Shown in pieces: positions 1-64,000 of a stretch of 64,000 nt of DNA. The notes beneath the pieces were generated by a model that was given only the letters and a program-made list of their open reading frames with translations, was not told where the DNA came from and did not search any database. How positions within the stretch are numbered: position 1 is the first letter of the stretch; each line of letters starts with the position of its first letter. The stretch spans positions 2,542,001 through 2,606,000 of the forward strand of contig NZ_CP134867.1 in the NCBI RefSeq assembly GCF_031954525.1, given 5' to 3'. Source of the DNA: Dyella sp. BiH032. Lineage in GTDB: Bacteria; Pseudomonadota; Gammaproteobacteria; Xanthomonadales; Rhodanobacteraceae. Position numbers and translations under genes: made by a program.

Positions 1-92
1 ATCGCCTACAGTGGACAGCGCACACGTGGCATGACGGTGCACTGATGCAGACCGAATGCCGCGTCCAGCGCAGCCGCAGGAGGAGCGCCACC

Positions 93-530
93 ATGCTCGC
101 CAAAGACATCGGCACCAGCCGGGTGATCCAGGCCGAGGCCTCGCAGAGCCTGCGCGAGGCGGCGCGCATCATGCATCGCCACCAGGTCGCCTGCCTGGTC
201 GTGGTGGGCGACAGCGGCGCACCGCTGGGCGTGGTCACCGAGCGCGACGTGATGACCGCGACGCTGGTGCTCGGCCGCGATCCGGACAGCGCCACGATCG
301 GCAGCGTGATGGCGCGGCCGCCGGTGATCTGCCGCGACGACAGTACGTTCACCGAGCTGATTGCAATCATGCGCGGCAGCGGCCTGCGGCGACTGCCGGT
401 GGTGGATGCGTCCGGCACGCTGGTCGCCATCGTCACCGCGGACGACGTGATCGCGGCGATGGCCGAACTGATGGAAAGCCTGGCGCGGGCGCTCATCGTC
501 GATCCGATGTTCGATCATGAACCGCGCTGA
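93..530 (+). CDS. CBS-domain pair protein
   Basis: Small cytosolic protein of 145 residues made almost entirely of two CBS motifs (about residues 5-60 and 70-125), the module that senses adenine nucleotides. Visible features are the repeated pattern ending in GVVTERD and AIVTADD. I chose ATG at 93 because a clear AGGAGG lies 8 bp upstream; an ATG at 45 in the same frame would add an unlike basic tail. Its end overlaps the next gene by 14 bp, so it looks like the first visible gene of a CBS / phosphorylase / PRPP-synthetase operon, perhaps as its nucleotide-sensing partner (inference). The promoter may lie before the window. Confidence 0.85.
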   Translation: MLAKDIGTSRVIQAEASQSLREAARIMHRHQVACLVVVGDSGAPLGVVTERDVMTATLVLGRDPDSATIGSVMARPPVICRDDSTFTELIAIMRGSGLRRLPVVDASGTLVAIVTADDVIAAMAELMESLARALIVDPMFDHEPR

Positions 531-2112
531 CGGGGCAGCCTCGATGGCGGAACACGGCGCCGTCTGTCCGTCGCTGGTGGAAACGCTGCCGGACATTCCC
601 CGCCCGGTGCTGCCTTACGAGCGCCTGCGCCGCATCGGCATCGATACCGGCGACGAATACGTCATCTACTTGCACGAAGATTCGCCGCTGTGTCGCGCCG
701 AGGGCTTCGGCGCGCACAGCCGCGTGCAGATCGCCATCGGGGAGCGGCAGCTGCTCGCGCGGCTCAACATGGTCCGCGGTGCCATGCTCACCGCGGAAGA
801 GGCCGGGCTCTCGGAGCCAGCCTGGCTGCGATTGAACCCGCAGCCGGGAGAGTCCGCGATGTTCGCGCACCCGGCCAGCATCGAATCGCTCGCGCTGGTG
901 CGGGGGAAGATCCATGGCCTGGCCCTGGACAGCGGCGCCTTTGCCGCGATCATGCGCGACGTGGTTGCGCGCCGCTATTCCGGCCTGGAACTGGCCGCGT
1001 TCGTCACCGCCTGCGCCAACGGCCATCTGTCGCTGCAGGAAATCAGCGCCCTGACCGGCGCCATGGTCGATACCGGCCTGCACCTGCACTGGCCGTACGA
1101 AGTAGTGGCGGACAAGCACTGCATCGGCGGCCTGGCCGGCAACCGCACCACGCCTATCGTGGTGGCTATTGCCGCCTCGCTGGGGCTGGCCATGCCCAAG
1201 ACCTCCTCGCGCGCGATCACCTCACCGGCCGGCACCGCCGACACCATGGAGATGCTCGCGCCGGTGGACCTGTCGCTGGAGCAGATGCGCCGCGTGGTGG
1301 AACGTGCCGGCGGCTGCGTCGCCTGGGGCGGCTCGATCGGGCTGAGTCCGGCCGACGACGTGATGATCCACGTCGAGCGCGCGCTGGACATCGACAGCGA
1401 AGGCCAGCTGGTGGCTTCCGTGTTGTCGAAGAAGATCGCCGCCGGCTCGACGCATGTATTGATCGACATTCCGGTCGGCCCGTCCGCCAAGGTGCGCAGC
1501 CAGGCCGAGGCCGATTCGCTGGCCGCCTGCCTGCAGCGCGTCGCCGCGGACTTCGGCATGCGCGTGCAATGCCTGGTTACCGACGGCAGCCAGCCGATCG
1601 GGCGCGGAGTCGGCCCGGCGCTCGAGGCACGTGACGTGCTGTCGGTGTTGCGCCGCGACGCCGACGCGCCGGCCGATCTGCGCGAACGCGCGCTGCTGCT
1701 GGTCACTTCGCTGTTGCAACTGATCGGCGTCACGCGGAACCGCGATAGCGCGCGCGCCATGGCGACGCAGGCGCTGGACAGCGGTGCGGCCTGGGTGCAG
1801 TTCCAGAAGATCTGCGAAGCGCAGGGCGGCATGCGCACACCGGGAAAGGCGGCGCAGCAATATCCCGTGCTCGCCTCGGTGGCCGGCCGCGTGGCGGCGA
1901 TCGACAACCGGCAGTTGTCGCGCGTGGCGAAGCTCGCCGGCGCGCCCATGGCGCCGCTGGCCGGCCTTGAATTGCACGTGCACCTGGGCGACTGCACCGA
2001 GGCCGGGCAGCCGATGTTCACCGTGCATGCACAGACCCGCGGCGAACTTGCCTACGCCATGGAATACGTCCAGCGCCATCCCTGCATCGTCACCCTGGCG
2101 GCCGGCGCATGA
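517..2112 (+). CDS. Thymidine/AMP phosphorylase family protein
   Basis: A 531-residue member of the nucleoside phosphorylase family that includes DeoA and archaeal AMP phosphorylase. The family splits a nucleoside or nucleotide with phosphate to give a base and a sugar phosphate. Phosphate and substrate motifs include DKHCIGGLAGN and the SRAITSPAGTADTMEML stretch. It is about 90 residues longer than bacterial DeoA and carries an extra N-terminal domain of the sort seen in archaeal NMP phosphorylases, so AMP or another NMP may be the substrate (inference). It overlaps the CBS gene by 14 bp and the next gene by 4 bp. No clear ribosome site precedes ATG 517; ATG 544 is possible. Confidence 0.82.
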   Translation: MNRADGAASMAEHGAVCPSLVETLPDIPRPVLPYERLRRIGIDTGDEYVIYLHEDSPLCRAEGFGAHSRVQIAIGERQLLARLNMVRGAMLTAEEAGLSEPAWLRLNPQPGESAMFAHPASIESLALVRGKIHGLALDSGAFAAIMRDVVARRYSGLELAAFVTACANGHLSLQEISALTGAMVDTGLHLHWPYEVVADKHCIGGLAGNRTTPIVVAIAASLGLAMPKTSSRAITSPAGTADTMEMLAPVDLSLEQMRRVVERAGGCVAWGGSIGLSPADDVMIHVERALDIDSEGQLVASVLSKKIAAGSTHVLIDIPVGPSAKVRSQAEADSLAACLQRVAADFGMRVQCLVTDGSQPIGRGVGPALEARDVLSVLRRDADAPADLRERALLLVTSLLQLIGVTRNRDSARAMATQALDSGAAWVQFQKICEAQGGMRTPGKAAQQYPVLASVAGRVAAIDNRQLSRVAKLAGAPMAPLAGLELHVHLGDCTEAGQPMFTVHAQTRGELAYAMEYVQRHPCIVTLAAGA

Positions 2113-2990
2113 CGCGTGCCTTCTACGCCTTGCCTGGCAACGAGGCGCTGGCCGAGGCGCTGGCACGCCGTCACGATGCGCCGCTCCTGGCGCTGGACGT
2201 GCACCGCTTTCCGGACGGCGAATCGCTGGTGCGGGTGGAGCCGCCCCCGGCGGAAGGCGAGGCCGTGCTGGTCTGTTCGCTGCACCAGCCGGATGAGAAG
2301 ACCGTGCCGCTGCTGATGGCCGCGGCCACGCTGCGCGAGCTCGGTGCCGCGCGAGTCGGACTGGTGGCGCCATACCTCGCCTACATGCGGCAGGACGCGC
2401 GCTTCCGGCCCGGCGAGGCGATCTCCTCGCGCATCTTCGGCCAGTTGCTGCAGGAACGTTTTGACTGGCTGGTCACCGTCGACCCACATCTCCATCGCAT
2501 CCACAGTCTGGCCGAGGCAGGCATGCCGCAGGGCAAGGTGGTGGCGGCGGCGCCGGCGCTGGCCGCGTGGCTGCGCGAGAACGTGGAGCGGCCGCTGCTG
2601 ATTGGCCCCGACGAAGAAAGCGCGCAGTGGGTCGAGCGCGTCGGCGCACTGGCCGCGGCGCCCGCCGTGGTCGCGACCAAGCAGCGCTTCGGCGACCGCG
2701 ACGTGCGCGTGCGCCTGCCCGATCTGTCGCTGTGGCGGCAGCGCCAGCCGGTGCTGGTGGACGACATCATTTCCAGCGGCCACACGCTGCTGGAAACCAT
2801 CGCGGGCATGCATGCGGCCGGGTGGGCGGCGCCGGTGTGCATGGCGGTGCACGGCCTGTTCGGCGGCGACGCGCTGGCGCGCCTGCGCGCGGCCGGCGTG
2901 CCTGACGTGGTCACCACCAACAGCGTGCCCGGCGAAACGGCGCGGATAGACCTGAGCGCGGACCTGGCGGCCGCGCTGCCGTCGCACTGA
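2109..2990 (+). CDS. Ribose-phosphate pyrophosphokinase-like protein
   Basis: A 293-residue PRPP-synthetase-like protein, somewhat shorter than the usual ~310-residue Prs. Visible motifs are FPDGE near residue 38, YMRQDARF with the nearby GEAISSR, VDPHLHR, and the PRPP loop VLVDDIISSGHT. The start overlaps the phosphorylase stop as ATGA, implying translational coupling. A phosphorylase giving a ribose phosphate directly beside a PRPP-forming enzyme suggests a nucleotide salvage shunt from base-sugar bonds to PRPP. The housekeeping Prs is probably elsewhere (inference). Confidence 0.82.
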   Translation: MTRAFYALPGNEALAEALARRHDAPLLALDVHRFPDGESLVRVEPPPAEGEAVLVCSLHQPDEKTVPLLMAAATLRELGAARVGLVAPYLAYMRQDARFRPGEAISSRIFGQLLQERFDWLVTVDPHLHRIHSLAEAGMPQGKVVAAAPALAAWLRENVERPLLIGPDEESAQWVERVGALAAAPAVVATKQRFGDRDVRVRLPDLSLWRQRQPVLVDDIISSGHTLLETIAGMHAAGWAAPVCMAVHGLFGGDALARLRAAGVPDVVTTNSVPGETARIDLSADLAAALPSH

Positions 2991-3023
2991 GGCGCTAAGT
3001 CGCCGCGCACGCCTGCCGCGGAT

Positions 3024-3491
3024 TCAGGAGGGTCCGTGCCTGAATTCCCGCGGGAAGGCCTCACGCAGGCGCTCGTTCAGTTCCTGCGTCGATGCCGAGA
3101 CCAGGTCGTGCTGGATCTCGCCGACCACGCGCCTGGACAGCGTCTCTGGCAGTTGCTCGCGCAGCACGCCGAGGAAGCGTGGCGGCGCTACCAGGATCAG
3201 GTGATCGTACTGTTTCCGCTCGGCGCCGCTCTCCAGTTCGTCCGCGACCGTGCGGGCGAACTGTTGTTCGGCCTTTTCGCGCACGGTGGTATGCGGCTGG
3301 ATGGCGTGGCGGTGCGACGAGCGGCTGTCCTGCGTGCGCGGCAGGCGATCGTTGAAGTCGTGGTCGGGCGTGACGGTGCGCCGGGCCGGGCTGCTGAAGC
3401 ACGCCACTTCGGCCATGCCGTCCTGCGCGGAGATTTCGAACAGCCGCGCCCGCGCGGCGTCGGTGATCAATACCCAGGTGCTGTGGGTCAT
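3024..3491 (-). CDS. Host-attachment / baeRF-like protein
   Basis: A 155-residue protein of the 'protein required for attachment to host cells' family, which is related to bacterial eRF1-like (baeRF) domains. It begins MTHSTWVLITDAARARLFE, typical of this family's first strand and helix, and contains HLILVAPPRFLGVLRE. Start 3491 was chosen over upstream in-frame codons because GGGAG lies just ahead and the extra residues are low-complexity. It is last of a minus-strand operon phasin - GNAT - this gene (47 bp gap), which begins at an FNR-type box at 4574-4587. The exact function is not established. Confidence 0.8.
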   Translation of the reverse strand: MTHSTWVLITDAARARLFEISAQDGMAEVACFSSPARRTVTPDHDFNDRLPRTQDSRSSHRHAIQPHTTVREKAEQQFARTVADELESGAERKQYDHLILVAPPRFLGVLREQLPETLSRRVVGEIQHDLVSASTQELNERLREAFPREFRHGPS

Positions 3492-3537
3492 GTGCGCTCT
3501 CCCAGGCGGTGGGCGCCGGGCGCCGCCGCCATGTGAT

Positions 3538-4101
3538 TCATTCCAGTTCGAGTTCGAAGGTGACCACAGCCGGGTCCTCCGGGTCGGGCCGGCTGCGGAA
3601 GCCGAGGTGTTCGGCCAGCCGGTGCGCGCCCGCACAGCGGACCGCATCCACGGCGTACATCCAGCGCACGCCCTGCGCGCGGGCGACGCCGATCAGGTGA
3701 CGCATCAGCAGGCGGCCGACGCCTTTGTTCTGCCAGGCGGGGTCCACCGTCACCGCGCAGTCGCAGCGCGAGCCGTCGTCGTGCAGGCGATAGCAGGCCA
3801 CGCCGATTTCGGTCTCCAGCGGTGGATCGCCAACCAGGGCGACCAGTGCGACCTCGCGTGGCACATCCAGCGAGGTCAACTCGCGCGCGGTCGCCGCGCC
3901 GCTTTCCTTCACCAGGCCAAGAAAGCGATACGACAGCGCCTCGCTGCTCAGCCGCGAAAGAAACGCCTGCTCGCGAGAGGCGTCCCTGGGCAGCTCCGGA
4001 CGGATGCGCACGACGGTACCGTCGCGCAGGTGCTCGACCAGGGTAGGCGGGTCGTCCGTGGTCGGGCGCGCGCCAGGGAATGAGGATGATGTCTGTGTCA
4101 T
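3538..4101 (-). CDS. GNAT-family N-acetyltransferase
   Basis: A 187-residue GNAT acetyltransferase, which transfers an acetyl group from acetyl-CoA to an amine; the acceptor is unknown. The acetyl-CoA-binding motif is VDPAWQNKGVGRLLMRHLI at about residues 120-138 (Q-x-x-G-V-G), followed by an aromatic-rich strand and HRLAEHLGF. GGGAGG precedes the ATG. It sits between the phasin (45 bp away) and the host-attachment gene. Similar GNATs occur in FNR/ANR-controlled stress clusters, so a role in low-oxygen protein acetylation is possible but not shown. Confidence 0.83.
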   Translation of the reverse strand: MTQTSSSFPGARPTTDDPPTLVEHLRDGTVVRIRPELPRDASREQAFLSRLSSEALSYRFLGLVKESGAATARELTSLDVPREVALVALVGDPPLETEIGVACYRLHDDGSRCDCAVTVDPAWQNKGVGRLLMRHLIGVARAQGVRWMYAVDAVRCAGAHRLAEHLGFRSRPDPEDPAVVTFELELE

Positions 4102-4146
4102 GGCCGCCTCCCGCTCGGGTCAGACGCGCCTGCCGATGGAGGCGGC

Positions 4147-4506
4147 TCAGCGTGGCGAGGGCGGGACGGCCAGTTTCTGTATCCGTTCGATGCCGTGCGT
4201 GGACAGCGAGCCGAGCAGGCCGAACAGCGTCTGACTTTCGCGCGCGTAGTCGCTGACCAGTGCGGCGAAGGCCTTGCTTTGCAGCGCGGCGATCTCCTCG
4301 GGGCGGCGGCAGTGCGCGAACTGGGTCAGCAGGTCCATGTCCTTCTCGAAGCGCTCGTTGAGGAAGCGCACGGTCTCGGCCTGCACCTTGCCGGCGTCCT
4401 GCAGCCAGGCGGCATAGGCCCCGGACATCGCGGTGAGCGATTGCCGGGCCAGTTCGGACATGGCCTGGATGTTGCCATTGGGCGCTGCGGCTTGCGATTT
4501 GGTCAT
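4147..4506 (-). CDS. Phasin-family protein
   Basis: A 119-residue, predominantly helical protein that resembles phasins, the amphipathic proteins that coat polyhydroxyalkanoate granules. The region around YAAWLQDAGKVQAETVRFL and RPEEIAALQSKAF matches the family pattern, in which a PEE-x-x-x-Q motif recurs. AGGA precedes the ATG. It is first of a three-gene operon. An FNR-type box at 4574-4587 with a TAGGTT -10-like hexamer 32 bp away (centre to centre) suggests low-oxygen induction. It fits with the FNR-boxed acetoacetyl-CoA reductase at 10,153. Confidence 0.8.
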   Translation of the reverse strand: MTKSQAAAPNGNIQAMSELARQSLTAMSGAYAAWLQDAGKVQAETVRFLNERFEKDMDLLTQFAHCRRPEEIAALQSKAFAALVSDYARESQTLFGLLGSLSTHGIERIQKLAVPPSPR

Positions 4507-4573
4507 GATGGCGGTCCTCGTGGGCGACAGGGTGGCGCGCGTTCCAACCTAGGCTCACGCGACGCGCGCCGTA

Positions 4574-4587
4574 TTGACGCGGATCAA
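4574..4587 (-). promoter_or_regulatory. FNR-type box (phasin operon)
   Basis: TTGACGCGGATCAA, matching TTGAY-N4-RTCAA. It lies 68 bp before the phasin ATG. On the minus strand TAGGTT at 4546-4551 is centred 32 bp from the box centre, close to class II FNR spacing. Confidence 0.75.
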
Positions 4588-4706
4588 GCGGAGCCGATGC
4601 GGCCGCGCACGCGCTTGCCTCGCACGTTGCGCGGCGCGCGCCCCAGCACGCGGTCGTAGCGGCGCATGAAACGCGCCAGCGAGATCCAGCCGTCAACCGT
4701 CTGACT
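4584..4706 (-). pseudogene. Possible AraC C-terminal remnant
   Basis: A reading frame ending at 4584 contains WISLARFMRRYDRVLGRAPR followed by a basic tail. This resembles the last helix-turn-helix of AraC/XylS regulators, where an F-x-R-x-F...G-x-x-P-x-x-R pattern ends the protein. No upstream AraC domain is present, so it would be a degraded fragment, or chance. It partly overlaps the metallothionein 3' end and the FNR box. Confidence 0.25.
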
Positions 4707-4881
4707 GCTCTTCGGGCCGGGCCTGCGGGCTGGTGCCGCAGGGCGGATGCCCGCATCCGCAGAGGGTTTCCGGAACATGGTTCGCCGCCGCCTTGCGGCA
4801 GTGCTCGCTGCAGAATTCGCCTTCGGAGGACACGGTGCATTTGCATGGCGCGTGCCCGCATTTGAAACCGTTCTCGGCCAT
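4693..4881 (-). CDS. Bacterial metallothionein
   Basis: A 62-residue cysteine-rich protein of the SmtA/BmtA metallothionein family, which binds zinc or other soft metals in the cytosol. Cysteines form the order KCGHAPCKC, FCSEHC and LCGCGHPPC, with accompanying histidines, as in the family. I place the start at 4881 because AGGGAG precedes it; an upstream in-frame start adds a basic stretch without family likeness. It lies 129 bp downstream of the RNR-like gene on the same strand and may be cotranscribed from that FNR-boxed promoter (inference). Confidence 0.85.
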   Translation of the reverse strand: MAENGFKCGHAPCKCTVSSEGEFCSEHCRKAAANHVPETLCGCGHPPCGTSPQARPEEQSDG

Positions 4882-5010
4882 GGCGTGGCTCCCTGAAAAG
4901 GAGGAGAAACCGTACTTTCGTCCCGGCGCCGTCCAGTGGCCGTGACCCGCGCGTGAGGGGCGCGGCAAGGCGGGAACGTTCAGCCGCCGCTTCGCCGCCC
5001 GGCGCGGCCT

Positions 5011-6042
5011 TCAGACGACGCCGAGCGCGGCGGCCGCCTTGACGGTCTCGGCCGTGGCGGGCGTGGCCAGCGGGTAGAGGATGGGGTTGTCGATCCACAT
5101 CTGCATGGCCGCGCGCAGCTCGATCTGGGCTTCGGACGACAGCGCGTCCAGTTCGCCGGTCAGCGTGCGCAACGCCTGGCGCGCATGGAGGCGCTGGGCC
5201 AGGGCTATGGCATAGCCGGGCGAACAGACCGAACGGGTGGCATCGGCACCCGAGATCGTGTGTGCGTAGCCCTGGGCCAGCAAGGGATCGATGGCGTCGG
5301 TCACGTTGTTCGCCAGCAGCGCGAGCCGCCGTTGCGAAGTGATGTCGGTGAGGCGCTGGTGGCGCAGGCCGTGGCGTTCGGCCTCGGCTTCGAGCTCGGG
5401 CGAGAGTTCGCGCAGCTTGTAATTGAGCGCGGGCACGTCCGGCAGAGCGAAGGCCGCGCCGCGCTCGCCCGCCAGCCGCACGCTGCCGCGCAGGCAGCCG
5501 CGCGCCAGGCTGCGCGCAATGTCGCGCGCGGCCGCGCGGCCCGGCGCACTGTCGTAAGGCAGGCGCAGCTCGGCGAGCGCGTCGGCCAGGCCGATGATGC
5601 CGATGCGCAGATGCGCGCCGGCGCGGCGCGTGCCGTTCGGGGCCATCTGCGCCGCGTCATCGAGCGCGCGCACCGCGAGTTCGGCGGTGTGCTCGAAGGC
5701 CTCGTGCCTGAAGGCGGCCTGCACGGTGAAAGGCGCCTGCACGAACACGGCCGCATTGAGCGATGCCGCCAGCCCGTCCGCGGGCCAGTCCGGCGAGTCC
5801 GTGCCGGCGGTGACGAGAAGGCGTTCGTCCAGCAGCAGCCGCCAGCCGAGGCAGGCATCCAGCAGCTGCTGTTCGAACCTTGCGTGCATGCCGTCCGGCT
5901 CGGCCGGCGAAAGCGCGCGTGCCACGCGTTGCCAGGTGTCGTTGATGGCCAGGTCGCGCAGCTGGCTGCCGTCGCGCCAGCGGAACCAGGCGTCCCAGGC
6001 TTCGACAGCGACGATGTCATGAAAGGGCGATAGATGGCGCAT
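5011..6042 (-). CDS. Ribonucleotide-reductase-like protein, truncated
   Basis: A 343-residue protein with partial likeness to the large (alpha) subunit of ribonucleotide reductase: LRIGIIGLADALAELRLPYDS near residue 145 recalls the G-x-x-G-x-x-D...PY(D)S stretch of NrdA/NrdJ. It is less than half the length of a catalytic alpha chain and I do not see the full set of active-site cysteines, so it is probably not an active reductase by itself. An FNR-type box (6099-6112) and CATACT -10-like hexamer lie directly upstream, so it may act, or have regulatory value, at low oxygen. The family call is tentative. Confidence 0.55.
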   Translation of the reverse strand: MRHLSPFHDIVAVEAWDAWFRWRDGSQLRDLAINDTWQRVARALSPAEPDGMHARFEQQLLDACLGWRLLLDERLLVTAGTDSPDWPADGLAASLNAAVFVQAPFTVQAAFRHEAFEHTAELAVRALDDAAQMAPNGTRRAGAHLRIGIIGLADALAELRLPYDSAPGRAAARDIARSLARGCLRGSVRLAGERGAAFALPDVPALNYKLRELSPELEAEAERHGLRHQRLTDITSQRRLALLANNVTDAIDPLLAQGYAHTISGADATRSVCSPGYAIALAQRLHARQALRTLTGELDALSSEAQIELRAAMQMWIDNPILYPLATPATAETVKAAAALGVV

Positions 6043-6098
6043 GTTCGGCGGTGCGGGAAGTTGCGGTGCCGAGTATGCGCATCCGCCGCTGCGTCGAA

Positions 6099-6112
6099 TT
6101 GAGCCACATCAA
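6099..6112 (-). promoter_or_regulatory. FNR-type box (RNR-like gene / fnr intergenic)
   Basis: TTGAGCCACATCAA, one base off the TTGAY-N4-RTCAA pattern. On the minus strand CATACT (6072-6077) is centred 31 bp away, the class II spacing, so it most likely activates the RNR-like gene. It could also affect the divergent regulator gene, which starts 128 bp away. Confidence 0.72.
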
Positions 6113-6240
6113 CACGGGCGGTGTCGCTCTCCGTTACGCACTGTTACAAACCGTTGCCGTGCTGACGTCGCCCTGTGACAGAGCGCGTCTAAGGTCTTCC
6201 CCATGGCCGGAGACGCCATCCACCAACGGGGATCACGATC

Positions 6241-6960
6241 ATGAGCACGCAAGCCGAAACCGTCGCCGCCGCGGACACGAACCTGCCGCGTGCCGCGCAC
6301 GAAGCCGCCTTCGCGGGCCTGGACATCGAACAGCTGCGCAAATACGTCCAGGTGACCCGGCACAAAGTCGTTGCGGGCCAGTCGCTGTATCACGCCGGCC
6401 AGCCGTTCACCGCGCTGTACTTCGTCCAGTCCGGCTGCCTCAAGACGGTGGAGCTGGCCGAGGACGGCCGCGACCAGGTCACCGGGTTCCGCATGCGCGG
6501 CGACTTCCTCGGCGTGGAATCGATCGGCCTGAAGCAGCACGCGTGCAGCGCCGTCGCGCTGGAGTCGGGCGAGGTGTGGGAGCTGCCGTACCCGGCCATG
6601 CTCGCCGCCTGCCGCGACATGCCCGAACTGCAGGCCCGCCTCACCGCGGCGCTCGCCGAAGAAATCCGCAACGACCACGCCTGGATGCTGGCCATCGGCA
6701 CGCTCAACGCTGAGCAGCGCGTGGCCAGCTTCCTGGTCGACGTGGCCCGCCGTTACGCCCGCATGGGTTATAGCGCGCGCCATTTCATCCTGCGCATGCG
6801 CCGCACCGACATGGCCAATTTCCTCGCGCTCAAGCACGAGACGGTCAGCCGCGTCATGTCGCGCCTGGACGAGCTGCGCCTGATCGAAGTGGAACGCCGC
6901 GAAGTGCGCGTGCTGAACGATGCAGGGCTGCGCCAGCTCGCTGGCATGCGCGCCTGCTGA
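6241..6960 (+). CDS. Crp/Fnr-family regulator without Fe-S cysteines
   Basis: A 239-residue Crp/Fnr regulator: cyclic-nucleotide-binding-like beta barrel (about 30-140), dimer helix, and winged helix-turn-helix (about 160-235). The recognition helix reads ALKHETVSRVMSRL, with E200, S203 and R204 matching the FNR residues that read TTGAT half-sites. Its cysteines are only C66, C102, C124 and C239: the N-terminal cysteine cluster of FNR is absent and the position of the fourth ligand is W113 (EVWELP). So it should bind FNR-type boxes but sense something other than oxygen through a 4Fe-4S cluster. It is the likely regulator of the nine boxes in this region (inference). Confidence 0.88.
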   Translation: MSTQAETVAAADTNLPRAAHEAAFAGLDIEQLRKYVQVTRHKVVAGQSLYHAGQPFTALYFVQSGCLKTVELAEDGRDQVTGFRMRGDFLGVESIGLKQHACSAVALESGEVWELPYPAMLAACRDMPELQARLTAALAEEIRNDHAWMLAIGTLNAEQRVASFLVDVARRYARMGYSARHFILRMRRTDMANFLALKHETVSRVMSRLDELRLIEVERREVRVLNDAGLRQLAGMRAC

Positions 6961-6968
6961 ACCGGCCG

Positions 6969-7057
6969 AGGAGCGAGCCGCGAGGGTGCCGCGTTGGGGC
7001 CGGCGTCCGTCTGGGGCCTGATGGACGTGGGTAACGGCACCCTCGCTGGTCGCTCCT
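6969..7057. terminator. Long inverted repeat between convergent genes
   Basis: Arms 6969-6991 and 7035-7057 are complementary at 21 of 23 positions, with a 43-base loop. It sits between the convergent regulator and histidine-kinase genes and extends just to the kinase stop. It may act as a two-way terminator; no U-tract is seen. Confidence 0.5.
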
Positions 7058-7067
7058 TGGAAAGCGA

Positions 7068-9092
7068 TTACTTGGTGTGCCCGTCCAGCGCGCCGCGCAC
7101 CGATGCCGCGAGCTGCTCGATGCGATACGGCTTGCGCAGCAGTTCCACGCGGCTCAGCGAGGCATCCTCCGCGTCCAGCGAACCGCGTTCGTAACCGGAG
7201 GTGAGCAATACCGGCAGCCCCGGCCGCTGTTGCCGCGCGGCCTTCGCCAGTTCCGCGCCGGTCATGCCGTTGCCCAGTACCACGTCCGAGAACAGCAGGT
7301 CGATGTCCGGGTAGCGCTCGAGCACTTCCAGGGCCTCGGCCGCGTCCGCCGCCTGACGGGTGGCATAGCCCAGCGAACGCAGGAAGGCGAGGGCGATGCC
7401 GCGCACTTCCGGCTCGTCCTCCACCACCAGGATGGTCTCGTGGCCCTGGCGCACGGCAGGTGTGGTGGCGACCGGCGCTGCGGCGGGCTCCGGCACTACG
7501 GCCGGAAAATGCAGTTCCACCCGCGTGCCGTAGCCGAGCTGGCTGTCGATGCTCAGGTAGCCGCCGGACTGCTTGACGAAGCCGTACACCATGCTCAGGC
7601 CCAGGCCGCTGCCCTTGCCGACTTCCTTGGTAGTGAAGAACGGTTCCAGCGCATGCGCCTGCACGTCCGGCGTCATGCCCATGCCGGTGTCGCCCACGCT
7701 GAACACCACGTACTCGCCGGCCGGCTTCTTGAGGCTGGCATGGCGGTCGTCCACGCGTTCGTGCGTCACCGCGATGGTCAGCTTGCCGCCGCGCGGCATG
7801 GCATCGCGCGCGTTGACCGCCAGGTTGACCAGGGCGGCGTCGAATTCCGCCGGGTCCACGTAGATCGCCGGCACGTCCTGCGGGCACTCGGCTGCTACCA
7901 GGATGCGCTCACCGAGCGTGCGCGCCAGCATCTCGCGCAGGTCGCCCAGCACCTGGCCGGGCATCACCGCGCGTGGCGACAGGCGGCGTCGGCTGGCGAA
8001 AGACAGCAGCTTGCTGGTCAGCGTGGCGCAGCGGTCGGTGGCGCGCGCGGCGCTTTCGACGATCTCGTTGAGCGGAGAAGGCTGCGGCAGCGAGGCCATC
8101 AGCAACTGCAGGTTGCCCGAGATTACCGTCAGCAGATTGTTGAAGTCGTGCGCGATGCCGCCGGTCAGCTGGCCGATCGCATCCAGCCGCTGCGCGTGCG
8201 AGAGCTGCTCCTCGCTGCGGCTGCGCTGCACGGCGGAGGCCAGCATGTTGGCAACGGCCTGCAGGAAGTGCAGCTTGTCGTGGTCGAAGCTCTCCGGTTC
8301 GCGGGCCGGCACCACCAGCAGGCCCATGGGTTCGTAGCGATCGGACAGCGGCACGATGGCGGCGTCGCGGAATGCCGTGCCGGCGAGCAGGCCGCTCACA
8401 TCGGCGCCGGTGCGCGACAGCACCACCGGGCCGCTCTCGCCCTTGGCCATCCATGGACCCTGCGAGAGCCGCTGGGCGAAGCCGCGCAGCACTTCGTGCG
8501 GCAGGCCGGTGGAGGCGCGCACGTGCAGGTCGTTGCCATGGGTGTCGCGGAACAGGATCAGGGTGGCTTCGGTGTGCAGTGCCGAGGCGATCAGCGCCGC
8601 CATGCCGTCCACGGCCACGTCGAGGTTGGGCGATTCCAGCAGCAGCCGGCTGATCTGGGTGAGGAAGGTGTCGTAGCGCGCGCGCACCAGTGCCTGGCGC
8701 GCGCGCTGGGTCTCGGAGATGTCGCGGATGGACGCCGCGAACAGCGTGTGTCCATTGGTCTGGATCGGACTCAGGCCGATCTCCACCGGGAACTGCTGGC
8801 CGTTGCGCCGCACGCCGGTCAGTTCGTAGCCCGCGCCCATCGGGCGCACCCGCGGCGAGGACATGTAGCGCCCGCGATGCTGGGTGTGCGCCTGGCGCAC
8901 CTGCTCCGGCAGCAGGGCTTCCACTTTCAGCCCGCGCAGCTGGCCTTCCTCGTAGCCGAACAGGCGGTCGGCCTGGGGATTGGCCAGCACGATCTCGCCC
9001 TGCAGGTCCACCACGATCATCGCGTCCGGCGCCGTGTCGAACAGCGCCTTGAACAGGTCCGCGCCGGCGATCGTATCGGGGAAGGCGTTCAT
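7068..9092 (-). CDS. PAS-GAF hybrid histidine kinase
   Basis: A 674-residue soluble hybrid sensor kinase. Order: PAS (about 10-130), GAF (about 145-290), HisKA with phospho-acceptor H315 in GGIAHDFNNLL, HATPase_c with N box NLAVNARD (423-430), G1 DTGMGM (468-473) and G2 GKGSGLGLS (492-500), then a C-terminal receiver (about 552-670) with D603 in FSDVVLG. No membrane segment is present, so it senses a cytosolic signal through PAS or GAF. It overlaps the upstream response-regulator gene by 4 bp. The pair lies amid the FNR-boxed genes, but I saw no box upstream of it. Confidence 0.9.
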   Translation of the reverse strand: MNAFPDTIAGADLFKALFDTAPDAMIVVDLQGEIVLANPQADRLFGYEEGQLRGLKVEALLPEQVRQAHTQHRGRYMSSPRVRPMGAGYELTGVRRNGQQFPVEIGLSPIQTNGHTLFAASIRDISETQRARQALVRARYDTFLTQISRLLLESPNLDVAVDGMAALIASALHTEATLILFRDTHGNDLHVRASTGLPHEVLRGFAQRLSQGPWMAKGESGPVVLSRTGADVSGLLAGTAFRDAAIVPLSDRYEPMGLLVVPAREPESFDHDKLHFLQAVANMLASAVQRSRSEEQLSHAQRLDAIGQLTGGIAHDFNNLLTVISGNLQLLMASLPQPSPLNEIVESAARATDRCATLTSKLLSFASRRRLSPRAVMPGQVLGDLREMLARTLGERILVAAECPQDVPAIYVDPAEFDAALVNLAVNARDAMPRGGKLTIAVTHERVDDRHASLKKPAGEYVVFSVGDTGMGMTPDVQAHALEPFFTTKEVGKGSGLGLSMVYGFVKQSGGYLSIDSQLGYGTRVELHFPAVVPEPAAAPVATTPAVRQGHETILVVEDEPEVRGIALAFLRSLGYATRQAADAAEALEVLERYPDIDLLFSDVVLGNGMTGAELAKAARQQRPGLPVLLTSGYERGSLDAEDASLSRVELLRKPYRIEQLAASVRGALDGHTK

Positions 9093-9853
9093 GTGCGGCG
9101 GACCCGTTCGGTGAAGATGTAGCCGGTGCCGCGTACCGACTTGAACAGCGGCGGGCGGTCCGGATCGGCGTCGATCTTGCGTCGCAGCCGGCTCAATTGC
9201 ACGTCGATGGCGCGATCGTACGGGCCAACGTCGCGTCCATGGATGCGGCTCATGATGTCGTTGCGCGACAACACCCGGTTCGGATGGTCCAGGAACAGCT
9301 TGAGCAGGTCGAATTCGCCGGTGGTCAGCGGGATCTCCTTGCCGTCGGCATCGACCAGCACACGCGCCCCCGGGTCCAGGCGGAAGCCGGCGAATTCCAG
9401 CAGTCCGTCTGCGGGTGCGGCGTCGACCACCGCCGCGGGCGGCGCCGTGCGGCTGGCATAGCGGCGCAGCACGCTGCGCACGCGGGCGAGCAGTTCGCGC
9501 AGGTCGAAGGGCTTGGTCACGTAGTCGTCCGCGCCCAGTTCCAGCCCCACCACGCGGTCCACCGACTCACCCCGGCCGGAGACGATGATGATCGGGCCTT
9601 GCCAGTGCTCGTGCAGGTAGCGGGTCAGGGCGAAGCCGTCTTCGCCGGGCAGGCCCAGGTCCAGCAGGATCAGGTCGACCGGACCGGCGGCGAGCGCCTG
9701 GCGCAGCATGGCGCCATTGGCGGCGACGTCGACGGTGAAGCCCTGGCTGCCGAGATAGCGGCTGACCAGGGCGGAGATGTCCGGATCGTCCTCCACCACC
9801 AGCAGGCGCTGGGGGCGGGTCTCCTGATCCGATGCCGAATTCGCGACAGACAT
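9089..9853 (-). CDS. OmpR-family response regulator
   Basis: A 254-residue response regulator: receiver domain with D-D pair in LVVEDDPDIS, phospho-acceptor in LILLDLGLPGEDG and K in DYVTKPFDLREL, followed by an OmpR/PhoB winged helix (RVLSRNDIMSRIHGRDVGPY, then RLRRKIDADP). Start 9853 has AAGAGG ahead and avoids a non-conserved N-tail present if an upstream codon is used. Its stop overlaps the kinase start, so the two are coupled. Targets are unknown; a 15-bp palindrome at 9997-10,011 could be its own operator (inference). Confidence 0.9.
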   Translation of the reverse strand: MSVANSASDQETRPQRLLVVEDDPDISALVSRYLGSQGFTVDVAANGAMLRQALAAGPVDLILLDLGLPGEDGFALTRYLHEHWQGPIIIVSGRGESVDRVVGLELGADDYVTKPFDLRELLARVRSVLRRYASRTAPPAAVVDAAPADGLLEFAGFRLDPGARVLVDADGKEIPLTTGEFDLLKLFLDHPNRVLSRNDIMSRIHGRDVGPYDRAIDVQLSRLRRKIDADPDRPPLFKSVRGTGYIFTERVRRT

Positions 9854-9996
9854 GCAAAGCCTCTTGGGTGGCATGCGCGCCCGGGATGCGCCGGCGGCGG
9901 CCATGGCCTGTCCGCTGCCGATGTTCCGGACGTCCCCTCTCGTAGGGTTCCTTCCAAAGCGAAAGATACCCCGCCGGGGCCCCCATCGCTGTAGTC

Positions 9997-10011
9997 GGCA
10001 TGGAGCATGCC
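9997..10011. promoter_or_regulatory. Perfect palindrome upstream of response regulator
   Basis: GGCATGGAGCATGCC, two 6-bp arms around GAG, 144 bp before the response-regulator ATG in an otherwise featureless 300-bp intergenic stretch. A possible operator; nothing further can be shown. Confidence 0.3.
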
Positions 10012-10152
10012 AGCATGACGCGATGCCGCATACCGGCTATTCGGCTAGATGACCTATCGATGCAGGTACGCCGGCGTGGATGCCGTGCGCGTTTCGCTTC
10101 GCGGACACCGAGGCCCGCCGCCGGCCGCCATCGCCGACTTAGCGAAGGCCGT

Positions 10153-10875
10153 TCAGCCCATGCGCTGGCCGCCGTTGATGTCGATGGTGGCGCCGGTGAT
10201 GAAGCCCGCATCGTCGCGCACCAGCATGGTGACCACCCGCGCGATCTCTTCCGGCAGGCCCAGGCGCGCGACCGGGATCGCCTCCACGATGCCCTTGAGC
10301 ACCTCCGGCGCGACCGCGCCGACCATCTCGGTTTCGCAGTAGCCCGGCGCCACCGCGTTCACGGTGATGCCCTTGCACGCGCTTTCCAGCGCCAGCGACT
10401 TGGTGAAGCCGATGACGCCCGCCTTGGAAGCCGCGTAGTTGGCCTGGCCGAGCTGGCCCTTCTGGCCGTTGATCGAGCTGATGTTGACGATGCGGCCGAA
10501 GCCGCGCTCGCGCATGCCGCCGACCGCGTGGCGGCACATGTTGAACATGGAGCCCAGGTTGGTACGGATGACCTCCCACCACTGCGCTTCGCTCATGCGG
10601 TGCAGCATGGCATCGCGGGTGATCCCGGCGTTGTTGACCAGGATCTCGACCGGCCCCAGATCGCGCTCGATGCGCGCCAGCCCGTCGGCGCAGGCGGCGT
10701 GGTCGGCCACGTCCCAACCATAGACGGGGATGCCGGTGTCGTCGAAGAACGCCCGGGCGGCATCCTCGTTGCCGCGGTACACCGCCGCGACGTGGTGCCC
10801 TTCGGCCAGCAGGCCCGTGGCGATGGCGCGGCCCAGACCGCGGGTTCCTCCGGTGACGACGGCGACGCGTGGCAT
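10153..10875 (-). CDS. phaB: Acetoacetyl-CoA reductase (SDR)
   Basis: A 240-residue short-chain dehydrogenase with the profile of PhaB, which reduces acetoacetyl-CoA to (R)-3-hydroxybutyryl-CoA with NADPH for PHB synthesis. It shows the nucleotide motif TGGTRGLG, NNAGITRD, the S-Y-K triad within NISSINGQKGQLGQANYAAS, and the family tail ITGATIDINGGQRMG. Start 10,875 has AGGAG just upstream; an in-frame upstream start lacks support. Two FNR-type boxes lie in the divergent promoter region. No phaC synthase is in the window. FabG-like activity is the alternative. Confidence 0.85.
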   Translation of the reverse strand: MPRVAVVTGGTRGLGRAIATGLLAEGHHVAAVYRGNEDAARAFFDDTGIPVYGWDVADHAACADGLARIERDLGPVEILVNNAGITRDAMLHRMSEAQWWEVIRTNLGSMFNMCRHAVGGMRERGFGRIVNISSINGQKGQLGQANYAASKAGVIGFTKSLALESACKGITVNAVAPGYCETEMVGAVAPEVLKGIVEAIPVARLGLPEEIARVVTMLVRDDAGFITGATIDINGGQRMG

Positions 10876-10931
10876 GGCGGCACTCCTGGCGGGCGACGCC
10901 GCCATCAGGCCAAAGCGCCGGGCAGGGCGCA

Positions 10932-10945
10932 TTGACTCCCGTCAA
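10932..10945 (-). promoter_or_regulatory. FNR-type box (phaB side)
   Basis: TTGACTCCCGTCAA, 57 bp before the acetoacetyl-CoA reductase ATG. The -10-like hexamer at class II spacing (CCTGAT, 10,904-10,909) is weak. A second box lies 22 bp further on. Confidence 0.65.
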
Positions 10946-10967
10946 CTCAGACAGCCATCGCGCGGGG

Positions 10968-10981
10968 TTGACGCGGGTCAA
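10968..10981 (+). promoter_or_regulatory. FNR-type box (phosphoribosyltransferase side)
   Basis: TTGACGCGGGTCAA. TAGCGT at 11,004-11,009 is centred 32 bp downstream, near class II spacing, and the gene's ATG is 75 bp from the box. Confidence 0.7.
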
Positions 10982-11055
10982 CTCACCATAAGAGCCCCCG
11001 GACTAGCGTGTCCGGACGGGTGCCAGGGTGGACCGCCAAGCGGAGAGCGACGCGA

Positions 11056-12348
11056 ATGACGCTTCCTCGCCAGGGATATTTCGATGACCGGGAGCACGCG
11101 GCCGAACGGCTGCTGGAGCCCTTGCTCGCCTATCGCGGGCAGCATCCACTGATCCTCGCCATTCCGCGCGGCGGCGTGCCGATCGGCCGCCTGCTCGCCG
11201 ACCGCCTCGGCGGCGAGCTGGACGTGGTGCTGGTGCGCAAGATCGGCGCACCGGGCCACGAGGAGTTCGCCGTGGGCGCCGTCGCCGAAGACGGCGAGGT
11301 GTGGGTAGCCGAGCACGCCGAACGCGTGGGCGCCGATGCCGGCTACGTGGAGCAGGAGGCCGCGCGCCAGCGTGCCGTGATCGCCCGGCGCCGCGACTTG
11401 TATAGCCCGCATCGCCATGCCATCGACCCGGCCGGCCGCACCGTGATCGTGGTGGACGACGGCCTCGCCACCGGCGCCACCATGCGGGCCGCGCTGGTCG
11501 CGCTGCGCGCGCGTCACCCGGCCAGGCTGGTGTGCGCTGTGCCGGTCGCTTCGCCGCGCAGCCTGGCCGACATCCGTCCACTGTGCGACGACGTGGTCTG
11601 CGTGGCGGCGCCGCGCGAATTCATGGCGGTAAGCCAGTACTACCGCGACTTCCCCGCGGTGGACGATGCGGAAGTGGTGCGGCTGCTCGGACAGCCCGCG
11701 GCGGTAGAGGGCGAAGCCAAGGCCGTCCGCATTCCGGTCGACGGCGCGCGCCTGGAGGGCGACCTGGAAGTGCCGCCGGGCGCGACGGGTGTGGTGATCT
11801 TCGCGCACGGTAGCGGCAGCAGCCGTTTCAGTCCGCGCAACCGGCAGGTGGCGGCGACCTTGCGCGAGCATGGGCTGGCCACGCTGCTGTTCGACCTGCT
11901 CGGCGCGCACGAGGACACCGCGGTCGCCGCGCGCTTCGACATCGAGCGATTGTCCGCGCGGCTCGAAGCGGCCGTGGAGTGGGCGGCCCGCCAGCCGGAC
12001 ATCGCGCGTCTGCCGATCGGCTTGTTCGGCGCCAGCACCGGCGCGGCTGCAGCGCTTACGGTGGCCGCGCGGCTGCCGCGCGCGGTCCGCGCGGTGGTGT
12101 CGCGCGGCGGACGTCCCGACCTCGCCGGGCACGCCGTGCTGGGCGATGTGCAGGCGCCCACCTTGCTGATCGTCGGCAGCGCGGACACCGACGTCGTCGC
12201 GCTCAACAAATCCGCGCTGGCCTCGATGAACCAGACCGTCGAGCTGGTGCTCGTTCCTGGCGCCACGCATCTGTTCGATGAACCCGGAACGCTCGAGCGC
12301 GTCGCTTCCCTGGCGAGCGCGTGGTTCGGCCGCTGGCTGCATGCATGA
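11056..12348 (+). CDS. Phosphoribosyltransferase - alpha/beta hydrolase fusion
   Basis: A 430-residue two-domain protein. Residues 1-215 are a type I phosphoribosyltransferase with PRPP loop IVVDDGLATGATMRA (about 131-145). Residues 228-430 are a dienelactone-hydrolase-like alpha/beta hydrolase with FAHGSGSS and nucleophile motif LFGASTGAAA. Start 11,056 has GGAGAG upstream and the conserved opening. Such fusions are known in proteobacterial stress loci, but the substrate is not established. An FNR-type box sits 75 bp upstream. The two domains may act on a phosphoribosyl intermediate or be simply co-regulated (inference). Confidence 0.85.
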   Translation: MTLPRQGYFDDREHAAERLLEPLLAYRGQHPLILAIPRGGVPIGRLLADRLGGELDVVLVRKIGAPGHEEFAVGAVAEDGEVWVAEHAERVGADAGYVEQEAARQRAVIARRRDLYSPHRHAIDPAGRTVIVVDDGLATGATMRAALVALRARHPARLVCAVPVASPRSLADIRPLCDDVVCVAAPREFMAVSQYYRDFPAVDDAEVVRLLGQPAAVEGEAKAVRIPVDGARLEGDLEVPPGATGVVIFAHGSGSSRFSPRNRQVAATLREHGLATLLFDLLGAHEDTAVAARFDIERLSARLEAAVEWAARQPDIARLPIGLFGASTGAAAALTVAARLPRAVRAVVSRGGRPDLAGHAVLGDVQAPTLLIVGSADTDVVALNKSALASMNQTVELVLVPGATHLFDEPGTLERVASLASAWFGRWLHA

Positions 12349-12362
12349 AAAGCGATGGCCGG

Positions 12363-12376
12363 TTGATCTGCATCAA
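12363..12376 (+). promoter_or_regulatory. FNR-type box (hsp20)
   Basis: TTGATCTGCATCAA, a perfect consensus box. TATGCT at 12,398-12,403 is centred exactly 31 bp downstream, so a class II start near 12,411 is predicted, 70 bp before the hsp20 ATG. Confidence 0.85.
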
Positions 12377-12480
12377 AAGGTAACCACTGGGCCCGCCTAT
12401 GCTCGGACTTGGACTGCGCTCCGGCCATCGCGCACGGAGCGTCCGTCCCAACCCGACTTGCCGATCCGGAGGTAACCGCC

Positions 12481-12927
12481 ATGGCAAACGTGACCCGCTG
12501 GAACCCCCTCAAGACGATCGCCCGCATCGATCCCGCGACCGATTTCGAAGACTTCTTCCGCAACTTCGGCCTGCGCCCGCGCTGGAACGAAATGGCCATC
12601 GCGCCCGACGTGCGCATCAATGTCGCCGAGACCGACGGCGCCTATCGCGTCGAAGCGGAAATTCCCGGTGTGGACAAGAGCGACATCGACGTGCAGGTGC
12701 ATGGCGACCAGGTCTCCATTACTGCCGAGGTCAAGCGCGAGACCAAGGAGAAGGAGGGCGAGCGCGAGATCTTCACGGAGCGCAGCTTCGGCCAGGTCTA
12801 TCGTTCCTTCACCCTGCCCGGCGAAGTGGACAGCGACAAGGCCGCCGCGCACTACGAGAACGGCGTGCTCACCCTGCAACTGCCGAAGAAGCACAACGGC
12901 AACGGCCGCAAGGTTACCGTCAGCTGA
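12481..12927 (+). CDS. Hsp20 small heat-shock protein
   Basis: A 148-residue alpha-crystallin-type chaperone that binds unfolding proteins without ATP. It has the N-terminal arm MANVTRWNPLKTI, an alpha-crystallin domain (about 45-140) with IPGVDKSDIDVQV and the conserved ENGVLTLQLPKK near the C-terminus. CCGGAGG lies 8 bp before the ATG. It has the clearest FNR-type promoter of the region (box 12,363-12,376 with TATGCT at 31 bp), so it is probably induced by low oxygen or energy stress rather than only heat. Confidence 0.93.
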   Translation: MANVTRWNPLKTIARIDPATDFEDFFRNFGLRPRWNEMAIAPDVRINVAETDGAYRVEAEIPGVDKSDIDVQVHGDQVSITAEVKRETKEKEGEREIFTERSFGQVYRSFTLPGEVDSDKAAAHYENGVLTLQLPKKHNGNGRKVTVS

Positions 12928-13032
12928 CACGGCGGGCGTCGTCCGCGAGCCAGCCCTGAGCATGGTCATCCGCTCGCGTGCCGGCTTGGCCGGCGCGCGG
13001 CGGTGCCCGGGCCGGCACCGTGGAGATGCCGC

Positions 13033-14310
13033 ATGACCGTGACCCATCCGCTCGACCTGATCCGTGGCACCGCGATCCGCCTAGGCGGTGTCGCCGGGGA
13101 CTACGACGCGCTGCTGGAGTCCGTCGGCGATCGTCCGCTGGTCTTGCTGGGCGAAGCCACGCATGGCACGCGCGAGTTCTATCGCATGCGCGCCGAGATC
13201 ACGTTGCGGCTGATCCGGGAAAAAGCCTTCGACGCGGTCGCCGTGGAAGCGGACTGGCCGGATGCCTACCGGCTAAACCGTTACGTCCGCGGCGAGGACG
13301 GCGGCGCCGATGCCGAGGAGGCGTTCGGCGACTTCCAGCGCTTTCCCGTGTGGATGTGGCGCAATGAGGAAGTATTGCGCTTCGTCCGCGAGTTGCGCGA
13401 CATCAACGCCAGCCGCGCGCCGGAAGGGCGTATCGGTTTCTATGGACTGGACATGTACAGCTTGTACCGCTCGTCCGAAGCGGTGATCGCCTACCTCGAC
13501 GACGTGGACCAGGAACAGGCCGCGCTGGCGCGCGAACAATACGCGACGCTCGATCACGTGCGCGACCCGCAGCGCTACGGCTACGAAGCCGTGTCCGGCC
13601 TGCGCCCCGACGCCCGCGCCGTGGTGCAGGAACGCCTCAACGAATTGCTCCGCCGCGCACCCGCGTATCTGGAACTGGACGGCCGCCCCGCCGCGGATGC
13701 GTTCTTCTTCGCCGAACGCAACGCGCAGGTGGTGAAGAGCGCGGAGGCGTATTACCGCGCGATGTTCGGCAGCCGCGCGGAAAGCTGGAACCTGCGAGAT
13801 CGCCACATGGTAGAAACTCTGTTCGCGCTGCAGTCCTATCTGCGCAAGCAGGAGCGGCCCGGCCGCGTAGTGGTATGGGCACACAACTCCCATCTGGGCG
13901 ATGCGCGCGCCACCGAGATGTCGCGCGCCGGCGAGTGGAACGTGGGACAACTGGTGCGCGAAGCCTTAGGGCCGCAACAGGCTTTCCTCGTCGGCTTCAC
14001 CACCAGCACGGGCACCGTGACCGCCGCGCATGACTGGGGTGGCGAGGCCGAGAGCCGCAAGATTCGCGTGGCCTTGCCGGAGAGCTACGAAGGGCTGTTT
14101 CAACGCACACGCCTGCAACGGTTCTACCTGCCACTGGGCGGGCCGGTTGGGGAGGCGCTGAAAGTGCCGATGCTGGAGCGCGCGATCGGCGTGCTGTACC
14201 GACCGGAGACGGAGTATCACAGTCATTACTTCATGGCTTCGCTCCCCGCGCAGTTCGACGCGGTGTTTCATCTGGATGAGACAAGTGCGGTCGAGCCGAT
14301 GGATGGTTGA
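13033..14310 (+). CDS. Erythromycin-esterase-like protein
   Basis: A 425-residue member of the erythromycin-esterase (EreA / succinoglycan biosynthesis) family. Conserved features are LLGEATHGTREFYRMRAEI near the start (with E and H of the putative metal/catalytic site), a VEADWPD motif, GFYGLDMYSLYRS and WAHNSHLGDA. Start 13,033 has GGAG upstream; an earlier in-frame codon adds a non-conserved tail. Family members in stress clusters commonly occur next to phosphoribosyltransferases, and the physiological reaction is usually unknown. Antibiotic resistance should not be assumed. Confidence 0.87.
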   Translation: MTVTHPLDLIRGTAIRLGGVAGDYDALLESVGDRPLVLLGEATHGTREFYRMRAEITLRLIREKAFDAVAVEADWPDAYRLNRYVRGEDGGADAEEAFGDFQRFPVWMWRNEEVLRFVRELRDINASRAPEGRIGFYGLDMYSLYRSSEAVIAYLDDVDQEQAALAREQYATLDHVRDPQRYGYEAVSGLRPDARAVVQERLNELLRRAPAYLELDGRPAADAFFFAERNAQVVKSAEAYYRAMFGSRAESWNLRDRHMVETLFALQSYLRKQERPGRVVVWAHNSHLGDARATEMSRAGEWNVGQLVREALGPQQAFLVGFTTSTGTVTAAHDWGGEAESRKIRVALPESYEGLFQRTRLQRFYLPLGGPVGEALKVPMLERAIGVLYRPETEYHSHYFMASLPAQFDAVFHLDETSAVEPMDG

Positions 14311-14455
14311 GGCGTAGGTGGGGCAGGTGATGGTGAGTGTGGGGGAGGGGATGGCATGGGGAATGTCAGCGGTTCAGGTCGCTGCATAAGCTTCGTGTGC
14401 GTCGTTGAGGCTCGCGCTCGAGCTCCGCAGGCGGTATGGCTCTACTAGCTACGTT

Positions 14456-15038
14456 CCCGCGAGCCCCCGCCCCTCATCCCGCCTTCTCCCAGGAGGGGAG
14501 AAGGAGAAGTGCCGTACCGCGCCAAGCAGCCAATAACCAAACAAGAGCGAGCGAAGCGACGCTCCGTAGCGCTCTTGATCTGCCGGGTTCCCTTCGCGGC
14601 GGTGAGGGCTGGACGATCAGGCCCGCGAAGCGGGGCGGGGACATGGATGTCCCCGCCTTTTCGATCAGGGCAGGATGCCCTGTCGAAAAGCCCGGCCAGC
14701 CCTCAACGCACCCGGAGCAGCGAAGGCTGCGGAGGGCGCCGCGCAGGGTGCCTTTTCTTCTTGGTTACTTCTTCTTTGGGCAAGCAAAGAAGAAGTAACT
14801 CGCTCTCCGGCAGGAGAGCGAAACCCTCGCCCTCCGGGCGAGACCAGGCTGGCGACCACGCCGCGATAACCGAGCCGTGTCATCACTGGATGACTCGCTA
14901 CGCTCGCCCCTTCGGGGCCGCCCTACGGGCGTTCTCCGCGCTACGCGCTCCGTCCGGCCTGCGCCAAAATGACGAGAATGGAATGGCGAGGTGGCCCCTA
15001 GCGCCCGTTGGGGTTCGCAAGCTCACCCCAACCTACGC
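14456..15038. repeat. Long intergenic repeat, intact copy A
   Basis: Fills most of the 14,311-15,082 gene-free stretch. It is closely matched by 35,135-36,831, where the second copy is split by an IS30 element. It contains GC-rich inverted segments and a perfect 15-bp stem hairpin at 14,764-14,799. Open frames over it are low-complexity and not conserved in reading phase between copies, so I treat it as noncoding. Confidence 0.8.
14764..14799. repeat. Perfect 15-bp-stem hairpin in repeat A
   Basis: Left arm GTTACTTCTTCTTTG, loop GGCAAG, right arm CAAAGAAGAAGTAAC. A shorter version lies in the second repeat copy, where IS30 inserted, and a related GTTACTTTCTCT hairpin is at 21,073-21,128. Confidence 0.85.
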
Positions 15039-15082
15039 AAAGCAAACGCCAAGAAACAAGCGCCAGCGACGAACAACAAGCG

Positions 15083-15916
15083 CTAATGCCGCAACAACAA
15101 CGGCACCCTCCCATACTCCAACACATACCGCGTCGCCCCACCCAACACCCACTCCCTAAACCGCGTATGTCCATACGCCCCCATCACCAGCAACCCCGCC
15201 CCGACCCTTTCCGCCGCCCGCAGCAGCGCGGCCCCCACTTCCTCGTCGCCATCGCCGGCAAGCATCTCGCTCTCGGCCTGCAGCCCATGGCGCAACAGAT
15301 AACCGGCCAGATCGAACGGAGGGCGCCACGCCAGCATGCTCGCCGGTGGCCGCTGCTCTCCATGCAGAATCACGATGCGCCGCGCGCGGGCCAGGAGCGG
15401 CATCGCCGCATGCGCCGCGCGCAATGCTTCGGCCGAACCATTCCAGGCGATGACTGCCGTTTCCAGCGATGGCACGTGCGTGGGCGCGCCGTGCGGCACT
15501 ACCAGGCAAGGCAGGGAGGCGCCCAGCACGATATTGCCTACGGCGGAGATCGAACCCCACGGCGTATTGGGCGTGCGCTCGACCACCAGGAGATCGTGCC
15601 AGCTGCCGGCCAGGGCCAGCACATCGGGGAGATAACCTTCGGCGACCAGCCAGGACGCCTTGCGCAGGCCGAACTCCAGCGCGCGTTGTTCGAAGGCGGG
15701 GCCGGCGGCGTAGGCTTCTTCTTCGAGCTCGCGCGTCGCGTCGTAGAGCTCGGCCATCAGGTCGGGCGCCTCGAAGGACGGCGCAGCCATCGTCGGCGAG
15801 GCGCAGATCCAAGTGCCCGTGAGGTGAGCGTCGAAGGCGACGGCCAGGCGCGCGGCATATTCGATGCCGGGCGACCACTGCTTGAAGCTTTCGGAAAGAA
15901 CCAGGATGTCGCGCAT
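15083..15916 (-). CDS. Universal stress protein, tandem UspA
   Basis: A 277-residue protein with two UspA-like domains in tandem. The second is the better conserved, with the nucleotide-binding tail LLVMGAYGHTRFREWVLGG (G-x2-G-x9-G pattern). Start 15,916 has GGGAG ahead; the longer frame runs into the dodecin gene and is rejected. It follows dodecin by 25 bp, so the two share the FNR-boxed promoter (16,244-16,257). Tandem Usp proteins under FNR/ANR control are known from Pseudomonas anaerobic survival. Confidence 0.9.
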   Translation of the reverse strand: MRDILVLSESFKQWSPGIEYAARLAVAFDAHLTGTWICASPTMAAPSFEAPDLMAELYDATRELEEEAYAAGPAFEQRALEFGLRKASWLVAEGYLPDVLALAGSWHDLLVVERTPNTPWGSISAVGNIVLGASLPCLVVPHGAPTHVPSLETAVIAWNGSAEALRAAHAAMPLLARARRIVILHGEQRPPASMLAWRPPFDLAGYLLRHGLQAESEMLAGDGDEEVGAALLRAAERVGAGLLVMGAYGHTRFREWVLGGATRYVLEYGRVPLLLRH

Positions 15917-15941
15917 GGCACCCACTCCCGGCGCGATGGCC

Positions 15942-16148
15942 TCAGTCGACGATGAAGGTGACGCGCAGGCAGGCGCGCCACTCGGTGATGTCGCCGTTGG
16001 GCGAGGTGCGTACCTTGATGTCGCTGACCCAGGCTCCCTGGACCTTGTCGATGGTGCCGGCGACTTTGCGCAAGCCGCCCTGGATGGCGTCTTCCAGGCT
16101 CTTGCTGGAAGCGGCATTGATCTCGATCGTCTTGGCGACGTTGTTCAT
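15942..16148 (-). CDS. Dodecin
   Basis: A 68-residue dodecin, the small flavin- and CoA-binding dodecameric protein. It shows the family order AKTIEINAASSKSLEDAI, then a conserved W in VQGAWVSDIKV and IVD at the end. GGGGG precedes the ATG. It is the first gene of the dodecin - universal stress protein operon. The FNR-type box with TACATT -10-like hexamer 31 bp away lies upstream, so flavin storage may be coupled to low oxygen (inference). Confidence 0.92.
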   Translation of the reverse strand: MNNVAKTIEINAASSKSLEDAIQGGLRKVAGTIDKVQGAWVSDIKVRTSPNGDITEWRACLRVTFIVD

Positions 16149-16243
16149 GGCGTACCCCCGCTGCAGATGGCGAGCTGACAGGTGACGCCGCGGCTGAACC
16201 CGCGGCGGGCCGGGTCAATGTAGTCCCGGCCCGCCGTGGCTTA

Positions 16244-16257
16244 TTGATCTGCATCAA
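16244..16257 (-). promoter_or_regulatory. FNR-type box (dodecin-usp)
   Basis: TTGATCTGCATCAA, identical to the hsp20 box. On the minus strand TACATT (16,217-16,222) is centred exactly 31 bp away; the dodecin ATG is 96 bp from the box. Confidence 0.82.
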
Positions 16258-16346
16258 AGCCGGCCCGAGCCCGCGAAGCGGACGATAGGCGCACGCCACC
16301 GCGCCCGGCGTGGCGCGCCGGGCGGACGGCGTCGGCGAAGCGTGCG

Positions 16347-16676
16347 TTACGGCCTGCTGAAGCCCATGTGCAGCGAAATCTTGTCGCCGGCTTTCAGCGA
16401 CGCCATCGCCGCCGGCGGGAAATGCACCTTCAGCGCCATACCGCCGGCCGTGACGTCGACGGTGCCGGTCTTCGGATCGGTGGCGGTGACGGTCGCGGGC
16501 ATGGCGTGCATGCCCTGCATGCCGTTCATGTCTTTCATCATCATGTCGCGGTGACGCATGGCCCCGCCGGCGCTTTGCGCGGGGGCTGGCATGCTGTCCT
16601 GCGCCTGCAGGCCGCCAATGGCCAATATGAGCGCGAGGAACAGGGGAGTGGAACGGCGCAGCGTTACGCGGTTCAT
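16347..16676 (-). CDS. CusF-like periplasmic copper-binding protein
   Basis: A 109-residue exported protein: signal peptide (about 1-24, ending LQAQ), a Met/His-rich linker (RHRDMMMKDMNGMQGMHAM) and a CusF-like beta-barrel domain ATDPKTGTVDV...MALKVHFPPAA...LKAGDKISLHMGF. The last motif and the methionines suit Cu(I)/Ag(I) binding. Start 16,676 has GGAGG upstream; the longer frame extends into the chaB promoter. No cusA/B is near, so it may be a stand-alone periplasmic chaperone. Confidence 0.83.
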   Translation of the reverse strand: MNRVTLRRSTPLFLALILAIGGLQAQDSMPAPAQSAGGAMRHRDMMMKDMNGMQGMHAMPATVTATDPKTGTVDVTAGGMALKVHFPPAAMASLKAGDKISLHMGFSRP

Positions 16677-16803
16677 GGTTGGCCTCCATCGGCCCGGGAA
16701 CCGACTCAGCCTGCGCCCGATCGCGTCAAGAAATACTGAAAAACACGCTCCGCTCGCGTGGCACGTGCTGTGATGCGAAGCACCATTCCGCGGAAGCCTG
16801 GCC

Positions 16804-17016
16804 ATGCCTTACCGACACAACGCCGACCTGCCCGAATCGGTTCGGGCGCACTTGCCCGAGCACGCGCAGGACATCTATCGCGAAGCCTTCAATCACGCCT
16901 ACGAAGCCCATGCGGACGATGCGCGCCAGGAGGAGGCCGCGCACCGCATTGCCTGGGCCGCGGTCAAGCGCGGATACGAGAAACGTGGCGATCGCTGGGT
17001 ACCGATTGGCGACTAG
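16804..17016 (+). CDS. ChaB-family protein
   Basis: A 70-residue ChaB-like protein, a family first described beside the ChaA cation antiporter in E. coli and common in stress clusters. The core reads DLPESVRAHLPEHAQDIYRE...AFNHAYEAH followed by A-H-R-IAWAAVKRGYEK. GGAAG lies just before the ATG. It stands alone between the CusF-like gene (divergent) and the CBS-BON gene. The biochemical role is unknown. Confidence 0.88.
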   Translation: MPYRHNADLPESVRAHLPEHAQDIYREAFNHAYEAHADDARQEEAAHRIAWAAVKRGYEKRGDRWVPIGD

Positions 17017-17059
17017 GCACGCCACACGGCGCCATGGCACGCGCACGTCGCGGAGCCGA

Positions 17060-17073
17060 TTGACGCAGATCAA
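17060..17073 (+). promoter_or_regulatory. FNR-type box (CBS-BON)
   Basis: TTGACGCAGATCAA, identical to the box at 20,915. GATACT at 17,095-17,100 is centred exactly 31 bp downstream; the ATG follows at 17,125. Confidence 0.82.
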
Positions 17074-17124
17074 CGTCGCGCCTTTGCCGGCTTCGATACT
17101 GGACCGGTCCTGCAGGAGCGACCG

Positions 17125-17844
17125 ATGAAAGTCCGCGACGCGATGACCCGGCATGTGCAGACGCTGACGCCGGACACTTTGCTGATCGATGCCATGCGCA
17201 TGATGCTGCGCGAGCGCGTCAGCGGCCTGCCGGTGGTTGACCTGCGCGGGGCCGTGGTGGGCGTGCTTACCGAGGGCGACCTCATGCGGCGCGCCGAGCT
17301 GGGCACCGAGCGCAGGCATCCGCACTGGCTCAGCTTCGTGCTCGGCCCCGGCAGACTGGCGCGCGAATACACTGCCAGTCACGCGCGGCGCGTGGACGAG
17401 GTCATGACCCGCGAGGTGGTCACCATCAGCGCTGATGCGCCATTGGCGGAGGCCGTGCGGCTGATGGAGGAGCACCGCATCAAGCGGCTGCCGGTGCTTT
17501 ACCACCACTGGCTGGAGGGCATCCTCAGCCGCGCCGACCTGATGCGCGCCTTCGTGAGCGCTGCGCCCGGCGTCGCACCGGACGATCTCTCCGACGCGGC
17601 GATCGCGCGGCGCATTGCCGTGGAATTCGACGTGCAGCCCTGGACACCGCGTAACACGGCGCATGCGGACGTCGAGGGCGGCGTGGTGACGCTGCGCGGC
17701 GTGCTGCTGAACGATGCCACCCGCGATGCGCTGAAGGTGCTGGTCGAGAACGTGCCGGGCGTGGTGCGCGTCGTCGACCAACTGGCCACCGTCGAGCCCA
17801 TGACCGGCGCGGTGGTCCGCCTGCCGGACGCCGCCGCGCGCTAG
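17125..17844 (+). CDS. CBS-CBS-BON protein
   Basis: A 239-residue protein with a CBS pair (about 5-65 and 88-145; repeats GVLTEGDLMRRAE and GILSRADLMRAF) followed by a BON domain (about 160-225; VEGGVVTLRGVL...VPGVVRVVDQL). CBS senses adenylates and BON binds lipids or membranes, so the protein may report energy state at the envelope (inference). GGAG precedes the ATG. It has its own FNR-type promoter. Its stop overlaps the convergent ftsH stop by 4 bp. Confidence 0.9.
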   Translation: MKVRDAMTRHVQTLTPDTLLIDAMRMMLRERVSGLPVVDLRGAVVGVLTEGDLMRRAELGTERRHPHWLSFVLGPGRLAREYTASHARRVDEVMTREVVTISADAPLAEAVRLMEEHRIKRLPVLYHHWLEGILSRADLMRAFVSAAPGVAPDDLSDAAIARRIAVEFDVQPWTPRNTAHADVEGGVVTLRGVLLNDATRDALKVLVENVPGVVRVVDQLATVEPMTGAVVRLPDAAAR

Positions 17845-19712
17845 GCCGGCGTGCCGCCGGCACGGGTAGTCATGGGCGGCGATGCGTCCGCCGTGGCGGA
17901 GGGAAGCAGCAGCGCCCGCAATTCGTCTCCGGACAGAGTCTCTTTCGCCAGCAGCTGTGTCGCGGCGCGTTCCAGCACGGCACGCTCGCCCGCCAGGATG
18001 GCGCGTGCGCGCACAAAGGCGCCGTCGACCAGTTCGCGCACGGCCTTGTCGGCCACGGCGGCGGTCGCTTCGCTATAAGGCTTGGCGGCATGTTCGGCGG
18101 GCCGGATGTCGAGCATGGTCGGTGTACCGGATTCGTAGCTCACCTGGCCAAGTTCCGGTGCCATGCCATAACTGAGCACCATGCTGCGCGCGATTTCCGT
18201 GGCCTTGGCCAAGTCGTCCGCGGCGCCCGTGGAGATGTCGCCGGATACCAGCGACTCGGCCGCGCGGCCGCCCAGCAGCACGGTCATCTTGTCGGCCAGT
18301 TCGTTGCGCGACATCAGGAAGCGGTCCTCGGTGGGCCGCTGGATGGTGTAGCCCAGTGCCGCGATGCCGCGCGGGATGATCGACACCTTCTGCACGGTGT
18401 CGGTGCCGGGCAGGGCCAGCGCGACCAGCGCGTGGCCCAGTTCGTGATACGCGACGACGCGGCGTTCGTCCGGGCTGAGAATGCGCGTCTTCTTCTCCAG
18501 GCCCGCGATCACGCGCTCGATCGCCTCGGCGATGTCGCTCTGCTGCACTGCCTGCGCATGTCGCCGCGTGGCGAGCAGGGCGGCCTCGTTGATGAGGTTG
18601 GCCAGGTCCGCGCCAGTGAAGCCGGTGGTGAGCGCGGCGATCTCGTCGAGCGAGACGCCGGTGTCGAGTTTTACCTTGCGCGCATGCACTTGCAGGATCG
18701 CGACGCGGCCGCTCTTGTCCGGCCGGTCCACCAGGATCTGCCGGTCGAAGCGGCCGGCGCGCAGCAGCGCGGGGTCGAGAATCTCCGGGCGGTTGGTGGC
18801 CGCCAGCAGCACCACGCCGCTGCTCGGGTCGAAGCCATCCAGCTCGGTGAGCAGCTGGTTGAGCGTCTGTTCCTTTTCGTCCTGGCCGCCGCTCACCGGC
18901 GAGATGCCGCGCGCGCGCCCGAGCGCGTCCAGCTCGTCGATGAAGATGATGCACGGCGCGCTTTCCCGCGCCCGCTCGAACAGGTCGCGCACACGCGCGG
19001 CGCCCACGCCGACGAACAGCTCGACGAACTCCGAGCCGCTGATCGACAGGAACGGCACGCCCGCCTCGCCGGCGACCGCACGCGCCAGCAGCGTCTTGCC
19101 GGTGCCGGGCGGGCCGACCAGCAGCACGCCTTTCGGGATGTGCGCACCCAGGCGCCCGTAGCCTTGCGGGTCGCGCAGGAAGGCGATGATTTCCTTGAGT
19201 TCCTCTTTGGCTTCGTCCACGCCGGCCACATCGGCGAAGGTGGTGCTGATCGCGCGCTCCATGAAGATCTTCGCCTTGCTCTTGCCGATGGCCATCAGGC
19301 CGTCGCCACGTCCGCCCGGCGCGCGGCCGGCGAGGAACATCCACATGCCGGCGAACAGCAGCAGAGGGAAGATCCACCCGACGATGCGCTCGGCCAGGCC
19401 GGGGCCGGGTTCGCCGGTGTAGGTGACCTTGGCCGACGACAGCGTGTGCGCCAGTTCGTCGGGTACGCGCATGGCGGTGAAGCGGCGCGGGCGGCCCTGG
19501 GCGTCGGGCTTGCGGTAGGTGCCGCGAACGGCGTCGTCCGTCACGGTGACATCGCCGATGTCCCCCGCCTGCAGCGCCGTCACGAACTGGCTGTACGGGA
19601 TGGTTTCCCGCGCGCTATCGGCAGTGATGTAGCCCTGGATCACGAGCACGCCCAGCAGCGCGACGAGCGCGTACCAGAGGGCCAGGTGCTGCTGCCTTTC
19701 GGGCTTTGCCAC
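17841..19712 (-). CDS. ftsH: FtsH-type AAA protease, accessory copy
   Basis: A 623-residue membrane-bound AAA/zinc protease: two transmembrane segments (about 10-28 and 110-128) flanking a periplasmic domain, AAA domain with Walker A GPPGTGKT (200-207), Walker [18 protein letters not shown]...RAGRFDR, and M41 zinc site HELGH (423-427). It starts with GTG and GAGGA upstream. It is diverged from typical housekeeping FtsH and lies among stress genes, so it is probably an extra copy for damaged membrane proteins. An FNR-type box lies 58 bp upstream, but its better -10 faces the other gene. Confidence 0.9.
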
Positions 19713-19769
19713 GCGGAGATCCTCGAAGAGCTTTCATTGCCATCGTGACAAGTGGCGCGCCTGGCCGAC

Positions 19770-19783
19770 TTGACGTACGTCAA
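19770..19783. promoter_or_regulatory. FNR-type box (ftsH / secreted protein)
   Basis: TTGACGTACGTCAA, a perfect palindrome. For the plus strand, GATGCT (19,805-19,810) is centred exactly 31 bp away. On the minus strand CACGAT at 32 bp is weaker, so activation of the secreted-protein gene is more likely. Confidence 0.75.
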
Positions 19784-19842
19784 CGTGGCCGGGGCATGGC
19801 GAGGGATGCTTGCGCCAGAGATCCGCCGTCCCGGAGGGAAGC

Positions 19843-20280
19843 ATGAAGACGTCCGCGCTGTGGCTGGCTTGCTGCCTCGCCGGAGCCGCCTGGGCGCAGT
19901 TGCCGGCACCGCCGCGCGCCTGCGCGCTGGCCTTCGCTTCCACGAACTGGTGGCCGCTCTACCGCGGCTTCACCGGCGAAGGCACGATCCGCTGCAGCGA
20001 CGGGCATAGCGTACGTGTGCACGTGATCGCGCAGGGCCGCGGCTTGAGCATCGACCACTGGAAGATCGCGCACGGCACGGGGCGCTACAGCCAGTTGACG
20101 AGCACGGACGATGCGCTGGGGCATTTCGTGCGCACACGCGACGGCACGCGCCTGGTGAAGGACGGTCGCGCCACGGGCGCGGAAAGTGCGCGGCCGCACT
20201 TGGCGCTGGCGGGGTTGGGACAGGGCTTCGATGCCGAACATGCGATCGACGATCTGCGCATCGAGCGCGCCGGGCCCTGA
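19843..20280 (+). CDS. Small secreted protein, unknown
   Basis: A 145-residue protein with a clear signal peptide (MKTSALWLACCLAGAAWAQ) and no domain I recognise. The mature part has two cysteines that may form a disulfide, and the pattern GEGTIRCSDGHSVRVHV. I chose ATG 19,843, which has GGAGG nearby, over an upstream in-frame start. It has its own FNR-type promoter. It ends 20 bp from the convergent flavodoxin gene. Similar short exported proteins often accompany FNR/ANR stress clusters, but no function can be given. Confidence 0.75.
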   Translation: MKTSALWLACCLAGAAWAQLPAPPRACALAFASTNWWPLYRGFTGEGTIRCSDGHSVRVHVIAQGRGLSIDHWKIAHGTGRYSQLTSTDDALGHFVRTRDGTRLVKDGRATGAESARPHLALAGLGQGFDAEHAIDDLRIERAGP

Positions 20281-20300
20281 CCGCGGCGCGCCAGTTTCGT

Positions 20301-20843
20301 TCAGGCCCGCGCCCAGGGTCTGGTGCCGTCTTCGTCCAGCGGCATCGGGTCGAACGCGGGGCGTCGCGGCGCGTGCGCGATATCCGCGGCGAAGCCGGCG
20401 ATCTGTGCCTGGCAGGCATTGCGCATGACCTCGTCCTGGCGTAGCGCGAGGGTGGCGCGCGCGTCCTGGCAAAGCAGCTTCTCCATCTCTCCGAACACGG
20501 TATCGGCGCCTTCGCCGCCCATGGTGCAGAAGAACGCGGCCTGGCGGATGTAGCGCGCCTTGTCGTGCAGAAAGCGGCGCATCGGGCTGGCGAGATGGCC
20601 CATCCACACGGGCGTTCCGAGTACCACCATGTCGTACTGCGACAGCGGCGTGGTGCACGGCTTGATGTCGGGCAGGGAGCCGCGCATGGCTTCGAGTGCC
20701 GACTGGAGGTAGCCGAAGAGGCCGCGGCGGGGGCGCGCGTCCTGGATTGCGTAGAGGTCGGCGCCGAGCTTGTCGGCGAGTTGGCGAGCGACTTGGCGCG
20801 TGGTGCCGGAGCGGCTGTAGTAGGCGATGAGGATGCTGGACAT
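20301..20843 (-). CDS. Flavodoxin-family protein
   Basis: A 180-residue flavodoxin / NADPH-quinone-reductase-like protein. The FMN phosphate loop is YYSRSGTTRQVA near the start, with VVLGTPVWMGHLASPMRRFL and a conserved TMGGEGAD stretch. Start 20,843 (MSSILIAYYS) is the family start; the longer frame adds an unsupported N-tail. An FNR-type box lies 72 bp upstream. It may serve as an electron carrier or quinone reductase at low oxygen (inference). Confidence 0.87.
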   Translation of the reverse strand: MSSILIAYYSRSGTTRQVARQLADKLGADLYAIQDARPRRGLFGYLQSALEAMRGSLPDIKPCTTPLSQYDMVVLGTPVWMGHLASPMRRFLHDKARYIRQAAFFCTMGGEGADTVFGEMEKLLCQDARATLALRQDEVMRNACQAQIAGFAADIAHAPRRPAFDPMPLDEDGTRPWARA

Positions 20844-20914
20844 GGCGCGTGCCCCCTGTGTCGTGTGGCCGGATGTGCGCGAGCGCATCGTGGGCTGTCT
20901 GTGCTTGCTGCGGT

Positions 20915-20928
20915 TTGACGCAGATCAA
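20915..20928 (-). promoter_or_regulatory. FNR-type box (flavodoxin)
   Basis: TTGACGCAGATCAA, identical to the CBS-BON box. The -10-like hexamer at about class II spacing (CACGAT, 20,887-20,892) is weak. Confidence 0.7.
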
Positions 20929-21072
20929 TGGTGAGGGGGTGTTGGTGGCGTTTTGTCGGTCTGGTCGGTTGCGTTAGGGGGCGCCTGTTGGGATGTGAGG
21001 GGTGCACTAAGCTGCGGCTCGGTGATCTGGCCGCTTATGCAGCGGGCATTTCGGACGCCTGCCGGCGCCCGA

Positions 21073-21128
21073 GTTACTTTCTCTTTGCTGGCCCAACCCC
21101 CTCAAGGGGGGCCTCGAGAGAAAGTAAC
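21073..21128. repeat. Intergenic hairpin repeat
   Basis: GTTACTTTCTCT pairs with AGAGAAAGTAAC 32 bases later, related to the hairpins at 14,764 and in the IS30-split repeat. The surrounding gene-free stretch (20,929-21,467) also holds a shared LPS-type motif of pyrimidine-rich inverted segments near 21,317-21,350; I see no gene in it. Confidence 0.65.
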
Positions 21129-21467
21129 CAAAGAGAAATGGCCCCAAAGTCAAAGGCTCGCGGCGGGGGATGGCAGAGCACGTAATGGTTTCTCACTTTG
21201 CTTAGTCGCGCGACTCGAAGGGGGACTGAGGTGCGTGGAGGGGACTTCGAGGCGCCGTGGCGGAGATGACAGGGAGCGGTGCGTGAGCGTGTTTTGTTCT
21301 GGCGATAGCACCGCACTTCTCCCTCTCCCCTCCGGGGGAGAGGGCGGGGTGAAGGGACCTACGGAGCGAGGAACTTGTCGTTCCTCGCGCGACTGATGCT
21401 TGGAATGGGAAGTTGGCATTCGTTGAAGGAGTGCACATTCAACGATCGCGCGACACCTTGCACCGAT

Positions 21468-22352
21468 CTACACGAACACCATCAACACTGCTGGTGACCA
21501 GCTGTAGTCGTATAGCTTCTGCTCGAGCTCGAGGGCATATCCGCTTTCGCGCAGTTCTTCGACCCATTGCGCGATCGGTTGCTCCCAGTTGGAAGGGCGC
21601 GCGTCGGGTTGGAGCTGGCCGAGCAACATGGGGGCGAGGAAGCCGCCGGCGATGAGTTCCGCGTCGCTGCCGTAGCCGTCCAGCGCGCGCTGGTAGCGCT
21701 GCGCGAGCGAGGCGTAGTGCGCGTCGCTGCCGGGGTCGAGCACGGGCACGTCGAATTCGACCAAGGCGAGCCGGCGCACGTGCGGGCGCAGGCGCTTCAA
21801 TGTCTGCCGGCGTTCGGCCGGTGGCAGCGATTGCAGTGCGAAGGTGGATTGCGCCAGGTCCCAGTGCTGATCCGGCTGCAAGGCCGCGGCGAAGTCCTGT
21901 GCGGTCTGGCGCCAGGCGTGCAGATGGGCGAGCTGGAAACGGCGTCCGGTGCGCAGCCGTTCCATCGCACTGGCCAGCAGCGCCTCCGACGGCTCGACGA
22001 TATCGACATAGCGCGGCACGCGCTGCGTGCGTTCGAGCGCGGGAATCAGCGCCATGCCGTCGCCGCAGCCGAGGTCGAGCAGCGTGTCCACGTCATGCGT
22101 GCCGTAGAGCTGTGCGAGCGCCGCGCTGGTGGCTTCGTACAGCGGGACGTTGCCGCCGCCGCGGATGAAGGCCTCGAACGCGGCCGGGCGATCGTAGACG
22201 GTGCCTGCGTCGTCGTGTTCCAGGCAGTCCAGCAAGGCGCGCGCGAGCAGGACACCGTCGCCGGCGGCTTCGCGCAATGCGAGGCGGGCGTCGTCGTGGC
22301 GTTCCTGCGCCATGGCGGCGAGCCCGGCGGCCAATCGGTCGGGGTGAAACAT
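21468..22352 (-). CDS. Class I SAM-dependent methyltransferase
   Basis: A 294-residue protein with a methyltransferase fold: glycine motif LLDLGCGDGMALIP (about residue 91), then VDIVEPSEALLASAMERL and a later LAQSTFALQSLP. The substrate is unknown. Start 22,352 has AGGA upstream; the frame continues far upstream as an antisense reading of glucokinase, which I reject. It is divergent from the glucokinase gene with a 207-bp gap. Confidence 0.82.
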   Translation of the reverse strand: MFHPDRLAAGLAAMAQERHDDARLALREAAGDGVLLARALLDCLEHDDAGTVYDRPAAFEAFIRGGGNVPLYEATSAALAQLYGTHDVDTLLDLGCGDGMALIPALERTQRVPRYVDIVEPSEALLASAMERLRTGRRFQLAHLHAWRQTAQDFAAALQPDQHWDLAQSTFALQSLPPAERRQTLKRLRPHVRRLALVEFDVPVLDPGSDAHYASLAQRYQRALDGYGSDAELIAGGFLAPMLLGQLQPDARPSNWEQPIAQWVEELRESGYALELEQKLYDYSWSPAVLMVFV

Positions 22353-22506
22353 GGGCAGAGGGGTCCTTGGTGAGGGCCGGCCAAGGATAGAACACGCCAA
22401 AAACCATTCCCTTTTCTTTCGTTTCCTTCCTCTTTGTTGCGATTGCAAGCCTCGCGAAACCTTGCTGCGGCGCCACTTGCCACGATTCAAATTACAGGTG
22501 AAATTG

Positions 22507-22525
22507 TGTTTCGCCAGTAAACACA
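22507..22525. promoter_or_regulatory. Inverted repeat upstream of glucokinase
   Basis: GTGTTT-N7-AAACAC, 35 bp before the glucokinase ATG in a locally AT-richer patch. It resembles the kind of operator used by sugar regulators, but no regulator gene is adjacent. Confidence 0.4.
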
Positions 22526-22559
22526 AGATCGCCGGGGAGGCGGTCGGGAGGGTGGCGCC

Positions 22560-23648
22560 ATGACGTATCCAGTGATTGCGAGCGTGCGGAAAACCCCAAC
22601 GGACGAAGCGCCGGCGATCCCGCATGGATGGGCGGCGTCCACCGCGACCTCGACCGGCGCGGTCGGCCCGGTGCCGTTTCTCGCCGCGGACATCGGCGGC
22701 ACGCATGCGCGGTTGGGCCTGGTCGCGCCGCAGGCCGACGGATCCCCCCGCGTACTGGCCTATCGCAGCTATCGCTGCGCCGACCATCCGCACCTGGACG
22801 ACATCGTCCGCGACTTCTGCGCCGGCCTCGATGCGCATCCGCGCGAGCTGGTGCTGGCCAGTGCCGGCTATCTGCACGCCGGCGTGGTGGTGAACCGCAA
22901 CCTGGCCTGGCCGCTGGTGCCGGCCACGCTGGAGCGCGAGCTGGGCCTGGAGCGCGTGCGGTTCCTCAACGATTTCGAGGCGCTGGCGCACGCCATCGCG
23001 CATGTCGACGACACCACCTCGGTGCCGCTGAAGGCCGCCTTCGTCCCCGACAGCGACGCCGGCCCGGTCGCCGTGATCGGGCCGGGCACCGGCCTGGGTG
23101 CCGCGGTGTGGTTCCCGGGCGAGCCGCCGCGCGTGCTGGCGACCGAAGCCGGGCAGATGCAGCTGGCGGCGCGCGGCGGCCTGGAGCGCGACATCCTCGA
23201 CCGCATCGCCCCGCCGGACAGCCACACCCCGTACGAAGCGGTGCTCTCCGGCCCAGGCTTGCATCGACTGTACGCGGCGCTATGCGCGGTTTACGACCGC
23301 TATCCCGCCTGCGCGGAACCTGCCGATGTGGTGGCCGCCGCCCAGGCGGGCGACGAGGTCGCCTACGAGGCGCTGCAGCTTTTCGGCGGCTGGATGGGTT
23401 CCTTCGCGGGCGACCTGGCCATGCTCTACGGCACCACCGGCGGCGTGTATCTCGCCGGCGGTTTCCTCTCGCGCATCGTCGACCTGCTGCGCTGCGGCCC
23501 GCTGGTCGAGCGCTTCCTCGACAAGGGCGTGATGCGCCCGTTCCTGCACAAGGTCCCCATTCGCGTGGTGGACCACGGCCAGCTCGGCGTCGTCGGTGCC
23601 GCCAGCTGGCATTTGCACAGCCGCACCGCCAGACCGGTGCCGGGATAG
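22560..23648 (+). CDS. glk: Glucokinase
   Basis: A 362-residue bacterial glucokinase, which phosphorylates glucose with ATP to glucose 6-phosphate. Evidence: ATP motif FLAADIGGTHARLG, sugar-binding FLNDFEALAHAI, VIGPGTGLGAA, TEAGQMQLAARG and GGVYLAGGF. It has about 35 extra N-terminal residues compared with E. coli Glk; the start at 22,560 has no strong ribosome site and a start nearer VPFLAADIGG is possible. It is followed 105 bp later by a large TonB-dependent receptor, so the two may form a sugar uptake and use unit. Confidence 0.9.
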   Translation: MTYPVIASVRKTPTDEAPAIPHGWAASTATSTGAVGPVPFLAADIGGTHARLGLVAPQADGSPRVLAYRSYRCADHPHLDDIVRDFCAGLDAHPRELVLASAGYLHAGVVVNRNLAWPLVPATLERELGLERVRFLNDFEALAHAIAHVDDTTSVPLKAAFVPDSDAGPVAVIGPGTGLGAAVWFPGEPPRVLATEAGQMQLAARGGLERDILDRIAPPDSHTPYEAVLSGPGLHRLYAALCAVYDRYPACAEPADVVAAAQAGDEVAYEALQLFGGWMGSFAGDLAMLYGTTGGVYLAGGFLSRIVDLLRCGPLVERFLDKGVMRPFLHKVPIRVVDHGQLGVVGAASWHLHSRTARPVPG

Positions 23649-23753
23649 CGGTGCCAAGCCGTTCCGCGGAACGGCACGTGACAGCAGAGCGTCGTGCGCG
23701 GGCCTCCTGGGAGGGCGGCCTTCGCCAAATCAACGAAAGGGGTGGGACCAGTT

Positions 23754-26477
23754 ATGAACAACGGCAAGAAACTCTTGTGCGCGAGCATCCTCTGCGGCCT
23801 CGGCCTGGCGGTCTCCGTGCACGCGCAGGACGCCGCGCCCGCGCAGAACGGCGCTTCGGCGCGGGACGGCGACAGCTCCGGCGGCAACGCCAAGAGCAAG
23901 ACCCCGCAGCAGCGCGCACAGGAAAAGCAGGCGCAGAACCTCCAGCAGGTGACGGTGACCGGCTATCGCGAGAGCCTGGCCAAGGCGATCGAGATCAAGC
24001 GCAACGCCAATGCGATCGTCGATGCGATCAATGCCGAGGACATCGGCAAGTTCCCCGACACCAACGCCGCCGAATCGCTCTCGCACCTGCCCGGCATCTC
24101 GGTGGACCGCCAGTTCGGCGAAGGCGAGAAGGTCAGCATCAACGGCACCGACCCCGCTCTGAACCGCGTGCTGATCAATGGCCAGACCATCGCTTCCGGC
24201 GACTGGGGCGGCAACCCGACCGACACCAGCGGCCGCACCTTCAACTACACGCTGCTGTCGCCGGAAATCATCGGCAACATGCAGGTGTACAAGTCGCCCG
24301 AGGCGCACATCGACGAAGGCAGCATCGGCGGCACGGTGATCGTCAATACGCGCAAGCCGCTGGACCTGCCGGCCAACACGCTGCGCGGCTCGCTGGGCTA
24401 CGGCTACAACGACCGTTCGGAAAAAGGCAACCCGCGCGGCTCCGTGCTGTGGAGCTGGAAAAACAGCGACAGCACCTTCGGCTTCCTGACCGCGCTGACC
24501 CACGACAAGGAAAACCTGTCGCGCGCCGGCATCGAGTTCTTCGGCTATTCCACGCCCGGCAACAGCATTCCATCGACGGCGACCGTGCACGGCAGCGGCG
24601 ACCTGTCCACGGCCAAGTACCCGGTGGGCATCAACAGCGCGTACTTCCAGCAGGTGCGCAAGCGCGACGGCATCCAGTCCGCGCTGCAGTGGCGCCCGAA
24701 CGAGAAGAACGAGTTCAACCTGACCGGCATCTACGTCCGCGGCTCGTACAACAACTTCAGCGAATCGCGCTACGTCTGTCCGGGCTGCGGCGATCTCAAC
24801 AAGATCACCGATGTGACGGTCAACAACGGCTACATCACCAGCGGCACGGTGTCCGCCAATACCGGCAACGGCCAGCCGTATGCGCAGCTGGACACCAACT
24901 ACCGCATGTCGAAGGTCACCACCAAGAGCCTCAACCTGCGCCACGACTACAACGGCGACAAGTGGATCCTCTCCAGCCAGGTGGGCTACACCGCCGCCCG
25001 CGGCGGCAAGGACCCCGAGTACCTGATGAAGTATCTGCTGAACTCCGGCGGCTACAACTTCAGCTACGACGGCCGCAACACCGCAGTGAACTACGACAAC
25101 GGCGCAGCTTCCAACTGGGGCCTGCCGGCCTCGCCGGCCGGTTCGCCCCCGGGCGATTCGACTCTCAATGGCAAATACCAGGCCGGCGGCATCTACTACG
25201 AGACCACCAAGGATCGCGAGCGCTACGCACAGTTCGACGCCAGCCGCGATCTGGACTGGGGCCCGATCTACCAGGTGCAGATGGGCTTCAAGTACATCAA
25301 CCACGTGAACTCGCAGGTCTCGCGCGGCAACCGCATCAACACCACCGACGGCATCACGCTGACGGATTTCGAGCCGGGCAGCACGCCGGGCAACCTGTAT
25401 GACGGCCTGCATGCCAGCGGCGACCTGGTCGACTGGTCGACTGCCAACCTCGGCGCAGTGAAGTCGTATCTCAACGGCCAGCCGCAGGGTCCGTACAACG
25501 TCAACTACCCGTCGATCTTCAGCGTTCGCGAGATGACCCGCGACCTGTACACGCAGTTCAACTACAACGCTGGCGGGTTCCGCGGCAACTTCGGCGTGCG
25601 CTACGTCGACACCACGGACAAGTCCACCTACTACCAGTCGAGCAATGGCGGCAGCTACTACCTGACGCAGGGTAAGACGCGCTACTACAAGCCGCTGCCG
25701 AGCTTCAACATCGCCTACGACATCGACGACACCAAGGTGGCGCGCTTCGGCGTGGCCAAGGTCATCGCGCGCCCGCGCTATTCGGACCTGGCCGGCTCGG
25801 TGTCGCTGAACTGCACCGGCGGCAACTGCACCGGCAGCGCAGGTAATCCGGACCTCAAGCCGTATTCGTCCACCAACTACGATCTGGCTGGCGAGTGGTA
25901 CTTCGCGCCGTCCAGCCTGCTGGGCGCCGAGGTGTTCTACCGCAAGATCGGCAACTACATCGTCAACACCACCACCGAGCGTACGTTCTTCGATCCGACC
26001 ACCGGCCAGACCAACCTCTACACCATCACCTCGCCGGTGAACGTCTCCAACGCCAAGGTGCGCGGCGCGTCCCTGCTGTACCAGCAGGACCTCGGCTACG
26101 GTTTCGGCCTGCAGACCAACTACACCTACGCCCATGCCGACACCAGCACGGGCCTGAACCTGCCGTACCTCTCGAAGAACACCATCAACATCATCCCGTA
26201 CTTCGAGAAGGGGCCGTGGTCGGCACGCCTGAACTACAGCTGGCGCACGCCGTACTTCACCCAGGTGGGCCGCCTCAATTCGCAGGTGTTCGCCGACCAG
26301 TACAAGGAGCTGGACTTCTCCGCCTCGTACCAGGTCAACCAGTGGATGGGCGTGACCTTCAGCGCCACCAACCTGCTTGATTCGACCTACTACTGGTACA
26401 ACGACGTGAAGTACGCGCCGATCGGCATGTACAAGAACGGGCGCACGTTCGCCGTGGGCCTGAACTTCAAGCTGTAA
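23754..26477 (+). CDS. TonB-dependent outer-membrane receptor
   Basis: A 907-residue TonB-dependent receptor of the Xanthomonas/Caulobacter carbohydrate type: signal peptide (about 1-24, ending SVHAQ), a low-complexity linker, TonB box-like QVTVTGYRESL, plug domain with NAAESLSHLPGISVDR and GEGEKVSINGTD, then a 22-strand beta barrel ending in an aromatic-rich NGRTFAVGLNFKL. I chose ATG 23,754 because it gives a proper signal peptide. Context with glucokinase suggests uptake of glucose-containing sugar; the true ligand is unknown. Confidence 0.93.
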   Translation: MNNGKKLLCASILCGLGLAVSVHAQDAAPAQNGASARDGDSSGGNAKSKTPQQRAQEKQAQNLQQVTVTGYRESLAKAIEIKRNANAIVDAINAEDIGKFPDTNAAESLSHLPGISVDRQFGEGEKVSINGTDPALNRVLINGQTIASGDWGGNPTDTSGRTFNYTLLSPEIIGNMQVYKSPEAHIDEGSIGGTVIVNTRKPLDLPANTLRGSLGYGYNDRSEKGNPRGSVLWSWKNSDSTFGFLTALTHDKENLSRAGIEFFGYSTPGNSIPSTATVHGSGDLSTAKYPVGINSAYFQQVRKRDGIQSALQWRPNEKNEFNLTGIYVRGSYNNFSESRYVCPGCGDLNKITDVTVNNGYITSGTVSANTGNGQPYAQLDTNYRMSKVTTKSLNLRHDYNGDKWILSSQVGYTAARGGKDPEYLMKYLLNSGGYNFSYDGRNTAVNYDNGAASNWGLPASPAGSPPGDSTLNGKYQAGGIYYETTKDRERYAQFDASRDLDWGPIYQVQMGFKYINHVNSQVSRGNRINTTDGITLTDFEPGSTPGNLYDGLHASGDLVDWSTANLGAVKSYLNGQPQGPYNVNYPSIFSVREMTRDLYTQFNYNAGGFRGNFGVRYVDTTDKSTYYQSSNGGSYYLTQGKTRYYKPLPSFNIAYDIDDTKVARFGVAKVIARPRYSDLAGSVSLNCTGGNCTGSAGNPDLKPYSSTNYDLAGEWYFAPSSLLGAEVFYRKIGNYIVNTTTERTFFDPTTGQTNLYTITSPVNVSNAKVRGASLLYQQDLGYGFGLQTNYTYAHADTSTGLNLPYLSKNTINIIPYFEKGPWSARLNYSWRTPYFTQVGRLNSQVFADQYKELDFSASYQVNQWMGVTFSATNLLDSTYYWYNDVKYAPIGMYKNGRTFAVGLNFKL

Positions 26478-26496
26478 CCGCCTTTGCTTTGGCGCC

Positions 26497-26548
26497 GGGC
26501 CGGCCGCGACGGGAAACCTCCCCTCCGTCGCGTGACCGGCCCATTTTT
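26497..26548 (+). terminator. Intrinsic terminator after TonB receptor
   Basis: GGGCCGG / CCGGCCC outer and CCGCGACGG / CCGTCGCG inner stems separated by a short loop, followed by ATTTTT. It lies 20 bp past the receptor stop. Confidence 0.75.
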
Positions 26549-26860
26549 CGTTGGGCCACCGGTATCGGGGCCATCTTCCACGCGAGGCGCGTGGCGTACT
26601 GCCGCTTCGCGTAGACAAGCGACGCCATCCCGGAAGGGCGCGACCCGTCGTCCTCCCCGCGTGATGCCGCTTCCAAAATGCCCCGGGGAATAGTGCGAAA
26701 TGTGGGGCTGGTTCGCATTGCGCGGGCTTTGCCACATGGTCCCTCCGTAAGCCAGCCGCTATGATCTTGCGATCGACGCGGCCGGATCGGGCCGTACAGG
26801 CAGACGCGACACCCCGCTTGCGGGAACGTCGCGGACCACCCGGCGAGCCATGGAGGGCGC

Positions 26861-27199
26861 ATGAAGAAATCCGATACGAGCGTTTCCTGCCGTGACCCGC
26901 AGGCCGCATGGCTGAGCGCTTTCCGCGTCGCCGGCGAAGAAGCGCGCCCGGCAGCTTCCGTACCGTCAGCCCGCCCATCGCCGCGCAAGCCGGGTCTATC
27001 CGGCTTCCGTTCCCCGCGGATCATCTGGAAGGCCCCCGCCTGCGGGCCCGGGATGGCGGCTTCGCGCGCGAAGGCCTCGTCCACCCCCTCGACCGCTCGT
27101 GCGTTGCCGGATGCCATCCGCGCATGTCCGCGGGGCGATCGAACCACGCACAACCGCGCGCCGGCGTCGCCTCGGCGGCGCGCGACACTCACTCGCTGA
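26861..27199 (+). CDS. Doubtful ORF in long intergenic stretch
   Basis: A 112-codon frame with a good GGAGGGCGC before ATGAAGAAA but a protein of low-complexity P/R/S/A with no recognisable fold. The gene-free stretch is 26,478-27,218; apart from the terminator near 26,500 and TATGAT at 26,760, I see nothing else in it. I keep this at low confidence because of the ribosome site. Confidence 0.2.
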   Translation: MKKSDTSVSCRDPQAAWLSAFRVAGEEARPAASVPSARPSPRKPGLSGFRSPRIIWKAPACGPGMAASRAKASSTPSTARALPDAIRACPRGDRTTHNRAPASPRRRATLTR

Positions 27200-27218
27200 A
27201 GGATTCAAGGAGTCGTCT

Positions 27219-28430
27219 ATGGAAGGATTGTCCGCCCAGGGCCTGGAAGTACTCGGCCACTACGCACGCCAGGGCAATCGCGAACGGTACTGGAACTATC
27301 TTGCGCAGCACCCGGGCGCCGACGGCTACGGCCTGCTTGCGCTGGGCGTGGTGCGCAACGACAACCTGCCGGGCGCCGTGGCCAATCTCCACGCGCAGAA
27401 CTATGCCTACAGCCGCAACCAGCCTCTGCTGACCGAACGCGGCTGGGAGGAGTTCGGACAGGACCTGGTGCGTCTCGACTACGCGCGCCGCGCCGCCTAC
27501 GCGAACGGCGGTTCGCCCGGGCTGGCGCTGAACCTGCCCGCGAAGGACCTGCAGGAGATCCATGCCGAGGCCTTCGCGCGCAAGCGCATCGATGCCGATG
27601 CCTGGACGCCGAACCGCCTGCTGGATGCCGCGCGCCGGGAAGGCGGCGACGCCGAGATGGAACGCGCCTGGCATACCGTGCTCGACCACGGCCGCCTCGG
27701 CACGCTGCGCGACTACGACACCGTCGCCGGCATGGTTGCCGCCTACGGCGATACGCGGATGGGCCAGGCGGAATACCTCAAGGATCTGGGCGTGGCCTAC
27801 GCCAGCGCCGCCACGGCCGCGCCGCAGATCGACCCTGACCTGATCCAGCGCGGGGCATACCGCTACCAGTACAGCGAGGCGACCGGCCAGTGGGCCTGCG
27901 ACATGCCCGGCGATGCCGCACCATCGGGGCTTCGCTCGCCGCCCAAGGACGTGACCGACCCGCGCGAACGCGCCGATCTGGACGACGCCCGCGCGGTGCG
28001 CATCGAGCGTTCGCGGAAAGCCCAGGACGTCCATTCCGACGATCCCTACCGCCAGTTGGCGGAAAGCCCGTTCGCATTGGCGAATGCCGGCGGCGGCCGG
28101 GCACTCGCAGGGACGCCGACGGCGCGCGACGTGGCGCCGGCGCTGTACGACGAACTGCGGCAACAGCTGCCTGCTGGCATGTCCGACGATCGCCTGGCGC
28201 AGGTCGCGCTCGCGGCGAAGGAAAGCGGCGTCAGGGCAGGGCAGGTCCGCCACGTGCTGGTGGAGAACGACACGGTATACGTCGCCGGGCGCATCCCCGG
28301 CATGCTGGCTCAGGTGGACCTCAAGACCCCCGCGCCGCCCCTGCAGGAAACGCTGCAGCGCTCCGCCGCGCTGGATCGGCAGCAGGAGCAGGCTCTACCC
28401 GGCCAGCAGCAAGGTCCCAAGCTGGGTTGA
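27219..28430 (+). CDS. Putative T4SS effector with XVIPCD-like tail
   Basis: A 403-residue protein. The N-terminal ~200 residues (starting MEGLSAQGLEVLGHYARQGN) are helical with no fold I recognise. The C-terminal ~120 residues resemble the Xanthomonas VirD4-interacting conserved domain: DDPYRQLAESPFALANA, then QVALAAKESG...GQVRHVLVENDTVYVAG and PPLQETLQRSAALDRQQ. Proteins with this tail are sent by the antibacterial X-type IV secretion system. AAGGAG precedes the ATG. No immunity lipoprotein lies next to it and no virB/virD4 gene is in the window, so it would be an orphan effector. Toxic activity is unknown. Confidence 0.65.
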   Translation: MEGLSAQGLEVLGHYARQGNRERYWNYLAQHPGADGYGLLALGVVRNDNLPGAVANLHAQNYAYSRNQPLLTERGWEEFGQDLVRLDYARRAAYANGGSPGLALNLPAKDLQEIHAEAFARKRIDADAWTPNRLLDAARREGGDAEMERAWHTVLDHGRLGTLRDYDTVAGMVAAYGDTRMGQAEYLKDLGVAYASAATAAPQIDPDLIQRGAYRYQYSEATGQWACDMPGDAAPSGLRSPPKDVTDPRERADLDDARAVRIERSRKAQDVHSDDPYRQLAESPFALANAGGGRALAGTPTARDVAPALYDELRQQLPAGMSDDRLAQVALAAKESGVRAGQVRHVLVENDTVYVAGRIPGMLAQVDLKTPAPPLQETLQRSAALDRQQEQALPGQQQGPKLG

Positions 28431-28619
28431 GGCAGTGCGGTCCACGGCCTGGTGAGGCGCGAATCGGCAGAAGACGGTGCCGGCCAGAAACACGATTCGC
28501 TTCACTCCACTCCACACGGGGCCGGCTCGGCGCACGCCTGGCCGCGAGTGGACCCGCTTGCGCTACAGTCCCGCGCCTCCGGCGCCCACTTCGGGCGAGC
28601 CGGTGGTAGCGGGGCAGGC

Positions 28620-29450
28620 ATGCGCGCGAAGCGATTCACTCAGGTCGATGTTTTCTCCTCCGAGCCCTTCGGCGGGAATCCCGTCGCGGTCGTGCACGAT
28701 GCCGAGGACATGTCCGACGACGCCATGGCGGCGCTCGCGCGCTGGACCAACCTCAGCGAGACCTGCTTCCTGCTGTCGCCGCGGGATCCGCAGGCGGACT
28801 ATCGGGTACGCATCTTTTCATCGCTGCGCGAGCTGCCGTTCGCCGGCCATCCCACGCTCGGCACCTGTCACGCCTGGCTGGCCGCGGGCGGCTCGCCGCG
28901 CGGACGCGAAGTGGTGCAGGAATGCGGCGTCGGGCTGGTGCGCATACGGAGCGATGGCGACCGGCTCGCCTTCGAGGCGCCACCGCTGCTGCGTTCCGGT
29001 CCCGTGGAGGAGGCGCTAGTGGCGCGGATCGCCGCGGCCTGCGGGCTGGCCCGCGCCGAAGTACGCGATGCTCGCTGGGTCGACAACGGTGCGGGCTGGC
29101 TGGCATTGATGCTGACCGATCGCGAACGCTTGCTCGCGCTCGCTCCGGACCTCGCCGGCCTGCACGGCGTGCCCTTTGGGCTGGTCGCGCCTTGGCCGGG
29201 AGGCGAGGCCGCCTTCGAGGTGCGTGCCTTCATCGGCGGCGACGCGGTCCCGGAAGACCCCGCTACCGGCAGCTTCAACGCCGGCCTCGCGCGCTGGCTT
29301 GTGGAGGAAAGGAAGGCGCCGGCCTCGTTCGTGATCGCCCAGGGCACGGCGATCGGCCGCGCGGGCCGCATCCACGTCGACCGCGAGGGTGTGCAGGTGT
29401 GGATCGGCGGTACCTGCGTCACGCGGGTGGAGGGCAGGCTTCATCCGTGA
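28620..29450 (+). CDS. PhzF-family protein
   Basis: A 276-residue PhzF-family isomerase/epimerase-like protein. Evidence: opening FTQVDVFSSEPFGGNPVAVV, a conserved E in NLSETCFLL, FAGHPTLGTCHAWL, and the closing GDAVPEDPATGSFNAGLARW. Start 28,620 is chosen as the family start; an in-frame upstream extension has no likeness. Function outside phenazine clusters is generally unknown, and no phenazine genes are here. It begins 190 bp after the XVIPCD-tailed gene. Confidence 0.87.
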   Translation: MRAKRFTQVDVFSSEPFGGNPVAVVHDAEDMSDDAMAALARWTNLSETCFLLSPRDPQADYRVRIFSSLRELPFAGHPTLGTCHAWLAAGGSPRGREVVQECGVGLVRIRSDGDRLAFEAPPLLRSGPVEEALVARIAAACGLARAEVRDARWVDNGAGWLALMLTDRERLLALAPDLAGLHGVPFGLVAPWPGGEAAFEVRAFIGGDAVPEDPATGSFNAGLARWLVEERKAPASFVIAQGTAIGRAGRIHVDREGVQVWIGGTCVTRVEGRLHP

Positions 29451-29666
29451 GTCCGCGGCGCGGGACGTCTTGCGATTACGCCGCCATGCTCCAGCTCACG
29501 CGACTGCCTCCGCGTCATCCGGCATTCATGCGCGAGGAGCTGCGATGTCCACGGCGCAGGCCTTGCGGCGCATGAGTCCGCCAACGATGGCGTTGGGGGC
29601 GATTCATGCCCCTTCCCGAGTGGCGGTATGTAATGGACACCGACACTCCTCAGAGATTTCCCCTCG

Positions 29667-29942
29667 ATGGACAAGCCGCGCTGCCAAGGCTGCCTTGGCG
29701 AATTGAAAGTGGAGCGGCCGGAGGGCAGCGACCCCTACGTGTGGTGCCTGCGCTGCGGCGCGCGCGACGACCGCGAGCCGCAAGAACTCATCTCACTGCT
29801 CGAGCAGAACCTGTGCACCGCCCATCCGCGTGAGTCCGCCGGTACGGAGGCGCGCCACGCGCCCAAGGCGGAACGCATCGAGCACAGCCACGCCATCGAT
29901 CCGTCCGGGTGGAACCAGCACCGCCGTTCGCCGACGGGGTAA
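29667..29942 (+). CDS. Small zinc-ribbon-like protein
   Basis: A 91-residue protein with two CxxC pairs (RCQGCLG and WCLRCGA), consistent with a small zinc ribbon, followed by an acidic helix and a charged tail. The ribosome site before ATG 29,667 is weak. It stands alone between PhzF and the alpha/beta hydrolase. No function can be assigned. Confidence 0.5.
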   Translation: MDKPRCQGCLGELKVERPEGSDPYVWCLRCGARDDREPQELISLLEQNLCTAHPRESAGTEARHAPKAERIEHSHAIDPSGWNQHRRSPTG

Positions 29943-30160
29943 GAAGCGCACCCGGCCGCATCACGTGCCGGAAAGCTGTGCCGGGCATGCCTTCTTTCAC
30001 ATGCGCTCTCGCCTGAAGTGGCCATGCTGCACGGTCGGCGCATGGCCGCCGTAGCGGGAAAGGAGGAAGTGATGCGCCCATCGGTCCGTGCCCCAAGGGC
30101 GAGGAACAGTTTTGCGGTGACCCACGTCGGGGCAGCAGTGCTGCGTCCCGGAGGTCGCGC

Positions 30161-30967
30161 ATGAATTTCCGCGACGACGACCTGACCCATTACGCCGAAC
30201 ACGGCGCTCCGCCGCTGCCGCCGGCGACGCGGGAGATACGCGTGGAGCACGCCGGCGCCTGGATCTGGTGCGGCACCTACGGCGAGGGCGCGCCGGTGAT
30301 CCTGCTGCATGGCGCCTTCAATCAGAGCGGCGATTGGGGACACCAGGTCCCCGCGCTGGTCGAGGCGGGCTACTGCGTGATCGCCATCGACAACCGCGGA
30401 CGCGGACGCAGCACGCTCGGCGACCAGCCGCTGAGCTATGCCTTGATGGCCGACGAAGTGCTGGCGGTGATGGACGCGCTTGGATTGCGCAAGGCCGCCA
30501 TGGTCGGCTGGAGCGATGGTTCCATCGTCGCGCTCACTTTGGCGATGGCTCACCCGGAGCGCGTCACCGGTGTATTTGCCTTCGGCACGGTGATGCACCT
30601 CGACGGCCTGAAAGTGCTGGACCCCGAGGACCCGTTGCTGCCTCGTGTCTTCGACCGCGTGAAGCGCGATCACGCCTGCGTCTCGCCGGAAGCGGAACGC
30701 TTCGAGGAGATCGCCCGCGCCGTCGACCGGATGACCAGCACGCAGCCGACCTACGGCGACGGCGCCCTGGCCGCGATCCACGTGCCGGTGGCCATCGTCG
30801 CGAGCGAGCGCGACGAGTTCGTTACCGACAGCCACGTCGATTACCTGGTCCGGGTGATACCCGGGGCGGAGCGGATTGCCCTTCCGGAAGTCAGCCACTT
30901 CGCGCTGCTGCAACGGCCGGAGGCGTTCAACCGGGCGATGCTGGCTTTCCTCGGTGAGCTTGGCTAG
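30161..30967 (+). CDS. Alpha/beta hydrolase
   Basis: A 268-residue alpha/beta-hydrolase with oxyanion motif LLHGAFNQSG, nucleophile elbow GWSDGS (Ser), an Asp in ASERDEFV and His in VSHFALLQRP, giving a complete Ser-Asp-His triad. GGAGG precedes the ATG. The substrate is unknown. It is followed 74 bp later by the crystallin-J1-like gene. Confidence 0.88.
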   Translation: MNFRDDDLTHYAEHGAPPLPPATREIRVEHAGAWIWCGTYGEGAPVILLHGAFNQSGDWGHQVPALVEAGYCVIAIDNRGRGRSTLGDQPLSYALMADEVLAVMDALGLRKAAMVGWSDGSIVALTLAMAHPERVTGVFAFGTVMHLDGLKVLDPEDPLLPRVFDRVKRDHACVSPEAERFEEIARAVDRMTSTQPTYGDGALAAIHVPVAIVASERDEFVTDSHVDYLVRVIPGAERIALPEVSHFALLQRPEAFNRAMLAFLGELG

Positions 30968-31041
30968 TTTCCTCGTCAGCCGGTGGTGAACGTCGCGGTG
31001 GAGTTCGTGCCTGCCCCGGCGCAAGGACAAGGACGCTGAGC

Positions 31042-31398
31042 ATGTCATCCAAAGACGAGATCACGGTGCTGTTCCGGCCTGTCGGCCCGGCGGAGCTGGC
31101 ACTGCTGCGGGAGACCGGCTTCAAGCGCTGGCCGCCGCGATTGCCGGACCAGCCGATTTTCTACCCCGTGACCAACGGGCGTTACGCCGCCGAGATCGCC
31201 AGCGGCTGGAACGTGCGCGACAGCGGCTATGGTGCAGTCACGCGATTTTGCGTGCGTACCGCTTTCATGGACCGGTATCCCATCCAGTACGTGGGCGCGT
31301 CGCATCACACGGAATGGTGGGTTCCGGCCGAAGAACTGGAAGCGCTCAACGACGCTATCGTCGGCACTATCGAAGTGGTGCGCGAGTTCCATGCCTGA
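31042..31398 (+). CDS. ADP-ribosylation/crystallin J1-like small protein
   Basis: A 118-residue protein of the short family usually named ADP-ribosylation/crystallin J1. The pattern LFRPVGPAELALLRETGFKR, WPPRLPDQPIFYPVTN and HHTEWWVPAEELEALNDAIVG is characteristic. AAGGA precedes the ATG. The name overstates what is known; there is no demonstrated reaction. Next gene begins 18 bp later. Confidence 0.78.
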   Translation: MSSKDEITVLFRPVGPAELALLRETGFKRWPPRLPDQPIFYPVTNGRYAAEIASGWNVRDSGYGAVTRFCVRTAFMDRYPIQYVGASHHTEWWVPAEELEALNDAIVGTIEVVREFHA

Positions 31399-31416
31399 CT
31401 TGCCGGGAGGGGCCGG

Positions 31417-31956
31417 ATGCCATCGCCACGATTCGCGTGCGTAGCCTTCATGCTCTTCGCGCTCGCCGGCGCCCATGTATTCGCGCAAGCCTCGAACGAA
31501 CTGCCGGATAGCCAGGCTTGTGGACAGGCATGTCCGCGGGAGCGGCTGGACAGGGTCTTCGCGCAGGCGATAAAGGACGACCTGGCCCAGCGTCCGGCAC
31601 CAAGCGCCACCCGGGAATGCGCTCCGTATGGTGGGCAGGACGCGGCCGATCCGCTGCTCGATGTGTGCGCCAAGCTGAAATACGTCAGATCGCTGCCGGC
31701 GGGAACGCGCACGCACTTTGCCTGCCCATTCGAATCGAGCGTATTCGTCGGCCAGGACGTCGCCCGCATCCGCTCGCTCTGGGGCGAGCCGGACTACAAG
31801 GATGAACCTCCTGAGCGAACGCAGGCGGGATTCCGCTGGATTTACGTCATAGGGAGTCCGATACCGCTGGCCTTCGGTGGCGGCTTTCCGGAGCTGTCGC
31901 TCGATTTCGACGATGCTGGCGTGGTCCAGCGAGCGAGCTGCGCCTACTCAAGATAG
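31417..31956 (+). CDS. Secreted BamE-like protein
   Basis: A 179-residue exported protein: signal peptide (about 1-23), cysteine-rich middle (CGQAC, REC, VCA, ACP) and a C-terminal SmpA/BamE-like half reading VGQDVARIRSLWGEPDYKDE...RWIYVIG and SLDFDDAGVVQRASC. GGGAGG precedes the ATG. It follows the small J1-like gene by 18 bp. It is not a lipoprotein by a clear lipobox, so BamE itself is unlikely. Confidence 0.6.
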   Translation: MPSPRFACVAFMLFALAGAHVFAQASNELPDSQACGQACPRERLDRVFAQAIKDDLAQRPAPSATRECAPYGGQDAADPLLDVCAKLKYVRSLPAGTRTHFACPFESSVFVGQDVARIRSLWGEPDYKDEPPERTQAGFRWIYVIGSPIPLAFGGGFPELSLDFDDAGVVQRASCAYSR

Positions 31957-31982
31957 GCGAGCGCACGCTTCGCCTCTATCGC

Positions 31983-33959
31983 TCAATCCGCTACGAAGCC
32001 GATCGTCGCATGTGTCCCATCGCAGAACGGCTTGTTCTTGCTGCCGCCGCAGCGGCACAGAAATGCGCTCGTCACTCGCGCCACCATGCGGCCGGTGCCG
32101 CTGACGATCTCCAGGTTGCCGCGCACTTTCAGTGGGCCATTCGGTTGCGGATCGACGTGCAATGGGCCGTCGCGCACGGCGAGCATGTCCGTGGCCGTGC
32201 CGGTAGGCGGCTCGCCACTGGCGACGAAACCCGCGTCGTGATGGGAGCCGTCGCAGAACGGCTTGTTCTTCGACGCGCCGCAACGGCATAGCGTGGCGCG
32301 GAAGCCGGCCGGCACGCCGTTCAACAAGAGTTCGCCGCGGAAGGCATAGGGGCCGGCTTCGCGCGTGGCGGCCAGGTTCACTGGCGGCGCGATCTCGTCC
32401 GGACGCCCATCGCGGCGGCGGTACTGGATGGCGCCGGAAGGGCAGGCGTGGGCGATGTCGACCAGGCGTTCCACGTCCATGGTGTCTGGGTGGATCCATG
32501 GGCCTTGCACGTTGGCGAGGAACACCGTGGGCGCGCCGGTGACGCAGAAACGCGCGTGGATACAGCGCTTGGCTTCGAACCGCAGTGTCAGCTTCTCGCC
32601 CTCGACCTGCTCGATGCCGTCTTCGACGGTCGTCGGCGGTGCGGGCGTAGCGGCCGGAGACGCGGCGGGTGGAGCGGAAGCGGCGGTCGCGCTGGCGACT
32701 CGATGCAGATCGAAACCTTGCGCCGCGCTTTGCGCAAGGCGCGAAAGCCGCGTCGCGGCGGCCGCGGTGCGGGCATCGCCGGACTCGTTCAAGCGCGCGG
32801 CCGCATCGGCCAACTGGCGCAGGCGCTCGGTGAAGAGTCGCCGCGCGCCCGGGCCGGGCGGCAGCGCGGAGGCATCGCGCAGCGCGATGAACGACACGCC
32901 GGCATGGCATTGAGGATTGGACGGGCCCGCCGGCAATCGTGCGGCACGCTCGGCCAGCGACGTCACGACATGCATGAGGCCCACGGCCAGGTCGGTCGCC
33001 AGCGCCTTGTCGGGGTCTGGCGACGGCACTGCATAGGCGTGGGCGAGCAGTCGCAGCATCAGGCCATAGGCGCTATTGGCCAGATCCACTGTCGCGATCG
33101 CGTCCGGGTCTTCGATCCACACACGTCCCTCGGGCCGCGGCGGCCGGCGCATCACCGGGTTGGTGGCGGCGGGGAAGGCGGGGGCGAAAGATGGGTCGGC
33201 CGCGAGCAGGGCCTGGTATTCCGCGCGGATGGCGGCGAATTTCTGGTAATGCGAGCCTTCCACGTTGGCCTGCGCGCCTTCGCCCTGCGTGATGATCGCG
33301 TCGAAGGCCGCCAGCGCCGTCTTCAGGCAGATCACCCGCTTCGCGCCGGGCAGGTTGGCATCGGCGTCCGTGAGCTGCAGGGCCGGATCGCCGCACAGGG
33401 CGCCGGCTTCGCCATAGGTATCCACCAGGCGGCGCAGGCCTTCGCCGAGCTTGTCGTAGAACTGGCCGACGGTGTCGTAGTCCACGCCCATCGGCGTCAG
33501 GCGCGGGCCGTCCGCGCCGCGGCTGAAGTTGCGTTCCGGGGCGAAACCTTCGCCGTCGGGCTCGGGCGAGCCGGCGGGGCGCTCCAGGAAAATGAAGTGC
33601 TGCAAGGTCGCCATGTTGAACGGCGCCAGCTTTACCACCACGCCGGCGGGCAAAATGCCCGGGTCCAAGGGAAAGTTGAAGCGCCCGATGCGCGGCGCGC
33701 CACCTAGCGCCACCGTGATGTTCCACACCGCCACCAAGTGGCCCATCTCTTCCGTCGCCACCTGCAGGATGGAACGGCGCCAGCGCGATACCGCGTCGAG
33801 CTGCGCCGGCGTCAGCCCCTCCTCGACCGACGACTTCAGCGAGAAGGCGGCATAGAGATACGTGCACATCAGGCAGTGCTCGAGCTCGGCAGCCTCATAC
33901 AGCGCATGCAGCGCCTGCTCGCGGCTGGGCGCGGAAAGGTAGGGGTGGTTGCTGGCCAT
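31983..33959 (-). CDS. Ferritin-like / Fe-S / double CDGSH fusion
   Basis: A 658-residue multidomain protein. Residues 10-240 resemble the ferritin-like VioB-type domain (EAAELEHCLMCTYLY, then QVATEEMGHLVAVWN with Glu and His suited to a di-metal site). About 455-518 is a short divergent 4Fe-4S domain with cysteines C466, C472 and C506. Two CDGSH zinc-finger-type 2Fe-2S motifs follow, CRCGASKNKPFCDGSH (558-573) and CRCGGSKNKPFCDGTH (635-650), each with three Cys and one His. GGGGAG precedes ATG 33,959. The arrangement suggests iron or redox handling; the reaction is unknown. It is divergent from the ParB-like gene. Confidence 0.82.
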   Translation of the reverse strand: MASNHPYLSAPSREQALHALYEAAELEHCLMCTYLYAAFSLKSSVEEGLTPAQLDAVSRWRRSILQVATEEMGHLVAVWNITVALGGAPRIGRFNFPLDPGILPAGVVVKLAPFNMATLQHFIFLERPAGSPEPDGEGFAPERNFSRGADGPRLTPMGVDYDTVGQFYDKLGEGLRRLVDTYGEAGALCGDPALQLTDADANLPGAKRVICLKTALAAFDAIITQGEGAQANVEGSHYQKFAAIRAEYQALLAADPSFAPAFPAATNPVMRRPPRPEGRVWIEDPDAIATVDLANSAYGLMLRLLAHAYAVPSPDPDKALATDLAVGLMHVVTSLAERAARLPAGPSNPQCHAGVSFIALRDASALPPGPGARRLFTERLRQLADAAARLNESGDARTAAAATRLSRLAQSAAQGFDLHRVASATAASAPPAASPAATPAPPTTVEDGIEQVEGEKLTLRFEAKRCIHARFCVTGAPTVFLANVQGPWIHPDTMDVERLVDIAHACPSGAIQYRRRDGRPDEIAPPVNLAATREAGPYAFRGELLLNGVPAGFRATLCRCGASKNKPFCDGSHHDAGFVASGEPPTGTATDMLAVRDGPLHVDPQPNGPLKVRGNLEIVSGTGRMVARVTSAFLCRCGGSKNKPFCDGTHATIGFVAD

Positions 33960-34167
33960 GGGCTGGCTCCCCGGGTGGGCCGGTGTGGGAACGGTTGGCG
34001 ATGCGCCGTCAGCGAAGATAGCGCGGCGAACGTGACGCGAGGAAGCGGCCGCCATCGTGTTTACCCGACCGGGTAAAAGCGAGGCAGCAAAACGCGCATT
34101 TCGTCAAGGCAGCGCGAAGCGGGCGCCGTCTCTACAATGCGCCCCCTTTGCCTGACCGGAGCGAGCG

Positions 34168-35040
34168 ATGACGGAGATTGTCGTCAACGAAGAACTCAAG
34201 GCCTACATCGATCCGATGACGACGGACGAATACGAGGCCCTGGAACGCAGCATCCTCGCGGAGGGTTGCCGCGATGCGCTGGTGCTGTGGGGCAACATCC
34301 TCGTCGACGGCCACCACCGCTACAGCGTCTGCCGCAAACACGACCTGCCGTTCCAGACCATCCAGAACACGCGCTTCCAGTCGATGGAAGACGTGCACCT
34401 GTGGATGATCGAACAGCACCTCGGCCGCCGCAGCGTCTCGCCGTTCCAGCGCGGCGTGCTGGCGCTGCGCAAGCGGGAAATCCTGGCGAAGCGCCGTGCG
34501 CAGGCGCAGGAGGTCGAGGAAGAAGTCAGGGTGCCCGCGGAGCCGCCTGCAGCGGACGCCGTCGAACCTGCCACCGAGGCCGCCGCGTCGCCCGTCGCTA
34601 CAGCCGAACCTCTACCGAGCCGCGAAGAACTCGCCCGCGAGGCGCGCCTGAGCCAGAACCAGGTCGGCTTGATCGAAAAGATCCACAAGCAGGCCACGGA
34701 GGAGGTCGTCGCCGCCGTCAAATCCGGCGTGCTCTCCATCAACGCCGCCGCCGCCGTGGCCAGCCTGCCGGCCGAGGAGCAGCGCGCAGCGGCCGAAGCG
34801 GGCGAGGATGAACTCAAGAACGCAGCCAAGCGCGTCCGCGAGTCGCGGCGACGGCCGCGCAAGGAGAGCAAGGAGGCGGAGGCGGTCGCTTCGGTCGACG
34901 CACTTGAGACTGTTGGCGAACACGCGGAACCGCTGTCGGTCGATGAGCGCCAGGAACTGCTCGCGCTGCGGGAGCAGGTGGCGGAACTGACGGCGGAGAA
35001 TGAGGCGTTGCGCAAGCAGTTGGCGGATTTGCAGGGGTGA
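34168..35040 (+). CDS. Orphan ParB/Srx-domain protein
   Basis: A 290-residue protein with an N-terminal ParB/sulfiredoxin-type nuclease-like domain (about 5-100; EGCRDALVLWGNILVDGHHRYSVCR), then a proline/alanine-rich stretch, a region typical of ParB HTH (SREELAREARLSQNQVGLIEKI), and a leucine-zipper-like coiled coil at the end. No parA or plasmid replication genes are present. The CGGAG before the ATG is good. It could be a chromosomal regulator or a relic of a mobile element; an IS30 insertion lies 400 bp downstream. Confidence 0.75.
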   Translation: MTEIVVNEELKAYIDPMTTDEYEALERSILAEGCRDALVLWGNILVDGHHRYSVCRKHDLPFQTIQNTRFQSMEDVHLWMIEQHLGRRSVSPFQRGVLALRKREILAKRRAQAQEVEEEVRVPAEPPAADAVEPATEAAASPVATAEPLPSREELAREARLSQNQVGLIEKIHKQATEEVVAAVKSGVLSINAAAAVASLPAEEQRAAAEAGEDELKNAAKRVRESRRRPRKESKEAEAVASVDALETVGEHAEPLSVDERQELLALREQVAELTAENEALRKQLADLQG

Positions 35041-35439
35041 TCGGATAGGGGTGGATGGCGCGCTGGTAGGGCGCGTCATAGGGATGGCGGCGGCTTGGTA
35101 TTGCGTGCGATGGGGGCGTCTATTGCGGCGTTTTCGCGAGCACCCACCCCTCATCCCGCCTTCTCCCCGGAGGGGAGAAGGAGAAGTGCGGTACCGCGGC
35201 AAGCAGCCAATGACCAAGCAAGAGCGAGCGAAGCGACGCTCCGAATGCTCTTGATCTCCCGGGTTCCCTTCGCGGCGGTGAGGGCTGGACGATCAGGCCC
35301 GCGAAGCGGGGCGGGGGCAGGACGCCCCCGCCTTTTCGATCAGGGCAGGGATGCCCTGTCGAAAAGCCCGGCCAGCCCTCAACGCACCCGCAGCAGCGAA
35401 GGCTGCGGAGGGCGCCGCGCAGGGGGCCCTTCTTCTTGG

Positions 35440-35442
35440 TTA
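35440..35442. repeat. Target-site duplication of IS30 element, left
   Basis: TTA, repeated directly at 36,561-36,563. In the undisturbed copy at 14,765-14,767 it occurs once, so a 3-bp duplication is supported. Confidence 0.8.
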
Positions 35443-36560
35443 GGCGGTGTCAATCTAGAAGTGCATCATCGATGGCCTGAGCGAGGTCATCGTGCCCCAT
35501 GGCACGCATGAACATCTCCGCCGGACAGTGGTAGCCCAAGGTGGCTCGGGGCCGAAGGTTCATCTCCTGAGCGATGGCATCCAGCGCTCGCTGGCTATGC
35601 ACGGACAGATCGGTGCCTTTAGGGAGGTACTGCCGCAGCAGGCCGTTGGTGTTTTCGCAGATGCCCCGCTGCCAGGGGCTGCGCGGATCGGCGAAATAAA
35701 TGCTCAAGCCGGTACGTTCGGACAAGGTCTTGTACAGCGCCATTTCCTTGCCCTGGTCATAGGTCAGTGTCTGGCGAAGCTCCGGCGGCACGCCCTGGAA
35801 GGCGCGACTGAAGCCCTCCAGCGCCTCCTGGGCCGAACACCCCTTCATCTTGACCAGCTTCAGGAACAAAGTGCGTCGATCCACCAGCACCCCCACCGAC
35901 GATCGGTTACGCGCCCCCTTGAGGAAGTCGCCTTCCCAATGGCCTGGTAACAGGCGCTCGTTGGCCTCCGGCGGGCGGTCATGAATACTCGGCAGATCCT
36001 GCATGCGGCCGCGCCGGTTCGCCCCTTGGCCACGCGGACGGCGTGCGCACTTGTGTTGGCGCAGCAAGGCCACCAGCTCACGCCGCAGTTCGCCACGCGG
36101 CATGGCATAAATCGCGGTGTAGATCGTCTCATGGGACACGTGTTTGGCCGGCTCGTCAGGATGCTGCCGGCGCAGTGTGCGGCTCACTTCTTGCGGTGAC
36201 CAGCGGCGCGCTAACAGCTGGCGCACCAGGGGCCACAAGACCCCATCACGATGTAGCTTGCGCCGTCGGCGTGCCTTGCGCGCGAGCCGTCGAGCCCGCG
36301 CACCGGCACGGCGGGCGTCATAGCCAAGTGTCGGACGACCCATGCGCGGACGCTCCGCCGGTTCGCGGTGCCCATTACGCGCCAATTCCCGGGAAATCGT
36401 GCTAGCCGAACGGCCTAGCAGCCGTGCCAGCTGCCGAGCGCTCTCGCCGCGTGCCTTGCCCACCATGATCGCGCCCCGTTCTTCGGCGCTCAGATGGCTG
36501 TAATGCTGTCCCATGCATCACCGTGTCGTGGGGGTGGTGCACTTGATGTTAGAGACCGCC
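35443..36560 (-). mobile_element. IS30-family insertion sequence, complete
   Basis: A 1,118-bp element bounded by imperfect ~27-bp inverted repeats (35,443-35,469 and 36,534-36,560; both begin GGCGGT inward, about 18 of 27 matches) and flanked by the 3-bp duplication TTA. One intact transposase. Element ends and target were defined by comparison with the uninterrupted repeat at 14,456. Confidence 0.93.
35450..36514 (-). CDS. IS30-family transposase
   Basis: A 354-residue DDE transposase. It begins with a helix-turn-helix (MGQHYSHLSAEERGAIMVG, LLGRSASTISRELARNG), then the catalytic core with first Asp in GHWEGDFLKG, second Asp in TLTYDQGKEMA and the Glu in WQRGICENTNGLLRQYLP. All catalytic residues are present and the frame is intact, so the element may still move. 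Confidence 0.95.
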   Translation of the reverse strand: MGQHYSHLSAEERGAIMVGKARGESARQLARLLGRSASTISRELARNGHREPAERPRMGRPTLGYDARRAGARARRLARKARRRRKLHRDGVLWPLVRQLLARRWSPQEVSRTLRRQHPDEPAKHVSHETIYTAIYAMPRGELRRELVALLRQHKCARRPRGQGANRRGRMQDLPSIHDRPPEANERLLPGHWEGDFLKGARNRSSVGVLVDRRTLFLKLVKMKGCSAQEALEGFSRAFQGVPPELRQTLTYDQGKEMALYKTLSERTGLSIYFADPRSPWQRGICENTNGLLRQYLPKGTDLSVHSQRALDAIAQEMNLRPRATLGYHCPAEMFMRAMGHDDLAQAIDDALLD

Positions 36561-37013
36561 TTACTTCTTCTTGGGCAAGCAAGAAGAAGTAACTCGCTCT
36601 CCGGCAGGAGAGCGAAACCCCTCGCCCCGCGAGGGGTGAGACACGGCTGGCGACCACGTCGCGACAACCGAGCCATGTCGCCACTGGATGACTCGCTACG
36701 CTCGCCCCATCGGGGCCGCCATCCGGCGTTCTCCGCGCTACGCGCTCCGTCCAGCCTATGCCGGAATGACGAGGATGGGAGGCGATCGTCAGCGCCTTGC
36801 GTTGGGGTCCGCACGCTCACCCAACCTACGCCGCTCCGTGCTCCATCCGGCCTACGCCGGAATCATATGAGCAGAGAAGATGAGGCCCGAAACATGCACC
36901 CTCTCTCACAAGAAAACAAAAACCCTCTCCCATAGACCCGACAAGATTGCCGACCCCACCAACATCGTGATGCAACGGCCACATGCGACAAGGGCACCCA
37001 ACAGTTTAGGCTC

Positions 37014-37079
37014 CCGCCAACCGCCAACCGCCAACCGCCAACCGCCAACCGCCAACCGCCAACCGCCAACCGCCAACCG
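37014..37079. repeat. Nine-unit 7-bp tandem repeat
   Basis: Nine perfect copies of CCGCCAA followed by a partial unit. It is 41 bp before the SnoaL-like gene's ATG, in its leader. A reading frame runs through it as QPPTANR repeats, but the ribosome site and signal peptide place the gene start after it. The 36,832-37,119 stretch otherwise holds no gene. Confidence 0.95.
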
Positions 37080-37119
37080 GCGCGTGCCCCGCGCCCCGAC
37101 GCCACGACAAGGAGCCTCC

Positions 37120-37614
37120 ATGCCCAAGACCCGTCCTTCGCGCCCATGGCTGTGGGCCATCCCTCTGCTATTCCTTTCCCCGGCCTGGGCAGGATCCCCC
37201 GCCCCCTTGCCGGAAGGCGATGCACTCGTGCGCACGATCTCTACGCTCGACGGCAAACTGTTCGATGCCTACAACCGCTGCGACCTGAAGACGTTCGGCG
37301 ACTACTTCGCCCCCGACGTGGAGTTCTTCCACGACAAGGGCGGGCTGATGACCTCGCGCGACGCCGTGGTAGATGCCACCCGCAGGAACATCTGCCACAA
37401 GGTGCGCCGCGAGCTGGTCGGGACGCTGGAGGTCTATCCGATCAAGGACTACGGCGCCATCGAGACGGGTACGCATCGCTTCTGCGCCATCGGCGGCAGC
37501 GCTTGCCAGGGCGAGGGGAAATTCCTGCACATCTGGCGTTACCACGATGGACAATGGCAGCTCACCCGGGTGGTGAGTTACGACCATCACAGTATCGAAG
37601 GCAGCGTGAAGTAG
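37120..37614 (+). CDS. Secreted SnoaL/NTF2-like protein
   Basis: A 164-residue exported protein: signal peptide MPKTRPSRPWLWAIPLLFL to about residue 25 (PAWAG), then an NTF2-like fold of the DUF4440/SnoaL kind with LDGKLFDAYNRCDLKTFGDYF, FFHDKGGL and HIWRYHDGQWQLTRVVSYDHH. AAGGAG lies ahead of ATG 37,120. The leader holds the 7-bp tandem repeat, which could vary expression. Ligand unknown. Confidence 0.83.
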   Translation: MPKTRPSRPWLWAIPLLFLSPAWAGSPAPLPEGDALVRTISTLDGKLFDAYNRCDLKTFGDYFAPDVEFFHDKGGLMTSRDAVVDATRRNICHKVRRELVGTLEVYPIKDYGAIETGTHRFCAIGGSACQGEGKFLHIWRYHDGQWQLTRVVSYDHHSIEGSVK

Positions 37615-37628
37615 GCCGGGGAACGGGC

Positions 37629-38060
37629 ATGCAGCATGCACCGAAGTGCGAGTACACCGTGGAGTTCCGGATCGAAGGCGCGACACTGGTGCCGGACCGG
37701 ATCACGGACATCCTCGGGCTGCAGCCGAGCCTCGTCCGCCTCGCGGGCGACCGCCGCGGCACGGGCCGAGACTTCGACAAGGCACTCTGGGCTTTTTCGG
37801 GCGATCCGCTGCCGTCGGGCGAGGCCCGGACGTGGGAGGCGCTCGACGATGGCCTGCGATACGTCGCCGCGCAGCTGGCCCCTCGCTCGGCAGCGCTCCG
37901 CGGCTTACTTCGCGAGTTCGACGGCTACTGGTGGTGCGCCCACTTCGAAACCGGCCTCGTGGGCGAAACCCGGATGAGCCCGGACGTCATGCTGGCGCTT
38001 GCCGACATCGGCGCGCCCTTGCTGCTGGCGGCGTACTTCGGATCGCTTGTGTCCAAGTGA
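37629..38060 (+). CDS. DUF4279-family protein
   Basis: A 143-residue protein resembling DUF4279: opening EYTVEFRIEGATLVPDRITDILGLQPS, then LWAFSG and a conserved W near YWWCAHFETGLVG. It is 14 bp downstream of the SnoaL-like gene and probably cotranscribed with it and the TPR gene. Function unknown. Confidence 0.7.
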   Translation: MQHAPKCEYTVEFRIEGATLVPDRITDILGLQPSLVRLAGDRRGTGRDFDKALWAFSGDPLPSGEARTWEALDDGLRYVAAQLAPRSAALRGLLREFDGYWWCAHFETGLVGETRMSPDVMLALADIGAPLLLAAYFGSLVSK

Positions 38061-38149
38061 AGAACGCAAGCGCAAGTTGGCATTGCGATCCGCAACCAGG
38101 CACGGCACGCTTGCACGATCGACTCGGGCTTTTCATCAGGGACGTGTGA

Positions 38150-40126
38150 ATGTTCGGCTTCTTCAAGAAACGCAAGAAAACGGCCGCTGCGGCCACGCCG
38201 GTTGCCCAGGACCAGTCCGCCGGCGAGCAGCGTCTGATCTCGTTCGTCGATGCCTACGGGCGCAGCTTCCAGGTGCCGCTGGAGCAGTGGCGCGAGTCCG
38301 TGCTCAGGCCGAATCTTCAGGCCAAGTGGGACAGTCCGGACGAACTTTATTCGTTGATCCTCTCGGCGCTGGGCGACGATCTCGCCGCCGACGTCGACCA
38401 GGCCAGTGCCCGCCTGCTGGAGATCGATCCCACGCCGGAGCGCGCCTTCGTGACTCGCGCCATCGTGCAGATGCGGCTGGAGCGGCTCGAGGATGCCGGC
38501 GCTACGCTGCGCAAGGCGATCGCGCAGCTGGGCGAGAGCGGCATCCTGCTCACCAATCTGGCCAAGGTCATCGACATGCAAGGCGACCACGCCTGGGCCA
38601 TGGCCACACTCGACCGCGCGCTGGAGCTGGACCCGAACCAGGACAACGGCCTGGGCTGGCGCATTGCCGTGCTTAACGAGGCACAGGGGGAGGCCGCCGC
38701 GGGTGCCTATCTGCGCAATCTCGCGGCGCGCCCGGACAGCTGGTATCCGCAACTGCTGCTCGGGCGGGGCGCCGTTCGCGCGGGTCGGCGCGAAGAAGGG
38801 CTAGCCTGGTTCGACCAGGCGCTCGCGCGCGCACCTCATGGCTCGGGCCTGCTGTTGACCGTCACCGGCGAGCTGGGACAGCAAGGGCTGCTCAATGATG
38901 CCGTCCAGCGGGTAGCCCCGCTGTACGACGAGCGCCGCGACGACATCCGCGTCGGCTACAACCTGCTGCAGGCGTACCTGGAGCTGGGCGATGCCGGCAC
39001 CGGCCGTGCGCTGCTCGATCGCCTGTTCGCCCTGGGCCAGCCGGCGTATGCGGAACCGTTGCAGCATTTCGCCAAGGCCTTCGACGAGATGATCGTCGAG
39101 CCGCCGAAAACCCTGCACCACGAACCGCAGCTCCAGATGATGCAGCTGGCGTCGCCGCCATGGCTGCTGGGCATGCACGACATGGCCTGGGCCGCGCCGG
39201 CCCGCGGCGAGAACCGCCCGCGCGTGGTGCTGCTGCCATTGGCGGCGACCGGCGAAGCGCTCGAAGGACACGGGCGCACCGGTCGCGAGGACGAGCGCGG
39301 GCGCCTGTCGCGCGCGCTGCCGTTGCTGCTGCTCGAGCAACTGATCTATTGCAGCGACCTGGATGCCATATTCAACGTCCCGGTAGCCGATGGCCACAAC
39401 CTGGTGCTGTTCGGCCGCCCGATCGGCGACGAGGAGCTGGAGTTCCTTGCCGGCGAGTTCGCGTTCGCCGCGGAAGGCGAGATCGCCGCGCTAGAAGGAG
39501 AGCGGTTCAAGATCACCTACCGCCTGCGAAAGCTGGACGACCTGGCGATCGTGCGGCAGGTCGAGCGCGAGTTCGGCGCGGCGGACGCCGGCGATGCGCT
39601 CATCGCCATCACCGGCGAGGTGCTGTCCGCCCTCGGCGCTGCCACGGCTTCCGTCATCGAGCCGCGCGTGCCCATGTACGCGCTGCCCGCGGCCTGTGCC
39701 AGCGAGTATGTGAGTGCGCTCGGGCAGGCGCTGTCGCTCACGCTGGTCTGCCTGGCCGATGCACGGGACACGCTGTTCGGCGAACGCAATATCTACGGCT
39801 GGATGCAGTCGCTTGCGGTCGCGCTGCCGGACAACGACCCTGCGCAATTCATGTATTTCACCGCGCTGGCGAAGGGGCGGCGCATGGGGTCGCCGATCGT
39901 CGATGAGTTCGAGAAGCCGGCGGCTCAGCGCATGCGCGAGCTGGTGAGGGCAGGGCGTTATCCTGCCCGGCTGCTGCCGCTGATAGTGGCGGTGTATCCG
40001 GACAACGACGAGCTGGGCGAGTTGCTCGCGGCGGCCGTACCGGTATCCGACGAGACCTACGGCACCTGGTGCGCGCGGATCAGCGGCGCTTTCGGCGCTG
40101 CATCCGCCAAGCCATCCGACTCGTAA
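38150..40126 (+). CDS. TPR-repeat protein
   Basis: A 658-residue protein. A basic N-terminus (MFGFFKKRKK) is followed by TPR-like repeats in the first ~320 residues (for example TNLAKVIDMQGDHAWAMATL and GRGAVRAGRREEGLAWFDQAL), then a C-terminal half of unknown fold with no catalytic motif I recognise. AGGGA precedes the ATG. The protein probably assembles or scaffolds something. It lies after two small genes and before an integral membrane protein. Confidence 0.75.
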   Translation: MFGFFKKRKKTAAAATPVAQDQSAGEQRLISFVDAYGRSFQVPLEQWRESVLRPNLQAKWDSPDELYSLILSALGDDLAADVDQASARLLEIDPTPERAFVTRAIVQMRLERLEDAGATLRKAIAQLGESGILLTNLAKVIDMQGDHAWAMATLDRALELDPNQDNGLGWRIAVLNEAQGEAAAGAYLRNLAARPDSWYPQLLLGRGAVRAGRREEGLAWFDQALARAPHGSGLLLTVTGELGQQGLLNDAVQRVAPLYDERRDDIRVGYNLLQAYLELGDAGTGRALLDRLFALGQPAYAEPLQHFAKAFDEMIVEPPKTLHHEPQLQMMQLASPPWLLGMHDMAWAAPARGENRPRVVLLPLAATGEALEGHGRTGREDERGRLSRALPLLLLEQLIYCSDLDAIFNVPVADGHNLVLFGRPIGDEELEFLAGEFAFAAEGEIAALEGERFKITYRLRKLDDLAIVRQVEREFGAADAGDALIAITGEVLSALGAATASVIEPRVPMYALPAACASEYVSALGQALSLTLVCLADARDTLFGERNIYGWMQSLAVALPDNDPAQFMYFTALAKGRRMGSPIVDEFEKPAAQRMRELVRAGRYPARLLPLIVAVYPDNDELGELLAAAVPVSDETYGTWCARISGAFGAASAKPSDS

Positions 40127-40320
40127 TCCGGTCTTCCTGTCCAAGAAAAAGGTGGACGCCTAGACACGAAGCGTCCGCCTGGCGATGACGTTCACCGCGG
40201 TCGCTCGGCCGCGGCCCCGAGCGGAAGCGGACCGTTCACTTTTCCTCCGGCAGAATCCCCCGATCCGAGCGGAGGGGAGCTGACGATGCGCTACGCCATC
40301 CCTGGCCGGCAGGTGGCCGC

Positions 40321-41061
40321 ATGAGGTCCTACAACGGTATCGCCGTGTGGCTGCTGACGCTGCTCGCCATGCTTTTCATGGGCGCGCTGTTCGCGGTGGC
40401 CTTTTTCGTCGAGGCCATCACGCCGCTGCAGCTGGCGACCTGGGCGTTCCCCTTCGTCGGCACGCTGCTCGGCGCCATCCTTGCCTTCAAGTACCAGGGC
40501 ATCGTCGAATCGGTGAAGCGCGAGGAGCTGCGCGCCGGGGCGCTCAACCGGGCGATGCTCGTGCTGATGTCGCAAGCCAACTATCTCTCGACGGTGAAGG
40601 CGGAGCTGTTCAAGTACAACGCCGACGAGTCGCAGCGCCTCTCCAATCTGCGCTCCTTTCCCAATCCGCCGTCCAGCAACATCCGGCAACGCATCGAGGA
40701 ACTGGTATTCCTGGTGGAGCTGGGCGAGTCGGAACTGGTCCTGGCGCTGGAGCGCGAGCAGCGCCGGTATGACGACTGCCTGCTGCACCTGAGCATCCGC
40801 AACGACCTGCTGTTCGACGTCATCCACCCGCTGGTGGCCCGCGCCGGGGTCATGGGCAAGCCCATCACCATGGAGCAGTTCAAGCAGGTGCTGGGCGAGA
40901 TGAACTACGGGCGCTGGGAGGCGGCGACCCAGAACGCCTACCGCGTCGTCCCCGCAGCGCTGATCTCCAATCCTGCATTGATCGCCAAACTGCGCGATAC
41001 CGGCAAGAAGCTCTTCCCGCGGCGCAAATTCATCGACCGCATCAGCCTGCCGGAAGCCTGA
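40321..41061 (+). CDS. Membrane protein, unknown
   Basis: A 246-residue protein with two transmembrane segments in the first 60 residues (WLLTLLAMLFMGALFAVAFF and WAFPFVGTLLGAILAF), then a long soluble helical domain. No motif that I recognise. The ribosome site is weak. It sits between the TPR protein and katG, in a gene-poor stretch. Confidence 0.6.
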   Translation: MRSYNGIAVWLLTLLAMLFMGALFAVAFFVEAITPLQLATWAFPFVGTLLGAILAFKYQGIVESVKREELRAGALNRAMLVLMSQANYLSTVKAELFKYNADESQRLSNLRSFPNPPSSNIRQRIEELVFLVELGESELVLALEREQRRYDDCLLHLSIRNDLLFDVIHPLVARAGVMGKPITMEQFKQVLGEMNYGRWEAATQNAYRVVPAALISNPALIAKLRDTGKKLFPRRKFIDRISLPEA

Positions 41062-41113
41062 TGCCACAAGAAGCGCTCATGCGCGCCGCGGCGACGGCGT
41101 CAGCGTTTGCGCC

Positions 41114-43635
<2,522 letters not shown>

Positions 43636-43650
43636 TCGCCAGCCATGCGA

Positions 43651-43685
43651 CCCCGCCGGGGCTGATGTCCCGGCGGGGTTTTTTT
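43651..43685 (+). terminator. Intrinsic terminator after katG
   Basis: CCCCGCCGGG, loop GCTGATGT, CCCGGCGGGG, then seven T. A textbook strong terminator 16 bp past the katG stop. Confidence 0.95.
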
Positions 43686-43761
43686 GTGCTCGGTTCGTGC
43701 TTGCCGATTTGCGCGGCACGTCATCATGACTGGCTTCGATGCACCGCCGATGGCGCTGTAC

Positions 43762-44478
43762 CTAGCCCTGTCCAGCGGCCAGGCACAGCCCCTTCGGCTG
43801 CCAGTCGGGATGGCGCAGGACCACCGGTTGCAGCGCGTCATGCAGTACCAGCACCAGCGCGCGCCGGGTCGTGTTGCCGGCGCCGTAGAGCTTCATCGGC
43901 ACCCCGCCGGCCACGACGTGGCCCTCACCGGCATGCGTGCGCCGCACGCCATCCGGGGTCTCGAGACACTGGGCGCCCTCGACGACATAGAAGATCTCCG
44001 GGCCGGCGTGACTGTGCGCCGCGGAATCCATGTTCGCTTCCGTGGTCGCGACCATGTAGCTGGCCAGCTGCGGCCCGTTCGTCAGAGGCACGAACGGGCC
44101 GAGCGTGGCGGCATGCTGGCCGCCCTGCGGCCGCCAGTGCTCATCGGCGATGGTCAGCAGCCAGGTACGGCCAAAGGCTTCGATCACGCTGCCATTCGCA
44201 TTGCCGGCCGCACGCGCGGCAGTGCTGTCGGCAAAGGTGTCCAGGTGCAGATAGAGCGGACCACGCGGAAGCGAGTCCAGCGCTTTCTGCGCGACGATAT
44301 AGCAGCCGACGTCGCCGACCGCGTGCGCGCCCAGCGGCTGGCAACCGTTCGGCACGGTGCTCCGGTGATCGTGCGCCGTCGTTTCGCCCATGGCGGCGGC
44401 CGCTGCGTGTTGCGCCAGGCAGGCGGCGGGCAAGGCATGCATGAGGACGAAGGCCGTGAGCCAGAGATGCCGTCGCAT
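43762..44478 (-). CDS. Secreted cupin-domain protein
   Basis: A 238-residue exported protein with signal peptide (about 1-23, ending ACLAQ) and a C-terminal cupin: HSHAGPEIFYVVEGAQCLETPDG, then AGGVPMKLYG, giving histidine and glutamate positions for a metal. The N-terminal half may form a second, weaker barrel. I chose ATG 44,478 (AAGGGAG upstream) over the GTG nine bases earlier. Metal and substrate are unknown. Confidence 0.82.
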   Translation of the reverse strand: MRRHLWLTAFVLMHALPAACLAQHAAAAAMGETTAHDHRSTVPNGCQPLGAHAVGDVGCYIVAQKALDSLPRGPLYLHLDTFADSTAARAAGNANGSVIEAFGRTWLLTIADEHWRPQGGQHAATLGPFVPLTNGPQLASYMVATTEANMDSAAHSHAGPEIFYVVEGAQCLETPDGVRRTHAGEGHVVAGGVPMKLYGAGNTTRRALVLVLHDALQPVVLRHPDWQPKGLCLAAGQG

Positions 44479-44655
44479 CGGTCGCACTCCCTTGTAGATG
44501 GCCGGTGATAGCCTCTGGTGGCCGCCAAGCCCGCAAGCACCGGGTCGGCGGCGAAGAACGGGCGGATGCTAGTTGGGGAGCGCACCGGGGCGATATCTGC
44601 CGAATGGCCAGGGCGCTGCCCGCTGATGATGCCCGTGGCCGCCGAGCGGCCAGGG

Positions 44656-44919
44656 TCACGCATGCGCCAGGATCGGATCCCTGACCCGCCCGCGTGGGAC
44701 AGGAACGCCGTCGATGTTCGCGCCGCTTTCATGCGAGTCGCGCAGCACCCCGTCCAGAAACGCGATCACCTCGTCGCCCCGCCCGGACTGGGCGAGTTCG
44801 AACGCCGTGCGGCCATGCGGCCATATAGGCGTCCGAAAGAACCATTCCCATACCGCCGCGCGATCGGCCTCGATGCGATCGGCCAGGGACAGGATGTCGA
44901 GCAAGAGTTGGTTGCTCAT
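44656..44919 (-). CDS. DUF2384-like small protein
   Basis: An 87-residue protein whose FRTPIWPHGRTAFELAQSG with following GRGDEVIAFLDGVL recalls the MbcA/ParS/Xre toxin-binding domain (DUF2384). The N-terminal HTH of true antitoxins is missing and no toxin gene adjoins, so the role is open. Start 44,919 has GGAGG upstream. It follows the O-methyltransferase gene by 74 bp on the same strand. Confidence 0.6.
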   Translation of the reverse strand: MSNQLLLDILSLADRIEADRAAVWEWFFRTPIWPHGRTAFELAQSGRGDEVIAFLDGVLRDSHESGANIDGVPVPRGRVRDPILAHA

Positions 44920-44993
44920 TGATGTTCCTCCAGCAGTTCGCGCCGCCTGCCGGCCGCAGCGCATCTGCGCCGCGGCCGGCAGGCGGCGCGACG

Positions 44994-45650
44994 TCAGCCG
45001 AGCCGCATGGACAGCTCCACGTCCTCGGCGAATGGCACGGACAGGTAGCCGCTGGCCGGCGAACGCACGTGGGCCAGGTATTCGGGGCTGTAGTCGGCGT
45101 TGTCCGCGACGACCAGCGCGCCCGGCCGCAAGCGGCTTTCCACTAGCGCGAGTACCTCCGGATAGAGCGCCTTCGCACCGTCGAGCAGGAGCAGGTCGAC
45201 GGAATCGGGCAGGTCGGTGCGCAAGGTCTGCAGCGCATCGCCCTCGCGGATCTCGACCAGATCGAACACGCCGCCGGCCCGCAGATGCTCCCTTGCCTGC
45301 GCCGCCTTGGCCGGTTCGAACTCCGTGGTGATCAGGCGGCCGCCGCCGTTGTCGCGCAGCGCCGCGGCCAGGTGCAGGGTGGAAATGCCGAACGACGTGC
45401 CGAACTCCACGATGGACCGTGCGCGAACACTGCGCGCCAGCATGTAGAGCAGGGTGGCGGTTTCGCGCGAGACAGGCAGCCACAGGTCCTTCAGGCGCTC
45501 GTAGAGGGCGCGGTATTCGGTCTTGCTGTGCATCAGCCGCGTCAGTTCTTCGCGGGGCATGTCGGTCCAGGCCGGGCTCGTCGCGGCCTGGGCCTGTTCG
45601 AACAGGTCTTCCAGCAGCGGCGCGAGCGGCGCAGTCGTCAGGGTCGTCAT
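44994..45650 (-). CDS. O-methyltransferase family protein
   Basis: A 218-residue class I SAM-dependent methyltransferase resembling caffeoyl-CoA/catechol O-methyltransferases. SAM motif SIVEFGTSFGISTLHLAAAL (about 79-98), acidic residue in ITTEFEPAKA, and DLLLLDGAKALYPE for metal binding. It is divergent from a TetR regulator with inverted repeats in between and is followed by the DUF2384-like gene. Substrate unknown. Confidence 0.88.
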   Translation of the reverse strand: MTTLTTAPLAPLLEDLFEQAQAATSPAWTDMPREELTRLMHSKTEYRALYERLKDLWLPVSRETATLLYMLARSVRARSIVEFGTSFGISTLHLAAALRDNGGGRLITTEFEPAKAAQAREHLRAGGVFDLVEIREGDALQTLRTDLPDSVDLLLLDGAKALYPEVLALVESRLRPGALVVADNADYSPEYLAHVRSPASGYLSVPFAEDVELSMRLG

Positions 45651-45693
45651 GAAAATCTCCAGTGCTTGTGTGTCGGTTGGCGCGCCGGATTAG

Positions 45694-45728
45694 AATGCGA
45701 CGGATTCGTCAGGTTTCCTATTCGCATT
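45694..45728. promoter_or_regulatory. Possible TetR operator
   Basis: AATGCGA at 45,694-45,700 and its complement TCGCATT at 45,722-45,728, within the 90-bp divergent intergenic region of the methyltransferase and TetR genes. Confidence 0.45.
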
Positions 45729-45740
45729 GACCGAGCCGCC

Positions 45741-46430
45741 ATGACTGCACGCCAGAACCCCAGGATTTCCTCGCGAAAACAGCCCCAGCAGGCCCGTTCC
45801 GCCGAACTCGTCGCCGCGGTCCTGGAAGCCGCTGCTCAGGTTTTGGCAAAAGAAGGCGCGCAACGCTTCACCACCGCGCGCGTGGCCGAGAAAGCCGGCG
45901 TCAGCATCGGCTCGCTGTACCAGTATTTCCCGAACAAGGCGGCCATCCTGTTCCGGTTGCAGAGCGACGAATGGCGACGCACCAACGAGCTGCTGAGCGG
46001 CATCCTGCAGGACAAACGCCACCCACCGCTGGACCGGTTGCGCCATCTCGTCCACGCATTCCTCCGCTCCGAATGCGAAGAAGCCGACATGCGCGTCGCC
46101 CTGGGGGACGCCGCACCGCTTTATCGCGACGCGCCGGAAGCCAAGGAGGCGAAGGCGGCGGGCGAGCGGACGATTCAGGCGTTCATGCGGGAAGCTCTGC
46201 CTAAAGCGCCGAAGGCCAAGCGTGCACTGGCCGCCGAGCTGATCACGACGACACTCAGTACCGTGGGGAAGGACTTCTCGGAGCGTCCGCACACGGACGC
46301 AGAGATCGCCACCTATGCCGATGCCATGGCGGAGATGTTTTGCGCGTACCTTAGGGGGCTTGGGGCGGTACCTGACCAGGGTAGGGCGCGCGGACGATCC
46401 GCCCGCCACACTCCCGCAGCAGATCGCTAA
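45741..46430 (+). CDS. TetR-family regulator
   Basis: A 229-residue TetR-type repressor. DNA-binding helix-turn-helix at about residues 25-70: ILDAAAQVLAKEG-like stretch followed by TTARVAEKAGVSIGSLYQYFPNKAAIL. The ligand domain is unlike others and undefined. ATG 45,741 is the family start. It is transcribed divergently from the methyltransferase gene, probably its local regulator. Confidence 0.9.
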   Translation: MTARQNPRISSRKQPQQARSAELVAAVLEAAAQVLAKEGAQRFTTARVAEKAGVSIGSLYQYFPNKAAILFRLQSDEWRRTNELLSGILQDKRHPPLDRLRHLVHAFLRSECEEADMRVALGDAAPLYRDAPEAKEAKAAGERTIQAFMREALPKAPKAKRALAAELITTTLSTVGKDFSERPHTDAEIATYADAMAEMFCAYLRGLGAVPDQGRARGRSARHTPAADR

Positions 46431-46453
46431 TCTGTCTCGCAATCTCTCCGTTC

Positions 46454-46759
46454 TTGGAGTCCAAGTTGTTCGTCGCGATCGTCGGCTCAGTATTACTCGC
46501 AGCGCTTTGGCTGCCTTCTCTGGCGGTGCTGTTCTTTGGAGGCCGTCGGCCGCTCGTCCATGCGATGCGGAAGATCGGGATGCTGTGGTTGGCGCAGGCC
46601 ATGGCAGCCGCTGCCTTGATCTACCTCGCCGACGCCGTGGGGCTGGCGAACCCAGCCGGCTACAGCCTTGCCATATGCATGGCGATAGGATGCGCGGGCG
46701 CCTTGGCACTGGGGTATGCGATGCGACGTGGTCGAGCGCGGGAAGTGCGGCCGCGTTGA
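46454..46759 (+). CDS. Small membrane protein, doubtful
   Basis: A possible 101-residue integral membrane protein beginning at TTG 46,454 (SKLFVAIVGSVLLAALWL...) with two or three hydrophobic segments (also AQAMAAAALIYLA and AGYSLAICMAIGCAGALALG). No clear ribosome site. It begins 23 bp after the TetR stop. Kept because of the regular hydrophobic pattern. Confidence 0.4.
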   Translation: MESKLFVAIVGSVLLAALWLPSLAVLFFGGRRPLVHAMRKIGMLWLAQAMAAAALIYLADAVGLANPAGYSLAICMAIGCAGALALGYAMRRGRAREVRPR

Positions 46760-46795
46760 GCGGAATCTGTACATGGATTGGTAAAAGGGGGGGCG

Positions 46796-47287
46796 ATGTC
46801 GCGACAAGCTAGAAGGGCCAGCTTCATCAGTTTCGCGGTTTCCATGACCCTGGCCCTGTCCGGCACCATCTCGGCTGCGTCCGCACGGGACCCCTTGTGT
46901 GCACCGCTCAAAGCCTTCGCCGCGTCCGTAAAGCCCCATGAAACCCGCGAGTTCCAGTTCCACACCTCCTGGGGACAGGGTTTCAAGGGCAGCGACGGCT
47001 TCTCGCTCTTCGCCAAGCGCTGCGACCACGGTGGCTATGCGCCGGCCAAGGCCGCGTGCGACGCACTGTTGGAAAACGGCAGCGCGGAGTTTCCCGGGCT
47101 CAATGCCTTGCGCGTCATCGCCTGCCTATCGCCCGGCACGCGTTTTGGCCGCCAACTCAGTCTCGAACGGCTCGATCTGGCACTTCCCTACGGCACCGAT
47201 CAGCGGGGCAGCGAAGTGACGATCCGGCTCGACCACGACCCCGAACTCGGGGGTGAGGCGCTCGGCATCGAGGCGAAGGGATATTGA
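46796..47287 (+). CDS. Secreted protein, unknown
   Basis: A 163-residue exported protein: signal peptide (about 1-31, ending SAASA) and a compact domain with paired cysteines (LCAPL, RCDH, ACDAL, IACL), so probably disulfide-bonded in the periplasm. A run of G precedes ATG 46,796, and an earlier in-frame start lacks a proper signal peptide. Not recognised. Confidence 0.65.
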   Translation: MSRQARRASFISFAVSMTLALSGTISAASARDPLCAPLKAFAASVKPHETREFQFHTSWGQGFKGSDGFSLFAKRCDHGGYAPAKAACDALLENGSAEFPGLNALRVIACLSPGTRFGRQLSLERLDLALPYGTDQRGSEVTIRLDHDPELGGEALGIEAKGY

Positions 47288-47338
47288 GGCGGATTCTTTG
47301 GCGCGGACGTAAGAGCTGCCACACCTTCCCGAGCGGGG

Positions 47339-48541
47339 TTAGCCTGTCTCCGCACCCGCAACCTCTCCCCGCACCACACGGTTCCGCCCCTGCTGCTTGG
47401 CGGCATACAACGCCCGATCCGCGGCCACGACCATCGCCCGCCAGTTCGCGTCGCCGGGTATCGCCACGCAATACCCGATGCTCGCCGTGCACCGCAGCGT
47501 CTCGCCGGAGGGGAGGGCGATGGCGTGGTTTTCCACTGCGCTGCGCAATCGTTCCGCAATCTCTCCCGCCATGGCGGCGTCGCCGCGTCTCACCAGCACC
47601 ATGAACTCCTCGCCGCCCACGCGGGCCAGCAGGTTTTCCTCACGCAGATGCCGTTTCAGGGTATCGGCGATCGCCACCAGCACCTGGTCGCCCACGTCGT
47701 GTCCCCAGCGGTCGTTGATCGCCTTGAAGTGATCCGTGTCGATCATCAGCACCGCCATCGCCGTCTCGTCGCGGTTGGCGTTCGCGACGCGGCGTTCGCC
47801 GTGTTCCCACATCACGCGACGGTTGGCGATGCCGGTGAGCGGATCCTCGTGAGCGTGGCGGATCAGTTCATCGTCCAGCTGGCGCGTCAGCATCCACAGG
47901 AAGCTCGGTGTCACCACCCAGGTCAGGATCAGCCGCGAGAGCAGGCCGAAGGTGGAGGTGGGCTCCTGGCTCACGTTGGCGGCCGGATGCAGCATCCACC
48001 ACGCCACCCGGTAGAGCAGCATGAAGGCCCACAGGAAGTAGAACAGGGCGGCCAGGCGTGCGGCCACGCGGCGGGAATCGGTCACGCCGCGCCACAGGGC
48101 CAGGCCGGTCGCCACGGTGATCAGCCCGCGCAGTACTCCGCCGAGCACCACCATGACCCGGTAGTTCTCGCCCTGGACGAGGACACAGGCTGCCTCCGCG
48201 ATGCCGATCGCCGCCACCGGCCAGAGCACCCACAGCTTGCGAGCCGGCTGTTCCAGATAGGCATGCACGGCCAGATAGCCCAGCACCGCGCCGGCGTCGA
48301 TCAGCAGGTTGCCGACCAGCCCGAGGCGAGCGAAGTCGATATGAAACGCCGGCAGGAACAGCACCGCGAAGCCGGCAGCGAACGCCGCGTAGCTCAACCC
48401 CCACAGGAGCACGCCGCGGACTCTCCGCACTTTCCGCTGCGTCAGATGGAGTGCCAGGAAAATCGCCGAAGACAGCGCCGCCAACAGCGCGTTGACGATC
48501 AGCAGCGTGCCTGCATGGGCCAGCTTACCCAACCACTCCAC
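47339..48541 (-). CDS. Membrane-bound diguanylate cyclase
   Basis: A 400-residue protein: about six or seven N-terminal transmembrane segments (residues 10-230) and a C-terminal GGDEF domain (about 245-395) with HEDPLTGIANRR, D in IDTDHFKAIND and active site RVGGEEF, a competent GGEEF signature. It makes cyclic di-GMP. The inhibitory RxxD site is not evident. Starts with GTG 48,541 (GGGGG upstream); the frame runs on antisense to the macrodomain gene, which I reject. It is divergent from that gene. Confidence 0.87.
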   Translation of the reverse strand: MEWLGKLAHAGTLLIVNALLAALSSAIFLALHLTQRKVRRVRGVLLWGLSYAAFAAGFAVLFLPAFHIDFARLGLVGNLLIDAGAVLGYLAVHAYLEQPARKLWVLWPVAAIGIAEAACVLVQGENYRVMVVLGGVLRGLITVATGLALWRGVTDSRRVAARLAALFYFLWAFMLLYRVAWWMLHPAANVSQEPTSTFGLLSRLILTWVVTPSFLWMLTRQLDDELIRHAHEDPLTGIANRRVMWEHGERRVANANRDETAMAVLMIDTDHFKAINDRWGHDVGDQVLVAIADTLKRHLREENLLARVGGEEFMVLVRRGDAAMAGEIAERLRSAVENHAIALPSGETLRCTASIGYCVAIPGDANWRAMVVAADRALYAAKQQGRNRVVRGEVAGAETG

Positions 48542-48625
48542 GACGCCCCCTAGATGGCCCCGATGACGCTCCAATTGTAGATTGGCAAGGCGACACTTGA
48601 TGACAAGCCTAGACCGGATCCGCTC

Positions 48626-49135
48626 ATGACCGCCAGCCTCCGCGCGCTCCGCGCCGACATCACCACCCTGGACGTGGACGCCATCGTCAACGCCGCCAAT
48701 TCCTCGTTGCTCGGCGGCGGTGGCGTGGACGGCGCCATCCACCGGGCGGCCGGCCCGGACCTGCTGCACGAGTGCCGCCTCCTCGGCGGCTGCAAGACCG
48801 GCGACGCGAAGATCACCCGGGGCTACCGCCTGCCGGCCCGGCACGTGATCCACACGGTGGGGCCGGTCTGGCGCGGCGGCGGCGAAGACGAGGAAGCCTT
48901 GCTGGCGTCCTGTTACCGGCGCTCGATCGAATTGGCCGTGGCGCACCACGCGGCCACGCTTGCGTTTCCCAGCATCAGCACCGGCATCTACGGCTACCCG
49001 ATCGAGCGCGCCGCGCCGCTGGCCGTGGCGACCGTGCGGGAGGCGATACGCGACGCGACTGGGATGCGGGAGGTCATCTTTTGCTGTTTCTCGGCAGGAG
49101 ACTTGGCCGTTTATGACGCAGTGCTCGCGGGTTGA
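48626..49135 (+). CDS. Macrodomain O-acetyl-ADP-ribose deacetylase-like
   Basis: A 169-residue macrodomain protein of the YmdB type. Adenine and ribose loops: [30 protein letters not shown] and [17 protein letters not shown]. It removes ADP-ribose or acetyl groups from O-acetyl-ADP-ribose or proteins. The ribosome site is weak. It lies divergent to the cyclase and is followed 20 bp later by an unknown gene. Confidence 0.9.
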
Positions 49136-49155
49136 GCGCACTATCCGGAGCTCTC

Positions 49156-49629
49156 ATGGAACGACAGGATCGTCTTGCGGTCGAGGCGCAATATCTGCTG
49201 CTGAATGAACTGATCGGCATCGATGTCACCGCACGTGCCGTCGCCTGGGCCGACGAGCAGATTCGAGACTCGGAGGTGCCGGCCATCGAACTCATCGAGC
49301 TTTCGCTGGTGCCGGTGCAGGAGCGAAGAAAGGTGATCTGGGCGCTCGACGCGCTGTCACGCCCAGTGCGTAGTTCTCGTCCGCTGGCAGACCGATTGCT
49401 CGCGCGTTTGAGCGAGGAGTTGGCATGCCAAACCTTGGAGGTGCACACCGTGATGGGCATGCTTTGCAGCTTCCAGCACGCGTGCTCGGTGCTGGATGAG
49501 GATGAGCGTTTCCAGTTCTCGACGGCCAGCTACGAACTAGAGTTCGCCGAAACTTATGGAGGGGATGTCAGCGGTGTGGTCGAAAGGCTGGCTCGATTTA
49601 TGGAACGGTATCGCACCGCGCGTACCTGA
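49156..49629 (+). CDS. Hypothetical protein
   Basis: A 157-residue mainly helical protein without motifs I recognise. CGGAG precedes ATG 49,156. It follows the macrodomain gene by 20 bp and is probably in the same operon. Base use is like the neighbours. Confidence 0.55.
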   Translation: MERQDRLAVEAQYLLLNELIGIDVTARAVAWADEQIRDSEVPAIELIELSLVPVQERRKVIWALDALSRPVRSSRPLADRLLARLSEELACQTLEVHTVMGMLCSFQHACSVLDEDERFQFSTASYELEFAETYGGDVSGVVERLARFMERYRTART

Positions 49630-49667
49630 CTAGGCGCCTGGCGACCGGGGCTTGGCAAGAAGCCCCC

Positions 49668-50339
49668 TTAGCTTCTGAGCCTATGCCACCTGCCACTACG
49701 CAGACTTCTGGCCAACAGCAGGATGCACCCCAGCACCAGCAACATCCGCAACGCATCCAGCGAATCCCCGAACGGATCGCCATTGCGCGCATGCGTGGCG
49801 ATGGCGCCCAGCATCACTAGGGCGAGGACGCCGGCGGCCACCAAACGCAGGCGCGATGACAGCAGCGCAAGCGCGGACAGGGTTTCCACCCCCATTACGA
49901 CGTACATCGACCACACCGGATAGCCCGATGCCTGGAAAAACTGGCGCATCTCCGCGTCATGCCAGGCTTTGCCGACCTCGAAGCCCAGGAAGCTGAGTGC
50001 GACGTAGATCGACAGTCCCACGGCCAGCCGTCCGGCCGTCCGTTGGCCATCGGCCCGCTGCCGCCATGCCTCGATCGTGGCCACCACGGCGGCGCCCACC
50101 AGCCAGGGCCCTAGCAAGACGGTCAGGCCGATCAGCCGGCGCAGGGCGTCAGCGAAGGCGGGCACCAGCGGCACCAGGGAGACGCCTGCCAACCACGCTG
50201 TGGAGAGCACGACGCAGGCGGTGATGACTACCGCCATCAGTGCGTGCCGGCCGCGCATCCGTATCGGCAGGAACAACACAGCCATGGCCAGCAGGGCCGC
50301 GATGGCCGCATGCAGCAGGAAGACAGCGGTATCCGTCAT
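49668..50339 (-). CDS. DoxX-like membrane protein
   Basis: A 223-residue protein with about seven transmembrane segments. The second half (GFEVGKAWHDAEMRQFFQAS, YVVMGVETLSALALLSS and AIATHARNGDPF) resembles DoxX-like family proteins. The N-terminal half is a separate hydrophobic bundle. Role unknown. Confidence 0.65.
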   Translation of the reverse strand: MTDTAVFLLHAAIAALLAMAVLFLPIRMRGRHALMAVVITACVVLSTAWLAGVSLVPLVPAFADALRRLIGLTVLLGPWLVGAAVVATIEAWRQRADGQRTAGRLAVGLSIYVALSFLGFEVGKAWHDAEMRQFFQASGYPVWSMYVVMGVETLSALALLSSRLRLVAAGVLALVMLGAIATHARNGDPFGDSLDALRMLLVLGCILLLARSLRSGRWHRLRS

Positions 50340-50527
50340 CGCCGTGGCTCGCCGAGGGAATCGCGCGAATGTAGCCGTGAAGGAGGCGCGTACCAGTGCC
50401 GGAAGTGCCGGCTGGCACGGCGTGGCCTGGTCAGATCAGGTCGTTACGGGCGGTTTGCGCGTCGTCTCAGATTCTGAGGCGGCCTCCCCGGACCCTTGCC
50501 GGACGACTTTGCCGGCAGGACGTCGCC

Positions 50528-51694
50528 ATGATCCACACCCTGGCCATTGCCAACTACCGCTCGCTGCTCTCGCTCGCCATTCCGCTGGGCCAGCTCAATC
50601 TGATCACCGGCCCCAATGGCAGCGGCAAATCCAATCTCTACCGGGCGCTGCGCTTGCTGGCGGAGACCGCGCGCGGCGGCGTGGTGAATGCGCTGGCGCG
50701 CGAAGGCGGGTTGCCGTCGACGTTATGGGCCGGACCGGAGAAGCTCTCCCGCCGCATGAAGCAAGGCGAGGTACCGGTGCAAGGCGGGCCAAGGCAGGAG
50801 GCCGTAGCGCTCAAGCTCGGCTTTGCGAGCGACGACTTCGGCTACGCCATCGATCTCGGCTATCCCGTGCCGTTGCCTTATCCCTCGGCGTTCCAGCTCG
50901 ATCCGGAAATCAAGCGCGAAGCGATCTGGGCCGGGCCGTTCCTGCGTCCGTCGAACACGTTGCTCGACCGCCGCGGCGCGATGGCGCGTGTCAAGGACGG
51001 GCGCAGCTGGCGTGTCGTAGCCGAACACCTCAGCGTATTCGACAGCGTCTTTACACAGATGGCCGATCCCGAGCGCGCACCGGAGGCCATGGTGCTGCGC
51101 GAATCCATCCGCAACTGGCGGTTCTACGATCACTTTCGCTCCGACCGCGAAGCCCCCGCGCGCCTCGCGCCGCTGGGCACGCGCACGCCGGTACTCAGTC
51201 ACGACGGCAGCGACCTTGCCGCCGCCTGGCAGACCATCGTCGAGATCGGCGACCAGCAGGCGCTGGACGCGGCCGTGCAAGACGCCTTTCCCGGCGCCGC
51301 GGTCCGTGTCGACGTCAGCGATGGCCGCTTCACGCTCCTCTTCAGCCAGCACGGCCTGCTGCGCCCGCTCGCCGCCGCCGAACTCTCCGACGGCACCCTG
51401 CGCTATCTGCTATGGATCGCCGCGCTGCACACCCCCAGACCTCCGCCGCTGATGGTGCTCAACGAACCGGAAACCAGCCTCCACCCGGACCTGCTGCCAG
51501 CCTTGGCACGGCTGATCATCCAGGCGTCCAAGCGCAGCCAGGTGTGGGTGGTATCGCACGCGCCACGATTGATCGCGGCGTTGGAGGAGGCGCCGGGCTG
51601 CAATATCATCCGATTGGAGAAGACGCTGAGCGAGACGAGGGTCGTCGGGCTGCGGGAGTTGGAGGAGCCGGCGTGGTATTGGCCGGAGAGGTAG
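50528..51694 (+). CDS. Orphan AAA ATPase (AAA15/OLD-like)
   Basis: A 388-residue ATPase: N-terminal Walker A LNLITGPNGSGKSNLYRALR, and C-terminal ABC-like signature LSDGTLRYLLWIA, Walker B LMVLNEPETSLHPDL and H-loop WVVSHAPRLI. It is of the OLD/AAA15 type without an attached TOPRIM nuclease. Such ATPases are often part of phage defence or of unknown systems; no partner gene lies next to it. ATG 50,528 is chosen from the family start. An upstream extension exists but is not conserved in appearance. Confidence 0.85.
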   Translation: MIHTLAIANYRSLLSLAIPLGQLNLITGPNGSGKSNLYRALRLLAETARGGVVNALAREGGLPSTLWAGPEKLSRRMKQGEVPVQGGPRQEAVALKLGFASDDFGYAIDLGYPVPLPYPSAFQLDPEIKREAIWAGPFLRPSNTLLDRRGAMARVKDGRSWRVVAEHLSVFDSVFTQMADPERAPEAMVLRESIRNWRFYDHFRSDREAPARLAPLGTRTPVLSHDGSDLAAAWQTIVEIGDQQALDAAVQDAFPGAAVRVDVSDGRFTLLFSQHGLLRPLAAAELSDGTLRYLLWIAALHTPRPPPLMVLNEPETSLHPDLLPALARLIIQASKRSQVWVVSHAPRLIAALEEAPGCNIIRLEKTLSETRVVGLRELEEPAWYWPER

Positions 51695-51892
51695 CAGCGA
51701 TCGGTTCATCGATGGCATCTCTGAGAAGGGGTGGGTCGTGAGGCGACCGAAGCGTGTGTTGCAGCCAACCGCTACCTCGTCGGGTGATGCAAGAACGCTA
51801 ATGGGGACGTTAACGTGTTCAACTAGCTGCTTTGCGGCAGAATCCCCGCCCGAAACAGCCCCCAATCGACACGTAGAGTGGAGGTCCGCCTC

Positions 51893-52132
51893 ATGAAAAC
51901 GCTCACGCTATCCGTCGCATCGGCACTGCTCGCCGCTTGCGCTTCCCAACCCAAGACATCCGCCGCGCCGCCAACGACTCAGATGGCGAATCCGGCATCG
52001 GTCTATTGCGGGAAGCTCGGCGGCAAGCTCGATATCGTCAAAGGCCCGGATGGGGGCGAAGTGGGTTACTGCTCGTTGCCCGGCGGGGAGCGTATCGAAG
52101 AGTGGGCGTTGTTCCGTCGCGATCATCCCTGA
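51893..52132 (+). CDS. DUF333 lipoprotein
   Basis: A 79-residue lipoprotein: signal with lipobox LLAACAS (cleavage before Cys) and the DUF333 pattern NPASVYCGKLGGKLDIV...GYCSLPGGERIEEWALFR. GTGGAGG precedes the ATG. Outer-membrane lipoprotein of unknown function. The following 270 bp (52,133-52,402) hold nothing I recognise. Confidence 0.85.
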   Translation: MKTLTLSVASALLAACASQPKTSAAPPTTQMANPASVYCGKLGGKLDIVKGPDGGEVGYCSLPGGERIEEWALFRRDHP

Positions 52133-52402
52133 CTTCGTGGTCCATAGCCCGCCAGCGCGCAGCAGCTACCCGTCATAGGCAAGGTGCGTTCGAATTCCGG
52201 GCCGGAGCTTGGGGCAAGCCCCTCGGATATACCCAATCGTGGATGGCAACCGCCGCCGCTGCGGCCCATAGTGCTGCTGACTCGCCCGGCTGGCGTAAGT
52301 GGGGACCTGGCCGCCGGGGGCAGCGGATGCATAGCAATCGATCAGCCCGCGGCACGTTCGTGCCGCGGCGTGCCGTTCTCACGCGTGCCACTTCGACGGA
52401 GC

Positions 52403-52897
52403 ATGACCATGACCACTGCACTCGCCTGGTTTACGGCTTTCCATACCTTGCTCAGCCTCGTCGCCATCGTCGCCGGCTGGTTGGCAATCCGCGAGCTGAT
52501 GGTAGGGCGCCGACGCTCGGCAGCCATCACGACCTTTCTCGTGACGGCCATCCTTACCAGCGTGACGGGTTTCCTTTTCCCTTATCACGGCTTCACGCCG
52601 GCCATCGGCGTAGGCATCGTTGCGATGATCGTGCTCGGGTGGACGTTGGCGGCACGGCGGTCGTTCGGCCGCTCCGGATTCTGGACCGCGCAGTTTCCGC
52701 TCGGCGTGGTGATCAGCGAGTACTTCCTGATGTTCGTGCTGGTGGCGCAGGTGTTCGCCAAGCTGCCTGCTCTGGCTGCGTTGCCGCCGGCTACGCAGAA
52801 GCCGTTGTTCGGCACGGTCCAGCTGGTGGTGCTGGTCGTCTTCGTCATTCTCGGCTTCCGCACCACGCGCGCGTTCCGTGCGCGCGCGGCCGCGTGA
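52403..52897 (+). CDS. Small integral membrane protein, unknown
   Basis: A 164-residue protein with four transmembrane segments (for example TAFHTLLSLVAIVAGWLAI, TFLVTAILTSVTGFLF, GVVISEYFLMFVLVAQVFA and VQLVVLVVFVILGF). No family I can name. CGGAGC precedes the ATG. It is convergent with the PHB-depolymerase-like gene. Confidence 0.7.
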   Translation: MTMTTALAWFTAFHTLLSLVAIVAGWLAIRELMVGRRRSAAITTFLVTAILTSVTGFLFPYHGFTPAIGVGIVAMIVLGWTLAARRSFGRSGFWTAQFPLGVVISEYFLMFVLVAQVFAKLPALAALPPATQKPLFGTVQLVVLVVFVILGFRTTRAFRARAAA

Positions 52898-52918
52898 ATA
52901 GGCGGAAGCGGAGACGAT

Positions 52919-54496
52919 CTACGGGCAGCTTCCGTTGACCCAGTAACCCTGGGCCGTCTGCGACAACGTGGAGGAATAGAACACGTTGTCCAGCCCGCCG
53001 CCGCCCGCGAGCTTCTGGTTCGAGCCCTTGGCGTAGGCGTAGCCGCCGCTGTCGTAGGCACGGCCGTTCTGCACGTGGCCGTAGTTCGTGTCGGTGACCG
53101 TGTTGCATTGCCACTGTGCGGGTGGCGTACCCACGCCGATGTTGCTCGCTGTCGCGCTGCCGGTGGCATTGGCGGTGGTCATGGCGGTAGTGGTGAGCTG
53201 GTACCAGTTGTTGTTGGCGACGGTGACGTCGCCGCTGTAGCTGCCGCCGGAGCCCAGCGACAGGCTGAGCGGCTGGCCGCTGGCCTGGTAGCTGCTCGAG
53301 CTTGCGTTCCAGGCGTAGAGCTGGATTTGTGCGCTCTGGATCGGGTCCGTGGACGTGACGGTGCCCGAGTAGTGGATCGTCGTGCCGGACACCGACGCGC
53401 CGACGGAGACCTGGGGAATGCTGGCGCGCCGGTTATTGGCGATCAGCCAGCCGACCACGTAGTCGCCGTAGTTCATGCCGCTCTGCGCCATCCACACGCC
53501 GCCCTTGGCGGCATCGTTAGCCTGGCCGCTGCCGGCGGGCCAGGCGTGGCCAACGTTGTAGATGCGGGTGAGCGTGATGCGCGCGGCTCCATTGACCGTC
53601 GCCGTGCTGCTCGCGCCCGTGCCGTTGTAGACCGCGGCCGGGCTGCCCAGCGAGCCGGCGCCGTAGATCTGCTGGAACATCGCGACGTTGTCCGTATCCC
53701 ATTTTTTGCTCACCAGCTGGTACTGGCCCGGACAGGAGGTGCTGCCGGTGGTGTACGAGCAGCCGGGCTTTTCGGCGTTGCGATCCATCTCCCCGTACGC
53801 GAGGTTGGCGATCTGCGTCGCGAAGGACGACGCATTGCCGCCTGCCAGCCCGTTGCACTTGCTGACGGCATTCGACACGTTGCTGGACAGGATGCCGGAT
53901 TGGTCCACCGTGGCGCTGAATTGCGAACTGCCTACCGACGGCCCCGCCAGCGCGCCGACGCCGGCGAACAGGTTAGGCGCCTTGCACGCGGCATCCAACG
54001 CGATGGAACCGCCGGAAGACAGGCCGACGATGTAGACATGCCGGCTATCGATGTTCAGCGTCGCGCGGCCCAGCAGGTTCTGCGCCAGCGCGACCAGGTC
54101 CGCGATATGGCCCGAGCCGTCGCTGGCGCCGTCATAGTCCCAACACGCGGCGGACGTGTTGCCCGGCCAGACCTTGCTGCCCACGCCGGGCAGGGCGATC
54201 ACCGCACCGCGGTTCTCTGCTGTGGCCGCGACATTGCCCCAGCTCTTGAGATCGTCGTTGGTCTGCGCGCAGCCGTGCAGCACGATCACCAGCGCACGCT
54301 TGCCGCCGGCGAGCGTGCTGTCGGGCGTGTAGATCCAGGTGGGATGGTTGTCGATGGTTTCCTTGCTGGCGTTCCAGCTTCCGGACCATGCGGCCGATGC
54401 CACGAACATGGCGGCGATCGCCATGATGGACTGCATGGTTCGGACGGCCAGACGGCCGTGGCTTCGCCAGGATGGCTTGTCCAGCTTGCTGCTCAT
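52919..54496 (-). CDS. Extracellular PHB-depolymerase-like esterase
   Basis: A 525-residue exported enzyme: signal peptide (about 1-38, ending SAAWS), catalytic alpha/beta domain with HGCAQTNDDL (oxyanion), lipase box GLSSGGSIALD and catalytic H near VGHAWP, followed by a fibronectin-like linker (about 365-455) and a C-terminal module that ends VNGSCP, typical of secreted PHB depolymerases. GGAGG precedes ATG 54,496; the open frame goes further upstream and is rejected. It degrades extracellular PHB or related esters. Confidence 0.87.
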   Translation of the reverse strand: MSSKLDKPSWRSHGRLAVRTMQSIMAIAAMFVASAAWSGSWNASKETIDNHPTWIYTPDSTLAGGKRALVIVLHGCAQTNDDLKSWGNVAATAENRGAVIALPGVGSKVWPGNTSAACWDYDGASDGSGHIADLVALAQNLLGRATLNIDSRHVYIVGLSSGGSIALDAACKAPNLFAGVGALAGPSVGSSQFSATVDQSGILSSNVSNAVSKCNGLAGGNASSFATQIANLAYGEMDRNAEKPGCSYTTGSTSCPGQYQLVSKKWDTDNVAMFQQIYGAGSLGSPAAVYNGTGASSTATVNGAARITLTRIYNVGHAWPAGSGQANDAAKGGVWMAQSGMNYGDYVVGWLIANNRRASIPQVSVGASVSGTTIHYSGTVTSTDPIQSAQIQLYAWNASSSSYQASGQPLSLSLGSGGSYSGDVTVANNNWYQLTTTAMTTANATGSATASNIGVGTPPAQWQCNTVTDTNYGHVQNGRAYDSGGYAYAKGSNQKLAGGGGLDNVFYSSTLSQTAQGYWVNGSCP

Positions 54497-54761
54497 GCTC
54501 GTTCCTCCGTCATGTCGGACAGGTGGTGTGGCATCGCGGCGGCGTCTCGCGTCGCTCAAGCTTCGTCTGCGTCGGCCACGCTGAGAGAAGGAGGGAGGCG
54601 GGACAATCGGACGAAGGTACCAATTCGCGGAACGGGTTCGCGCGAGCGGAGGAGGGCATGCCGGCGGCCTGTGTTGTGCCGGACGCGACCGTGTGGCTAC
54701 AGTCGGCCCGGCGAGCCGGGAAAGGGGCCGCCTGCCGATCCGCTTTCGGGGGAGAGCTGCC

Positions 54762-55154
54762 TTGAGGAAACTGTTCGCGCTTTGCCTGCTGGCCGCAGCG
54801 CCGCATGCCTTCGCCTGCGGCTGCTCGAAGCCGCATACGCCGGACGAGGTTCGCCATTTCACGCACATCTTCAAAGGCCAGGTCCAGTCGGTGAGGACCT
54901 CGTACGAGCACGGCTTCGTGCAGCAGACCGTGGGCTTCCTGGTGATCGAGCCGATCAAGGGGCCCGCCAGCGCATGGCTGGAAGTCTCTTTCGGCGAGCC
55001 GACCTCCTGCGACCTGGAAACCCCCGAGTTCAAGCTGGGGCAGGTGTATCTGATTTCGGATCACGATCGAGGAACGGTATGGCACACGTGGCCGCTGACT
55101 CAGCAACACACGGGGAACTACTGCAGCCTGAGGGAACGGGTTTCCGACGCCTGA
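54762..55154 (+). CDS. Secreted NTR/TIMP-like protein
   Basis: A 130-residue exported protein beginning at TTG 54,762 with GGGGGAGAG upstream: signal peptide (about 1-19, ending PHAFA), then CGCSKPHTPDEVRHFTHIFKGQVQSVR and a later C that recall the netrin/TIMP-like fold, in which the mature protein starts with a Cys. Followed 10 bp later by a small hypothetical gene. Function unknown. Confidence 0.65.
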   Translation: MRKLFALCLLAAAPHAFACGCSKPHTPDEVRHFTHIFKGQVQSVRTSYEHGFVQQTVGFLVIEPIKGPASAWLEVSFGEPTSCDLETPEFKLGQVYLISDHDRGTVWHTWPLTQQHTGNYCSLRERVSDA

Positions 55155-55164
55155 TGGCAGAGGC

Positions 55165-55407
55165 ATGGCGATGACCGGCAAATCTATCCAACCCGCGCTA
55201 CCCGGCTTCGTCGTCCTGCAGCAGACCGCCGCTGGCCACTGGCGCGTCCTCGGCGAGGTGCGCCGCAAGCCCGGCCTGACCGCCCAGGCCGCGCGCACGC
55301 AGGCCATCGCCGAGGCCACGGGCGGCAAGGCCAAGGCGGGCGAGACCTATGCGGCGGTGCTGCGCAGCGAGTGGCTGGTGGCGCAGAAGTGGGATCCGCC
55401 GGCATAA
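55165..55407 (+). CDS. Small hypothetical protein
   Basis: An 80-residue soluble protein, WHRVLGEVRRKPG-like core then an alanine-rich helix and WLVAQKWDPP at the end. No family known to me. It starts at ATG 55,165, 10 bp after the NTR-like gene, and ends 49 bp before dbpA. Confidence 0.5.
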   Translation: MAMTGKSIQPALPGFVVLQQTAAGHWRVLGEVRRKPGLTAQAARTQAIAEATGGKAKAGETYAAVLRSEWLVAQKWDPPA

Positions 55408-55456
55408 AGCGCACCACCGCCTCGGCGCTTGCGGGGCGGCCATGCGATCATGCCGC

Positions 55457-56836
<1,380 letters not shown>

Positions 56837-56881
56837 CGGCGGACGCGGCATCGATCATCGAACCATTGGCATGGGGACGAC

Positions 56882-58261
56882 ATGCATACGAACGACGAAG
56901 CGCTCAAGCGCGGCCTGCAGGAACGCCACATCCGCCTGATGGCGCTGGGTTCGGCCATCGGCGTGGGCCTGTTCCTGGGCTCGGCCAATGCGATCAAGCT
57001 GGCCGGACCGGCGATCCTGCTGTCCTACGTGCTGGGCGGCCTGGCGATCTTCATCATCATGCGCGCGCTCGGCGAGATGGCCGTGCACAACCCGGTGGCC
57101 GGTTCCTTCAGCCGCTACGCGCAGGATTACCTCGGGCCGCTGCCCGGCTTTCTCACCGGGTGGAACTACTGGTTCATGTGGCTGGTGACCTGCATCGCGG
57201 AGATCACCGCGGTGGGCATCTATATGCAGGTGTGGTTTCCGGACGTGCCGCAATGGATATGGGCGTTGGCGGCGCTGGCGGCCATGGGGGCGGTGAACCT
57301 GGCGGCGGTCAAGGCCTACGGCGAGTTCGAGTTCTGGTTCGCGATGATCAAGGTCGTGACCATCGTGCTGATGATCGTCGGCGGCGGCGCGATGATCGTG
57401 TTCGGCCTGGGCAACGGCGGGATCGCCACGGGCATCAGCAACCTGTGGACGCACGGCGGCTTCATGCCCAACGGTTTCAAGGGCGTGCTGATGGCCCTGC
57501 AGATGGTGATGTTCGCCTACCTCGGGGTGGAGATGATCGGCCTCACCGCGGGCGAGGCGGACAAGCCGGAGAAGTCGATTCCCGATGCGATCAACTCCGT
57601 GTTCTGGCGCATCCTGATCTTCTACGTGGGCGCGCTGTTCGTGATCCTCTCGCTCTATCCCTGGAACGAGCTGGGCACGCACGGCAGTCCGTTCGTGATG
57701 ACGTTCGAGCGGCTCGGCATCAAGTCCGCCGCGGGCATCATCAACTTCGTGGTGCTCACCGCCGCGCTGTCTTCCTGTAACGGCGGCATCTACAGCACCG
57801 GACGCATGCTGTACAACCTCGCCGGGCAGGGCCAAGCGCCCCGCGCGTTCGCGGTGACCTCGCGCAGCGGCATTCCGTATCGCGCGGTGCTGGTCTCGCT
57901 GGTCGCTCTGCTGTTCGGCGTGCTGCTGAACTACCTGGTGCCGGCGAAGGTGTTCGTGTGGGTGACCTCGGTGGCGACTTTCGGCGCCATCTGGACCTGG
58001 GGCGTCGTGCTGGTCACGCAGATGAAGTTCCGCCGCAGCCTGAGCCCGGCGGAGCGCGATCGCCTGGTCTTCCGCATGCCGGGTTTTCCCTATGCCTCGT
58101 GGCTGGCGCTGGCGTTCCTGGTGCTGGTGGTCGGGCTGATGGCGTACTTCCCCGACACGCGGGTCGCGCTAGTGGTAGGACCGCTGTGGCTGGTGCTGCT
58201 CGCGGTACTGTATGCGGTGTGCGGGTTGGGCAAGCGCAGCGTGGTGGAAGCCGCCGGTTGA
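56882..58261 (+). CDS. Amino-acid permease (APC/AAT family)
   Basis: A 459-residue amino-acid:proton symporter with 12 predicted membrane segments. Family opening ERHIRLMALGSAIGVGLFLGSA, then YLGPLPGFLTGWNYWF and AYLGVEMIGLTAGEADKPEKSIP. It is nearest to ProY/AnsP/AroP-type permeases; the specific amino acid cannot be set from sequence. GGGGA precedes the ATG. Confidence 0.92.
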   Translation: MHTNDEALKRGLQERHIRLMALGSAIGVGLFLGSANAIKLAGPAILLSYVLGGLAIFIIMRALGEMAVHNPVAGSFSRYAQDYLGPLPGFLTGWNYWFMWLVTCIAEITAVGIYMQVWFPDVPQWIWALAALAAMGAVNLAAVKAYGEFEFWFAMIKVVTIVLMIVGGGAMIVFGLGNGGIATGISNLWTHGGFMPNGFKGVLMALQMVMFAYLGVEMIGLTAGEADKPEKSIPDAINSVFWRILIFYVGALFVILSLYPWNELGTHGSPFVMTFERLGIKSAAGIINFVVLTAALSSCNGGIYSTGRMLYNLAGQGQAPRAFAVTSRSGIPYRAVLVSLVALLFGVLLNYLVPAKVFVWVTSVATFGAIWTWGVVLVTQMKFRRSLSPAERDRLVFRMPGFPYASWLALAFLVLVVGLMAYFPDTRVALVVGPLWLVLLAVLYAVCGLGKRSVVEAAG

Positions 58262-58268
58262 CTTCCAT

Positions 58269-58913
58269 TCAACCGGCCAGCCTCGCCGCGAGCATGGCCT
58301 TCACCGACGGCCATTCCTCCCGCACGATGCTGTAGAACGCGGTATCGCGCGGCTGGCCGCCGGGTTCGAGCTTGTCCTTGCGCATGACGCCTTCGAAGGT
58401 CGCGCCGATCTTCTCCAGCGCGCGGCGGGAGCGCCCATTGTCGGCCTTGGCGCGGAACTGCACCCGGTTGGCGTCGAGCGTCTCGAAGCAGTACGCCAGC
58501 AGGAGCTGCTTGCATTCGGTATTGATGCCGCTGCCCCAGAACGCGCTCGCGATCCAGGTGACGCCGATCTCCAGCTTCTTGTCCTGGGGATGGATGTCCA
58601 GGAAGCGCGTGGTGCCGACGATCCGTCCGCTGCCGGCGAGGCACACCAGGAATGGGTAGGCTTTGCCGAGTTCGCGGTCGCGCAATGCCGCGCGAAAGTT
58701 GGGATAGAAGATCGCCGGATCCGAGTAGTCGACCGAGGTCAGCCGCCACATCTCGCGATCGCCCGCGACCGCGAACAGAGCGTCCAGCGTGTCTTCTTCG
58801 AGGGGGCGCAGTTCGACCCTGCGGCCGGCGAGCGCGAGGGGATGGGCAATCCAAGTAGGCAAGGCGCACCTGTCGGCGAGGTCGGAAGGCTGCGCATTGA
58901 ACCTCGGTCGCAT
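58269..58913 (-). CDS. GNAT acetyltransferase, RimJ-like
   Basis: A 214-residue GNAT of the RimJ/RimL kind: RVELRPLEEDTLDALFAVA, then LEIGVTWIASAFWGSGINTE and CFETLDANRVQFRAKADN, GRSRRALEKIGATFEG. The start at 58,913 is uncertain; an earlier in-frame codon exists and the first 20 residues are unlike the family. It is convergent with the permease and divergent from the AraC gene. Confidence 0.85.
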   Translation of the reverse strand: MRPRFNAQPSDLADRCALPTWIAHPLALAGRRVELRPLEEDTLDALFAVAGDREMWRLTSVDYSDPAIFYPNFRAALRDRELGKAYPFLVCLAGSGRIVGTTRFLDIHPQDKKLEIGVTWIASAFWGSGINTECKQLLLAYCFETLDANRVQFRAKADNGRSRRALEKIGATFEGVMRKDKLEPGGQPRDTAFYSIVREEWPSVKAMLAARLAG

Positions 58914-59029
58914 GGCTTTTCCGCGGCAGGGCGAAGGCCGCGGCGAGGTGCGTTGCGCCTGCCCGCATCGATGGGCGTATCCTGGCGGCCGCCATCCGGC
59001 AGCTTCCCGCGAACGCAAGAGTCCGTTGC

Positions 59030-59827
59030 TTGGCCAAGCAGACCCACCACGTCGTGCCGTACCGCTCGCGCCTGCCGGGCGTGGAAGCCTTTTCGCTGCT
59101 GAGCGAACGCGCCTTTCCGCGCCATGCGCACGATCACTACGGGATCGGCGTGCTCACCGCGGGTGCGCAGAAGTCGTGGAGCGGGGTAGGGGCGGTGGAG
59201 TCCGCGGCGGGCGATGTGATCATGGTGAACCCCGGCGAGATGCACGATGGCGCGCCGATCGGCGGCGCACGCGGTTGGCATATCGTCTACCTCGACCCTG
59301 AGCTGATCGCGCGCGAACTCGCCGGCGAGCCGGGCGGCGACGCCGTCTTTCGGCCGGTAGCGCACGACCGGCACCTCGCTGGCGACATCATGCGATGGCT
59401 GGCGGCGCTGCGGGATCCGGCGCTGGATGCGGCGGCCGAGGAGCTATTGCTGGCCTGCCTGGCGCGCGTGGTCGGCCGGCACTGCCTCAGTGGCGGCCGG
59501 CGGCCAGGACGGTCGCCGCCCATTGTCCGCGCGGTCGAATGGATCGAGGCCGCGCCGGAAGCGGACACCCCCCTCGCCGAACTGGCCGCATCGTGCGACC
59601 TCAGCCGCTTCCAGCTGATCCGCGGCTTCATGCGCGACGTGGGTACCACGCCGCATGCCTATCGCCTGCAGTTGCGCGTGCGGCTCGCCCGCCGTCACCT
59701 GGCGGAAGGACAGGCCGTGGCCGACGCCGCGCTGTTGGCCGGCTTCGCGGACCAGAGCCATCTCACCCGCGCCTTCGTGCGCCAGTTCGGCATCACGCCG
59801 GGGCGCTACCGGGCCATGCTCGGCTGA
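59030..59827 (+). CDS. AraC-family regulator
   Basis: A 265-residue AraC-type regulator: N-terminal cupin-like AraC_binding domain (about 10-110; PRHAHDHYGIGVLTAGAQ, MVNPGEMHDG), C-terminal double helix-turn-helix (about 165-262; LAASCDLSRFQLIRGFMRDVG, then GFADQSHLTRAFVRQFGITP). It starts with TTG and AAGAG upstream. The downstream LysE gene is the probable target (79 bp gap), an arrangement common for amino-acid exporters. Confidence 0.9.
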   Translation: MAKQTHHVVPYRSRLPGVEAFSLLSERAFPRHAHDHYGIGVLTAGAQKSWSGVGAVESAAGDVIMVNPGEMHDGAPIGGARGWHIVYLDPELIARELAGEPGGDAVFRPVAHDRHLAGDIMRWLAALRDPALDAAAEELLLACLARVVGRHCLSGGRRPGRSPPIVRAVEWIEAAPEADTPLAELAASCDLSRFQLIRGFMRDVGTTPHAYRLQLRVRLARRHLAEGQAVADAALLAGFADQSHLTRAFVRQFGITPGRYRAMLG

Positions 59828-59906
59828 GGCGGCGCGCGCGCACTTTCGTTCAAGACCGCGCATGGCGTGCGCCGGGAAGCTGGGGCCTTTCCCGGGAGAC
59901 ACCGCC

Positions 59907-60542
59907 ATGATCCTCGTTCCCGCCGCGAACGCCGGCTTCCTGCTCACCTCGCTGCTGGTGGTGGCCTCACCGGGCACCGGCGTGCTCTATACCGTCTCGA
60001 CCGGCTTGTCGCGCGGCACGCGCGCCAGCCTGGTGGCGGCGTTCGGTTGCACGCTGGGTATCGTGCCGCATCTGCTGGCCGCGGTCTTCGGGCTGGCGGC
60101 GGTGTTCCGCGCCAGCCCATTTGCCTTCGAGGCACTGAAGTACCTCGGCGCGGGCTATCTGCTCTACATGGCGTGGCGCACCTGGCGCGATCGCGGCGCG
60201 CTGGAGCCGGCGGAGCCGGTGGCCGCGCGCACGCCATGGCAGACGATCGCTTCGGCGGTCCTGCTCAACCTGCTTAATCCCAAGCTGCCGATCTTCTTCC
60301 TTGCGTTCCTCCCGCAGTTCATCGCTCGGGACGCCCCGGCACCGGTGACCGCGCTGCTGATGCTCGGCGCGGTCTTCATGTTGATGACGCTGGCGGTGTT
60401 CGCGGTGTACGGCGTGTTCGCGTCCTTCATGCGCGCGCGGGTGCTGGCGTGTCCGCGGGTAACGGCGTGGCTGCGGCGCGGTTTCGCCGCCGGTTTCCTG
60501 GCGCTGGGGCTGAAGCTGATGCTGACCGGCAGCCGGTCGTAG
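59907..60542 (+). CDS. LysE/RhtB-family exporter
   Basis: A 211-residue membrane transporter with six predicted segments. Family features: SPGTGVLYTVSTGLSRGTRAS near residue 20, LLYMAWRTWRDR, and LLNPKLPIFFLAFLPQF. It exports amino acids or analogues. It follows the AraC regulator. GGGAGA precedes the ATG. Confidence 0.9.
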   Translation: MILVPAANAGFLLTSLLVVASPGTGVLYTVSTGLSRGTRASLVAAFGCTLGIVPHLLAAVFGLAAVFRASPFAFEALKYLGAGYLLYMAWRTWRDRGALEPAEPVAARTPWQTIASAVLLNLLNPKLPIFFLAFLPQFIARDAPAPVTALLMLGAVFMLMTLAVFAVYGVFASFMRARVLACPRVTAWLRRGFAAGFLALGLKLMLTGSRS

Positions 60543-60566
60543 GCGAGGAAGGTGCCGCGGCGCGCA

Positions 60567-61439
60567 TCAGCGGTTCATGCGCTCGGCCAGCGCCATCGCG
60601 TCGAAGGGTGCATGGACCTTCTGGTCGTTGTCGAAATACACATAGACGTCGCGCGACTTGCGCGCGGGCGGGGAGGTCTCCGGCGCGGCCAGCCGCGCAT
60701 CCCGCGGCTGCGAACCTTTCATCCATGCCTGCAGGCGCCGCGCCCAGGCGCGCAAGGCGGCGGGGCCGTAGCCGCTGGCGTACAGCTCTTCGTCGCCGTG
60801 CAGCCGCAGGTACATGAAGCCCGCGGTGACGTCCTCCAGCAGCGGCCAGCGGCCGGCGGTGTCCGCCACGACCAGCGCCACGCCATGGCGCCGCAACTGC
60901 GCGATGAAGGCCGGGTCGCGGAAACTCTCGTGCCGCACTTCCATCGCATGGCGCAGCCGGCGGCGGCGATCGGTATCCCAGGCCATGCGGTCCTTCGGCA
61001 GGTCGCCGTGGCGGCGGGCGAGCGCGGCGGCCTGTTCGGTGTCGGCGGGCAGCTGGCGCAGGAAGTCCTCCAGCACGTCCTCGCGATAGCGCAGGCTGGG
61101 CGGCAGCTGCCACAGGATCGGCCCGAGCTTGTCGCGCAGGCACAGCACGCCGGAGGCGAAGAAGTTGGCCAGGCCTTCTTCGGCGTTGCGCAGGCGGCGG
61201 ATGTGCGTGATGTAGCGCGGCGCCTTCACCGCGAACACGAAGCCGCGCGGGGTATCGTCGCGCCATCGCGCATAGCTCGACGGACGCTGCAGGCTGTAGA
61301 ACGAGCCGTTGATCTCGATGCTCGCCAACTGGCGCGAGGCATAGGCCAGCTCGTGCTTCTGCGCCAGGTCGTCCGGATAGAACACGCCGCGCCACGGCGC
61401 ATAGCGCCAGCCGGAGATGCCGATGCGCGCCTTCGCCAC
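60567..61439 (-). CDS. DUF72-family protein
   Basis: A 290-residue TIM-barrel-like DUF72 protein: RIGISGWRYAPWRGVFYPDD, EINGSFYSLQRPSSYARW, FVFAVKAPRYITHIRRL, AMEVRHESF and YFDNDQKVHAP. Starts with GTG, GGGAG upstream. It follows the 53-residue gene by 12 bp. Role unknown in this family. Confidence 0.9.
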   Translation of the reverse strand: MAKARIGISGWRYAPWRGVFYPDDLAQKHELAYASRQLASIEINGSFYSLQRPSSYARWRDDTPRGFVFAVKAPRYITHIRRLRNAEEGLANFFASGVLCLRDKLGPILWQLPPSLRYREDVLEDFLRQLPADTEQAAALARRHGDLPKDRMAWDTDRRRRLRHAMEVRHESFRDPAFIAQLRRHGVALVVADTAGRWPLLEDVTAGFMYLRLHGDEELYASGYGPAALRAWARRLQAWMKGSQPRDARLAAPETSPPARKSRDVYVYFDNDQKVHAPFDAMALAERMNR

Positions 61440-61451
61440 AGGCGTCTCCCG

Positions 61452-61613
61452 TCAGCGGATACCGGTGTCGCGCTTGGCGGCTTTGTCCGTGCTCTTCTCG
61501 CCTTCGCGGATCTTGCGGTCGCGGTCTTTCTGTCCGGGGCGGTCCTGGCGGGCCACGGCGTTGACGTTGCGGTCGCCGCTGCCGTGCGGGCGGTTGGCGG
61601 GGGGCTTGGGCAT
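61452..61613 (-). CDS. 53-residue charged protein
   Basis: A short, very basic and hydrophilic protein (MPKPPANRPHGSGDRNVNAV, then lysine/aspartate-rich) with AGAGG ahead of the ATG. It lies 5 bp after the TPP enzyme and 12 bp before the DUF72 gene, so it is probably cotranscribed. No recognised fold; probably disordered. Confidence 0.55.
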   Translation of the reverse strand: MPKPPANRPHGSGDRNVNAVARQDRPGQKDRDRKIREGEKSTDKAAKRDTGIR

Positions 61614-61618
61614 GGTCG

Positions 61619-63430
61619 CTACCTCTTGCTCTCGTGGTCGTCGTCCGCGCCGAACAGCCCGGCGAGCACCTGGCGCGCGGTCTGCCGCGCCACTGCTTCG
61701 CGATCGGTATCCGGGCCGGCCAGCGCGGCCATGTAGGCACGCGCCTGTTCCCATTTCACATGGGGCGGCAGGGGCGGCACGTTGGGATCGGTGAGGGCTT
61801 CCAGCACCACCGGGCGATCCGCGGCGAATGCCTCGCGCCATGCACCGGCGATCTGTTCCGGCCGGTCCACGCGGATGCCGCGGAAGCCGAGCAGCTCGCC
61901 GTAGCGCGCATAAGGGAATGGTTCCACGTCCTGCGCCGCGTCGAACTTCGGGTCGCCGGCCAGCACGCGCTGCTCCCACGTCACCTGGTTCAGGTCATGA
62001 TTGAATACCACGAGCACCACGAAGCGCGGATCGCTCCAGCGCCGGCAGTACTGCTTGACGGTGATCAGCTCCGCGTTGCCATTCATCTGCATCGCGCCAT
62101 CGCCGACGATGGCCAGCACCGGCCGGTCCGGCCAGGCCATCTTCGCGGCGATGGCGTAGGGCAGGCCGCCGCCCATCGTGGCCAGGCCGCCGGACAAGGA
62201 GGCCATCATGCCGTCGCGCAGCTTTACGTCGCGCGCGAACCAGCCGGTGTGCGAGCCGCAGTCGCCGCAGAGGATGGCGTTGTCCGGCAGGCAGGCGGAC
62301 AGCTCCCAGAACACGCGCTGCGGGTTGATCGGGTCGGCCTCGGCCATGGCACGGCCTTCCAGCAGCCGCCACCATTTGCGCACGTCGAGCTCGATGCGCT
62401 CGCGCCAGTCGGGGTTGCGCTTCTCGCTCAACAGCGGCAGCAAGCGGCGGATCACTTCGGCGGCGTCGCCCACCAAGTTCACTTCCGACGGATAGCGCAA
62501 CGACATGTTGCGCGGCGCGAGGTCGATCTGCACCGCGCGCGCCTGGCCGTCGGCGGGCAGGAATTCCGAATACGGAAAGGTGGTGCCAATCATCAGCAGC
62601 GTGTCGCAGCCATTCATCAGATGCCAGCTCGGCTTGCTGCCCAGCAGGCCGATGGGGCCGGTCACGTAAGGCAGATCGTCCGGCAGCACGGCCTTGCCGA
62701 GCAGCGCCTTCGCCACGCCGGCATCCAGCCGCAGGGCCAGCTCGCGCACCTCCGCGCCCGCGCCCAGCGCGCCGGCGCCGACCAGGATGGCGACCTTGCT
62801 GCCCGCGTTGATCACCGAGGCGGCGCGCTCCAGTTCCATCGCCGTCGGCTGCGGATGGGGCGTGGCCAGCCCCACGCCGGAGTACACGCTGCCGTGCTCG
62901 CGCGGCGGGCTGGGCACGGCCGGCATCAGCTGCAGGTCGTGCGGCACGATCACGCAGGTGACGGCACGCTCGGCGTGCGCGATGCGGATCGCGCGATCCA
63001 GCACGTGGCGTACCTGCGCCGGCGTCGTCACGGTCTGCACATAGGCGGCGACGTCCTTGAACAACGCCTGCAGATCCACTTCCTGCTGATAGTCGCTGCC
63101 GAGCGCCGAGCGTGCCTGCTGTCCGACGATCGCCACCACCGGCATGTGATCGAGCTTGGCGTCGTACAGCCCATTGAGCAGATGCACCGCGCCCGGCCCC
63201 GACGTGGCCAGGCAGACGCCGACCTGCCCGGTGAACTTGGCGTGCGCGCAGGCCATGAATGCCGCCATTTCCTCGTGGCGCACCCGGACGTAATCGAACC
63301 GGTCGGCGGCACGGCCCATGGCGCCCATGATTCCGTTGATGCCGTCGCCCGGATAGCCGAACACGCGCTTGATGCCCCAGGCGCTGAGGCGTTCGAGCAT
63401 GAAGTCGCCGACGGTGGAGTGAGTATGCAT
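61619..63430 (-). CDS. PoxB-like TPP-dependent enzyme
   Basis: A 603-residue thiamine-diphosphate enzyme resembling pyruvate oxidase / acetolactate-synthase-like proteins. N-terminal pyrimidine domain with RVFGYPGDGINGIMGAMGRA and E in VRHEEMAAFM; middle domain; C-terminal cofactor motif GDGAMQMNGNAELIT...FNHDLNQV. PoxB-like LIGTTFPYSEFLP fits too. It probably decarboxylates pyruvate; flavin use is not shown. It starts at ATG 63,430 with a weak ribosome site. First of an operon with the 53-residue and DUF72 genes. Confidence 0.87.
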   Translation of the reverse strand: MHTHSTVGDFMLERLSAWGIKRVFGYPGDGINGIMGAMGRAADRFDYVRVRHEEMAAFMACAHAKFTGQVGVCLATSGPGAVHLLNGLYDAKLDHMPVVAIVGQQARSALGSDYQQEVDLQALFKDVAAYVQTVTTPAQVRHVLDRAIRIAHAERAVTCVIVPHDLQLMPAVPSPPREHGSVYSGVGLATPHPQPTAMELERAASVINAGSKVAILVGAGALGAGAEVRELALRLDAGVAKALLGKAVLPDDLPYVTGPIGLLGSKPSWHLMNGCDTLLMIGTTFPYSEFLPADGQARAVQIDLAPRNMSLRYPSEVNLVGDAAEVIRRLLPLLSEKRNPDWRERIELDVRKWWRLLEGRAMAEADPINPQRVFWELSACLPDNAILCGDCGSHTGWFARDVKLRDGMMASLSGGLATMGGGLPYAIAAKMAWPDRPVLAIVGDGAMQMNGNAELITVKQYCRRWSDPRFVVLVVFNHDLNQVTWEQRVLAGDPKFDAAQDVEPFPYARYGELLGFRGIRVDRPEQIAGAWREAFAADRPVVLEALTDPNVPPLPPHVKWEQARAYMAALAGPDTDREAVARQTARQVLAGLFGADDDHESKR

Positions 63431-63627
63431 GCCGCCGCAGTCTGGCCATGCGCGGCTCAAGCGGACGGCACGTGTCCGTGAACGGACTGGTGCACGCGAT
63501 CGGTGCGTGTCGCGCTGCCGACAGCGTCGCGCAAGAAAATGTCGTCGCGCCTTTCACGACCGGCCAACATCGCGTCGACTTCCCGCTGACTAGATTCCGA
63601 TCTCACATGGACAAAGGGAGCCCACGC

Positions 63628-64000
63628 ATGAATGAAGCAAACAGGCAGATGACCGTCCGCGTCGCGGCCAGGAGCTCGGCGGCCGTGCTGCTTGCCTGCG
63701 CCTGCGGCACGGCCGCGGCACAACAATCGCCCGCGCTCGACAATGTGAGCGTGTGGCTGGGCGGCTTCTACGCGAACACCGACACGAAGGTCAGCGCAAG
63801 CGATCCCAACAACCAAGTCAACGGCCACGTCAATCTGGAGGACGACCTGGGCTTTCCGGACCACAAGTTCAGCCCGCGTGCGCGCGTCGACGTGCTCTTG
63901 GGCGAGCACCAGGGTTTCTCGTTCGATTACTACTCCATCAACCGCAAGGAAACCCGCTACCTGAGCCGGGCCATCGATTATCGCGGCGTGACCTACGCGG
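63628..64000 (+). CDS. Outer-membrane protein, 3' end outside window
   Basis: The first 124 codons of an exported protein cut by the window end. AAAGGGA precedes ATG 63,628. A signal peptide runs to about residue 31 (ACGTAAAQQ), then a beta-strand-rich pattern with aromatic pairs (VWLGGFYAN, FSFDYYSI) typical of outer-membrane barrels. Its family cannot be fixed from this part. Confidence 0.6.
   Translation, partial: MNEANRQMTVRVAARSSAAVLLACACGTAAAQQSPALDNVSVWLGGFYANTDTKVSASDPNNQVNGHVNLEDDLGFPDHKFSPRARVDVLLGEHQGFSFDYYSINRKETRYLSRAIDYRGVTYA

Follow-up and report, generated by a model that had tools for sequence, protein, structure and literature searches.

We found that the FNR-type boxes (TTGAN5RTCAA) gathered around the Dyella Crp/Fnr-family regulator gene at 6241 seem to be genuine class II FNR-box promoters of one stress-survival island, which spans at least 43 kb. 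Its regulator appears, from its sequence and that of its surroundings, to be switched on by a neighbouring sensor-kinase pair in place of an oxygen sensor of its own. We consider probable a relay that would run from the kinase through a response regulator and GTTAC repeats to a sensorless FNR, and from there to the class II boxes of the island.

A pattern scan of the window (the whole stretch of DNA analysed, 64 kb) gave 17 strand matches at nine places and no exact match in the rest of it; 0.40 strand matches were expected by chance, with a maximum of 3 in 100 shuffles. These are exactly the nine places named in the first-pass annotation, which had also described the other ~43 kb as free of exact boxes and had proposed the comparison with chance. 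All nine are intergenic, as it had said, with the remark that the 10932 box touches the longest phaB ORF. Because the acetoacetyl-CoA reductase model begins at residue 22, the real start of phaB is probably near 10875.

The -10-like hexamers previously placed 31 bp from five boxes (6099, 12363, 16244, 17060 and 19770) and 32 bp from two (4574, TAGGTT; 10968, TAGCGT), centre to centre, were found again on re-measurement, with gaps of 21 nt and 22 nt, respectively. A weaker hexamer (CACGAT), overlooked earlier, lies at 32 bp from the 20915 box on the minus strand; no fitting -10 hexamer was present on either strand at the 10932 box. A strict -10 (TAnnnT or SATnnT) at gaps of 21/22 nt was carried by seven of the nine boxes (null mean 0.23), a score reached in 0 of 3000 simulations, and the best of the other adjacent gap pairs gave one. 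The spacing control was not flat, since 2 of 10 boxes inside genes also had a strict -10 at this spacing (null 0.23, P 0.02). The spacing, which recurs in relatives, supports the class II FNR geometry proposed earlier, in which the box centre would lie ~41.5 bp upstream of the start (-41.5) and the -10 at 31-32 bp. The features are listed in Table 1.

Table 1. Features of the island within the window; the genes assigned to boxes are predictions.
Feature	Position	Strand	Remark
CBS protein, thymidine/AMP-phosphorylase-like enzyme, PRPP-synthetase-like enzyme	45..2990	+	
Phasin (Phasin_2)	4147..4506	-	family match
FNR-type box TTGACGCGGATCAA	4574..4587	-	-10 TAGGTT at 4546-4551; phasin operon
Short ribonucleotide-reductase-like (RNR-like) protein	5011..6042	-	barrel domain match only
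FNR-type box TTGAGCCACATCAA	6099..6112	-	divergent RNR-like/regulator region; -10 CATACT at 6072-6077 towards RNR-like gene
Direct repeat GTTACgcactGTTACaaaccGTTGC, GTTAC triple, 10-bp period	6133..6157	+	putative operator of OmpR-type response regulator
-10 hexamer TAAGGT of regulator promoter	6190..6195	+	57 bp from first GTTAC
Crp/Fnr-family regulator without Fe-S cysteines	6241..6960	+	recognition helix HETVSR
PAS-GAF hybrid histidine kinase	7068..9092	-	adjoins regulator gene
OmpR-type response regulator	9089..9904	-	Trans_reg_C; real start probably near 9853
Acetoacetyl-CoA reductase (PhaB-type)	10153..10932	-	family model match
FNR-type box TTGACTCCCGTCAA	10932..10945	.	strand unassigned; without fitting -10
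FNR-type box TTGACGCGGGTCAA	10968..10981	+	-10 TAGCGT at 11004-11009 towards phosphoribosyltransferase fusion
Phosphoribosyltransferase-like + alpha/beta-hydrolase-like fusion	11008..12348	+	weak family matches
FNR-type box TTGATCTGCATCAA	12363..12376	+	-10 TATGCT at 12398-12403; hsp20
Hsp20	12409..12927	+	real start probably ATG near 12481
Erythromycin-esterase-family protein	13003..14310	+	
Universal stress protein (USP)	15083..15916	-	
Dodecin	15942..16148	-	
FNR-type box TTGATCTGCATCAA	16244..16257	-	-10 TACATT at 16217-16222; dodecin-USP
FNR-type box TTGACGCAGATCAA	17060..17073	+	-10 GATACT at 17095-17100; CBS-BON gene
CBS-BON protein	17125..17844	+	
FtsH-type protease	17841..19712	-	
FNR-type box TTGACGTACGTCAA	19770..19783	+	-10 GATGCT at 19805-19810; small protein at 19810
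Small protein	19810..20280	+	secreted-looking by eye; no NCBIfam match
Flavodoxin-like protein	20301..20888	-	score under curated cut-off
FNR-type box TTGACGCAGATCAA	20915..20928	-	weaker -10 CACGAT at 20887-20892; flavodoxin-like gene

The whole genome held 32 distinct box places (30 forward and 29 reverse matches); a backward-read control pattern gave 5 forward and 14 reverse matches. The genome scan of box density suggested in the first-pass annotation bore it out: 13 of the 32 fell within C1:2519779-2562915 (43 kb), and 32 randomly placed boxes gave at most 6 in a stretch of this length (5000 trials). Four of the island's boxes lie just left of the window, so the earlier picture of one regulon with FNR-type boxes stands but its confinement to this stretch does not. 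Upstream of the genes at 45..2990, a little beyond the edge of the window, is a box at C1:2541858. Intergenic boxes outside the island precede, among others, genes for a COX1-family oxidase subunit, hemN and alcohol dehydrogenase. On a Sphingobium plasmid, the phosphoribosyltransferase-like and alpha/beta-hydrolase-like parts of the fusion at 11008 are separate genes.

In 23 relatives, 136 of 594 boxes lay within the stretches fetched round the regulator orthologue, compared with 5.06 expected. A strict -10 at 21/22 nt was found at 61 of these 136 local boxes (other adjacent gap pairs: mean 4.2, maximum 16), and half-sites with 4-nt spacing numbered 147 as against 0-3 with spacings of 2, 3, 5, 6 or 7 nt. 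One of the 23 (G057) had no local box, and local clustering was not significant in two more (G066 and G061), whose stretches were one-sided at contig ends. By a crude gene caller, which is a weak measure, 74 of the 136 were intergenic. The median number of boxes per genome was 24 in the 23 genomes with the regulator and 14 in 50 without it, six of which hold a distant regulator (G027, G037, G071 and G077 were left out of the 54 regulator-less genomes). That the boxes are chance matches or a repeat-element artefact is contradicted by clustering and spacing counts in the genome itself and in relatives, and we regard it as extremely improbable; chance as such is ruled out by the window and genome counts, the clustering in relatives and the half-site spacing.

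The reading of the 6241 regulator as a canonical oxygen-sensing FNR was rejected, because the N-terminal Fe-S cysteines of FNR are missing and W stands at the position of the fourth. The motif C-x2-C-x4-8-C was absent from all 31 distinct regulator loci and present in 11 of 11 other FNRs (one duplicate row was removed, all 24 family regulators were included and the distant regulator of L133 was left out). W occupied the fourth-cysteine position in 16 of 18 regulators (18 of 24 covered). The recognition helix of FNR is E-x-x-S-R, and HETVSR of the 6241 protein agrees with it; T replaces S in several orthologues. Against the NCBIfam FNR subfamily the protein scored 157.1 bits, short of the 228-bit cut-off. 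Judged by its residues, it is an FNR relative that has kept DNA recognition and lost the oxygen-sensing iron-sulphur site. It is distributed unevenly, occurring in 24 of 78 genomes of the family and in 2 of 5 of the genus. A class-wide orthologue search at E<=1e-45 matched 17 of 369 genomes, namely G000, G014 and 15 outside the family (36-42% identity); the outside candidates were discarded, all ten hits checked by sequence being cysteine-bearing. The Burkholderia multivorans candidate was likewise set aside: by eye it is a cysteine-bearing FNR, with a single box in 45 kb and without a surrounding island.

The Dyella genome has a cysteine-bearing FNR of its own (C1:3236873-3237649), with the cysteine motif and an ETVSR helix, which can probably read the same boxes. 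We think it unlikely that this protein, as oxygen sensor, reads all of them and that 6241 encodes a minor or unrelated paralogue. Intergenic boxes of the same spacing elsewhere do precede hemN and the COX1-family oxidase gene beside fnr, but the boxes cluster round the 6241 orthologue, and two single-contig genomes (G047 and G069), in which the island regulator was the only FNR found, alongside Clp, keep spaced local boxes. All 7 local boxes of the first and 2 of the 3 of the second had NAnnnT at 21/22 nt (~10% expected from other gaps), and only one of the ten had a strict -10. Alternatively both regulators act, oxygen control coming from the Fe-S FNR and a second input from the sensorless, kinase-driven one, in a cascade or as heterodimers. 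This account, which we hold tentatively and at somewhat below an even chance, overlaps with the relay, which allows it. The two proteins coexist in the genome with common recognition residues, and cooperating Fnr paralogues are described for Herbaspirillum in the available part of PMC5934665; in 4 of the 23 relatives, however, the island regulator was the only FNR match at E<=1e-25.

Box 6099 was rejected as the main activator of the 6241 gene, because its -10 faces the RNR-like gene and the regulator has a separate GTTAC promoter, with repeats and a -10 of its own upstream. With a relaxed pattern, 20 of the 31 distinct loci had a box upstream of the regulator. The GTTAC triple is the sole copy in the genome at <=1 mismatch. 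Among 29 distinct Xanthomonadales loci, a perfect GTTAC pair lay upstream of the regulator in 27, with TAnnnT exactly 57 bp off in 21 of these and missing there in 6; kinase and response regulator were close to the regulator in 27 of the 29. In Variovorax (L126) they are ~13 kb from it. The 78 genomes contained 25 perfect triples. Of these, 17 precede a close regulator and 4 a distant one; 3 are next to the response regulator gene, and 1 stands elsewhere. When genomes without a close regulator were searched by the repeat only, each of the 6 sites inspected proved to lie 140-210 bp from a regulator of 34-38% identity that had a kinase and a response regulator in its neighbourhood, and TAnnnT at 57 bp was missing from 5 of them (the inspection left out G021, G027, G033, G049 and two of three sites in G001). 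At <=1 mismatch the repeat matched 30 of 78 genomes and its backward-read control 19 of 78, so that inexact matches alone carry little weight.

These data also bear on whether another factor binds the repeat and the kinase-regulator pair has nothing to do with the 6241 gene. Such a reading could draw on L041, which has a degenerate repeat and no response regulator, and on one exact site in G065, which stands far from any module. It is opposed by co-conservation with a fixed 57-bp geometry, by the second repeats that three relatives carry next to the response regulator gene, by the recovery of distant modules from the repeat and by the 10-bp direct repeats, on which OmpR-type dimers are expected; we judge it quite improbable.

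In the relay that we favour, the hybrid kinase would phosphorylate the response regulator, shifting sensing upstream. The response regulator would bind the triple repeat (about -69 to -45) and switch on the 6241 gene, whose product would be the local reader of the boxes and open the island promoters; the Fe-S-type FNR may read them too. The signal would be low oxygen or redox state.

The FixL-FixJ-FixK system of rhizobia consists of a PAS kinase, a response regulator and a sensorless Crp/Fnr activator, with TTGA-type boxes. The Dyella kinase resembles it in that, among solved structures, the PAS nearest in sequence to its own is that of a multi-sensor kinase, followed by that of FixL. As regards a haem-binding PAS, H stands at the FixL histidine position in 35 of 35 and the FixL arginine position varies; the sequence lends weak support to oxygen sensing by the kinase. 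Unlike FixJ, the response regulator is OmpR-type (Trans_reg_C); by sequence comparison the activator resembles FNR more than FixK, and the targets are stress genes. With the canonical FNR/ANR regulon the island shares the box, the recognition helix and class II spacing, but its local regulator is without Fe-S ligands.

On a broader reading we are evenly divided. A portable module (PAS-GAF kinase, OmpR-type regulator, GTTAC promoter, sensorless FNR) would have taken over an FNR-type stress regulon in Xanthomonadales and Variovorax, in a relay built separately from FixLJ-FixK, and in some species would be the only FNR left. If so, what had been an oxygen sensor now serves purely as an output factor, with an input that can be rewired. 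The locus provides a wiring diagram that can be tested, with two exactly defined types of operator, and would be a natural experiment on how a factor that senses oxygen loses its sensor and comes under a two-component system while its boxes are kept, including in species where no other FNR was found.

In its predicted gene content the island resembles the known lxa locus of Burkholderia. According to the available parts of PMC4981469, the lxa locus of Burkholderia cenocepacia (BCAM0275-BCAM0323) is activated by low oxygen; its table includes universal stress proteins, a heat-shock protein, acetoacetyl-CoA reductase, a cell-division-type metallopeptidase and an RNR-like protein, as well as zinc alcohol dehydrogenase, cytochrome b561 and a cation ATPase, and a local Crp-family regulator and a response regulator have neighbouring gene numbers. 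The available text of PMC6127331 adds a BON protein. As far as PMC4505428 was accessible, an FNR-box-like motif is found at many low-oxygen-induced genes in Burkholderia, the FNR proteins there retain their cysteines and the roles of the several FNR regulators of lxa-type islands are poorly defined. Matched by product names, not by alignment, the island contains the lxa-type set (universal stress proteins, Hsp20, PhbB, BON, metallopeptidase, RNR-like protein, local Crp/Fnr). The claim of one low-oxygen survival programme holds for a stress/low-oxygen gene set, which is replicated in relatives; low oxygen itself is a plausible signal by gene content and analogy. An lxa-like locus of Paraburkholderia graminis has a cysteine-bearing FNR together with a response regulator that appears by eye to be NarL/FixJ-type, whereas the Dyella FNR is cysteine-less and its response regulator is OmpR-type with a putative GTTAC operator. 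Titles and abstract openings of the papers listed, with partial coverage of the literature, yielded no earlier account of a cysteine-less FNR with GTTAC repeats. The DosR regulon has a different regulator family and box. This dormancy regulon of Mycobacterium tuberculosis, with universal stress proteins and alpha-crystallin under hypoxia, is paralleled with lxa in the available part of PMC6127331.

The nine palindromic boxes (TTGAN5RTCAA) listed by the first-pass annotation are all exact, and the window holds no further exact box. Across the genome of Dyella sp. BiH032 (5.25 Mb, three contigs) the pattern matched 30 times forward and 29 times reverse, compared to 5 and 14 for a backward-read control, giving 32 distinct places, 22 of them intergenic by a simple gene caller. 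Thirteen of the 32 fall inside 43 kb, four of them left of the window. Comparing this density with the genome, as the annotation had proposed, bore out the clustering: random placement of 32 boxes gave at most 6 per 43-kb stretch in 5000 trials. The box-to-hexamer spacings reported there were also correct on re-measurement. A strict -10 hexamer (TAnnnT or SATnnT) at a gap of 21 or 22 nt (31-32 bp between centres) accompanies 7/9 window boxes (null 0.23), 7/13 in the whole island (null 0.31), 5/9 intergenic boxes outside it (null 0.26) and 2/10 within genes (null 0.23, P 0.02). The two boxes in the gap between phaB and the phosphoribosyltransferase fusion are exactly 36 bp apart, and one alone has a -10 at class II distance.

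Coordinates of the features discussed (bare positions are those of the window)
Feature	Position	Strand	Remark
Boxes in window	4574, 6099, 10932, 10968, 12363, 16244, 17060, 19770, 20915		10932 and 10968 span 10932-10981
Boxes left of window	C1:2519779, 2526835, 2530900, 2541858
Host_attach / baeRF family 12 protein	3024-3647		strand same as phasin gene
RNR-like protein	5011-6042		343 aa
GTTAC repeat	6133-6157		GTTACgcactGTTACaaaccGTTGC
Crp/Fnr-family regulator	6241-6960	+
PAS-GAF hybrid histidine kinase	7068-9092	-
OmpR-type response regulator	9089-9904	-
Own FNR	C1:3236873-3237649		cysteine-bearing
Second box group (L021)	G000:C1:1347403-1356441		four boxes in 9 kb
Second GTTAC triples in relatives	L107:3253, L108:16809, L110:16832		G014, G036, G065
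Lone exact GTTAC triple	L135:3187		G065:C2
Rhizobium lentis plasmid p1 island	L129:1-41278

The regulator or an orthologue is present in 24 of the 78 family genomes, our own included (E<=1e-40), and stretches round it were fetched in the other 23 (one-sided or shortened for G066, G061, G057 and G015). These stretches hold 136 of the 594 palindromic boxes in the 23 genomes, against 5.06 expected from the genome rate. The local excess reached P below 0.05 in 20 of the 23, with no significant excess in G057 (0 boxes), G066 or G061. Strict -10 hexamers at 21/22 nt accompany 61 of the 136 boxes, compared to a mean of 4.2 and a maximum of 16 for other adjacent gap pairs, and half-sites at FNR spacing in our island and the relatives numbered 147 versus 0-3 at other spacings. 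The class II geometry claimed earlier recurs in relatives, and these counts together are strong sequence evidence for class II promoters.

Of the regulator's named relatives, one from Dyella marensis comes nearest (81%). Among solved structures the sequence of the regulator is nearer FNR (130 bits) than FixK2 (63) or DNR (43). The ETVSR helix is kept, the N-terminal cysteine cluster is absent and a tryptophan stands at the position of FNR's fourth cysteine. The motif C-x2-C-x4-8-C is absent in all 31 distinct island-regulator loci, two of them Variovorax (32 rows, L036 and G068 being one genome), as well as in two more regulators from Variovorax and five distant ones from Xanthomonadales; it is present in 11/11 comparison FNRs (our own plus ten belonging to other families within the class).

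A further FNR was found at E<=1e-60 in 8 of the 23 relatives. With our FNR as query at E<=1e-25, the island regulator was the sole match in four of the other 15 (G008, G047, G066 and G069). Since G008 and G066 hold additional Crp-family proteins, weight is placed on the single-contig G047 and G069, where the only other Crp-family protein over threshold is Clp, 90-92% identical to our own Clp and with a CRP-type helix. If the boxes work in these two genomes, the sensorless protein would be the only reader found. NAnnnT lies at 21/22 nt from 7/7 local boxes in G047 and 2/3 in G069 (background at other gap pairs, about 13/136), and a strict -10 in 1 of the 10.

The GTTAC triple upstream of the regulator gene is single-copy in our genome, even allowing one mismatch. 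A perfect GTTAC pair with a 10-bp period is found in 27 of 29 distinct Xanthomonadales loci, counted after dropping the duplicate L036 (exceptions G061 and L041), and in 21 of these 27 the distance from the first unit to TAnnnT is exactly 57 bp; it is 58 bp in one and 67 bp in another, and four lack the hexamer. Four of five Variovorax loci carry GTTAC-GATTC-GTTGT with TAGCAT 47 bp from GTTAC, which is the 57-bp register shifted one unit; in the fifth (L142) the sequence is degenerate and does not match the search pattern. In 27/29 loci the kinase and response regulator genes are found at a distance of 2.6-3.7 kb from the regulator, the exceptions being G066, where the stretch stops at a contig edge, and L041, without a response regulator. 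Conservation is strong at the end of the DNA-binding domain of the response regulator. The kinase PAS domain is most similar to a PAS of a multi-sensor kinase and to FixL; 35/35 orthologues have H where FixL has its histidine, but Y, Q, F, M, H or L where it has its arginine. Haem is possible in this domain, and low oxygen or respiratory redox state is a putative signal, judged by gene content and by the analogy to lxa, the low-oxygen-activated locus of Burkholderia.

With up to one mismatch, the triple matched in 30/78 genomes, comprising 20 of the 24 that have a close regulator (all but G057, G072, G008 and G061) and 10 of the 54 that have none. The backward-read control matched in 19/78, and therefore inexact matches alone carry little meaning. 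The 25 exact triples are more informative: seventeen stand before a close regulator, four before a distant one, three beside the response regulator gene and one elsewhere. The last is far from any module, has TAAGGT at 57 bp as well and is a possible distant target. Six of the 10 matching genomes that lack a close regulator were inspected, at one site each; all six sites lie 140-210 bp from a regulator match (34-38% identity) with a kinase and response regulator nearby, and one (G001) has TAnnnT at 57 bp. The second triples in G014, G036 and G065 are oriented so that the response regulator gene lies behind them, and their -10 hexamers stand at 57, 58 and 57 bp respectively; the gene downstream is a USP in G014 (Pfam) and similar by eye in the others.

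Within the window the island encodes phasin, RNR-like, PhaB, phosphoribosyltransferase-like fusion, Hsp20, erythromycin-esterase family, dodecin-USP, CBS-BON, FtsH, flavodoxin-like, thymidine/AMP phosphorylase and PRPP-synthetase-like proteins. To its left are three more USPs, a cation ATPase, cytochrome b561, zinc alcohol dehydrogenase, an MFS transporter, hemerythrin, Sir2, and CHAD and HAD proteins. The RNR-like protein matches the barrel part of ribonucleotide reductase only, and some of the relatives also have it close to the regulator. By product name, the lxa locus has much of the same list: RNR-like, metallopeptidase, PhbB, USPs, heat-shock protein, Crp regulator and response regulator (PMC4981469). 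An FNR-box-like motif is reported to accompany many low-oxygen-induced genes of Burkholderia (PMC4505428). This kind of island is therefore already known.

Comparable sets occur further afield. The Rhizobium lentis stress island spans 41 kb and has 13 boxes, of which 8 show a strict -10 at 21/22 nt, together with genes for Hsp20, USP, phosphoribosyltransferase, esterase, FtsH, BON, CBS and a PAS kinase, and its own Crp/Fnr regulator, FixK-like by eye. Variovorax plasmids carry the regulator, kinase, response regulator, PhbB and USPs, with 3 boxes in one 50-kb stretch, 8 in another of 50 kb, 3 in 30 kb and 5 in 25 kb. The lxa-like set on a Paraburkholderia graminis plasmid includes an FNR that bears the cysteines and a response regulator NarL-type in appearance, and 4/5 of its boxes have the -10. 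From this comparison, similar islands use different controllers, and ours is a distinct variant. Elsewhere in our genome, the second small box group (two intergenic, two within called ORFs) has as neighbours an Nramp-type transporter and an SDR gene, the latter with a universal stress protein gene after it.
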